In this document: one piece after another, positions 1 through 27,808 of the stretch
Layout of the letters: every line of letters begins with the position of its first letter
How positions within the stretch are numbered: the stretch's first letter is position 1
Source: a virus
IMG/VR virus record: IMGVR_UViG_3300034061_003499
Span: 1-27,808 of that record
Length of the DNA stretch: 27,808 bases
Direction: 5' to 3' (one strand)
Program-made: the position numbers and the translations under genes
Notes under the pieces: generated by a model
What the model was told of the DNA's origin: nothing
The model's input: the letters and a program-made list of their open reading frames with translations, nothing else
Database searches by the model: none

Positions 1-318
1 ACCGTACTCACCGTTCTCCACAGTGCGGTTAGCAACCCACCGACCACCGATCCAACGGAGTTCGAAAGGGGTTTCCCAAGGATCGCACACCACAACATCG
101 TTGTCGAGGATGCTGAAATCAACCACGTACTCCTCGAACATTTCGTTGCGGGTTTCGACCAGAGCCTTCAGGGTGGGGATACCGCGCTCCTTAATGGTCA
201 GGACATTCGCAGGGGTAAGATCGGGAACAACAAAAACCTCGCCGCCCTTCATCTTCCAGTAGGGCTTCTCGGCAGTACCGTAGTTTTCGCGGATTTGAGT
301 AGTGATGACGATCTTCAT
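1..318 (-). CDS. Hypothetical protein, 3' end cut off by the window
   Basis: The first 106 codons are visible and the frame runs open off the left edge, so the C-terminus is missing. The protein begins MKIVITTQIRENYGTAEKPY and continues as a mixed alpha/beta-looking sequence with no motif I recognise. The ATG at 318 is supported by GGAGCG seven to ten bases upstream and by a consensus promoter at 348-376, leaving a leader of about 23-25 bases. It is one of a run of small phage genes with their own promoters. Being a gene is well supported; no function can be assigned. Confidence 0.75.
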   Translation of the reverse strand, partial: MKIVITTQIRENYGTAEKPYWKMKGGEVFVVPDLTPANVLTIKERGIPTLKALVETRNEMFEEYVVDFSILDNDVVVCDPWETPFELRWIGGRWVANRTVENGEYG

Positions 319-347
319 ATTTCGCTCCGTTTCTTGACTATGAATAC

Positions 348-376
348 AGTATATCAGGTTTGGGATTTATTGTCAA
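348..376 (-). promoter_or_regulatory. Early-type sigma70 promoter (TTGACAATAAAT class)
   Basis: Reading on the minus strand, TTGACA (376-371) is followed by a 17-bp spacer and TATACT (353-348). The first bases of the spacer are ATAAATCC, shared by eight other promoters in the window. It would drive the truncated gene ending at position 1. Confidence 0.85.
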
Positions 377-385
377 ATTTTGAGT

Positions 386-586
386 TTATTCAACCCAATC
401 AACCATCGCGTGGAAGTCTACCGGTTGACCCAGTTCAGACTCAACCACACCGTAGTCGCCATACCACCCCCGTTGAAAACCTTCTTGCGACCGAACAAAT
501 TCTACCGCTTCCTCACGGGAGCCAAACACCCCCAGCAGGTCTTCACCTTCATACGCCACAGACAACAACACCGAATAAACTCGCAT
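386..586 (-). CDS. Hypothetical small protein, 66 aa
   Basis: A short acidic protein starting MRVYSVLLSVAYEGEDLLGV, with a predicted beta strand followed by a GSREEAVEFV helix; this looks like a small phage host-takeover type protein but I recognise no family. The ATG at 586 has AGGAGC ahead of it at good spacing, and the consensus promoter at 616-644 lies about 30 bases upstream. It is transcribed as a single-gene unit between two promoters, which suggests early or independent expression. Function unknown. Confidence 0.75.
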   Translation of the reverse strand: MRVYSVLLSVAYEGEDLLGVFGSREEAVEFVRSQEGFQRGWYGDYGVVESELGQPVDFHAMVDWVE

Positions 587-615
587 AATTTGCTCCTGTT
601 TTCTAACTTGAATAC

Positions 616-644
616 AGTATAGCAGGAAACGGATTTATTGTCAA
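616..644 (-). promoter_or_regulatory. Early-type sigma70 promoter (TTGACAATAAAT class)
   Basis: TTGACA (644-639), 17-bp spacer beginning ATAAATCC, TATACT (621-616). The stop codon TGA of the upstream 73-aa gene (643-641) lies inside the -35 hexamer. It drives the 66-aa gene at 386-586. Confidence 0.87.
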
Positions 645-862
645 CGTTTGGTAATTCGCTGAAATTTCAGACGCCAGAACATTTGCCAACGACGGCTTTG
701 GGGTGTTCGATGGAGACTTTGTGTGCCGGTCATCCACTTACCGTTGATCAATTTACCAAAAGGTTTGGGTTTTGGTTGACCCTTAAGTAGCCGCTGTGAT
801 ACCCGTTCGTAGGTACCACGGAGCATTCTGCGGCTGATGGTCATGATATCCTTGGACATCAT
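641..862 (-). CDS. Hypothetical basic protein, 73 aa
   Basis: Starts MMSKDIMTISRRMLRGTYER and is strongly basic throughout (many Arg and Lys, ending RITKR), so nucleic-acid binding is conceivable but unproven. The ATG at 862 directly follows the TGA of the 55-aa gene upstream, indicating translational coupling; the second ATG, one codon on, is an equally possible start. The stop codon is embedded in the TTGACA of the next promoter. No recognised domain. The high charge and the tight packing between neighbours support a real gene, but there is no strong Shine-Dalgarno of its own. Confidence 0.6.
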   Translation of the reverse strand: MMSKDIMTISRRMLRGTYERVSQRLLKGQPKPKPFGKLINGKWMTGTQSLHRTPQSRRWQMFWRLKFQRITKR

Positions 863-1030
863 TCAACCCCGAATTGGGTAATCGACCTCTGGTTCCATAA
901 ATTCCATAGATTCTACCTCTGCATAGACCCATTGGATAGGAATCTCCATGACTTTAGCAATAATCCTGGGCTCCTGCCCGTCAGTAAGACGGTCTTGGAT
1001 TTCAATGGAAATGTCACTCATTTTAGACAT
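863..1030 (-). CDS. Hypothetical small protein, 55 aa
   Basis: A frame of 56 codons from ATG at 1030 to TGA at 865-863, starting MSKMSDISIEIQDRLTDGQE. Residues 7-36 (QDRLTDGQEPRIIAKVMEIP) resemble a small helix-turn-helix-like segment of the kind that recognises DNA, though it is too short to be sure. It fills the space between the 70-aa and 73-aa genes, with its stop abutting the next ATG. An AAGG lies 12-15 bases before the start, a weak ribosome site; ATG four codons in is an alternative start. Function unknown. Confidence 0.6.
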   Translation of the reverse strand: MSKMSDISIEIQDRLTDGQEPRIIAKVMEIPIQWVYAEVESMEFMEPEVDYPIRG

Positions 1031-1043
1031 TTTCTGTCAACCT

Positions 1044-1256
1044 TTACAGTTTAGCGATCAATTGATTGTGGATCATATCCATTTCGGATTGCTCCACATA
1101 GAAGTCGGTAGTAGGATCGTAGTACTGACCTTCACTAACATCATAGTACAGAACACGACCTGAGAAGTTGAACGGGCCCTCGAGCCCTTTGCGCGGACCA
1201 TACTTTTGACGCATTTGATCCATCTGAAAAGAATCAGCAACAACACGATAGCCCAT
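1044..1256 (-). CDS. Hypothetical protein, 70 aa
   Basis: Starts MGYRVVADSFQMDQMRQKYG and is rich in Tyr, Asp and Met, with a predicted beta-rich C-terminal half (RVLYYDVSEGQYYDPTTDFY). AAGGAG lies seven bases before the ATG, a near-perfect ribosome site, and the promoter at 1287-1315 has a consensus TATAAT. It probably heads a short unit with the 55-aa and 73-aa genes downstream. I recognise no family; a role in early infection is inferred only from the promoter class. Confidence 0.78.
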   Translation of the reverse strand: MGYRVVADSFQMDQMRQKYGPRKGLEGPFNFSGRVLYYDVSEGQYYDPTTDFYVEQSEMDMIHNQLIAKL

Positions 1257-1286
1257 CGAAAACTCCTTCTGACTGAATAAGACTCT

Positions 1287-1315
1287 ATTATAGAGCCAAA
1301 TCCATTTATTGTCAA
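1287..1315 (-). promoter_or_regulatory. Early-type sigma70 promoter (TTGACAATAAAT class)
   Basis: TTGACA (1315-1310), 17-bp spacer starting ATAAATGG, TATAAT (1292-1287): both hexamers are full consensus. The stop codon of the upstream membrane-protein gene (1314-1312) is inside the -35 box. Confidence 0.88.
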
Positions 1316-1503
1316 ATAATCAGACCAATTATACCTGCGATACCACCAACGAAGATGCCACCAAATACGATAATAAACGGCATTGTTACGGCGAGACCTT
1401 CGAGGAACACTAGTGTGTCAACACTCAACCACGGTGGGTCCCACAGTGTTATCAACAGCGTAGCAACCCAAATAGCCACAGCAATGGCAAGTATTGTCGT
1501 CAT
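1312..1503 (-). CDS. Small membrane protein, 63 aa, two predicted transmembrane helices
   Basis: Starting at the ATG at 1503 the protein reads MTTILAIAVAIWVATLLITL, giving a first hydrophobic helix at about residues 3-20, a short polar stretch (WDPPWLSVD), and a second long hydrophobic segment from about residue 28 to the C-terminus, which ends in a Gly/Ile-rich run. The start overlaps the region immediately after the TAA of the 27-aa gene (one base apart), so translational coupling is likely; a longer version would need a TTG start. The stop lies in the next promoter. Small hydrophobic phage proteins of this sort include holins and superinfection-exclusion proteins; nothing distinguishes these here. 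Confidence 0.65.
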   Translation of the reverse strand: MTTILAIAVAIWVATLLITLWDPPWLSVDTLVFLEGLAVTMPFIIVFGGIFVGGIAGIIGLII

Positions 1504-1504
1504 G

Positions 1505-1588
1505 TTACTTATTCGGTCCGGGCAATACAGCAATCAAAAAACTCACCGCAAGATAAGCCAATGCTCCAAGAAAAAAGATACCTAACAT
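1505..1588 (-). CDS. Very small hydrophobic protein, 27 aa
   Basis: A 28-codon frame begins at ATG 1588 and reads MLGIFFLGALAYLAVSFLIA before ending VLPGPNK; it is essentially one transmembrane helix. TAGGAAAT precedes the start by about 8-13 bases and can serve as ribosome site. The next gene's ATG follows its stop after a single base, so the two membrane peptides may be made in fixed ratio. It is too short to be certain, but the coupling, the hydrophobic helix and the ribosome site together argue for a real gene. Confidence 0.5.
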   Translation of the reverse strand: MLGIFFLGALAYLAVSFLIAVLPGPNK

Positions 1589-1602
1589 TATTTTATTTCC
1601 TA

Positions 1603-1875
1603 TTAGTGCAGATCGACCTGAACTTGACGGAAACCTTGAGCACCTACGACAAGACCAGTAGGCATAGTTTCGCCGCGTGACTTGGCCAGTTGACGGTCCA
1701 ATGACAACTTTGCCATTGCAGACCATACTGAAACTCGGGCATCACGGGTAGCGAATTGCTCCGCCATTTGCTGAATGGTGATGGTCATACCAACTTCCTC
1801 ACCAGTGTTCGTCATGAGAATAAAACGAAACTTTTGAGAATTCTTGAAACCGTCGATGATAGCCTTAGTACGCAT
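1603..1875 (-). CDS. Hypothetical protein, 90 aa
   Basis: Starts MRTKAIIDGFKNSQKFRFIL. It has a predicted beta hairpin (FRFILMTNTGEEVGMTITI) followed by a helical segment with QQMAEQFATRDARVSVWSAM, which has the look of a small DNA- or RNA-associated phage protein, but I recognise no family. GGAG lies eight bases upstream of the ATG. Its promoter and leader (1880-1934) are an almost exact duplicate of the leader of the 95-aa gene at 23044-23331, so the two are probably expressed together although the proteins do not look alike. Confidence 0.75.
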   Translation of the reverse strand: MRTKAIIDGFKNSQKFRFILMTNTGEEVGMTITIQQMAEQFATRDARVSVWSAMAKLSLDRQLAKSRGETMPTGLVVGAQGFRQVQVDLH

Positions 1876-1879
1876 CTGT

Positions 1880-1934
1880 CACTCCGTTAATCAATCAATA
1901 CACGTAGTATATGCCCAAACGGATTTATTGTCAA
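1880..1934 (-). repeat. 55-bp duplicated promoter-leader, copy 1
   Basis: This segment matches 23336-23390 at 53 of 55 positions by direct reading. It spans the ribosome site, leader, -10 and -35 of the gene at 1603-1875. The mismatches are at 1886 (g/a) and 1921 (g/c). Confidence 0.9.
1906..1934 (-). promoter_or_regulatory. Early-type sigma70 promoter (TTGACAATAAAT class)
   Basis: TTGACA (1934-1929), 17-bp spacer starting ATAAATCC, TATACT (1911-1906). The TGA of the upstream 255-aa gene (1933-1931) is inside the -35 hexamer. Confidence 0.88.
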
Positions 1935-2698
1935 ATATGGGCAAAATTTTTGATTTGGAAGAAATGCAAGTCATCCCGGGAATACTTGTTGATTGCAATA
2001 TTAACTACGATATTAATTTCAGGTTTGCTAAATTCTTTTTCCCAAAGACCTGCTAATGAATTATTAGGATCAATGACAAACTGATATGCATATCCTTGTG
2101 CATCTTTCAACCAATACTCACTGATTTTAGTTTTTCTCACACTTCGCTGGAACTTAATTACAGGAGTTAGTGTTAGGTTTGTTACGCCTTGAGTATTGTT
2201 GTTAATTTCTCTTGTGAATTCTTGTTTCACCTCATCGAACTTAACATCATATTCGTAGAATTCAGGTAAGCGAAATACTAGTGGCAATGTGCGCTCTACT
2301 ACTTTTTTCGAATCTCCGTGCAAAAATGCATTCAAATCTTGACGGTATTGAGAAAGTCGTTTTTCTCTCAATGTCCACATCATAATTTTCTTGCTGTAAT
2401 AATCACGTACCGTATTACCATTAACACGGTCTTCTTCTGTCACTTGTCTAAATAAGTCAGGTGAAATCAAAGAACTGATGTTTCCAACATAAGGAGTTTT
2501 GTTTGGATTTTTTCTAATCCTATACCAAGCACAACTTAATGCTAGTAAATCCTCAGTAGTTTCAATAACCTCATACTTCTTAACAAACTCAGTTGTGGGT
2601 TCTCCAAAAGAAATATTCATTGTATTAAGCATATTGGGTCTAGAATTTAACGTCAATGTCTTACCAGCAGGTAGGGTGTAAATATTTGATGAACTCAT
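1931..2698 (-). CDS. Hypothetical protein, 255 aa, end of the uvsX-uvsY operon
   Basis: With the ATG at 2698 the protein starts MSSSNIYTLPAGKTLTLNSR; its start codon overlaps the TGA of uvsY (ATGA) and GGAAGA sits nine bases upstream, so this start is preferred over a longer upstream frame. The middle is charged and helical (RDYYSKKIMMWTLREKRLSQ), the C-terminal half beta-rich with KFQRSVRKTKISEYWLKDA. T4 keeps baseplate genes 25 and 26 beside uvsY, so a structural or baseplate-related role is possible, but I cannot align it to either. Function unknown. Its stop lies in the -35 box of the next promoter. Confidence 0.75.
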   Translation of the reverse strand: MSSSNIYTLPAGKTLTLNSRPNMLNTMNISFGEPTTEFVKKYEVIETTEDLLALSCAWYRIRKNPNKTPYVGNISSLISPDLFRQVTEEDRVNGNTVRDYYSKKIMMWTLREKRLSQYRQDLNAFLHGDSKKVVERTLPLVFRLPEFYEYDVKFDEVKQEFTREINNNTQGVTNLTLTPVIKFQRSVRKTKISEYWLKDAQGYAYQFVIDPNNSLAGLWEKEFSKPEINIVVNIAINKYSRDDLHFFQIKNFAHI

Positions 2699-3150
2699 AT
2701 TGTGATATCTTCCATTCCCGCAGTGCGGAGTTTTACAATGTGGCCCATTTGCCATTGTTTGGCTTCAAGACCTTTCATAATGCCTAACCAACGATTGCGC
2801 AACAATGCAACCTCATTAATTAGTGTTTCAAAATCTATTACTTCTTGTTCACCGTCAACATACTTTTCAGCGTCACGGCTAGTCAATGCTCTATTATACG
2901 CCTCTAGATATTTTTGAAAATGTTTTCGGCGAACTTGCCTTAACTTAATATTAAGGTAATTCAATACTGCTTCTATCTCTTGCAATTGATTAAACCTATG
3001 CTCTGTGACACCGGGTAAATTGGCAATGTTTTTTTCAACATTGCCATATATCTTTACCTCTTTTTTTGCCACATCAAGTTCGGTTTCGTAGTGAGTAATG
3101 AAATCTGGTATTGCAGAAAGATCCTGCGAAACTTTTGTGTACCAAGTCAT
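2695..3150 (-). CDS. uvsY: UvsY-like recombination mediator
   Basis: A 151-aa helical protein, slightly longer than T4 UvsY (137 aa). UvsY helps load UvsX recombinase onto gp32-coated single-stranded DNA. The resemblance lies in architecture and C-terminal half: basic helices (LRQVRRKHFQKYLEAYNRAL), an acidic turn (DAEKYVDGEQEVIDFETLI), then a long helix and the ending LEAKQWQMGHIVKLRTAGME, which parallels the IKSRGFAIKHIQDMRAF end of T4 UvsY. The position two genes downstream of uvsX and in the same operon as gp32 strongly supports it. It follows the 79-aa gene after a double stop (TGATAA) and overlaps the next gene by ATGA. Sequence identity to T4 is low, so this is a family-level call. Confidence 0.72.
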   Translation of the reverse strand: MTWYTKVSQDLSAIPDFITHYETELDVAKKEVKIYGNVEKNIANLPGVTEHRFNQLQEIEAVLNYLNIKLRQVRRKHFQKYLEAYNRALTSRDAEKYVDGEQEVIDFETLINEVALLRNRWLGIMKGLEAKQWQMGHIVKLRTAGMEDITI

Positions 3151-3153
3151 TTA

Positions 3154-3393
3154 TCACCATTCTTCTTCGTCTTCTTCGTCGTCGTATTCTTCTTCTAATT
3201 CGTGCTCACTTACATAATCTTTCAACGCTGTAAGAATTTCTTTTTCACCACGAAAAGCCTCTTTAATTTCTTCTGCTTCGTGGTTATTTTCAACCAACAA
3301 ATTTACTAAAGTATCGGCTGCATCTTTTCTCTCATTCATGTCGATATGATTTCTTAATGCATCCCATACTTCTGCAACAAAATCCAAACTCAT
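3154..3393 (-). CDS. Acidic small protein between uvsX and uvsY, 79 aa
   Basis: Starts MSLDFVAEVWDALRNHIDMN; residues 1-60 look helical and the last 20 are almost all Glu and Asp (ELEEEYDDEEDEEEW). The start overlaps the uvsX stop (ATGA) with GGAG upstream, so it is translated together with uvsX and uvsY. The acidic tail recalls the C-terminal tail of gp32-type proteins, which recruits partner proteins or mimics DNA. A role as recombination accessory is inferred from context only; I know no named family. Confidence 0.72.
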   Translation of the reverse strand: MSLDFVAEVWDALRNHIDMNERKDAADTLVNLLVENNHEAEEIKEAFRGEKEILTALKDYVSEHELEEEYDDEEDEEEW

Positions 3394-4454
3394 TCTGTAA
3401 TCTCCTTAGTTATTACAGTACTTAGTTTATTTGTCGATTTTTTCTGAAAATCACTCATTACTTTGTCAAGGCATCCATCATCGTTTGACTCCCAGCCCTT
3501 ACGGAAGAACTTAAGAATCTCACCATCATCAGTGGTATAACTCAACCGATTGCCTTCTTTAGTCAACATGCCTTGACCTTCAAACAAGTCAAGTAGACCT
3601 GAGTAAGGATTCATACCTGTCTCATATGGAATCTTGACTTGAACACTTTCAAAAGGCTTTGCATAACGTGTCTTCATAACCTTACAAGCACTACGAATAC
3701 CACGCACTTCGCTGACCTTGTTGCCGTCTTCGTCTTCTTTAAGTTTGAGTTTACGCATAGCAACGACAATACTTGAAGCATAGATAAAACCTTGACCACC
3801 GCTGATTTTGTCATCAGGATCAAACATGTCTTGTGATGCATACGTGTGATTAGTTGCGACTAATCCTACATTATGACTACCGAACATATTGACACAATTA
3901 CGAACAAGACTAGTCAATGCTTTAGGCTTGCGACCCATGTCACCCTTCATATCACCTGCTTCAAACTGATTAACATCAGTAGGTGTCAACAACATACCCA
4001 GTGAGTCAAGTACAAACAATACTTTAGGCCTGTCGTCAACTGGCATAGCCTTGTAATTTTTCATAAACTCACTGATAGTCTTGGCAACGTCATCAATCAT
4101 TGCCATGTTGAGTTTCAACAGTTTATCTTCTGCGGTGTCGACACCTAGCGCCCTTAGCCAATCTTCATCTAGTGCGTTTTCACTGTCAACTAAAACAACA
4201 AGGATTCCTTGTTGTTGTGCGTGGCGAACGAGGTTACCTGAACAGATGTAACTTTTGCCTGATCCGCTTTCGCCAGCGAAGACAGTAACTTTGCCTAGAG
4301 GTACGCCTTTGTTAAAATCACCGCTAATGAGATAGTTAAGAGCATAATTTCCTGTACTAACCCAATCAGTAGGGTCGTTGAAACCAATGCTCAAACCTTC
4401 AATAGACTTGGTGATGTCCTTTCTAAACTTACTTATATCAAAAGGTTTTCCCAA
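3390..4454 (-). CDS. uvsX: UvsX/RecA-like recombinase with TTG start
   Basis: A 354-aa RecA/Rad51-family ATPase that would form filaments on single-stranded DNA and carry out strand invasion in recombination-dependent replication. Visible features: Walker A GESGSGKS at residues 61-68; the VDSENALDEDWL segment at 89-100; Walker B VLFVLD at 145-150; the loop region QFEAGDMKGDMGRKPKAL; the ATNHTY motif near 200-205; and KISGGQGFIYASS near 216-228. The length is close to T4 UvsX (about 390 aa). No in-frame ATG exists before residue 118, and AGGAG sits six bases before a TTG at 4454, so the start is taken as TTG. It overlaps the downstream acidic gene by ATGA. Confidence 0.95.
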   Translation of the reverse strand: MGKPFDISKFRKDITKSIEGLSIGFNDPTDWVSTGNYALNYLISGDFNKGVPLGKVTVFAGESGSGKSYICSGNLVRHAQQQGILVVLVDSENALDEDWLRALGVDTAEDKLLKLNMAMIDDVAKTISEFMKNYKAMPVDDRPKVLFVLDSLGMLLTPTDVNQFEAGDMKGDMGRKPKALTSLVRNCVNMFGSHNVGLVATNHTYASQDMFDPDDKISGGQGFIYASSIVVAMRKLKLKEDEDGNKVSEVRGIRSACKVMKTRYAKPFESVQVKIPYETGMNPYSGLLDLFEGQGMLTKEGNRLSYTTDDGEILKFFRKGWESNDDGCLDKVMSDFQKKSTNKLSTVITKEITE

Positions 4455-4467
4455 TTTATTCTCCTAA

Positions 4468-4704
4468 TTATTTTTGTGTAACACTCATGTACATTCTATC
4501 AGCAAAACTGATTTTATCAAGGTATTCTGGACAGTTATCAGCAATACGTTCTAGTTCGTAATCGCTAGGGTAATGCCTTAGTACACCACGTGCTCTATCT
4601 CTAATTAATGACGGAACCCTAGGAGTGCGGCCAGGGTCACATAATTCTTCCAATAATTTTTTACCTTGCTTGAGGGCACGGTAACGTTCGTCTGGTAATG
4701 TCAT
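4468..4704 (-). CDS. BPSL0761-family protein, 78 aa
   Basis: The sequence MTLPDERYRALKQGKKLLEE, then LCDPGRTPRVPSLIRDRARG and VLRHYPSDYELERIA, matches the pattern I recall for the BPSL0761 family, small proteins of unknown function found mainly in Burkholderiales and relatives and in their phages. AAGGAG lies six bases before the ATG. It sits between gp32 and uvsX in the recombination operon, separated from gp32 by a GC-rich hairpin. The family has no assigned biochemical role; its presence is one of the better pointers to a betaproteobacterial host. Confidence 0.75.
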   Translation of the reverse strand: MTLPDERYRALKQGKKLLEELCDPGRTPRVPSLIRDRARGVLRHYPSDYELERIADNCPEYLDKISFADRMYMSVTQK

Positions 4705-4720
4705 GATATTCTCCTTAGGA

Positions 4721-4736
4721 AGGGGCCGTAGCCCCT
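4721..4736 (-). other. Intergenic GC-rich hairpin between the gp32 and BPSL0761-like genes
   Basis: Arms AGGGGC and GCCCCT flank a four-base loop (TACG on the minus strand). No T-run follows; the next bases lead into the ribosome site of the BPSL0761-like gene. It is more likely to stabilise or process the gp32 message, giving more gp32 than recombinase, than to terminate fully. Confidence 0.55.
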
Positions 4737-4744
4737 ATTCCCTA

Positions 4745-5728
4745 TTATGCAGACTTGTTTTGTCTAGCCTTGATCATGGCTAGAATATCTGCTGCCTTGT
4801 CACCTGATGTTGACTTCGCAGGAACCTTTACAGGCTGTGCTGCTGCAGGTTCTTCGTCATCCCATGGGGGACTAGAATCAGCCTTTGTTTCTTGCTTTGC
4901 AACAGGTGCTTCAGATGCCGGTGCAGCATTACTAGGAGCCTCAAGTCCGAATGGACGATAGTATTGACCCCAGCGCTCTGCGTCATACGGTTGACCTTCT
5001 ACGCTTGCTTCAAACATTTCCTTGATGATGCGCAATTCTGCTTCGCTTGGCTTCTTGGGCAAGAAGTCCTTAAGATTGAACAATCCATGTGTTTCAATTG
5101 CAGTTTGTTCGGCTTCAGTCAATGCCGTTTCACGGCGTGCCCAATTACTTGTTGAGTAATCAGCATATCCACCCTTACTAGTCTTCTTGATGTTGAAGTC
5201 CAAACCACGAGTATAATCAGTAGGTAGTTCCATAATTTCAGGATCCATCAAACCACTCTTAATGATAGGGATAATTTGTGGACTGATAATGAAACGACGA
5301 ATTGGGTTCGCAGGAGCCTTGTCATCACCCATTGGGTTTTGACGAACAAAACCTTGGAACAAATAACTACGCTTCTTCCAATACTTGTTAGCCATATCCT
5401 TTAGAGTTTCATCCTTATACCATGGACGAACTTCTGCCAAGATAGGACAACTATCACCATACATTTCTACGCAGGGGACTTGAACTTCTACACGCTTCAT
5501 ATTAGAGTCACCCTTGACTCCGTTGAAGGGAAGTTTAATGATTTGACGCTCTACCCAGAAAAATTCATTCTTCGTATCTCCGTCTGGCAAGAATCGCAAG
5601 GTAGCAGTAGTACCTTCGTCCATATTCCAGTGTGGGTAGATTGAGTTATCAGATGAGCCGCCAGAGCCCTTTTGAGATTTGTTTTCTTGTGCCGCAATAC
5701 GGGCACGAATTTCTGCTAATGTTGCCAT
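4745..5728 (-). CDS. 32: gp32-like single-stranded DNA-binding protein
   Basis: 327 aa, close to T4 gp32 (301 aa). The N-terminal basic segment MATLAEIRARIAAQENKSQK would be the self-interaction region. The core contains WNMDEGTTATLRFLPDGD (34-51) and FFWVERQIIKLPFNG, then VEVQVPCVEMYGDSCPILAE (80-99) and DMANKYWKKRSYLFQGFVRQ, which is the typical gp32 fold. The C-terminal part is low-complexity with an acidic SSPPWDDEEPAAAQ patch that in T4 recruits replication and recombination partners, but here a basic segment follows it. Only two cysteines (86 and 94) remain of the T4 zinc site. It heads the recombination operon behind an early and a possible late promoter and has an AAGGAAA ribosome site. 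Confidence 0.92.
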   Translation of the reverse strand: MATLAEIRARIAAQENKSQKGSGGSSDNSIYPHWNMDEGTTATLRFLPDGDTKNEFFWVERQIIKLPFNGVKGDSNMKRVEVQVPCVEMYGDSCPILAEVRPWYKDETLKDMANKYWKKRSYLFQGFVRQNPMGDDKAPANPIRRFIISPQIIPIIKSGLMDPEIMELPTDYTRGLDFNIKKTSKGGYADYSTSNWARRETALTEAEQTAIETHGLFNLKDFLPKKPSEAELRIIKEMFEASVEGQPYDAERWGQYYRPFGLEAPSNAAPASEAPVAKQETKADSSPPWDDEEPAAAQPVKVPAKSTSGDKAADILAMIKARQNKSA

Positions 5729-5800
5729 GATAATATTTCCTTATAAAATTGAGATGGTCTCTTTAAAATTGTCGCCACTACCTATTAGTGACTAACACAG
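5729..5800 (-). promoter_or_regulatory. Structured 5' leader of gp32, possible autoregulatory operator
   Basis: About 70 transcribed bases precede the ATG. The far part can fold (CACTA/TAGTG arms at 5776-5780 and 5786-5790), and the near part around the ribosome site is A/U-rich and contains two copies of CAATTTTA. T4 gene 32 is repressed by its own product binding an unstructured A/U-rich ribosome site nucleated at an upstream pseudoknot. The same layout is seen here, but regulation is inferred. Confidence 0.35.
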
Positions 5801-5806
5801 TGTACA

Positions 5807-5835
5807 AGTATAGCAGTGCTTGCACGTTGTGTCAA
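5807..5835 (-). promoter_or_regulatory. Sigma70 promoter of the gp32-uvsX-uvsY operon
   Basis: TTGACA (5835-5830), 17-bp spacer, TATACT (5812-5807). Unlike the other strong promoters it lacks the ATAAAT extension after TTGACA. Confidence 0.85.
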
Positions 5836-5838
5836 TAC

Positions 5839-5846
5839 TATTTATC
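5839..5846 (-). promoter_or_regulatory. NATAAATA late-promoter-like motif upstream of gp32
   Basis: GATAAATA on the minus strand, immediately upstream of the TTGACA of the gp32 promoter. It may give gp32 a second, late start. Confidence 0.45.
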
Positions 5847-5857
5847 CCAGATATGGT

Positions 5858-5881
5858 AAACCGCACATTTTTGTGCGGTTT
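5858..5881. terminator. Hairpin terminator between the 764-aa gene and gp32
   Basis: A perfect 10-bp stem (AAACCGCACA with TGTGCGGTTT) and a four-base loop lie about 10 bases after the stop of the 764-aa gene. The best T-run follows on the plus strand; on the minus strand only TTT within the stem end is present, with an A-rich lead. It separates the late block from the gp32 promoter. Confidence 0.65.
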
Positions 5882-5890
5882 TTTGTGTGT

Positions 5891-8185
5891 TTATTTACCC
5901 AATAGTCGTTTCAAATCGTCTAATGGATCACGTTCAATAGATTCATTGGCTCCAACTAAATCACCTACCTTTGCAGGTTCATTGGCTTTGGGTCCTTTGT
6001 TTCTCCATTGTGCTTTCTCTCCTGTAGCGAAGTTGCCAGCAAATTCATCTTCGTCTATTTTTTTACAGTCATTAACAGGCTTGCCAGCATTTTTACCTGT
6101 ACCAGGTTGTGTGCCGACTTTACGGTAACCAGGCCAACAATTTTTAGGTCCGGCTACACCGCCTTCCGCCACACCCTTCAACTTACGATCCAATACACGT
6201 TTTTGTAATCCTGCTGGGCCGTGATCGGGTGCATCATCCAATCCTGCTCTTATATTTTTAGCGGTGCCAATGTCGTATGCTTTGTTGCGCTTTACGATTT
6301 CTCTTGGGTCTCCTAATTTCTCGCCAGCCGGTCCCACTGCATTCTTGTCCCAGCCTTGCATACCACGCTTGATAGACTTTAGTATGCCGCCTTCCGCCAC
6401 ACCTTGCTCCGGTAAATGCGGTTTTGTTGAGTACTCAGACGGATCGCCTTCATATTCCTGTCCAGTTCTCAATTTAATAGCATCTTTTACATTACGCCCG
6501 CCTCGACGGTTTGCTGCTAAGGTATCAAAACTTGGTAATTTAGTAGGAGAACCTGTTTTGTTTGTGCGAGATTTTAATCTGCTGTCACGACTTGTGAAGG
6601 GAGCTGAGTGCCAATCTGCTGTGTCACCAAACTCTGTTCTATTTGGGCTTACAGTAATACCTCTTTTATCATAGGCTGTTGCTTCCTCCACATCTTGTTC
6701 TGCTATATCATCATCGGCTTCTTTACTGCCAATATCATAGTCACTAGCATACACATAAGCATTATGATCCATATCTTTGAAATCATATACTAGATTGCCA
6801 TTTTCGTCAGTGGTTGGTTCTGGTGCATCAAAGCCTTCACTCTCTAACCAATCTAACATTTCTTGCTGCGATTCGGGATTAACAACAACAATCTTACCTT
6901 TATCTTCACCTAAGCCAGCCAATTGTTTTAATGCTGCCAAACCTTCAGGTCCACTTATGTTTCTCTCTTTGGCTTTCTCTAAATCTTGACCAGTAACTTT
7001 CCAGTCACCGCCTTTTTCTTTCGCCTGTTGTTGACGCATGAAAGCCGGAGTCTTTATTTTTTGATGTGCTGCTTCTGCATCACTTGGACCATCTTCATCT
7101 AAATCTAGTGCCTTTAATCTTTTTTCTTCTGTACTTTGATTATGTGCTAGTGTTTCGTCGCCCGGTGCTTCAACTAACTTGTCAGCCCATTCTGCTAATT
7201 CATCAACTTCTTTCATTTCACCTAAGTTCTTGCTTAGTTTAGAAAGTATTGGCATCACGCTTTCTATGCGTGGATCTAATGTTTCTTGCACAAATAGTTC
7301 GTTGATGTTTACTGGCTCGTCACCTTCCGTCTCCATTAGTGTAGGAGTCCAACTTTCAAAGTATGCATTATACCCACGATGCCCACGCATCTTACCTAAT
7401 GATTCACGTAAGTTTACAAAGTGGTTCATTCCTGCTTCAACAAGTTTTTGTGCTGATTCGTTGAACTGACCGTTCTTAACAGCACGTGCAAAGCCTGCCA
7501 TTTTTGTATATTCTTCACATAGACTACCTATATGATTCCAACGCTCATCATTGGGCTTTCCGCCTTCTGCTAAATGTCTAGCATAGATTTGCGCCATACC
7601 AGGACGATTAAATGGGCATAGAATTCTTTCGCCTTGAGTATTTTCTAAAAATATTCTAGCAATGTTACGGAATCTTTGCTCACCTTCTTGAATTTGTCTG
7701 GTGTGTTGCAATACTATTTTAACAGTAGGTACAGCATCACTATAACTGGCTTGCTTACCCATTGGGTAGTATCCCTCTGATATTTGTTCTTTCTTTTTCA
7801 TATGAGTCCTCTGTGCCATATCGCTGGCTAAATGGTCTTGGTTTTCTATGTCAAACCCTAATTGTCGGCGCTGAGCCCACATCTTTAAATTCTTTAAAAA
7901 TCCCGTCCAACTGTCATCGTATTCTGCGGGATCCTCACCTTCGTCTAACCCATCAACGTTGTTTATTTCATCTTTAAAATAAACCACCAGTTGTTGATTA
8001 CTATCAACTGTAACCCAGGCAGTACCATATGGTTTATCATGTCGTTTAAATGTAAATTTAAACACATCTGCTTCGTCTGGTACTGGGGTAGTTTCCCCTT
8101 CGCTGTCTTTAGGTACAGGATCAAATCCACGAACCTTAAGTAAACGATATAAATCTTTGTTTAATGAGTCATTTGTAATAGGCAT
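5891..8185 (-). CDS. Large late protein with GVAEGG repeats, 764 aa, probable virion or prohead protein
   Basis: I do not recognise a named family. Residues 1-110 form a small mixed domain, 135-285 a conserved-looking helical domain (EGYYPMGKQASYSDAVPTVK, then EEGEQRFRN-like and FNRPGMAQIYARHLAEGG). Residues 285-500 are acidic and low complexity. The C-terminal third carries GVAEGG at 595-600 and again at 671-676, and a CW..GY...C segment (Cys683 to Cys707) of a type I recall from marine T4-like phage proteins. V-A-E followed by Gly fits the hydrophobic-x-Glu rule of T4-type prohead protease cleavage, so processing is possible. It lies directly downstream of terminase; GATAAATA is four bases before the ATG and no Shine-Dalgarno lies at normal spacing. 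Confidence 0.8.
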   Translation of the reverse strand: MPITNDSLNKDLYRLLKVRGFDPVPKDSEGETTPVPDEADVFKFTFKRHDKPYGTAWVTVDSNQQLVVYFKDEINNVDGLDEGEDPAEYDDSWTGFLKNLKMWAQRRQLGFDIENQDHLASDMAQRTHMKKKEQISEGYYPMGKQASYSDAVPTVKIVLQHTRQIQEGEQRFRNIARIFLENTQGERILCPFNRPGMAQIYARHLAEGGKPNDERWNHIGSLCEEYTKMAGFARAVKNGQFNESAQKLVEAGMNHFVNLRESLGKMRGHRGYNAYFESWTPTLMETEGDEPVNINELFVQETLDPRIESVMPILSKLSKNLGEMKEVDELAEWADKLVEAPGDETLAHNQSTEEKRLKALDLDEDGPSDAEAAHQKIKTPAFMRQQQAKEKGGDWKVTGQDLEKAKERNISGPEGLAALKQLAGLGEDKGKIVVVNPESQQEMLDWLESEGFDAPEPTTDENGNLVYDFKDMDHNAYVYASDYDIGSKEADDDIAEQDVEEATAYDKRGITVSPNRTEFGDTADWHSAPFTSRDSRLKSRTNKTGSPTKLPSFDTLAANRRGGRNVKDAIKLRTGQEYEGDPSEYSTKPHLPEQGVAEGGILKSIKRGMQGWDKNAVGPAGEKLGDPREIVKRNKAYDIGTAKNIRAGLDDAPDHGPAGLQKRVLDRKLKGVAEGGVAGPKNCWPGYRKVGTQPGTGKNAGKPVNDCKKIDEDEFAGNFATGEKAQWRNKGPKANEPAKVGDLVGANESIERDPLDDLKRLLGK

Positions 8186-8189
8186 GTTG

Positions 8190-8197
8190 TATTTATC
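8190..8197 (-). promoter_or_regulatory. NATAAATA late-promoter-like motif before the 764-aa gene
   Basis: GATAAATA lies four bases (CAAC) upstream of the ATG at 8185 and overlaps the TGA stop of the terminase gene. If it acts as a T4-type late promoter, the transcript would begin at or next to the start codon. Confidence 0.6.
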
Positions 8198-9743
8198 ATC
8201 CTATCACAGCAAAGAAGGGTAATGGGGCAATATACTCATCGTGGTCGCGAATTTGTTCTTCTAAATCATAGTGATAATCTGCTAATAACTGCAACATCCT
8301 AACAGTCAATAGTGACGCCATAACCAAATCGTCAGTTTCACCTACTTTTGCTTCATAACTACCACCCAATGCAACAAAAGTTTTTAACTCACTTATTAGA
8401 CTTTTGCTATGAATCGTCATTTTTTTACTTTCTAGCAAAGTTTTAAATTTGGCGCAGGCTGTTAATTTTACCTTATGTGTAGTGTTAAATCCTTTTCGTT
8501 TTTTGCCGGGTTCACTTAAAAAAATGCCAGGAATATTACTTTCTCCGTATTCTGCTAGAGATACTAGTGCAGCCTCACCTATACTATTATTTTCAATTGA
8601 GTAATAAATGTTGTCAGGTTCTTCAGTGCATTCAGCAATATACTTGTTTATTTGTGCTAACAACTTAACTTGATTGGGAATATCTGTTTTATTATGCTTC
8701 CATTCACCTATTTGAGTAGTCGAGTTAGCCTCAAATACTTGTATAGCAGCAGGGTCACTTCCTGTACCAAGACTTGGATCTAATGCAACTGCGTATATAT
8801 TTCCCTTTACTGGTTTTTTATACCAACGTACCTGTCCCATACGTGTAATGGGTTCTATACCTTCCAAGTCAATTAATGTGCTAGGATTTATCAATGTCTC
8901 ATCTGCAATTAAGAATTCACAACCAATTTCACGACGGAATCGATCATCGCCTAATTGGGCTTTCATTTCACTAGCCCATTTTTCATCTCTACCGGGTTGC
9001 TCACTATAATGCGCTCTATATGCTTTAAACCCATTAGTACCTAATTCAGTTGTGTTTCCGTATTCGTCAACACACTTGTTTGCTTGTTTCCAAATTAAGG
9101 CAAATTGGTCTTCGTCACTGTTTGGGGTACTAGTTATAATCGCTTTACCACCAGTAGCCAAAGTGGGCGTGATAGAGGTCCAGAATAACTCAGCAATGGA
9201 AGGTCTAACGAATGCAAACTCGTCTAAGTATAGCAATGAGATAGACATACCACGACCTGTATTTTCTGTCGTGGTTGCTGACACGATACGAGAACCGTTC
9301 TCGAAATCGAGGGACCCTTTGTTGTATGTGGTCACGCCCGCTTTGATGTGATCGGGGCAGTTTTCATATGCATAACGTATACGTTGCATAATTTCCTGCG
9401 CGCCTGTGTACTTGTGTGCTGCAATTAGAATTGTACTGTCCGGTACAAACATAGCATACCATAATAGATATCCGGCAGCACTTGTTGACTTACCACTTTG
9501 TCGAGGCATTAGGCTAATGCTATAGCGATAATTGTGATAAGTTTCAATTAATCGTTTCTGATATGGCCATGGATGATAGACCATGCTACCGCGTGTAGGG
9601 TGTTGTATGTAGAAGAAGTTATCCATAAAATATAGATAACCGGTTTTTGGATCACAACACTTAACAAAGTCATCCAACTCTTTCTGAGTTGCAAACTTTG
9701 TTTTTACATACGGTGTTTTAACTAATGATGCTGTTCCACTCAT
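8196..9743 (-). CDS. terL: Terminase large subunit, T4 gp17 type
   Basis: 515 aa, shorter than T4 gp17 (610 aa). It is the DNA-packaging motor, an ATPase plus headful nuclease. The ATPase half shows the HPWPYQKRL adenine-binding region (57-65), Walker A MPRQSGKST (79-87), Walker B LLYLDEFAF (170-178) and the coupling motif TSTPN near 204-208. The nuclease half shows the acidic residues expected of the RNase H-like fold: ALDPSLGTGSD, ENNSIG and GETDDLVMA. It sits between a small membrane-protein gene and the 764-aa late gene. The ATG follows AATAAATA plus five bases, with no Shine-Dalgarno; the motif overlaps the stop of the gene upstream. Confidence 0.96.
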   Translation of the reverse strand: MSGTASLVKTPYVKTKFATQKELDDFVKCCDPKTGYLYFMDNFFYIQHPTRGSMVYHPWPYQKRLIETYHNYRYSISLMPRQSGKSTSAAGYLLWYAMFVPDSTILIAAHKYTGAQEIMQRIRYAYENCPDHIKAGVTTYNKGSLDFENGSRIVSATTTENTGRGMSISLLYLDEFAFVRPSIAELFWTSITPTLATGGKAIITSTPNSDEDQFALIWKQANKCVDEYGNTTELGTNGFKAYRAHYSEQPGRDEKWASEMKAQLGDDRFRREIGCEFLIADETLINPSTLIDLEGIEPITRMGQVRWYKKPVKGNIYAVALDPSLGTGSDPAAIQVFEANSTTQIGEWKHNKTDIPNQVKLLAQINKYIAECTEEPDNIYYSIENNSIGEAALVSLAEYGESNIPGIFLSEPGKKRKGFNTTHKVKLTACAKFKTLLESKKMTIHSKSLISELKTFVALGGSYEAKVGETDDLVMASLLTVRMLQLLADYHYDLEEQIRDHDEYIAPLPFFAVIG

Positions 9744-9748
9744 TGAAT

Positions 9749-9756
9749 TATTTATT
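9749..9756 (-). promoter_or_regulatory. NATAAATA late-promoter-like motif before terminase
   Basis: AATAAATA ends five bases (ATTCA) before the terminase ATG and includes the TAA stop of the 81-aa gene. Confidence 0.55.
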
Positions 9757-9997
9757 TGGAATCATCTTTAGGGCAACCTTTTGATTTACCACCATTAATA
9801 GTTAATCCACCTAACAAGCCAACAAATGCACCAACTACTGTGCTGAATGCAGGACCAATGATTTCAAATACTTTATCATTGTTTACACGATCATCGAATA
9901 ATCCAACTAACATCACAGTCACTACGCATACAACTACAGCAGCCAGTGTAAGTATAGTTACTTTAAATATCCAGGTGATTAGATCGTCGTCTTTCAT
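9752..9997 (-). CDS. Small two-helix membrane protein, holin candidate, 81 aa
   Basis: Starts MKDDDLITWIFKVTILTLAA. There is one transmembrane helix at about residues 8-33 (rich in Val and Leu), a charged loop (DDRVNNDKV), and a second hydrophobic, Gly-rich segment at about 44-67, followed by a short basic and acidic tail. Two helices with both ends charged fits a class II holin, which would release the endolysin, and the spanin genes lie in the same late block. Equally it could be an unrelated membrane protein, since no endolysin gene is visible nearby. The ATG is two bases after the stop of the 500-aa gene, suggesting coupling. Confidence 0.7.
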   Translation of the reverse strand: MKDDDLITWIFKVTILTLAAVVVCVVTVMLVGLFDDRVNNDKVFEIIGPAFSTVVGAFVGLLGGLTINGGKSKGCPKDDSK

Positions 9998-9998
9998 G

Positions 9999-11501
9999 TT
10001 AACTTATTTCTTGCCACTCAACACTTGCGTAAATATCTTGGTTAGTACCGGTAGTAGCCATAGTAATTACATATTCATATGCAACACCGGTAAATGGTTC
10101 TCTTTCTAGTTGGTATGTAAATGAGAATGTTTGCTGTGTGGGAGCGCCGGTGCTTTGATTTGTGCTATTTAAAAATGCTTGTTCAGCAATATCACCACTT
10201 ACTAATGCAGTGGGTGCTAGATTATACTGAACCGAACTATCTGCGGCAGAGTCTACCCAACTTCCACCTGAGGTAATTGCTTTTTTATATACACGATATT
10301 GGAATACGCTACCTGATATAGGAACTAAAGTATAATTCATAGGTATAACCACAGCATTCAAGTTAGTACTCTTTAATCGAATCGCTATAACTGGCTTGAA
10401 ACTATTATCGTTGGGTAATCTTACAGGTGTTCCCAATGCATGTGCTGCTGCTCTTGGATTACCTGATCCTGATAACTGAAATCCACCCTCACTGATAACT
10501 GAACTACATATTTGTGTCATCATACTAGTGCCGGTAGTAGTACCAGTATTAGTGATTTCGTAACGAATAGGCAATGTCGCAGTAGTCATGTAGACTTTGG
10601 TATTTCCGGGTTGGTTAGCATGATTAAACTGATGGCAAATAATGTAAGCACCATTGATCACAAATCCAGTACGTACTGATCCTACACCTAACCATTCAAC
10701 GTCAGCAAACATGATTTGTGTACGATCGGGGTATAGTGTGTAGCCTGAAGGATTAGTTGCGCCGCCGGCGCCGTTCAATCTATCACCATTCCATGCATCT
10801 TGTCTTACACGTTCTTCTACCCCAGTTGAGCCTGAACGAATAACCATGTAATTATACGTGCCATCGTTTTCAAAGAAAACGCCGTCGGCGCTACTAAACA
10901 ATCCCACTCGCTGACGCAGATTGGCTTCAGGAGTGTTCATGCAGAATGTGTTTAATGTGAGTTGGCTTTTACCCGGTTGATAGGGGAATGGTTTTAGTGT
11001 TTCTCGTATTACGCTATCACCTGAAGCAGAACCTACATTAAGTTGATAACTGCTTTGATTTTGTACATACACGACATTACCTGTGCCAGAAACATTTGAA
11101 GCAAACTGACCATGATCGTAGTAGCGGGCTTGAGTGTCAAATAATGTATATGGCTCTGATACTCTTAGACGTCCAAACGCATCAGATGTTGCACCACTAA
11201 ATCCTGAAATAACTACATTAGCATCACCGTTGAGAGTAGCATTTACATTACCAGATACTACCCAAGGATCCGTTCCTTGAAGTACAGTGACATTACCACT
11301 ATCAATTGTTACTGGAAGAGTAGTACCAGAAATATCAACATTACCCAATGACCCAATAGCAACATTGCCTATCGAAACATTTCCTAAAACCTGTGCATCA
11401 GTTCGTACAAATACTTGTCCTGTTGCTTCGTCAAGTTCTAAGGCCTGCGTAATGTTTCTAAGATACCAGGGCGCTACTTCAGTTGGGTTTGGGGTTGCCA
11501 T
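9999..11501 (-). CDS. Probable virion structural protein (tail or fibre-like), 500 aa
   Basis: Starts MATPNPTEVAPWYLRNITQA. Residues 40-105 are a run of short beta repeats built on GNV (VLGNVSIGNVAIGSLGNVDI and similar), as seen in phage fibre or baseplate-decorating proteins. After a GATSDAFGRLRVSEPYTLFD junction the rest is Ser/Thr/Asn/Gly-rich beta sequence with no cysteine-rich or catalytic motif. The FGRLRVSEP junction is one I associate with virion proteins of marine T4-like phages. The ATG at 11501 lies just beyond a perfect hairpin and five T residues; a GTG four codons upstream is possible. Exact virion location is not known. Confidence 0.78.
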   Translation of the reverse strand: MATPNPTEVAPWYLRNITQALELDEATGQVFVRTDAQVLGNVSIGNVAIGSLGNVDISGTTLPVTIDSGNVTVLQGTDPWVVSGNVNATLNGDANVVISGFSGATSDAFGRLRVSEPYTLFDTQARYYDHGQFASNVSGTGNVVYVQNQSSYQLNVGSASGDSVIRETLKPFPYQPGKSQLTLNTFCMNTPEANLRQRVGLFSSADGVFFENDGTYNYMVIRSGSTGVEERVRQDAWNGDRLNGAGGATNPSGYTLYPDRTQIMFADVEWLGVGSVRTGFVINGAYIICHQFNHANQPGNTKVYMTTATLPIRYEITNTGTTTGTSMMTQICSSVISEGGFQLSGSGNPRAAAHALGTPVRLPNDNSFKPVIAIRLKSTNLNAVVIPMNYTLVPISGSVFQYRVYKKAITSGGSWVDSAADSSVQYNLAPTALVSGDIAEQAFLNSTNQSTGAPTQQTFSFTYQLEREPFTGVAYEYVITMATTGTNQDIYASVEWQEIS

Positions 11502-11503
11502 AA

Positions 11504-11528
11504 AAATACTCACTTATAGTGAGTATTT
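11504..11528 (-). promoter_or_regulatory. Perfect inverted repeat at the start of the 500-aa gene
   Basis: Arms AAATACTCAC and GTGAGTATTT (10 bp) around a five-base loop, followed on the minus strand by TTTTT and then the ATG. The left arm overlaps the GATAAATA motif. It could be an attenuator, a ribosome-site hairpin or a protein operator. Confidence 0.6.
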
Positions 11529-11531
11529 ATC
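11524..11531 (-). promoter_or_regulatory. NATAAATA late-promoter-like motif upstream of the 500-aa gene
   Basis: GATAAATA lies 22 bases before the ATG at 11501, five bases after the stop of the methyltransferase gene. Confidence 0.55.
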
Positions 11532-11535
11532 TTTG

Positions 11536-12225
11536 TTACTTTATGTCTAATGGTCGCTGTTTAGTAACCAAAATACAGTAAAATCTTTCTTTTACTGGTT
11601 TATTGTTGCCATTCTGATCAGGTATACTTAAGTCAAAATCTAAACCATTGAATGCGTTGATATCAAATCCAGTTCGTTGTAGTAAGGCTATGATTTGATT
11701 GCTACCCATAATACTATAGTGATTTAAATTCCATTCGTGTTTACGTTCACAATCAGGAGCAGGTACTTCAATATACATTTTTCCGCCTTGCTTGAGTATT
11801 CGATTATACTCAATAAGGCTAAAAATAGGATAGGGACTATGTTCCAATGCATGACGTAGAAAGATAAAATCTACACTCTCATCAGTGTATCCATCTTTTT
11901 GTGGAAGAAAACTCAGATCATATTTTTTGATAGTATGTCCTTTATCTTCGCACAACTTGATATCACCGGGGCTTAGAGTCACACCTACTGTATTTGTATA
12001 TCCTCTTTTTTTCATTTCATCCAAAAAGTATCCCGGGCCGCAACCCAAATCTAATATAGATGCATTTTTAGGCAAATTTAACGGGTCTACATAAGTTTCA
12101 ACTACTTGGGTAGTCAATTGCTTATGATAAGGGCTTTCACCTTCATCATAGATGTGTGCAGTGTAAAGCCATTCGTTATAAAACTTAATTTTTACAAGGT
12201 CTATTGTTTGGTTAATATCTATCAT
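11536..12225 (-). CDS. SAM-dependent methyltransferase, class I
   Basis: 229 aa. Motif I is ILDLGCGPGYFLDEM (57-71), the SAM-binding glycine loop; GVTLSPGDIKLCEDKGH follows as the acidic-loop region, DFIFLRHALEHSPYPI as motif IV/post-IV and ILKQGGKMYIEVPAP as the next strand. This matches the Methyltransf_11/23 type that methylates small molecules or sugars. No DNA-methylase DPPY or NPPY motif is present, so DNA base methylation is unlikely. An epimerase and aminotransferase are encoded 2.5 kb upstream, so a sugar substrate is possible. The ATG is directly preceded by a hairpin rather than a Shine-Dalgarno. Substrate unknown. Confidence 0.88.
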   Translation of the reverse strand: MIDINQTIDLVKIKFYNEWLYTAHIYDEGESPYHKQLTTQVVETYVDPLNLPKNASILDLGCGPGYFLDEMKKRGYTNTVGVTLSPGDIKLCEDKGHTIKKYDLSFLPQKDGYTDESVDFIFLRHALEHSPYPIFSLIEYNRILKQGGKMYIEVPAPDCERKHEWNLNHYSIMGSNQIIALLQRTGFDINAFNGLDFDLSIPDQNGNNKPVKERFYCILVTKQRPLDIK

Positions 12226-12251
12226 AGTAATCTTAATTTAGATTACTTATC
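12226..12251 (-). promoter_or_regulatory. Inverted repeat abutting the methyltransferase start
   Basis: Arms AGTAATCT and AGATTACT (8 bp, 12226-12233 and 12240-12247) end directly at the ATG at 12225. The upstream arm overlaps GATAAGTA (12251-12244), a one-base variant of NATAAATA, the same arrangement seen at the 500-aa gene. Confidence 0.5.
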
Positions 12252-12275
12252 AATCATTTGTGCAGTTAAAAAAAA

Positions 12276-12638
12276 TTATAATCCCTTAAAGGGTTTAATA
12301 GGACTTTGAACATTGGTACTATCTAATTCTTTACTCGAGGTGTCACCATTGTTTAAATCTTTAAACTCAATTCCTGCTGCTTTATAAGCCATTTTAAGCA
12401 TATTTGCTTCTACATCAGTATATGCATGTGCGGAGTTGAATTTTCCTACCCAACTTTCTTGATCTATCGTGGGTACAGTTGTGCCGTCTGTTTCTGCCAC
12501 TGCCATCATAACTCTATTAAGATCATAAAGTCTATCATAAGGAGCATCTGCAAATAGATGGAGTCCTTTTGTTGATTGCTGATATCGTTTGGGCATGGTT
12601 CCTCTTATATCTTCATTCATGAACTCTTTTGCTCTCAT
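12276..12638 (-). CDS. MRAKEF-type protein B, 120 aa, possible internal head protein
   Basis: Starts MRAKEFMNEDIRGTMPKRYQ and ends SPIKPFKGL. Both ends match the neighbouring 133-aa gene, while the middle differs, so they are diverged tandem paralogs. Both middles share a LYDLNRVMMAVA / LYRFGVAIAAV-like segment and a V-rich tail. The N-terminus resembles the capsid-targeting sequence of T4 internal proteins (a short peptide with EF and then Glu, removed by the prohead protease after hydrophobic-x-Glu). If so, F-M-N-E would be the cleavage site. The ATG overlaps the upstream stop (TAATG) and no Shine-Dalgarno is seen. Function otherwise unknown. Confidence 0.78.
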   Translation of the reverse strand: MRAKEFMNEDIRGTMPKRYQQSTKGLHLFADAPYDRLYDLNRVMMAVAETDGTTVPTIDQESWVGKFNSAHAYTDVEANMLKMAYKAAGIEFKDLNNGDTSSKELDSTNVQSPIKPFKGL

Positions 12639-13039
12639 TAGTATAATCCTTTAAAAGGTTTTACAGGTGATACTGTATGAGTGTCATCCATCTCATCACT
12701 ACCGGGCGTGCTTACAGGTTTTTTGCCATGTTTGTTAACTTTTGCTAAAGCCTTGTCTATTAGTTCACCTACATTAGGATCAAATGAACTAACGATTTGA
12801 TTCTCTCCCCATTCACTTTCAGATTTGAAGTTAGGTTCATTACCGTCCATGACATTATCTTCACGTCCTTGCTCCCCGCGCACGGCTGCAATGGCGACTC
12901 CAAACCTATATAAGTCATAAAAGTCTTGATTTTTTAATTCAGGTATAACAAACGTATTGGGTAGTGCTTTTGCTGCAACTTCCAAACCATCATGAATGGA
13001 ACTAAGTTTTTGTTCTTTGATAAATTCTTTTGCTCTCAT
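12638..13039 (-). CDS. MRAKEF-type protein A, 133 aa, possible internal head protein
   Basis: Starts MRAKEFIKEQKLSSIHDGLE and ends SPVKPFKGLY. The shared N- and C-terminal peptides with the 120-aa neighbour are encoded by synonymous but different codons, so selection acts on the peptides. F-I-K-E at residues 6-9 could be a prohead protease site as in the capsid-targeting peptide of T4 internal proteins. The centre has LYRFGVAIAAVRGEQGREDN followed by an Asn/Asp-rich linker. Its ATG overlaps the stop of the 287-aa structural gene (TAATG), so the three genes form a coupled unit. No other family is recognised. Confidence 0.78.
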   Translation of the reverse strand: MRAKEFIKEQKLSSIHDGLEVAAKALPNTFVIPELKNQDFYDLYRFGVAIAAVRGEQGREDNVMDGNEPNFKSESEWGENQIVSSFDPNVGELIDKALAKVNKHGKKPVSTPGSDEMDDTHTVSPVKPFKGLY

Positions 13040-13902
13040 TATGATTGTTGCATTATTTGTGAGAAAATTGTGTGAGTTAAATTACTCGACACTATGGGGT
13101 CGCATAAAATTCTAACATTAGAACCGTCTACATCCATATCATATCTGCATAAAGCATTTCCAATAAACGTTGTTCCATATGCACTAAAATTTACATTGTT
13201 GTTAGTATTATTTATCTGTGCAGTTAGGATAATATTTTGACTGTCAAAAACGTTATCAGAAGACCTTATATTAAATTGCATTTGATTGAAATTTGCAATT
13301 TCTGTTGAAAAAATAACCTGATTTGCAGTGTTTCCGATTGTGTTTGACGTAACAGGAACAACTGTTGTTGCAAACAAGTTTGCAAAATTATTGTTGATTT
13401 TACTGAATGCAGTACGTAATGGGTCGCCGGTACCATCGTTGGGTACCGCACCTATGTCAACTACTTCTTGACTACCAATTGTAGTCAATGTATCTGATGT
13501 AACTGAAGAAAAACTTACGATTATTTCTGGTACCGGCGGCACTGAAATAATCTTCATATTTGTTGTTAGATCAAACAAATTAGAAAAATTCTTATTTATT
13601 TTCGTAAAGGCATTTCGTACAGTATCGCTTTGCTCACCTTGGCCAATATTAATTAAATCGACAGGTGCACTAAAAATCTTTAATTTTAAAAAGTTATCAT
13701 TTACTGTTTGGAATGCTGCACCCAGTACAACAGCCGGATCATCGTCCAAATTATACTGAATAATTATAGGAGATAAAATAACAGTATTAGTATACTTTTG
13801 TAAGTATTTAAAATTGGTATTAATTTTTTTAATAGCAGCGCGGACCGAATCACCAGGGCGATCGGGTGTTGAACTGACTTCAATTATTTCCTGAGTAAAC
13901 AT
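13039..13902 (-). CDS. Repeat-bearing virion structural protein, 287 aa
   Basis: Four copies of a repeat ending in xxAFxKINxNFxxL are visible: SVRAAIKKINTNFKYL, AVVLGAAFQTVNDNFLKL, TVRNAFTKINKNFSNLF and DPLRTAFSKINNNFANLF, the last preceded by GAVPNDGTGD. I know this NDGTGDxLRxAFxKINxNF repeat from tail or baseplate-associated proteins of marine T4-like phages. The C-terminal 100 residues are beta-rich and Asn/Ser-rich. Two starts compete: ATG at 13902, four bases after AATAAATA, chosen here because four other late genes share that layout; or GTG at 13917, which overlaps the spanin stop as GTGA. Confidence 0.82.
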   Translation of the reverse strand: MFTQEIIEVSSTPDRPGDSVRAAIKKINTNFKYLQKYTNTVILSPIIIQYNLDDDPAVVLGAAFQTVNDNFLKLKIFSAPVDLINIGQGEQSDTVRNAFTKINKNFSNLFDLTTNMKIISVPPVPEIIVSFSSVTSDTLTTIGSQEVVDIGAVPNDGTGDPLRTAFSKINNNFANLFATTVVPVTSNTIGNTANQVIFSTEIANFNQMQFNIRSSDNVFDSQNIILTAQINNTNNNVNFSAYGTTFIGNALCRYDMDVDGSNVRILCDPIVSSNLTHTIFSQIMQQS

Positions 13903-13906
13903 ACTG

Positions 13907-13914
13907 TATTTATT
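13907..13914 (-). promoter_or_regulatory. NATAAATA late-promoter-like motif before the repeat-bearing structural gene
   Basis: AATAAATA ends four bases (CAGT) before the ATG at 13902 and overlaps the TGA stop of the lipoprotein gene. Confidence 0.55.
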
Positions 13915-14186
13915 CACTTACCGGAATTTGCTTCTTCGAATATCTTCTTTTGATCTTTATACCAGTCTTGCCATGCATGTGCTAAATCTTTACAGTTGTG
14001 GTATTTCATATAGTTTCTAGTAACAGTTTTCATTAAATCGCTTAATAATACCTTTGGTTCTTCAATAGTTTCTAGTGCAGGACATTTTTGCATCAAAACT
14101 TCAGGTGCTTCAGGAAATTTTTGTTTCACCGGGATAGTAGTAGAACAACCGGTTAATAACACACAAAATAGTAGTATATATTTCAT
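13914..14186 (-). CDS. Outer-membrane lipoprotein, Rz1-like o-spanin
   Basis: 90 aa with a lipoprotein signal: MKYILLFCVLLTGC, with lipobox LTGC and acylated Cys14. The mature part reads KFPEAPEVLMQKCPALETIE, then LLSDLMKTVTRNYMKYHNCK and WQDWYKDQKKIFEE, a pattern typical of Rz1-type lipoproteins of phages of Gram-negative hosts, which span the periplasm together with an inner-membrane partner and fuse the membranes at lysis. The start overlaps the stop of the 171-aa i-spanin candidate (ATGA). Length is larger than lambda Rz1 (60 aa) but normal for separated two-gene spanins. Confidence 0.8.
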   Translation of the reverse strand: MKYILLFCVLLTGCSTTIPVKQKFPEAPEVLMQKCPALETIEEPKVLLSDLMKTVTRNYMKYHNCKDLAHAWQDWYKDQKKIFEEANSGK

Positions 14187-14698
14187 TTCTTAGGAAAAAT
14201 TAATTTTGATTTAGCAGCATCATTGTGCAATTTAGTATCCACCGGTGTAGTAGGTGTCGCTACTGTCAGTTCTTCTACTGACTTACTTAGCGCCGCAGCA
14301 TTATGGGCTTTAATTACCGATTCAGGTATAGGGCAAGTTTTGTCATAATGTACTACTTCCCTATCTATGTATTTTATAATGTCTTCGCCCTTCTCCCTAA
14401 TTACCTCTCGTTTAGTGAGAATTTCTTTTACAATTTTTGTATTTACTTTGGATGCTCTAATTTCAGCATCTTTGAGTTTAACTTCCAATTCTGCAATTTT
14501 TTGCTTGAGTTTCTTTTCTTGAGCCAATCCACCTTCAAGGTACACGCCCCAAGCAAAAATCAATATGCTTATTACTTGTATAGGGAATTTATATCTATTA
14601 AGTATAGGAATAAAACTAAGGACAAAGCCGGCTATTATTCCTAGTACACCTACTACAAATATAGTATGAGTAAAAAATTCAGTTATTTCTGCAAACAT
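14183..14698 (-). CDS. Inner-membrane i-spanin (Rz-like) protein, 171 aa
   Basis: Two hydrophobic segments at about residues 8-33 and 38-56 are followed by a long Lys/Glu coiled coil (about 60-115: KKLKQKIAELEVKLKDAEIR onward). The end has DKTCPIPESVIKAHNAAA, a sequence typical of Rz-like proteins just after the coiled coil. Together with the downstream lipoprotein it forms a two-component spanin that disrupts the outer membrane in the last step of lysis. Classical Rz has one helix, so the second segment is unusual. The ATG follows GATAAATA plus five bases and no Shine-Dalgarno is present. Confidence 0.78.
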   Translation of the reverse strand: MFAEITEFFTHTIFVVGVLGIIAGFVLSFIPILNRYKFPIQVISILIFAWGVYLEGGLAQEKKLKQKIAELEVKLKDAEIRASKVNTKIVKEILTKREVIREKGEDIIKYIDREVVHYDKTCPIPESVIKAHNAAALSKSVEELTVATPTTPVDTKLHNDAAKSKLIFPKK

Positions 14699-14703
14699 GC
14701 AGA

Positions 14704-14711
14704 TATTTATC
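14704..14711 (-). promoter_or_regulatory. NATAAATA late-promoter-like motif before the spanin genes
   Basis: GATAAATA ends five bases (TCTGC) before the ATG at 14698 and contains the TAA stop of the aminotransferase gene. Confidence 0.58.
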
Positions 14712-15765
14712 TATAAAAATCAATTACCTTATCCGCAATATATTCTACTTCGTTATCTGTTAACTCAGGATATATTGGAAGACTCAATACTCCTCTAGAT
14801 AGCATAACACTAGTACTTAACATATCAGGTTTAGTAAGTGTTTGTGCAATACCTAATTCGCTCAGTGCGTAGGGATAATGTATCTTGCTTTCTATGCCAT
14901 CAGTTAGTAAATGTGTATGTAGTGAATTTCTATTGTCCGAATATAACACAAATTTTTGATAGGTATGAGGAGCAGTATCATCACACAAACAGTTCAATGG
15001 CAAATCACGAAATGCCTCGCACCAAAATTTTGCTATTTTTGTTCTACGTCGTTGCCAGATATTAATATATTTTGATCTTACCAATACATGAGCACAATCT
15101 AATTCACTCATTTTACTATTGGTGCCGGTTGAATTGAATTCAACTGCTTTACCATTGTCTTTTTCTATGTTGATGTAGTCATATAATTCTTTGCTATCAG
15201 TGACAACCGCTCCGCCGTTTCCGGAGGCAGGTAGATTTTTGGTAGGATCAAAACTTATAGCCATACCTATACCGGTATAAACATCAGGAGTTAACCAATG
15301 CTGGGCACCATCGACAATCGCTCCATGCTTATGTGATATATCAGGTTGCCTTCCATATAAACCCACGATACACTTGATCATATCTAATGATTTACTATCA
15401 CTGATACTACTTGCATCTAATATACCATACTTATCAGTGTCTCCTAAGATAACCATCCAACCCGCATCTAAAAATGCATTTAAGGTAGCCGGATAAGTTA
15501 GATTAGGAACCATTATTGCAGGCTTGTGCAACATGGTACTGTATTTTTTTATAAAAAATTTAGCAATAAAATATAATGCTTGTGTGCCACTATGCACCGT
15601 AACGGCATATTGTGTATGAGTTTTTGTACCCAACCACAACTCAAGTAATTTAGTATACTTTCCGCTTATTAGTTGTCCACTCTGTAATACGTCATCGGTG
15701 GCTTCTAACAATTCATCTTTAAGATTTTTGTATTGACGTTTTAGTCCGAAATGAGGTATCTTCAT
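14707..15765 (-). CDS. DegT/DnrJ/EryC1/StrS-family sugar aminotransferase
   Basis: 352 aa, the usual length for the family (350-400). These PLP enzymes transfer an amino group onto keto sugars bound to nucleotides. Visible: VHSGTQALYF at 57-66 (phosphate-binding SGT), VPNLTYPATLNAFLDAGW, VDGAQHW with Asp152 for the pyridine nitrogen, SFDPTKNLPASGNGGAVVTD with Lys176 as Schiff-base lysine, and NSKMSELDCA, a family hallmark. It overlaps the upstream epimerase gene by ATGA, so the two make one small sugar-modification cassette. The product could decorate the phage DNA or virion or alter the host O-antigen; the sequence does not say which. Confidence 0.93.
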   Translation of the reverse strand: MKIPHFGLKRQYKNLKDELLEATDDVLQSGQLISGKYTKLLELWLGTKTHTQYAVTVHSGTQALYFIAKFFIKKYSTMLHKPAIMVPNLTYPATLNAFLDAGWMVILGDTDKYGILDASSISDSKSLDMIKCIVGLYGRQPDISHKHGAIVDGAQHWLTPDVYTGIGMAISFDPTKNLPASGNGGAVVTDSKELYDYINIEKDNGKAVEFNSTGTNSKMSELDCAHVLVRSKYINIWQRRRTKIAKFWCEAFRDLPLNCLCDDTAPHTYQKFVLYSDNRNSLHTHLLTDGIESKIHYPYALSELGIAQTLTKPDMLSTSVMLSRGVLSLPIYPELTDNEVEYIADKVIDFYR

Positions 15766-16733
15766 TCTGATAATTTATTCTGCCAGTATTTGCTAGTACT
15801 CAACCAATCATAATATTTTTGAAAACCTTCTTCAACATCCACTTTTGGATCATAGCCAAAATCTCTACGTGCAGCATCAATATTTAATGCACCTCTGCTA
15901 GGAAAATCTGCATCCTTGTCTTTAACTTCTATAGTACCTTTACCAACAATTTTTACAGCAAGTTGTGCTGCATCAAGTAGGCTTCTACTATGACTCTTAG
16001 TTATATTATATGTTTTATTATTAGTGTTTTCACTTAGTGCTGCCGCAACGATTCCTTTTGCTGCATCTTCAACATAGGTGAAGTCAAGGGTCTCGTTTGC
16101 TCCATTAACCTTGAGCACTCCACCGCGCATTGCAGTGAGCATGAATTTTGCAATAACTCTATCTTCCACATCAAGCGGGCCGTATACAGCACTAGGGCGA
16201 ATGATAACATGATCAAAACAGCCTCTGCGAGTGTAATCTTTAACCAGGTGCTCCCCTGCGAGTTTGAGAATTCCATATTGCCCTTGTGGTTTGCAATTAC
16301 AATCTTCTGTTACATCATCTGTAAAGTCACCATAGACCATACTAGAACTAATGTACACAAATTTCTTTACTTTATGTTTCTTGCTTAATTCGCAAAGATT
16401 CAACAGACCTTCGCTCATTACATAACTTCCTAAGCGTGGATTTGCATTAACTACTTTTTGTCTAGGAAAACTTGCCAGATGAATTACTATGTCAAAATTG
16501 TTACCTGCAAAAAGCCAGTCTACATTCCTATAATCACAGATATCATATCTATATTCTAAAGATTTTTTAATCTTTTTTCTTCGTTCACCCATTAAATAAG
16601 TTATTTCTTCTTTAGGAATAATACCATAGTTAGTACAAGTGTCTATAATAATAACACTGTGACCTAATGATTCCAGTTGTGATACTACGTGATGTCCGAT
16701 AAGGCCGAGACCGCCTGTTACTAAAATTTTCAT
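15762..16733 (-). CDS. NAD-dependent sugar epimerase/dehydratase (extended SDR)
   Basis: 323 aa. The N-terminal Rossmann motif is TGGLGLIG (residues 6-13), with Asp31 at the end of the second strand for NAD ribose. The catalytic site shows YISSSMVYG (Ser around 129-131) and QYGILK with Tyr153 and Lys157. RPSAVYGP and DFTYVEDAAKGI are typical for UDP-glucose 4-epimerase-like and dehydratase-like members. It would supply the nucleotide sugar for the aminotransferase, with which it overlaps. The 94-aa gene upstream also overlaps it by ATGA. Exact substrate cannot be read from sequence. Confidence 0.93.
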   Translation of the reverse strand: MKILVTGGLGLIGHHVVSQLESLGHSVIIIDTCTNYGIIPKEEITYLMGERRKKIKKSLEYRYDICDYRNVDWLFAGNNFDIVIHLASFPRQKVVNANPRLGSYVMSEGLLNLCELSKKHKVKKFVYISSSMVYGDFTDDVTEDCNCKPQGQYGILKLAGEHLVKDYTRRGCFDHVIIRPSAVYGPLDVEDRVIAKFMLTAMRGGVLKVNGANETLDFTYVEDAAKGIVAAALSENTNNKTYNITKSHSRSLLDAAQLAVKIVGKGTIEVKDKDADFPSRGALNIDAARRDFGYDPKVDVEEGFQKYYDWLSTSKYWQNKLSE

Positions 16734-17014
16734 TTGTATTTCAATTCAAAAAATGTTATTTGCTCAGGAGTTAATAGTGCTCTAATTTGATAGAGGTAAC
16801 CATATGTATTATTATCTAAATGACGATGCCAACTAGGTGTTTCAAATGCATTATTCATAATCCATTGTCCTTGATCTGAGTTTTCCCATGCACAAAATCC
16901 TTGTGCAGCATATATGTCAGGGTCATCTGAATCACTAACCCTAAAAGTATGCACAATATGTGTTGTTACTATAGTATCCTTACCATCCGGTGTTGTGATG
17001 ATTTTATAACTCAA
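16730..17014 (-). CDS. Hypothetical protein, 94 aa, TTG start
   Basis: Reads MSYKIITTPDGKDTIVTTHI and later QGFCAWENSDQGQWIMNNAF, WHRHLDNNTYGYLYQIRALL and TPEQITFFELKYK. It is rich in aromatic residues and looks like a compact single domain. There is no in-frame ATG; the frame opens with TTG two bases after the thymidylate synthase stop, with GGCGG upstream as a possible ribosome site, so coupling to that gene is likely. It overlaps the epimerase by ATGA. I do not recognise the family. Confidence 0.68.
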   Translation of the reverse strand: MSYKIITTPDGKDTIVTTHIVHTFRVSDSDDPDIYAAQGFCAWENSDQGQWIMNNAFETPSWHRHLDNNTYGYLYQIRALLTPEQITFFELKYK

Positions 17015-17016
17015 GA

Positions 17017-17916
17017 TTATACCGCCATTTTTGCCTTTATTTGACCATGCGATTGATAATTTTCTAATCGAATATCTTCAATTAAAAAGTCATCTATATT
17101 CTTTGTTGTAGGGTTTATCCACAATGTTGGTAGTGGGTATTCTTCTCTTGTTAGTTGTTCTTTAACTTGATCTATATGGTCCTTGTAGATGTGTGTATCT
17201 CCTGTACTGATTACCAGTTCACCTACTGACAGATCGCATACTTGTGCTATCATGTGAGTTAGTAATGCATAACTAGCAATATTAAAAGGTAACCCCAAAA
17301 ACACATCCACACTACGCTGGTACATATGGCAAGACAATTCTTTATTTTTGTTAACATAATACTGACTCATGACATGGCAAGGAGGAAGTGCCATTTGATC
17401 TAAATCAGATACGTTCCATGAACTAAGAATATGCCTACGACCATTAGGATCTTTTTGTAGACCATCAATTAAATTTTTAAGTTGGTCTACTTCAGTTCTA
17501 TCTACAGCAATTCTGTCACCACCTAAATGTGCAGGGCCAAAATTAACTAACTCTTTATACTTTCTCCAGTGTCGCCATTGCACACCGTATACTCTACCTA
17601 AATCACCGTCGAATTCTGCTTTAGATTTCCAATAAGGTGCTAAAGCATTAGGTGTCCAAATAGTTACTGTACCCTCTTTGGTCCCGTGCGTGATTTCTGC
17701 GAGCCTTCGTTCATCACTTGAACCTTCGATGAACCAGAGTAGTTCACCGACAACCGCTTTCCAAGCCAGTTTTTTAGTAGTGATTGCGGGAAAGCCCCTA
17801 CGCAAATCAAAGCGAAGATGACGGCCAAAAACACTACGGGTACCAATACCAGTTCTATCATCACGTTCTTCTCCGTTGTTTAAAATATCAGTTAACAAAT
17901 CATGATACTGTTTCAT
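17017..17916 (-). CDS. thyA: Thymidylate synthase (ThyA type)
   Basis: 299 aa from the ATG at 17916, which overlaps the dihydrofolate reductase stop (ATGA). It makes dTMP from dUMP using methylene-tetrahydrofolate. Visible: DDRTGIGTRSVFG (folate and phosphate site), LLWFIEGSSD, the phosphate-binding NGRRHILSSWN with Arg160 and Arg161, the catalytic PPCH with Cys180, and QRSVDVFLGLPFNIASYALL with HIYKDH. It is somewhat longer than E. coli ThyA (264 aa) because of a central insertion around 75-155. A longer reading from an upstream TTG is possible but unnecessary. Regenerated dihydrofolate would be reduced by the next gene's product. Confidence 0.97.
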   Translation of the reverse strand: MKQYHDLLTDILNNGEERDDRTGIGTRSVFGRHLRFDLRRGFPAITTKKLAWKAVVGELLWFIEGSSDERRLAEITHGTKEGTVTIWTPNALAPYWKSKAEFDGDLGRVYGVQWRHWRKYKELVNFGPAHLGGDRIAVDRTEVDQLKNLIDGLQKDPNGRRHILSSWNVSDLDQMALPPCHVMSQYYVNKNKELSCHMYQRSVDVFLGLPFNIASYALLTHMIAQVCDLSVGELVISTGDTHIYKDHIDQVKEQLTREEYPLPTLWINPTTKNIDDFLIEDIRLENYQSHGQIKAKMAV

Positions 17917-18368
17917 CGTTTTGCCCAAACCTCATATGTATGATCTGAATTTACTTCTTCATACTGAAGAGAAAATTCTTTGGTTAATTTTAACAAATCA
18001 ATAAACGTATCACAATCATATTTGGTGAACGTTCTTGATAAATGCACAACATCAATCATATGCCAATGTGAGTTTATGACGCTAGCACCGCCTATTAACC
18101 AAGCATTTTTATATTCACTAAAATGGTTTAAATTTGGTACTGCTATAGCACCGTTAGGTAATAGTAAATTTTGACTGGTCAAAATAAAATTAAGCCTACC
18201 TAGTAATGGTTTTTTAGGTAGACTTTCCCATGTGTTTCTACCCATGACTACAACTTGTCCATCAGTTAATTTCTTAAATCTAGGCAAATCGCCCTGAATT
18301 TTAGTCCAGGGCAATTTATTTTTATAGCCTATACCACCATCGGGGTCACAAGCCAATATCAATTTCAT
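17913..18368 (-). CDS. folA: Dihydrofolate reductase
   Basis: 151 aa, normal length. It starts MKLILACDPDGGIGYKNKLP with the typical GIGxxNxLPW loop, then DLPRFKKLTDGQVVVMGRNTWESLP (catalytic acidic residue and the MGRxTWES NADPH motif), LNFILTSQ, and WLIGGASVI (the IGGAxxY-like NADPH loop). It recycles the dihydrofolate made by thymidylate synthase, and the two genes overlap, as they do in T4 (frd-td). The upstream 98-aa gene also overlaps by ATGA. Phage-encoded copies raise dTMP supply during replication. Confidence 0.95.
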   Translation of the reverse strand: MKLILACDPDGGIGYKNKLPWTKIQGDLPRFKKLTDGQVVVMGRNTWESLPKKPLLGRLNFILTSQNLLLPNGAIAVPNLNHFSEYKNAWLIGGASVINSHWHMIDVVHLSRTFTKYDCDTFIDLLKLTKEFSLQYEEVNSDHTYEVWAKR

Positions 18369-18661
18369 AGTTTATTCAATAATCGGTCTGTTTCCGGCTG
18401 CACTGTTTCTGCGATGGTTTGTACATTTAACGTAAACTCTACACTAACAATTTCATGATCTAATTCATGCAATTTTCTGCTAACCGCTTCTTCGATCTGA
18501 TCAGGGTCTAAACCTTGTTGTAGGAATCTTTCTATATTGATGGTTTGTTGTTTTTTATTTACCAATTTAACAATTATTTTTTTAATAAATTGTATTGGAA
18601 TTTTTTGTTTTTCAACATCCTCAAGTATATGTTCCCATTTTGCAATGAATTCGGGACTCAT
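18365..18661 (-). CDS. Hypothetical helical protein, 98 aa
   Basis: Starts MSPEFIAKWEHILEDVEKQK. It appears wholly helical with a basic central segment (FIKKIIVKLVNKKQQTINIE) and an acidic second half (LDPDQIEEAVSRKLHELDHE). It overlaps the 224-aa gene upstream by TAATG and the dihydrofolate reductase gene downstream by ATGA, so it is part of the same polycistronic message. No recognised family or catalytic motif; a regulator of expression is conceivable but unsupported. Confidence 0.72.
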   Translation of the reverse strand: MSPEFIAKWEHILEDVEKQKIPIQFIKKIIVKLVNKKQQTINIERFLQQGLDPDQIEEAVSRKLHELDHEIVSVEFTLNVQTIAETVQPETDRLLNKL

Positions 18662-19335
18662 TATGCTGCTACTTTAGTACGTGCTTTCCTAGGTTTTGTT
18701 GCAAGTTTTGTTTCGGGTGATGGTTTAACTGGATCCATACTTGCTGCTTCTTGTAATAGCCTGCTCGCCTCTGCCATCAATCCTTGAGCCTCTCTGCTCA
18801 TCTTTTCAGCCTGTTGACGTAAACTATTGGCTAATTGTCCGTCACCCAATGCATCTCCGGTACTCGAAACAGGTTGCGCTGCTGGGGTATTTTGTGGACC
18901 ACGCATCCTTCTTACCACATCTTGCGGGTTTTGTAGACCTAAACTCTTATCCATTTCAGCCAATTTCCTAACGGCTTCTTCTCCCTGTTGCATTTCATCA
19001 AGTATCTTGTTAAGTTCATTCAACTTAATTTTTACATTTGGTTGCGGAGTCATTACAATGAGTTCAGTGTTAACCTTTTTTAGTTGACCTTCCATATGTA
19101 ATACTTGAAGTATAGGCCTACCATCTCTAGTAAAAGTCCTGTTAAGTGCGTCTGCTAGGTCTTGACTGTTTTGACCAATATCACTTTCAATACACTTCAT
19201 CATAGGATCATGAATGTGTTGGTTTAAAATTTCTGTGTACGTGACTAAGCACATATGAGGTTCGCCTGGAACCTCTCTAAAAATAACAGCGACTTTTCTA
19301 TCACCGTGTTTGCCTACATGTCTTAAAAAACTCAT
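18661..19335 (-). CDS. Conserved phage protein of unknown function, 224 aa
   Basis: Starts MSFLRHVGKHGDRKVAVIFR, then EVPGEPHMCLVTYTEILNQH and IESDIGQNSQDLADALNRTF. I recall this N-terminal domain (about residues 1-90) from T4-like phages of aquatic bacteria, where it has no assigned function. Residues 95-150 are helical with a LNELNKILDEMQQGEEAVRK segment, and the C-terminal third is Ala/Gln/Arg-rich, predicted coiled coil, ending in a basic tail (KPRKARTKVAA). GAAGGAG lies eight bases before the ATG, one of the better ribosome sites in this block, suggesting high expression. Confidence 0.8.
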   Translation of the reverse strand: MSFLRHVGKHGDRKVAVIFREVPGEPHMCLVTYTEILNQHIHDPMMKCIESDIGQNSQDLADALNRTFTRDGRPILQVLHMEGQLKKVNTELIVMTPQPNVKIKLNELNKILDEMQQGEEAVRKLAEMDKSLGLQNPQDVVRRMRGPQNTPAAQPVSSTGDALGDGQLANSLRQQAEKMSREAQGLMAEASRLLQEAASMDPVKPSPETKLATKPRKARTKVAA

Positions 19336-19365
19336 CTTAATTCTCCTTCAATAATGATATTTACT

Positions 19366-19394
19366 ATATAAATTAGTATGCTTTATTTTTTCAA
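19366..19394 (-). promoter_or_regulatory. Possible sigma70 promoter before the 224-aa gene
   Basis: TTGAAA (19394-19389), 17-bp spacer, TTATAT (19371-19366); with an 18-bp spacer the -10 reads TATATA. The TGA stop of the 82-aa gene lies in the -35 box, as at several stronger promoters. Confidence 0.4.
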
Positions 19395-19639
19395 GACCAT
19401 GTTAGTTCATAAAAAACTGCTTCTGCAGGATCCTCAAAAGAAGGTATTTTGTTATCTCTGACAGTTATTTGATCCCATGACAAATCCGTTGAATTGACAT
19501 AACAGTACCTACCTCGCAACTTTTCAATAATCCATTGATTTGATTCTTTATTAATCGGCGTTTTTGCTCGTATATAATGAGGTGGTTCAAAATTAATTTT
19601 ACGATTAGCGAACCAAACTAGTGGGTCTATTGTGTACAT
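19391..19639 (-). CDS. Hypothetical protein, 82 aa
   Basis: Starts MYTIDPLVWFANRKINFEPP and continues with KESNQWIIEKLRGRYCYVNS and FEDPAEAVFYELTWS. It is aromatic-rich and looks like a compact alpha/beta fold. The mix of FEPPHYIRAKTPINKESNQW and its length resemble small phage proteins of unknown function. It overlaps the 124-aa gene upstream by one base (TAATG), which supports the reading frame. No function can be given. Confidence 0.7.
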   Translation of the reverse strand: MYTIDPLVWFANRKINFEPPHYIRAKTPINKESNQWIIEKLRGRYCYVNSTDLSWDQITVRDNKIPSFEDPAEAVFYELTWS

Positions 19640-20013
19640 TAGAAAATTACCTGATTTTTACTATTTTCTCTATCGCTATAAATTTTGTGTCCTACGTCAC
19701 GTATTGATTGTGCGATAGTATTAGGGTCGGATTCAAAAAGACGAAATACTTCATTATACGAAAGTTCACTTGTAAATTCATATATCTCATACTTACGTTG
19801 CGCGTTAATTCTCGCCCTTATTAGTAATAAGGTTAGAGGTGGTCCTAATGGCTTAGGATCGCGATCCTCTTCCTTAAGGACACTCCATATATTTCTCTTT
19901 TCCCACTCCTCTACTTCCCTGTAGTGGGCACCTACATCAAATAATGCTTCTAATCCTAGCATATCCCACACTGCTAGAAAATGATTAAGTTTCTTCTTTT
20001 TTGACAATTTCAT
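19639..20013 (-). CDS. Hypothetical protein, 124 aa
   Basis: Starts MKLSKKKKLNHFLAVWDMLG, with a basic N-terminus, then EEWEKRNIWSVLKEEDRDPK and RARINAQRKYEIYEFTSELS, ending RDVGHKIYSDRENSKNQVIF. Mainly helical with mixed charge. Its start lies inside the end of the 79-aa gene (29-base overlap), so it is coupled to it, and it overlaps the next gene by TAATG. No family recognised. Confidence 0.7.
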   Translation of the reverse strand: MKLSKKKKLNHFLAVWDMLGLEALFDVGAHYREVEEWEKRNIWSVLKEEDRDPKPLGPPLTLLLIRARINAQRKYEIYEFTSELSYNEVFRLFESDPNTIAQSIRDVGHKIYSDRENSKNQVIF

Positions 20014-20224
20014 ATATCAACTCTGCATCACGTATGGCTTTGTCTAATGAAGGGTACTGAGGTGCAATACTTAAAATGTCTCGCCACAATGCATGACGAT
20101 TTATCAAATGTGAGGCAGGACTCTTGTATACAAGAGTCCTTTCAATAGAACCCGCCTGACGGGCGTATACTGTATTACCCCCGTCAGGTGATTCGTATAC
20201 TAGACCTTCAACCTGCTTTATCAT
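19985..20224 (-). CDS. Hypothetical protein, 79 aa
   Basis: The ATG at 20224 lies 17 bases inside the end of the VWA gene. The protein reads MIKQVEGLVYESPDGGNTVY, then ARQAGSIERTLVYKSPASHL, and ends in a helical segment with DKAIRDAELIYEIVKKEET. A longer frame reaching upstream would overlap the VWA gene by more than 120 bases and begins with a hydrophobic stretch not likely to be real. The second half resembles helical tails of small phage proteins near nucleotide-metabolism genes; no function is assigned. Confidence 0.68.
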   Translation of the reverse strand: MIKQVEGLVYESPDGGNTVYARQAGSIERTLVYKSPASHLINRHALWRDILSIAPQYPSLDKAIRDAELIYEIVKKEET

Positions 20225-21521
20225 CAAAGATAGCAAAAGTACCGAATGGGGGATTCGGGTTCTTGTCACCGTGAATGATCCAAGTAGTATCACAGTAATT
20301 AGGATCACCCCAAGAACCGCAAGGATAGCCATCAGTGAACACAATCAGTCGCTTTGGTTGTGAGCCATCCTTCTTAAGGTAATCAAAGATTGCATCAAAG
20401 TCAGTACCACCGCCACCCTTAGGTTCATAACCATCGATTGTGTCTAGGTTCTCGCTAGAGTATTCAGCCGGATTATAAACCTCAGTGTCAAAAGAAAAGA
20501 CCTTGACCTTGAAGCCGTCAAACGCAGCCAGCATCCCGCCGATTTCTCCTAAGAACTGTTGGGCTTGCTTGTCTGAAATCGAGCCTGACATATCGATAGC
20601 AATAGTAACATCAATCTCTTCACCAGGGGTCATACCTGGCATAACAGCATCCATATGCCAACCTCGGCGAGAAGGACGCATCCATGAATAGTCAATCTTA
20701 ATAGCACTAGTGATGTTTGTTTGAATCAACTCGCGCCAGGGCATGACGGGATCAGTTGCCTGTTTGATCAAACGTTCAACACCTACAGGAATAGTGCCTG
20801 CTTCGGCCGATTGTGCCGCGCTGATGATAGCCTGCTTGACTTCTTGGCGAACACGCTCACGTTCCTCATCAGACATTTGAGGACGTTTACCTTTACCTTT
20901 CTTGTTTCCATCATTATCGTCACCTTCGCCGTCACCTTCGCCGTCACCGTCAAGGTGATCATCAATCATTTGATCGACCAGATCATCGATAGAAATCTTT
21001 TGTGCATTTTTCATGAGGTCATCATAGATTTCCTCACTAGCCTTACCATCATACTTTGATTCATACAAGCAAGGAACAGTGGTAATAAATTGACCGACCT
21101 TGTGGCGCTTCAAGTCAGCGTTAACCGCATAGTCATTAGCAATGTTGAAAATTTGCGGATCGCGTGTACCACGACGACCCATATGATCATAAACCACGTG
21201 CAAAACTTCATGACCTACAAGGAATTCAACTTCCTTAGGGCGTAGCATCATGATGAAGCGGCTATTGTAATAGAACTTCAGACCATCTGTGGCCGCAGTA
21301 GAACACCATTCATCAGCGTTGACCAATTGAAGGCGAGTTGCGAGGTTGCCGAAAAACGAATGGCGTAGTAGCAAACCGATACGTGCAGTAACCAGTCGCT
21401 CACGTGCCTGATAATCGATCTTGGGATCAGTGGGTCCTACAAGGTTTTCAAATTTCTTGCTACGGGTCTTCTTCTTACCTTTAGTACCGGGAAGAACATC
21501 ACTCATCTTGACAATATTCAT
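20208..21521 (-). CDS. DUF2201-type protein: metallopeptidase-like domain plus VWA domain
   Basis: 437 aa from the ATG at 21521, chosen because AAGGA lies eight bases upstream. The N-terminal half carries HEVLHVVYDH (HExxH at 104-108), the zinc-ligand motif of a putative metallopeptidase domain. Residues 188-206 are an Asp/Gly/Glu repeat linker. The C-terminal half has the VWA metal site AIDMSGSIS (Asp310-Ser-Gly-Ser) and a further GGGGTDFDAIFDYL and VFTDGYPCG, completing the MIDAS pattern. This is the arrangement I know as DUF2201. It is encoded next to a MoxR ATPase, whose usual partners are VWA proteins; the pair may act as a chaperone or metal-insertion machine. It has its own consensus promoter. 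Confidence 0.88.
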   Translation of the reverse strand: MNIVKMSDVLPGTKGKKKTRSKKFENLVGPTDPKIDYQARERLVTARIGLLLRHSFFGNLATRLQLVNADEWCSTAATDGLKFYYNSRFIMMLRPKEVEFLVGHEVLHVVYDHMGRRGTRDPQIFNIANDYAVNADLKRHKVGQFITTVPCLYESKYDGKASEEIYDDLMKNAQKISIDDLVDQMIDDHLDGDGEGDGEGDDNDGNKKGKGKRPQMSDEERERVRQEVKQAIISAAQSAEAGTIPVGVERLIKQATDPVMPWRELIQTNITSAIKIDYSWMRPSRRGWHMDAVMPGMTPGEEIDVTIAIDMSGSISDKQAQQFLGEIGGMLAAFDGFKVKVFSFDTEVYNPAEYSSENLDTIDGYEPKGGGGTDFDAIFDYLKKDGSQPKRLIVFTDGYPCGSWGDPNYCDTTWIIHGDKNPNPPFGTFAIFDDKAG

Positions 21522-21548
21522 TGGTTGGTCCTTTATTAACATGTTTGT

Positions 21549-21577
21549 ATTATAGCAAACTCAGGATTTATTGTCAA
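21549..21577 (-). promoter_or_regulatory. Early-type sigma70 promoter (TTGACAATAAAT class)
   Basis: TTGACA (21577-21572), 17-bp spacer starting ATAAATCC, TATAAT (21554-21549). It drives the DUF2201/VWA gene and perhaps the overlapping chain down to thyA. Confidence 0.88.
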
Positions 21578-21820
21578 TTATTGCAGCCGTCGAGGATTTG
21601 TCTCAGTATCCAATGATACTAGTGCATCTGACAATTTCTGAAATTCATCCTCAGGAAGTGCATCAATTAATTCATCAATTGGAGTAGAATTCTCAAACAA
21701 TTCTCCATTAGCAGCCATTGTTCGTATTTGTTCTACAAGGTTATCCAACTCTTCCTGTGACCCTTCAAAGTCATCAAAACAACCCGGGGCAAAAACAATT
21801 TCTAATTTCTTTTCGGACAT
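21578..21820 (-). CDS. Acidic small protein, 80 aa
   Basis: Starts MSEKKLEIVFAPGCFDDFEG, then SQEELDNLVEQIRTMAANGE and a run of DELIDALPEDEFQKLSDALV. It is helical and strongly acidic. It lies between the MoxR and VWA genes, so it may serve as their adaptor, though nothing in the sequence proves it. The longer frame upstream runs back through the terminator and is rejected. There is no clear Shine-Dalgarno; the leader between the terminator T-run and the ATG is only 13 bases (A/T-rich), so expression probably depends on read-through. Confidence 0.65.
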   Translation of the reverse strand: MSEKKLEIVFAPGCFDDFEGSQEELDNLVEQIRTMAANGELFENSTPIDELIDALPEDEFQKLSDALVSLDTETNPRRLQ

Positions 21821-21833
21821 AAATTTATTTAGT

Positions 21834-21860
21834 AAAAAAAGGGTGAGATTTCTCACCCTT
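21834..21860 (-). terminator. Intrinsic terminator after the MoxR gene
   Basis: Stem AAGGGTGAG / CTCACCCTT with a short loop, followed on the minus strand by seven T residues: a textbook terminator about 18 bases after the MoxR stop codon. It lies directly upstream of the 80-aa gene, which would be reached only by read-through. Confidence 0.9.
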
Positions 21861-21878
21861 GTATAAACAACTAATAAC

Positions 21879-22976
21879 TCAGTTGCCTGCTTCCACAATG
21901 TACTTGCCGTACTTCTTGTGGAACTCATCAAAGTTCTTCAACTGACCAGGTTCGATCGGCAACTTGTAAGTCTTCAGTGCGATCTTAGCGCCCATAACAA
22001 CCAGTTCAGTTTCGAAGTTGGTCATCATGTAGTTGATGAAGTTCTCAGCCATGACATGGAATTGCTTGTTGTTAACACGCTTGGTGTCGATGGCATCCTT
22101 CAACTCATAACACATTGAAATAGTCAGTGAGTACATAGCAGACACTTCCTTGACTGCGAGGTCCTTGACCTTACCGCTGAGAATATCGCTCGGCTCAGGC
22201 ATGCGCCCTGCAATCTTGCGGTGTGCCATAAACTTAACAGCAAGACCTTCACCAATCGCACCTGCAACCAGATTGAAGAGTGTGTCATTGTCGATACTGT
22301 CATCTTGCAAGAGTTGGCTAACGAAAACCCAAGAGCGCGGGGTAGCAAAACTACGGCTGCTAGATTGTGCATTAAAATCGTACATGTCCTGCTTTGCAAA
22401 AGACAAGTAACCAACTACGTCCTTGTGGATGCCGTTTTGCACAGCCCAAATCTGCCAAGATGAGAAATCGGGACGCATTTCAATGTGAATGAAACGGTTA
22501 GCGAGTGGCATGGGCATGCGGAAAGTAACACCCTTGTCAGTCTCACGATTGCCTGCTGCGACAATAACAACATTGTCAGGCAACACATACTTACCAACTC
22601 GACGGTTCAGAATAAGTTGATAGCCAGCAGCTTGCACTGCAGGGCTAGCACTGTTCATTTCATCGAGGAACAGAACCACGATGGGATGTTGGCTAGCGAA
22701 TTCTTCGTCGGGAAGATCGATCGGGGGAGCCCAATCCATCTTGCCTAGTTCCTTATTGAAGAAGGGGATACCGCGAATGTCAGTAGGATCCAACTGCGCC
22801 ATACGCAAGTCAATTACTGCTCCGCCGAGGTCCTTTGCAATTTCAGCAACAACCTCACTCTTGCCGATGCCCGGGGGACCCCACAAGAAAACAGGGCGCT
22901 TGGCTTTAAATGCAACAGTGATAGCCTTGCGAGCTTGAACGCTAGTGATAGTGAGATTATCAGAGACTTTGGACAT
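21879..22976 (-). CDS. MoxR-family AAA+ ATPase
   Basis: 365 aa. Walker A is GPPGIGKS (33-40), Walker B is VLFLDEMN (101-108), sensor-1 is VIVAAGNRETDKG around 137-149, and MPLANRFIHIEMRPDF holds the arginine-finger region. The C-terminal 150 residues are helical and lid-like. MoxR ATPases work with VWA-domain partners to remodel or metallate protein complexes; the DUF2201/VWA gene just downstream is the evident partner. AGGAGTAAAC precedes the ATG and a consensus promoter lies upstream. It could assist virion assembly or interfere with a host complex; the target is unknown. Confidence 0.93.
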   Translation of the reverse strand: MSKVSDNLTITSVQARKAITVAFKAKRPVFLWGPPGIGKSEVVAEIAKDLGGAVIDLRMAQLDPTDIRGIPFFNKELGKMDWAPPIDLPDEEFASQHPIVVLFLDEMNSASPAVQAAGYQLILNRRVGKYVLPDNVVIVAAGNRETDKGVTFRMPMPLANRFIHIEMRPDFSSWQIWAVQNGIHKDVVGYLSFAKQDMYDFNAQSSSRSFATPRSWVFVSQLLQDDSIDNDTLFNLVAGAIGEGLAVKFMAHRKIAGRMPEPSDILSGKVKDLAVKEVSAMYSLTISMCYELKDAIDTKRVNNKQFHVMAENFINYMMTNFETELVVMGAKIALKTYKLPIEPGQLKNFDEFHKKYGKYIVEAGN

Positions 22977-23010
22977 GTTTACTCCTGTGTGAAAAAGTTT
23001 TGATGATATG

Positions 23011-23039
23011 AGTATATGCTATCTAGGATTTATTGTCAA
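23011..23039 (-). promoter_or_regulatory. Early-type sigma70 promoter (TTGACAATAAAT class)
   Basis: TTGACA (23039-23034), 17-bp spacer starting ATAAATCC, TATACT (23016-23011), 34 bases before the MoxR ATG. Confidence 0.88.
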
Positions 23040-23043
23040 TGCC

Positions 23044-23331
23044 TCACATTGACCAATAAGTTTCGCTAGCGGGGTTGCAACACCAGGGGGTGTCTGTGGC
23101 AATTTCAACGTCCTTTCCTGTCATAAGGTTCTTGACGGTCATAGTTGCGGGTTGGACATCAAAGCGCCAACCGTTCTTCTTGGGATACAGTACCTGAGCC
23201 AAATCAGTCAGTTCACGTTGAACCGTGTCACGTGCCATACCTGTGAACGGATATTTAGCAATGAAACGTTCGCCGGACTTACAACGCTTGTCAGCCTTGT
23301 AAACAGAAACAATCCAATCTTGCTTGCTCAT
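23044..23331 (-). CDS. Hypothetical protein, 95 aa
   Basis: From the ATG at 23331 (GGAG nine bases upstream) the protein reads MSKQDWIVSVYKADKRCKSG, then ERFIAKYPFTGMARDTVQRE and a beta-rich C-terminal half with WRFDVQPATMTVKNLMTGKD. A small mixed-fold protein with no motif I recognise. Its promoter and leader are a near-perfect duplicate of those of the 90-aa gene at 1603-1875. Transcribed singly; function unknown. Confidence 0.75.
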   Translation of the reverse strand: MSKQDWIVSVYKADKRCKSGERFIAKYPFTGMARDTVQRELTDLAQVLYPKKNGWRFDVQPATMTVKNLMTGKDVEIATDTPWCCNPASETYWSM

Positions 23332-23335
23332 TACG

Positions 23336-23390
23336 CACTCCATTAATCAATCAATACACGTAGTATATGCCCAAACCGATTTATTGTCAA
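23336..23390 (-). repeat. 55-bp duplicated promoter-leader, copy 2
   Basis: Matches 1880-1934 at 53 of 55 positions. It covers ribosome site, leader and promoter of the 95-aa gene; coding sequences on either side are unrelated. Confidence 0.9.
23362..23390 (-). promoter_or_regulatory. Early-type sigma70 promoter (TTGACAATAAAT class)
   Basis: TTGACA (23390-23385), 17-bp spacer starting ATAAATCG, TATACT (23367-23362). The stop codon of the HEMVH metallopeptidase gene lies in the -35 hexamer. Confidence 0.88.
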
Positions 23391-23821
23391 CCTTCGAGGA
23401 TGATATGTGCGACCTTGTTTGCCATAACACGCTCACGGCTGAAAGCTTCCAGTTCCCAAGGGCTGTCAAAATAATGGGTATTGTAGTCACGACCCATCCA
23501 CGACCAAACAACCTCACCCTTTCGGTTGTATCGGCTCTTCAATTGTCCCTTGGCACGTTGCTTAACGTGAACCATTTCATGAGCCAATGTTATCAGCAAC
23601 TGTTCCATTGGGAGCCTACTGTCAAGTGCGACAGCAACTACCCTGTCCTCTACAAGACATGCAGCGCCATTCATGCCCATTTCCTTAGCAAAGCCAGGAA
23701 CCATACTTACTACAACCGAGAACTTGCTGTTCTCAATCTTAAGCATTCGGGCATACAGTGCAGTCACTGCCTTGAGTAGTTCCCTCTTAGCAGAAGAACG
23801 GGTGCTGATTTCGATTTCCAT
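23387..23821 (-). CDS. SprT-like zinc metallopeptidase domain protein
   Basis: 144 aa. The key motif is TLAHEMVHVKQ with His81, Glu82 and His85 of HExxH; ELEAFSRE further on (Glu123, Glu125 or Glu130) could provide the third ligand. The short length, the N-terminal helix and the PWELEA segment fit small phage SprT- or WLM-like peptidases. No zinc-ribbon follows. The -10 box ends only six bases before the ATG, so the message may be leaderless. It lies between single-gene units; the substrate is not known and an activity on host or virion proteins is inference. Confidence 0.8.
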   Translation of the reverse strand: MEIEISTRSSAKRELLKAVTALYARMLKIENSKFSVVVSMVPGFAKEMGMNGAACLVEDRVVAVALDSRLPMEQLLITLAHEMVHVKQRAKGQLKSRYNRKGEVVWSWMGRDYNTHYFDSPWELEAFSRERVMANKVAHIILEG

Positions 23822-23827
23822 GTTGCT

Positions 23828-23856
23828 AGTATAGCAAACTACCCATTTATTGTCAA
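23828..23856 (-). promoter_or_regulatory. Early-type sigma70 promoter (TTGACAATAAAT class), very close to the ATG
   Basis: TTGACA (23856-23851), 17-bp spacer starting ATAAATGG, TATACT (23833-23828); only AGCAAC separates the -10 box from the ATG at 23821. Confidence 0.85.
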
Positions 23857-23863
23857 CCTGGTA

Positions 23864-24067
23864 TTATTTCTTAACCGGTACGCAAAGAAATTCTTTACTA
23901 TTTTGCACCAATATATCAATGGTCTTATTCAGTTCAGGAGACCTCTGGCCAGGTACATTCATTCTAATAGCAATCATTTCCCTAATAGCAAACTGACAGG
24001 ATTGAAGATCCTGATAAGTACCTAGATACGAGAAAGGTGCAACCAGTACAAATAACAAATTATACAT
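23864..24067 (-). CDS. Small protein with N-terminal hydrophobic segment, 67 aa
   Basis: Starts MYNLLFVLVAPFSYLGTYQD, which could be a signal peptide or a membrane anchor of about 16 residues, followed by LQSCQFAIREMIAIRMNVPG and a basic end (FLCVPVKK). Two cysteines in the mature part could form a disulphide, suggesting a periplasmic location. The ribosome site is weak (AAGA). It has its own early-type promoter at 24093-24121. I recognise no family. Confidence 0.65.
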   Translation of the reverse strand: MYNLLFVLVAPFSYLGTYQDLQSCQFAIREMIAIRMNVPGQRSPELNKTIDILVQNSKEFLCVPVKK

Positions 24068-24092
24068 ATAATGTCTTAATTTTCAAACTATT

Positions 24093-24121
24093 AGTATAGA
24101 ACCAAGACCATTTATTGTCAA
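24093..24121 (-). promoter_or_regulatory. Early-type sigma70 promoter (TTGACAATAAAT class)
   Basis: TTGACA (24121-24116), 17-bp spacer starting ATAAATGG, TATACT (24098-24093). The stop codon of the SGNH-type gene (24120-24118) is inside the -35 box. Confidence 0.88.
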
Positions 24122-24918
24122 CTTTTTATAAGTTTCGGAATGTACTCTTGCAATAATACATCTGCCATAAACCTTTGATGTTCGGCAGTACTATGATATC
24201 CTGGATCAGAATAACTAGGGTCGTCCGGGTGCCGGATAGCATTTTTGAATCTATTCCCAACATAATTAGTATTGTTTAGAAAACCAGCCATGTGTGGTAA
24301 AGAAGTCAACTTATCTTCAAGAAGTAAAAAAGGAATATTTTGATAATATAATGTAGATAGCATCCCTATATGCATCAACGTGTCTTTTAACTCTTGTAGA
24401 GTAGGATGATACAGATAGGTAAACCATTCTTTGATGGCACTCATTCTTTCATTCTGATACATATCACCATTTAGCGCCCTAGATAAGACGCTATGCTCAT
24501 ACTTACCAACATTGAGGATACCACCTATCGAATAATTACCGATCTTAGAATTTTTGTTTACCCATGGATATGTTCTTACCAATGATTCGGGTTGAGAATA
24601 ATACAAATCTTTTGCAGTAAGCGTCCATGGACTACAACTTCTTGCTTTATCGGGTAACAATTCGTTATGTGGCCATTCTAATCTATCATGAAAAGTATTA
24701 TTTACGAATACCAATGAAGGTTTAGGATCCATCTGAAAAATAGTATTAATCTGTATACATATTGCAGTATTACTGGAACCTCCCATGGCTAACGAGACCA
24801 GATCATACCCCAACTCTTTAGCAACTATTTCAGAAAAATGAGTACCTTCACTTCCTGGGCTAGTGACTGGACTCATAAAGCTGTCACCACATATTACGAT
24901 AAATTTTTTCACACTCAT
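24118..24918 (-). CDS. SGNH/GDSL-type hydrolase-like protein, 266 aa
   Basis: The N-terminus MSVKKFIVICGDSFMSPVTS has the GDS motif with Ser13 as nucleophile. GGSSNTAI (around 46-53) fits the block II glycine, VNNTFHDRLEWP (around 72-83) the block III Asn, and DPGYHSTAEHQRF near 236-248 the Asp-His pair of block V. Members remove or transfer acyl groups on sugars, lipids or peptides; in phages they occur near virion or sugar genes. I would rank it as family-level only, since the spacing of the last block is judged by eye. The start lacks a Shine-Dalgarno and sits in an A/T-rich leader after the 84-aa gene. Confidence 0.75.
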   Translation of the reverse strand: MSVKKFIVICGDSFMSPVTSPGSEGTHFSEIVAKELGYDLVSLAMGGSSNTAICIQINTIFQMDPKPSLVFVNNTFHDRLEWPHNELLPDKARSCSPWTLTAKDLYYSQPESLVRTYPWVNKNSKIGNYSIGGILNVGKYEHSVLSRALNGDMYQNERMSAIKEWFTYLYHPTLQELKDTLMHIGMLSTLYYQNIPFLLLEDKLTSLPHMAGFLNNTNYVGNRFKNAIRHPDDPSYSDPGYHSTAEHQRFMADVLLQEYIPKLIKS

Positions 24919-24936
24919 ATTAAAAATTAAAAATTT

Positions 24937-25191
24937 TTAGTCCATTAATTTTGCTATCAATAGCAGCTGCTCTAGGTATAGGGCAGACTCATTAAATTTT
25001 TTTAACGGTACTTCAAGTTTAGTAGCACTACGCAGGCGTCTGCATTCTACTTCAATTTTTGATATGTCGGAAATCATACCTTCGATATTATCGAACATTT
25101 TGCGAAGGTCGGGATTGTATCTAAGTTTAGATAACTCTTTTCTAAGATTGTCACAAACCTGCCTGGCTTCAATTGCAGTATTAACTTCCAT
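24937..25191 (-). CDS. Hypothetical helical protein, 84 aa
   Basis: From the ATG at 25191: MEVNTAIEARQVCDNLRKEL, SKLRYNPDLRKMFDNIEGMI, SDISKIEVECRRLRSATKLE and a C-terminal LYLEQLLLIAKLMD. It is predicted to be all helix with heptad-like spacing, probably a small coiled-coil protein. A longer frame upstream would cross the promoter and terminator and is rejected. The -10 box ends nine bases before the ATG with no Shine-Dalgarno, so the message may be nearly leaderless. Function unknown. Confidence 0.7.
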   Translation of the reverse strand: MEVNTAIEARQVCDNLRKELSKLRYNPDLRKMFDNIEGMISDISKIEVECRRLRSATKLEVPLKKFNESALYLEQLLLIAKLMD

Positions 25192-25200
25192 GATCGGAGT

Positions 25201-25229
25201 ATTATAATTTATTTTTAATTTAATGTCAA
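25201..25229 (-). promoter_or_regulatory. Sigma70 promoter before the 84-aa gene
   Basis: TTGACA (25229-25224), 17-bp spacer starting TTAAAT (a variant of the ATAAAT extension), TATAAT (25206-25201). Confidence 0.82.
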
Positions 25230-25235
25230 CACATG

Positions 25236-25261
25236 AAAAAAGGCTTACTAGGAGCCTTTTT
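25236..25261 (-). terminator. Intrinsic terminator after the porin gene
   Basis: Stem AAAAAGGCT / AGCCTTTTT with a seven-base loop and T-run, about 18 bases after the porin stop codon; the symmetry makes it able to work in both directions. Confidence 0.88.
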
Positions 25262-25279
25262 ATCACAAGCAATTATTGC

Positions 25280-26161
25280 TTAAAAACGATGAGTAATACC
25301 TACGCCAAGTTGTTGAACGTCTTGTGCTGAACCCAAACGATTAACGTTGCGATAAGCAGCAGACAATTCAGTACGCTTGCTCAATGCATAGTCGGCGCCC
25401 AATGAATATGCCTTAACACTGTCATTGTTTTGACCATAACTTGCCTTAGCAGTTACTGGTCCAAATGCGCGAGATACACCAACCAAGTTGCCCTGATTCT
25501 TTGCAACACCCTTGTTGTCGCTAAATGTGTATGAAACATTGAAGCCAAGTGCCTTAGTGCTCAAGCCCAAAACTGTGCTTGCTTCGGAGCCTTGCTCAAA
25601 ACGAGCAACAGCGCCATTAACACCTAACAATGTACCAGATACACCTACTACTGTAGCATCTTGACCAACTGATGCTAAAGAACGTTCATAAACTAAAGCA
25701 ACTCCCTTTAAAGGTGTTACTGAAACAAATACTGCGTCACCTAGACGTAGGTTACGAAGATTATGAACATCACCTGCAACACTTCCATACAATGTACCGA
25801 ATACGTCATTAGTAGTGATTGCTAAGAAGTGACTATGTACGTTACGACCTAGATCAATAGAACCAAAACTATTTGATACACCAACAGTGCCTTGACGATC
25901 ACCCAATTTTGTGCCAACGCCATCGATGGTGTTACCACGCAAACTGGTTTCAACAACTGCCTTTGCAGCTAGGCCTGAGCCCAATTTTTCAGTGACAGAT
26001 ACAGCAACGTTACTAGTTGGGTCCGTAACCATTTGCGTACTTTTAGTACCACCAACTTCGGTGTTGTCTCCGAAAAGACTAACCTTACCAGATAGTGATA
26101 CTTGTGCGCTTGCAATACTTGCCATTGACATAATTAAAGCAGCCAATATGATTTTCTTCAT
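25280..26161 (-). CDS. Outer-membrane porin of the betaproteobacterial type
   Basis: 293 aa with a signal peptide (MKKIILAALIMSMASIASA, cleavage before Gln20). The mature 274 residues alternate polar and apolar residues as in a beta barrel. Family marks are QVSLSGKVSLFGD at the start, NSFGSIDLGRNVHSHF (the FGxxxLGR element), LGADYALSKRTELSAAYRNV and a final THRF with the terminal Phe used by the Bam complex. Bacterial relatives are usually near 350 residues, so several surface loops must be shortened. AAAGGAAG precedes the ATG. In a phage it could block reinfection, replace the host porin or raise uptake; temperate lambdoid phages that carry porin genes are a precedent. Its own terminator makes it a self-contained unit. 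Confidence 0.9.
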   Translation of the reverse strand: MKKIILAALIMSMASIASAQVSLSGKVSLFGDNTEVGGTKSTQMVTDPTSNVAVSVTEKLGSGLAAKAVVETSLRGNTIDGVGTKLGDRQGTVGVSNSFGSIDLGRNVHSHFLAITTNDVFGTLYGSVAGDVHNLRNLRLGDAVFVSVTPLKGVALVYERSLASVGQDATVVGVSGTLLGVNGAVARFEQGSEASTVLGLSTKALGFNVSYTFSDNKGVAKNQGNLVGVSRAFGPVTAKASYGQNNDSVKAYSLGADYALSKRTELSAAYRNVNRLGSAQDVQQLGVGITHRF

Positions 26162-26181
26162 TTTTCTTCCTTTGTAAAAAT

Positions 26182-26198
26182 GCCTGTTTAAAACAGGC
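26182..26198 (-). promoter_or_regulatory. Leader hairpin with T-run before the porin gene
   Basis: Arms GCCTGTTT and AAACAGGC, followed on the minus strand by ATTTTT and then the ribosome site. This is a small terminator-like structure between a possible -10 (TATACT, 26217-26212) and the porin ATG, so attenuation is possible. Confidence 0.5.
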
Positions 26199-26284
26199 TA
26201 GAATGATATTTAGTATAGAAACTCTGTCTCAAATAAAATTACTGTTTGCACATTATATATGCATACAATGCGTAATCTACTTGA

Positions 26285-26557
26285 TTATAATGTCAAATCA
26301 CCGAATGTACTATCCCATACATCTTTGCTTGTTCTGCGTTTGGATGGAAATAAATTGTGATGCGTTAGTAGAATTCTATTTAGAGAAGAATATACCTCTT
26401 TTGGAAATCCCTGTCTTGTATGGTTCCTGGTATCATTCAACAAATCCATAACATATGGTTCAAAATCTGCTGTGCCCCAACGTATTTCCAATCCCATAGC
26501 AATTCTGGGAAAATGTACATTTACTACCAAATAGTCAAAGTCTTCTTTTATACTCAT
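26285..26557 (-). CDS. Hypothetical protein, 90 aa
   Basis: Starts MSIKEDFDYLVVNVHFPRIA, with MGLEIRWGTADFEPYVMDLL and NDTRNHTRQGFPKEVYSSLN following. The ending SKRRTSKDVWDSTFGDLTL is polar. The ATG is preceded by AGAAAGAGATGCC, a usable ribosome site. It lies between the tmRNA terminator and the porin gene. No family is recognised; similar sequences of this size are common near the ends of phage operons. Confidence 0.68.
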   Translation of the reverse strand: MSIKEDFDYLVVNVHFPRIAMGLEIRWGTADFEPYVMDLLNDTRNHTRQGFPKEVYSSLNRILLTHHNLFPSKRRTSKDVWDSTFGDLTL

Positions 26558-26581
26558 GGCATCTCTTTCTAAAATAGATAC

Positions 26582-26610
26582 AATCTACAGTATCATTGAT
26601 ATATAGTCAA
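26582..26610 (-). promoter_or_regulatory. Possible sigma70 promoter before the 90-aa gene
   Basis: TTGACT (26610-26605), 17-bp spacer, TAGATT (26587-26582). The -10 matches consensus at only some positions, but the location just after the tmRNA terminator makes a promoter necessary here. Confidence 0.45.
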
Positions 26611-26639
26611 GTTTTGTTACAACTGTTACATTTTTAACC

Positions 26640-26667
26640 AAAAAGAAAGGCTCCTGAGAGCCTTTCT
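26640..26667 (-). terminator. Intrinsic terminator after the tmRNA
   Basis: A perfect 10-bp stem (AGAAAGGCTC / GAGCCTTTCT) with a CTGA/TCAG loop and a minus-strand T-run. It marks the 3' end of the tmRNA precursor. Confidence 0.92.
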
Positions 26668-26706
26668 GGTTTGTTTGGTTAGAAGGTCTTTCCTACCTCC
26701 CGAGGG

Positions 26707-26748
26707 TCAAGCCGCTAGGCTGAATACCTCGTCGTTAGCTGCGTTTGC
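26707..26748 (-). other. tmRNA tag-peptide reading frame ANAANDEVFSLAA
   Basis: From the resume codon GCA at 26748 the frame reads ANAANDEVFSLAA and stops with TGA at 26709-26707. The ANDE core and the LAA end match known degradation tags, with LAA recognised by ClpXP. The resume codon is preceded by ATAACT. The exact resume codon is inferred, since a GCA four codons on (ANDEVFSLAA preceded by GCT) offers a shorter alternative. Confidence 0.8.
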
Positions 26749-26835
26749 AGTTATAAGTTTTGCTTGATTTACGGTCATCGCCTACCGTGCTGTCCACTCT
26801 GTTACTCTTTACCCCGTCGAAACCTGGTCAGCCCC

Positions 26836-26893
26836 ATCAAAAGCACACTAGCGAACCTTGTCACATACCAGATGACTTTCTAAAGTACGCTTT
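26836..26893 (-). other. Intervening segment removed from permuted tmRNA
   Basis: Fifty-eight bases lie between the acceptor CCA (ending at 26894) and the mature 5' end of the coding piece (26835). In permuted tmRNAs this segment is excised, RNase P cutting at the coding-piece 5' end. No reading frame is seen in it. Confidence 0.75.
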
Positions 26894-26964
26894 TGGTGGA
26901 GCTGGGCGGAATCGAACCGCCGTCCGGAACACGTTTCTCTTTGCTTCATACAGCAATAATCTAC

Positions 26965-26993
26965 AGTGTATATTTATCTGATTACTTTTTCAA
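26965..26993 (-). promoter_or_regulatory. Promoter for the tmRNA, sigma70-like
   Basis: TTGAAA (26993-26988), 17-bp spacer, TACACT (26970-26965), placing the start near 26958, just ahead of the acceptor piece. The -35 lies within the end of the ADP-ribosyltransferase-like gene. Confidence 0.6.
26971..26978 (-). promoter_or_regulatory. NATAAATA late-promoter-like motif upstream of the tmRNA
   Basis: GATAAATA lies within the sigma70 spacer and contains the TAA stop of the upstream gene. It suggests the tmRNA may also be transcribed late in infection. Confidence 0.5.
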
Positions 26994-27531
26994 CCATTTC
27001 GGGCGTAATCTTTAATATAGGCAAACTCAATATAGTTTCGTTTGGGTTTGCCACTAACATAGAATTTATGCCCAAATATTTAATTGTTGGTCCATTCAAT
27101 GCTAACACTACCTCTGATTCTACAGGATTGTGCTTTAGTACTACACCTGCATCATCTGACCTCGCATAATCTATTGCCAATTGTTTGCGCGGGGTCCATG
27201 CACTAATTTGACTCTTAATATCTAAACCACCGTTGCTTATCTTATCTAACTGTGACTCGTTTTTTAGCATTAATCCACGATATACAGTGGGTAGATTTGA
27301 ATATGTTGCAATTACCTGATCAGGTAATACACTACGAATGGCATAAAACACGTTCGCATACGCATCCATAGTTTGTGGGTTAGCACTAAACAACCCAGTG
27401 TATATCCACTTCATTAAGTGCGGATAGGCTTCAACTATGCTCAATTCTCGCATACGTTTTTTTGCATTATCCAATGGCTCTATATGTTTAGTTATATAGG
27501 GACGTGGATTTTCTATTTCATTAATACGCAT
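26974..27531 (-). CDS. Probable ADP-ribosyltransferase, possibly packaged in the head
   Basis: 185 aa. The C-terminal 105 residues have the R-S-E layout of arginine-type ADP-ribosyltransferases: VYRGL with Arg85, ISAWTPRKQLAIDYA with Ser110 and the following helix, and ANPNETILSLP with Glu165 as candidate catalytic glutamate. The usual second Glu or Gln two residues before it is Pro here, so the site is atypical and activity is uncertain. The N-terminus MRINEIENPRP recalls short targeting peptides of T4 head-packaged proteins such as Alt, an ADP-ribosyltransferase injected with the DNA to modify RNA polymerase. The ATG follows CATAAATA plus four bases within an inverted repeat. It lies just upstream of the tmRNA, whose promoter overlaps its end. 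Confidence 0.6.
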   Translation of the reverse strand: MRINEIENPRPYITKHIEPLDNAKKRMRELSIVEAYPHLMKWIYTGLFSANPQTMDAYANVFYAIRSVLPDQVIATYSNLPTVYRGLMLKNESQLDKISNGGLDIKSQISAWTPRKQLAIDYARSDDAGVVLKHNPVESEVVLALNGPTIKYLGINSMLVANPNETILSLPILKITPEMVEKVIR

Positions 27532-27547
27532 ATATTATTTATGCGTA
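27525..27547 (-). promoter_or_regulatory. Inverted repeat with CATAAATA at the start of the ADP-ribosyltransferase gene
   Basis: Arms TACGCATA and TATGCGTA (8 bp, 27540-27547 and 27525-27532) include the start codon in one arm. The late-type motif CATAAATA (27543-27536) lies across the loop, four bases before the ATG. Confidence 0.55.
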
Positions 27548-27561
27548 ATTAATTCTTAAAA

Positions 27562-27750
27562 CTATCGGCAAATTTGCTTAGACCCAATATATCTTCCATA
27601 TGAGTCATAGATTGGTTCTCTATAACACGTATGTCTATAATATTGAGGATGCCCTACAACGATAGGAGGTTGTAAGTATATTCCCGGCGTAGGCGGAATA
27701 ATCGTGCAACCGGTACACAACATAGCAGTCAAAAGCAAAAGTTTTTTCAT
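27562..27750 (-). CDS. Small lipoprotein, 62 aa
   Basis: Signal peptide MKKLLLLTAMLCTGC with Cys15 as acylation site; the lipobox reads CTGC, with Cys instead of the usual Leu at -3. The mature part is short and Pro/Tyr-rich (TIIPPTPGIYLQPPIVVGHP, then QYYRHTCYREPIYDSYGRYI). With Pro at +4 to +5 and two cysteines it could be an outer-membrane lipoprotein. In a phage such proteins can block receptors (lytic conversion or exclusion). TAGGAATAGG precedes the ATG. It lies just upstream of the ADP-ribosyltransferase gene, and the 30-base gap has no terminator. Confidence 0.72.
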   Translation of the reverse strand: MKKLLLLTAMLCTGCTIIPPTPGIYLQPPIVVGHPQYYRHTCYREPIYDSYGRYIGSKQICR

Positions 27751-27774
27751 AGCCTATTCCTAAAGTGTCTGATG

Positions 27775-27803
27775 ATCATACTACCAAAATATTTAAATTA
27801 CAA
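27775..27803 (-). promoter_or_regulatory. Possible sigma70 promoter before the lipoprotein gene
   Basis: TTGTAA (27803-27798), 17-bp spacer, TATGAT (27780-27775), about 25 bases before the ATG. Confidence 0.48.
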
Positions 27804-27808
27804 TTTTT

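Follow-up and report, generated by a model that had tools for sequence, protein, structure and literature searches.

Late transcription in phage T4 is a textbook system, and its late messages have leaders and ribosome-binding sites. The T4 late promoters are described as TATAAATA, used with gp55, gp33 and gp45, and a review refers to A(-13) and describes the box as 8 bp long, which corresponds to a span of -13 to -6 (PMC2988020). The late box given for the cyanomyovirus S-PM2 is NATAAATA (PMC2984593). Bacterial TA-led genes are taken to have a leaderless mRNA on the strength of a -10-like box that lies about 10-12 bp upstream of the start codon (Zheng et al., 2011, PMC3160421), and leaderless translation is called rare in enterobacteria such as E. 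coli by a review (PMC9031893). Late transcription of phage phiKZ is reported to start inside a TATG motif that overlaps the start site (PMC7598289). In a survey of pelagimyophages, late-promoter prediction is described as unsuccessful (PMC7029224). We found neither a report of leaderless late messages in the accessible literature on T4-like phages, jumbo phages, cyanophages and pelagiphages (subscription journals and preprints are thinly covered) nor usable published transcript maps for PA5oct or other relatives.

The window (the whole stretch of DNA analysed, 27,808 nt) is a fragment of a T4-related jumbo phage (IMGVR_UViG_3300034061_003499). Six of its genes have a box close to TATAAATA, either NATAAATA or CTAAATA, just before the ATG. 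Boxes 4-6 nt before an ATG are here called near boxes, and those about 15-27 nt before it far boxes. We consider it probable (roughly 0.85) that the near boxes are late promoters of the gp55 type joined directly to the start codon, which would give leaderless or nearly leaderless late mRNAs. Many uncultured giant phages share the predicted arrangement, as does one ocean phage that is in culture. The features are, in descending order of coordinates:

27536..27543, minus strand: near box CATAAATA, 4 nt before ATG 27531 of the 185-aa gene
26974..27531, minus strand: 185-aa gene, predicted leaderless; stop codon TAA inside the tmRNA box
26971..26978, minus strand: GATAAATA before the permuted tmRNA
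21834..21860, minus strand: intrinsic terminator, hairpin plus T7, dG -14.4
21826..21832, minus strand: near box CTAAATA, 5 nt before ATG 21820
21578..21820, minus strand: 80-aa gene, predicted leaderless
14704..14711, minus strand: near box GATAAATA, 5 nt before ATG 14698
14183..14698, minus strand: 171-aa gene of a lysis-like pair, predicted leaderless; phrog_4952
13907..13914, minus strand: near box AATAAATA, 4 nt before ATG 13902
13039..13902, minus strand: 287-aa structural gene, predicted leaderless
11524..11531, minus strand: far box GATAAATA, 22 nt before ATG 11501 of the 500-aa gene
9749..9756, minus strand: near box AATAAATA, 5 nt before ATG 9743
8196..9743, minus strand: terminase large subunit gene, predicted leaderless; phrog_36964, E 2.4e-108
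8190..8197, minus strand: near box GATAAATA, 4 nt before ATG 8185; overlaps the terminase stop codon
5891..8185, minus strand: 764-aa virion structural gene, predicted leaderless; phrog_13484, E 3.7e-07
5839..5846, minus strand: GATAAATA about 110 nt before the gp32 gene; no leaderless start predicted

The box and the late structural genes that it precedes are the same as those described for T4 and S-PM2, and a gp55-family sigma gene is present in relatives of the window. The far class of boxes in these relatives also matches the box placement of T4. In T4, Syn9, PA5oct, Atu_ph07 and Phosso, however, only the far group of boxes is present and the TAAATA count at 4-6 nt is not raised, whereas here a subset of late genes has the box fused to the start codon. 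The reasoning reported for TA-led genes is the same as ours, but it concerns the host sigma70 -10 element in bacterial genomes; the box considered here would belong to a phage late sigma and serves only some of the phage genes. PhiKZ is likewise a jumbo phage, but its late genes are described as transcribed by a different, multisubunit phage RNA polymerase; there is no AT-rich box, and +1 is the G of TATG, so that the message is not leaderless with AUG at its 5' end.

The window contains ten copies of ATAAATA, every one of them on the minus strand, which codes nearly all of its genes. The total is close to the 11.6 expected from dinucleotide shuffles, so that overall frequency was rejected as an argument and placement was used instead. 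Five copies of NATAAATA sit 4-5 nt upstream of an ATG, with gaps of 4, 5, 4, 5 and 4 nt to the ATGs at 27531, 14698, 13902, 9743 and 8185, confirming the five genes named in the preliminary description. When only ATGs opening at least 60 codons are counted, ATAAATA falls 4-6 nt before an ATG in 5/10 cases, compared to 4/174 for the other permutations of its letters (minus strand; Fisher P 1.7e-5). Placement of the box in the window is non-random. A sixth near site, absent from the preliminary description, is the CTAAATA at 21832-21826, 5 nt before ATG 21820; with it, the window has 6 TAAATA at 4-6 nt before an ORF ATG (about 0.3 expected).

Box-to-ATG distances are bimodal in a 524-kb relative and two fragments, with one group at 4-6 nt and the other at about 15-27 nt. 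With expected counts derived from neighbouring distances in the histogram, TAAATA occurs 4-6 nt before an ORF ATG 60 times in relative G001 (8.7 expected, P 6e-30), 16 times in G002 (2.2 expected) and 13 times in G003 (1.6 expected). The near peak is not significant in Mosig and Melnitz (P 0.19 and 0.37). In an unbiased ranking for G001, the best ten hexamers at the near position are Shine-Dalgarno (SD)-type hexamers or their flanks, TAAATA and the overlapping ATAAAT. Across the relatives, ATAAATA lies 4-6 nt before an ORF ATG in 62/343 cases, versus 133/8961 for composition-matched permutations, and it alone is strongly enriched among 21 permutations of its letters. Thus the motif is commoner at gene starts than elsewhere in the relatives. 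The flanks of the two classes are alike: A precedes TAAATA in 71% of near (n=63) and 72% of far boxes (n=96; 88% in T4), and C follows it in 44% and 43%, respectively.

The relatives provide the strongest support for the observation. A near box is present at 76/83 terminase orthologues, at 68/80 orthologues of the 764-aa gene (the downstream neighbour of terminase) and at 24/43 orthologues of the 171-aa gene. Only one orthologue of the 287-aa gene was found, and its box is of the far type; for the 185-aa and 80-aa genes, no orthologue was found among the relatives' loci compared. At most other window genes the near box is not conserved at orthologues, and it is present at none of 50 gp32, 58 g120 and 51 g133 orthologues. 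Among 115 deduplicated terminases, 68 have the near box and 12 more have TAAGTA at the same place. TAAGTA is a variant retained mainly at terminase; a genome-wide shift to TAAGTA in one subclade was rejected, as ATAAGTA-N4-6-ATG occurs only 1-3 times in each of four contigs.

In the relatives, an SD core was identified at 0/63 near genes, 50/88 far genes (in a 14-30 nt distance window) and 236/654 others. The preliminary description had stated that the near genes of the window lack a normal SD; this holds for five of the six, and the 764-aa gene is the exception, with AGGA upstream of its box. Only 8/25 genes checked without a near box have an SD core, so its absence is not distinctive inside the window, and the missing SD is partly forced since the near box fills part of the SD zone. 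Start codons in G001 at 4-6 nt are ATG in 60 cases (14.4 per three bins elsewhere), with a weak excess of GTG as well (5 versus 1.0) and 6 TTG (3.2).

The terminator at 21834..21860 follows the upstream ATPase gene and ends 1 nt before the C of the next CTAAATA. Terminators ending 0-6 nt upstream of a box were identified in dozens of contigs. In two sets, such terminators precede 13/243 and 16/76 near sites, compared to 10/1355 and 8/256 other TAAATA; gaps of 0-14 nt from T-tract to box were accepted, and all near sites found had 0-6 nt. In IMG/VR, T7-NN-ATAAATA-N5-ATG is accompanied by a hairpin plus ORF at 67/107 sites and a control pattern with an N10 spacer at 5/81, figures that compare the make-up of the matches listed rather than total numbers and do not come from random samples (duplicates and sites less than 40 nt from an end were dropped). 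At terminator-preceded sites the -35 region is the hairpin, whose sequence varies between loci.

The near-box arrangement is shared by HTVC008M, a cultured SAR11 phage, at 14 annotated genes: 14/21 pattern sites coincide with annotated starts. Near-box sites in this genome include a divergent gene pair with 26 bp between the ATGs, and gp099 is annotated as a late sigma. Promoter prediction in pelagimyophages may have failed because the box lies at the start codon, and a practical rule is to seek their late promoters inside the last 15 nt before the ATG.

A gp55-like sigma gene, for which the preliminary description had suggested looking elsewhere, is present in G001, G002 and G004 (gp55-family matches to phrog_12791 and phrog_234); no sigma match was found in G003, a fragment. 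PA5oct encodes the same kind of sigma, yet has no near peak. The sliding clamp family phrog_223 was identified in 2/7 records (T4 and Syn9) and was not detected in G001-G004 or PA5oct, so that clamp-activated late transcription is unproven there.

The proposal that these are T4-type late promoters with an RNA start at or beside the AUG is supported by placement, conservation and sigma genes, all sequence-level tests. Near boxes would be recognised by a phage gp55-family sigma on the host RNA polymerase. With the T4 box at -13 to -6, a 5-nt gap puts +1 on the A of the ATG, and gaps of 4 or 6 nt would move it one base to either side. For terminase, the structural gene next to it, the 171-aa gene and further late genes, RNA would thus start at the start codon or within 1-2 bases of it, and the leaderless message would be initiated from its 5'-terminal AUG without SD. 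Other late genes of these phages, with the box about 15-27 nt upstream, would form a second set that has an ordinary leader, often with SD. From these sequence features we infer that the boxes are active as promoters, where exactly +1 lies, and that the messages are translated without a leader.

AU-rich initiation regions are known, and near TAAATA occupies the place of the SD with its position tied to the ATG, so a role in translation initiation on longer messages, as an AU-rich element (a ribosome standby or S1 site), must be considered in place of a promoter. We regard this as unlikely, given that SD-led genes also have this box, with the same flanks and at promoter distance, that strong enrichment is limited to ATAAATA among the permutations, and that no upstream message is left to carry the box where a terminator ends 0-6 nt before it. 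The boxes could also be late promoters whose RNA begins a few nt before the ATG, so that ordinary 30S initiation would act on very short leaders, or the true start codon could lie further downstream. Start-site choice can move by 1-2 bases, and a 6-nt gap corresponds to a 1-nt leader under T4 geometry. However, the gaps peak sharply at 4-5 nt, for which T4 spacing places +1 on or beside the A, there is no room for an SD, and the ATG is the annotated start at 14 HTVC008M sites; this alternative is very unlikely.

A further alternative is translation coupled to the upstream gene, with the motif a by-product of compact junctions in which a stop TAA or TGA overlaps the box. In the window, the upstream stop codon lies within or across 4/6 near boxes, so that translational coupling is possible at those genes. 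Over the window and G001-3, however, an upstream ORF stops inside or after the box at only 12/94 near sites, and anywhere from -25 to ATG+15 at 32/94, and coupling cannot explain terminator-preceded or divergent sites; we give it hardly any credence. A host sigma70 -10 element in place of a late box also seems unlikely: the exact ATAAATA specificity, the late-gene content and the flanks common to far boxes speak against it.

If near boxes are promoters for leaderless messages, late gene expression in common aquatic phages depends on leaderless translation, and these phages offer a natural, abundant system for asking what purpose leaderless messages serve. Near-box starts may be misplaced by gene callers that are tuned to SD sites. 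More speculatively, and in our view doubtfully as a whole, several aquatic T4-superfamily lineages may split one late regulon into leaderless and leadered SD messages. 70S ribosomes would read the leaderless class, which includes terminase, baseplate hub and lysis-like genes among others, from the 5' AUG, and 30S subunits would read the leadered SD class. The balance of the two classes could shift as the phage alters the ribosome late in infection, phage bS21 being encoded in G001, G003 and HTVC008M. A single cassette of about 45 nt, movable between genes, would unite the promoter and start codon with the upstream terminator.

Two bS21 genes are present in G001, and PA5oct also encodes bS21. 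As PA5oct has no near peak, bS21 does not track the feature and was rejected as its explanation.

Some gene labels in the preliminary description changed. The 185-aa gene had been called an ADP-ribosyltransferase, but it has no Pfam or PHROGs match. The sole match of the 171-aa gene, labelled an i-spanin, is phrog_4952, 'signal peptide motif'; the Rz-like spanin match belongs to its 90-aa neighbour. The N-terminal domain of the 287-aa protein is that of T4 gp9/10 (PF07880, E 7.9e-07). The three further boxes described before the 500-aa gene, the gp32 gene and the tmRNA were found, and the leaderless claim is restricted to near boxes: messages from the copies before the 500-aa and gp32 genes would have leaders (that of the 500-aa gene has a hairpin and lacks an SD core), and the tmRNA copy drives an RNA gene and is hence outside the claim. 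T4 spacing from the tmRNA box would put the RNA start about 10 nt upstream of the 5' end of the Rfam model (26955). The four permutation exceptions in the window are TAAATAA and AATAAAT, which are able to overlap the same boxes. Two further ATAAATA, missed previously, lie at 13599 and 13215 inside the coding sequence of the 287-aa gene.

Nearly all genes of the 27,808-base IMG/VR window are encoded on the minus strand, as is every one of its ten copies of ATAAATA. That total is not above chance (11.6 expected from shuffles); the placement before ATG is non-random, involving 5 of the 10 copies vs 4 of 174 for the remaining orderings of its seven letters. The preliminary description placed ATAAATA 4-5 nt before the ATG of five genes (terminase and those for proteins of 764, 171, 185 and 287 aa), and a position check in the window bore this out. 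A sixth site, CTAAATA, lies 5 nt before the ATG at 21820 (80-aa gene), one base past an intrinsic terminator. From comparative sequence, the most likely identity of these near boxes (TAAATA-type, 4-6 nt before ATG) is a T4-type late promoter fused to the start codon, which would give late mRNAs with no leader or almost none. The case for a promoter is strong; the precise 5' end is predicted, as is leaderless translation. The late box and leaderless mRNA are each already known, and we found no earlier report, in the literature searched, of the two combined as a widespread arrangement in the T4 superfamily.

Among annotated phages, the window terminase comes closest to those of three T4-related jumbo phages, PA5oct (51% identity), Phosso and Atu_ph07. 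Closer relatives number in the hundreds in IMG/VR; the terminases of the best 80 are 80-89% identical to that of the window, and one of these is encoded on a 524,565-base contig (G001). For each TAAATA, we counted ATGs opening at least 60 codons at every distance from 0 to 40. A sharp peak occurs at 4-6 nt in G001 and two other relatives' contigs, G002 and the fragment G003 (60, 16 and 13, where neighbouring distances predict 8.7, 2.2 and 1.6), and all three have a second, broad peak at ~15-27 nt (far boxes). Only the latter is present in T4, Syn9, PA5oct and the 400 kb analysed from each of Atu_ph07 and Phosso. When all hexamers were ranked by enrichment 4-6 nt before ATG, with no motif chosen beforehand, TAAATA stood among Shine-Dalgarno (SD) hexamers in G001 (42 over 492 genes vs 3.6 expected), G002 (11 over 166) and G003 (10 over 147), and outside the top ten in PA5oct, T4 and Syn9. 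The start codon at near distance is ATG, with a small GTG excess in G001 only.

Conservation differs between genes. Across the 80 loci and G001-G003 (three of the loci overlap with the contigs; near-copies were kept), the near box precedes 76 of 83 terminase orthologues; for the 764-aa and 171-aa genes the counts are 68 of 80 and 24 of 43. Among other genes of the window, it is rare at methyltransferase (3/62) and aminotransferase (1/25) orthologues and absent from those of g120 (0/58), g133 (0/51), gp32 (0/50), g90 (0/46), UvsX (0/37) and ThyX (0/30). In this set the 287-aa gene has one orthologue, with a far box, and no orthologue of the 185-aa or 80-aa gene was found. A wider terminase set with near-copies removed (n = 115) includes 68 near boxes, 3 far boxes and 44 with neither, 12 of which have TAAGTA at exactly 5 nt; within the window's own clade the near box occurs in 41 of 47. 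None of seven named phages tested has it at terminase.

A hairpin and T-tract end 0-6 nt before the near box at 13 of 243 sites from the clade of the window and at 16 of 76 from loci that the PA5oct terminase retrieved, compared with 10/1355 and 8/256 for control TAAATA in neither placement. Far sites give 8/237 and 5/45, respectively; in five cultured genomes the values are 0/11 (near) and 6/154 (far). An IMG/VR scan for T7-NN-ATAAATA-N5-ATG found a hairpin and ORF at 67 of 107 usable sites among the matches listed, vs 5 of 81 among those listed for a 10-nt spacer. Genes so preceded include terminase and the tail tube family phrog_45. A message from upstream should terminate short of the gene at these sites; the gene therefore needs a promoter between T-tract and ATG, where the box is the only thing present.

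An SD core occurs at -18 to -5 in 0 of 63 near-box genes, 50 of 88 far-box genes and 236 of 654 others, although its absence at near genes is partly forced because the box occupies part of the SD zone. Flanks of near and far boxes are alike (A before TAAATA in 71% vs 72%, C after in 44% vs 43%), except for G at -13 (29% vs 54%). Most simply, near and far boxes are read as a single promoter element used in two placements. The T4 8-bp late box is described as starting at -13 (PMC2988020); thus the common 4-5-nt gaps would make +1 the A of ATG or a base next to it. PHROGs matches among G001 near genes (20 of 60 scanned) include a virion structural protein, baseplate hub, radical-SAM protein and homing endonucleases; those among far genes (10 of 73 scanned) include portal, baseplate wedge and tail fibre. 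Both sets look late, and these matches revealed no clear functional split. Members of the uncharacterised family phrog_36119 are repeatedly encoded behind a near box (L090:6765-8807, L099:265-2685, L361:2730-3752). Before the window's 500-aa virion gene, the stretch 11501-11531 (minus strand) holds a far box; the leader after it has no SD and carries a small hairpin, CTCACTATAAGTGAG, with a T-run. The L020 terminase has a similar hairpin leader.

Pelagibacter phage HTVC008M (listed host HTCC1062) has 21 TAAATA-N4-6-ATG sites, of which 14 are annotated starts (lists compared by eye):

gp010; gp014, CsgF; gp019; gp020, tape measure; gp025, DNA end protector
gp026, head closure; gp027, tail tube cap; gp035; gp053, baseplate wedge
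gp063, baseplate wedge initiator; gp092; gp093, tail completion; gp105; gp190

Its near peak is significant (13 vs 3.0 expected, P 1.6e-5); those of Mosig (6 vs 3.8) and Melnitz (3 vs 2.2) are not. Only 26 bp, with two back-to-back boxes, separate the ATGs of its divergent late genes gp025 and gp026 (L564:18917-18942). The tail tube/tail completion gene that follows the capsid gene has its box 5 nt from ATG in HTVC008M and Mosig, whereas Melnitz and C48C1 have it at ~20 nt with an SD-like stretch. Late-promoter prediction is described as having failed in a pelagimyophage survey (PMC7029224).

A gp55-family sigma was found in G001, G002, a further relative's contig (G004) and PA5oct, and is annotated in HTVC008M; among seven records, the T4 clamp family was found in T4 and Syn9 only. 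G001 encodes two ribosomal protein bS21 genes (C1:63744-63896 and 471943-472095). Two further features were identified in the window:

26642-27006, minus strand, permuted two-piece tmRNA with tag ANAANDEVFSLAA (Rfam beta_tmRNA, 120.7 bits; tmRNA_permuted)
25280-26161, minus strand, phage-encoded Gram-negative outer-membrane porin (PF13609, E 6.5e-22)

The beta_tmRNA match hints that the host, or a donor, is a betaproteobacterium. A porin, gp042, is annotated in HTVC008M as well.

Follow-up and report, generated by a model that had tools for sequence, protein, structure and literature searches.

A permuted two-piece tmRNA gene in a metagenomic jumbo-phage fragment and candidate protein genes in the spacer of its relatives

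The window analysed here, the whole stretch of an IMG/VR virus record of 27,808 bases, carries a circularly permuted (two-piece) tmRNA gene on the minus strand, at about 26957-26642 according to ARAGORN and two Rfam models. We put the probability at roughly 0.87 that this locus is a working two-piece tmRNA gene of a jumbo T4-like phage, which would be transcribed from a promoter, processed, and used in ribosome rescue together with host factors. The original prediction, made from the window, of a phage-encoded, permuted tmRNA in two-piece form is supported; the gene is of the betaproteobacterial type and has a degradation-type tag. Taken alone, the window's copy is a further case of the already known two-piece tmRNA of phages (53 detected by ARAGORN among 18,146 phage genomes, plus that of the Methylophilales phage Melnitz; PMC9004378). 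The novelty is at the level of the group and not in the window's own spacer: the unusual part of the family is the segment between the two pieces, which holds an open reading frame (ORF) in many relatives, and this is invisible from the window alone.

ARAGORN reported a permuted tmRNA at 26616-26986 with the tag ANAANDEVFSLAA, and matches were obtained to the Rfam models RF04321 (tmRNA_permuted; 26955-26707, 131.7 bits, E = 6.7e-26, cut-off 47) and RF01850 (beta_tmRNA; 27006-26642, 120.7 bits, E = 1.5e-36, cut-off 84), all on the minus strand, as are all parts of the gene given below. These calls confirm the permuted two-piece form, and the covariance-model search, proposed as a check, gave nothing against it. 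The standard one-piece model RF00023 was not among the gathering matches in the window, so the gene does not fall into the one-piece class, and the alpha tmRNA model reached only 44.5 bits, under its cut-off. The acceptor piece (the 3' tRNA-like part, 26894-26957, 5' end approximate), with CCA at 26896-26894, lies upstream of the coding, mRNA-like piece (26668-26835, 3' end approximate), and a spacer of 58 nt (26836-26893) separates them. The predicted boundaries (CCA end at 26894, spacer at 26893-26836, coding piece from 26835) were right; the strand had to be corrected to minus. Seven pairs, as predicted, join GGGGCTG at the start of the coding piece (26829-26835) to CAGCTCC (26898-26904) in the acceptor stem, and these include G3-U70, the alanine identity pair. 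The T arm, with a 5-bp stem, is at 26905-26921 by the Rfam match and by pairing in related genes. The tag reading frame with its stop occupies 26707-26748 by ARAGORN, and the gene closes with the intrinsic terminator that had been claimed (26639-26667; stem to T run 26667-26644), with a 10-bp stem, a 4-nt loop and a T run.

For comparison, loci were taken from the matches listed for an acceptor-piece pattern of this group and for a second pattern, biased to AAGGA after CCA, which gave more loci; 246 distinct tmRNA genes were parsed in all from the matches listed of both patterns. Four false parses (L460, L351, L298 and L333) were dropped. Parsing required at least 6 of 7 pairs in the acceptor stem, so that this measure is partly selected, whereas no such filter was applied to the T stem, helix 2 or PK1. 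In the 246 listed genes the partly selected acceptor stem is paired with hardly an exception, compensatory changes occur at positions 4-6, and G3-U70 never varies. The T stem pairs throughout, again with compensatory changes. Helix 2, which would join the two pieces, is formed in the window by 26926-26931 of the acceptor piece and 26810-26815 of the coding piece, and the two strands covary across related genes. In the clade set, 97.7% of its cells are paired, compared with a mean of 83.3% and a maximum of 87.3% in 2000 shuffles. In a second, more diverse gene set only 78.9% of cells are paired (54.9% in shuffles), probably due to length changes there. The pairing between the pieces, on which the original prediction could have failed, is thus supported by covariation. 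A PK1-type hairpin, ACGGT-AGGCGATG-ACCGT (26771-26788), has counterparts with compensatory changes among 59 related genes. It had been argued that the pseudoknots must be reduced in so short a coding half, but this is no peculiarity of the gene, which keeps the covarying PK1-type hairpin and can be aligned with the 3' domain of the beta model.

A tag was recognised in 227 of the 246 listed genes, and 195 of these 227 end in LAA, so the predicted degradation-type tag with an LAA end is conserved in relatives. In the other 19 the pattern recognised no tag; among 11 that were inspected, several are cut by the contig end and others have tags outside the reach of the pattern. The three-residue extension of the window's tag (ANA before ANDE) recurs in several relatives. 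Five permuted phage tmRNA genes (L014, L018, L024, L039 and L049) have unusually long predicted tags of 28-29 residues. The claim that the gene has its own promoter fared less evenly. On the window alone, the promoter-like pair TTGAAA-17-TACACT (26965-26993; 9 of 12) is weak and not above chance, with 12 such sites against 5.9 expected. However, a strong promoter-like pair was found in 41 of 122 related genes, and in 30 of these 41 the -10 hexamer is at -18 or -17 from the TGTATGAA motif; that of the window is at -18, so the conserved position lends the promoter comparative support.

By its gene content, the window is a fragment of a T4-like jumbo myophage. Its T4-type large terminase (8196-9743, minus strand), which placed the phage and its sisters, has the jumbo phages PA5oct (50.6%) and Atu_ph07 (52.2% over 81%) as best isolated relatives; the UvsX-like and UvsY-like proteins point the same way, as does a weak gp32 match. 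Relatives with a terminase 81-89% identical to that of the window are abundant in IMG/VR, and one of the contigs has 524,565 bases. Downstream of the tmRNA gene lies a porin of Gram-negative type (25280-26161, minus strand) with an apparent signal peptide and a Porin_4 match (E = 6.5e-22). Its relatives, with 59-70% identity, were found in five other viral contigs, in three of which they adjoin a permuted tmRNA gene as in the window; none was found in genome contigs, plasmids, isolated phages or PDB. In the sister contig G040, the tmRNA gene (91,618-91,904), the porin (92,104-92,982) and a terminase 87% identical to that of the window (106,875-108,416) follow in the same order and with similar spacing. 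Among 43 terminase- or porin-related records, many of them short fragments, a permuted tmRNA was detected at E<=0.001 in 10 (8 above the cut-off), and a standard tmRNA above the RF00023 cut-off in none. Because of the synteny in G040 and in related jumbo-phage records, the gene can be regarded as an established phage gene, shared in synteny by a large group of jumbo phages from metagenomes. That the phage adapted it from its host, as had been proposed, is only plausible, given this settled place in the phage group.

The locus would work as follows. A precursor would be transcribed from the gene's own promoter, and host tRNA-processing enzymes would cut it after the acceptor CCA and between TGAT and GGGG, so that the spacer hairpin is removed, while the acceptor stem and helix 2 would keep the two pieces joined. 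Host AlaRS would charge the RNA via G3-U70, host SmpB and EF-Tu would carry it to stalled ribosomes, and the tag ANAANDEVFSLAA would mark the nascent peptide for host proteases and make the ribosome available to the phage again. A search that was positive in 10 bacterial controls detected no SmpB in 26 related phage records; thus, the phage tmRNA probably uses host SmpB. The conservation of a tmRNA in jumbo phages would mean that infection is limited by ribosome rescue, for which these phages supply the RNA and apparently depend on the host for SmpB. In related phages, the removed spacer may double as a slot for small protein genes.

In the window, the spacer begins with a 10-bp stem (26893-26884 with 26849-26840) that prolongs the acceptor stem, and TGAT then precedes the coding piece; no ORF of 20 codons was found in it (26836-26893), and the window's copy thus does not have the form with a protein gene in the spacer. 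In many relatives, including the closest syntenic sister, G040, an ORF occupies the same slot. A ribosome-binding site (RBS) stands directly after the acceptor CCA, and the usual stop is the TGA of TGAT before GGG, where the 5' end of the coding piece is predicted to be processed. An ORF nearly fills the spacer in 90 of the 246 listed genes, a fraction inflated by the second, biased pattern, and 72 of the 90 end in the TGA of TGAT. In a less biased set of 107 listed genes, 9 such spacers were found with the RBS required (0.48 expected, maximum 3 in 300 shuffles) and 21 without that requirement (6.5 expected, maximum 13). This excess over shuffles indicates that spacer genes occur in a sizeable minority of the group, although some single calls will be due to chance.

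The predicted proteins range from 23 aa (L145, in G040) and 64-65 aa (L146) to a GNAT-like protein of 122 aa (L152 and L153), for which the Pfam E-value is only 0.026. Three are above curated Pfam cut-offs: DUF2061 (L407, 3.5e-20), CxxCxxCC (L206, 1.3e-6, with L279 as a close relative) and PGDYG (L402, 3.4e-6). HNH-like proteins were found in spacers of 482 and 531 nt (L442 and L263), L442 with an E-value of 5e-4, just under the curated cut-off. The weak relatives of these two proteins are homing endonucleases of cyanophages. The HNH-like frames suggest that mobile endonuclease genes can use the spacer slot. No isolated phage gave a match to the spacer protein beginning MKNPLV. The families and pairs tested had a pN/pS of 0.17-0.34 in the ORF frame, compared with about 0.7-5 in the other frames, and changes in spacer ORFs concentrate at third codon positions; the conserved families are thus under frame-specific purifying selection. 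Coding evidence is weak for a cluster that lumps 17 very short membrane-type ORFs (pN/pS 0.76). In the L143 family, the ATG frame (pN/pS 0.34) runs beyond the spacer and stops within the coding piece.

The spacer is also paired in a conserved manner. Where an ORF fills the spacer (90 genes), the RBS lies within the 10 nt that follow CCA. Between these and the last 10 nt ahead of TGAT, 95.1% of cells are paired (80.1% in shuffles, maximum 82.9%), with uninterrupted runs that average 7.8 pairs (3.3 in shuffles, maximum 4.6), and in ORF-less spacers 91.8% of cells are paired (62.5% in shuffles). The RBS of the nested genes thus pairs with their stop-proximal codons. A Ser-Leu C-terminus was found in 13 of 35 nested families, and the sharing of C-termini by unrelated nested proteins can be explained by the spacer stem, which includes the last codons. 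A hairpin spacer that already ended in a stop codon may have become the gene slot. We hypothesize that folding of the precursor and initiation on the nested gene compete. In a broader proposal, which we hold tentatively and at somewhat less than even odds, the permuted tmRNA is a dual gene, whose single transcript serves both as rescue RNA and as mRNA. The nested RBS would lie in the helix that prolongs the acceptor stem, paired with the gene's own last codons, and the stop would lie at the processing site, so that the tmRNA's folding or maturation would be either coupled to translation of the nested gene or incompatible with it; the window would have the slot in its empty form. Provided that the nested genes are expressed, a housekeeping RNA gene also acts as a small gene cassette whose stop codon is already in place, and the proteins would be missed where the whole stretch is annotated as tmRNA. 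Whether translation of the nested frame controls tmRNA maturation becomes a testable question.

Other explanations of the locus can be considered. The gene might be a piece of a host tmRNA gene acquired through transduction, imprecise prophage excision or contig contamination, as tmRNA genes are common integration sites (PMC12595487) and the betaproteobacterial model fits the gene best. However, the gene has phage genes as neighbours, and its synteny in related jumbo-phage contigs already contradicts a host origin of this kind. Well over 100 viral contigs among the matches listed carry its acceptor-piece motif, and its 120.7 bits with the beta model are far from the 284-287 bits of genuine Cupriavidus copies, which indicates divergence. 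We regard such an origin as the least likely of the alternatives. Slightly less remote, though still very improbable, is a tmRNA-like decoy or inhibitor of host tmRNA or SmpB. Mycobacteriophage DS6A offers such a case: its tmRNA, which lacks a CDS, is reported to inhibit the endogenous one in E. coli (PMC11915505), and a phage RNA without a phage SmpB would titrate that of the host. However, the tag frame, its LAA end and the start context are conserved, and a decoy would not need them.

As for the relatives, their spacer ORFs might be chance open frames that end at a TGA kept for RNA reasons, in a spacer that is only a hairpin of variable length. The stop would indeed come free, as TGAT is kept in most ORF-less spacers and in Cupriavidus, and without the RBS requirement chance alone would fill nearly a third as many spacers as were seen. 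However, the excess of frames preceded by an RBS, the low pN/pS confined to the ORF frame and the three proteins above curated Pfam cut-offs are not expected of chance frames, and we judge this explanation highly unlikely, between the other two in probability. We therefore retain the reading of a working phage tmRNA gene, with protein genes in the spacer of some relatives.

The tmRNA of Melnitz (MZ577097; PMC9004378) is similar to that of the window in that it is permuted and encoded by a T4-like myophage, with a short tag and no role for an integrase. However, it fits the alpha model (106.7 bits) and the window's fits the beta model; it is followed by a glutamine riboswitch (match at 1002-1050, after the tmRNA body and outside the spacer), whereas the window has a terminator; and its spacer has an unannotated frame that runs into the coding piece, whereas that of the window has no such frame. 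The Melnitz frame (L461, about 682-864), in the annotated tmRNA of a phage that is in culture, has GGAG upstream, includes MFKWLSKTRLVV, and resembles the L143 frame.

We could find no earlier description of protein genes nested in a tmRNA spacer; the literature on genes or frames in the intervening segment yielded only one tRNA-Ala case, with limited coverage of subscription papers, so that an earlier report may exist. The 2025 tmRNA database, which holds 11,946 permuted sequences, describes one tRNA gene in an intervening sequence, as a unique feature (PMC11915505). This permuted tmRNA, of GCA-2688965, likewise has a gene inside, but there it is a tRNA-Ala gene, whereas in the relatives described here the genes encode proteins and are recurrent; the passages of the paper on this subject make no mention of protein genes in the intervening sequence. 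It does describe tmRNAs that are interrupted by a group I intron; some of these contain homing endonuclease genes and likewise place a protein gene in a segment absent from the mature tmRNA, and the two relatives of the window with an HNH endonuclease-like spacer gene may be compared with them. However, that intron is self-splicing and located in the T-loop, whereas here the gene lies in the spacer of a permuted gene, which would be removed by tRNA-type processing.

The bacterial control for the spacer design consisted of three Cupriavidus plasmid copies only. These match RF01850 and share with the window the permuted order, a hairpin spacer that ends in TGAT before GGG, and an ANDE-type tag; they differ in a spacer of 32 nt, compared with 58 nt, and in the tag ANDEKFALAA, to which the window's tag adds three residues. 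The three plasmids (L462, L463 and L464) carry complete permuted tmRNA genes, where the plasmid table, which holds no RNA genes, lists no feature.

Upstream of the window's tmRNA gene is a gene of 185 aa (26974-27531, minus strand) that has by eye the look of an ADP-ribosyltransferase (VYRG / SAWT / ESE); it has no Pfam or PHROGs match, and no relatives were found in viral contigs. Its product starts with MRINEIEN, the window proteins encoded at 12276-12638 and 12638-13039 start with MRAKEF, and the nested spacer proteins L413 and L184 start with MRIKEL, starts that may resemble the capsid-targeting leaders of T4 internal proteins.
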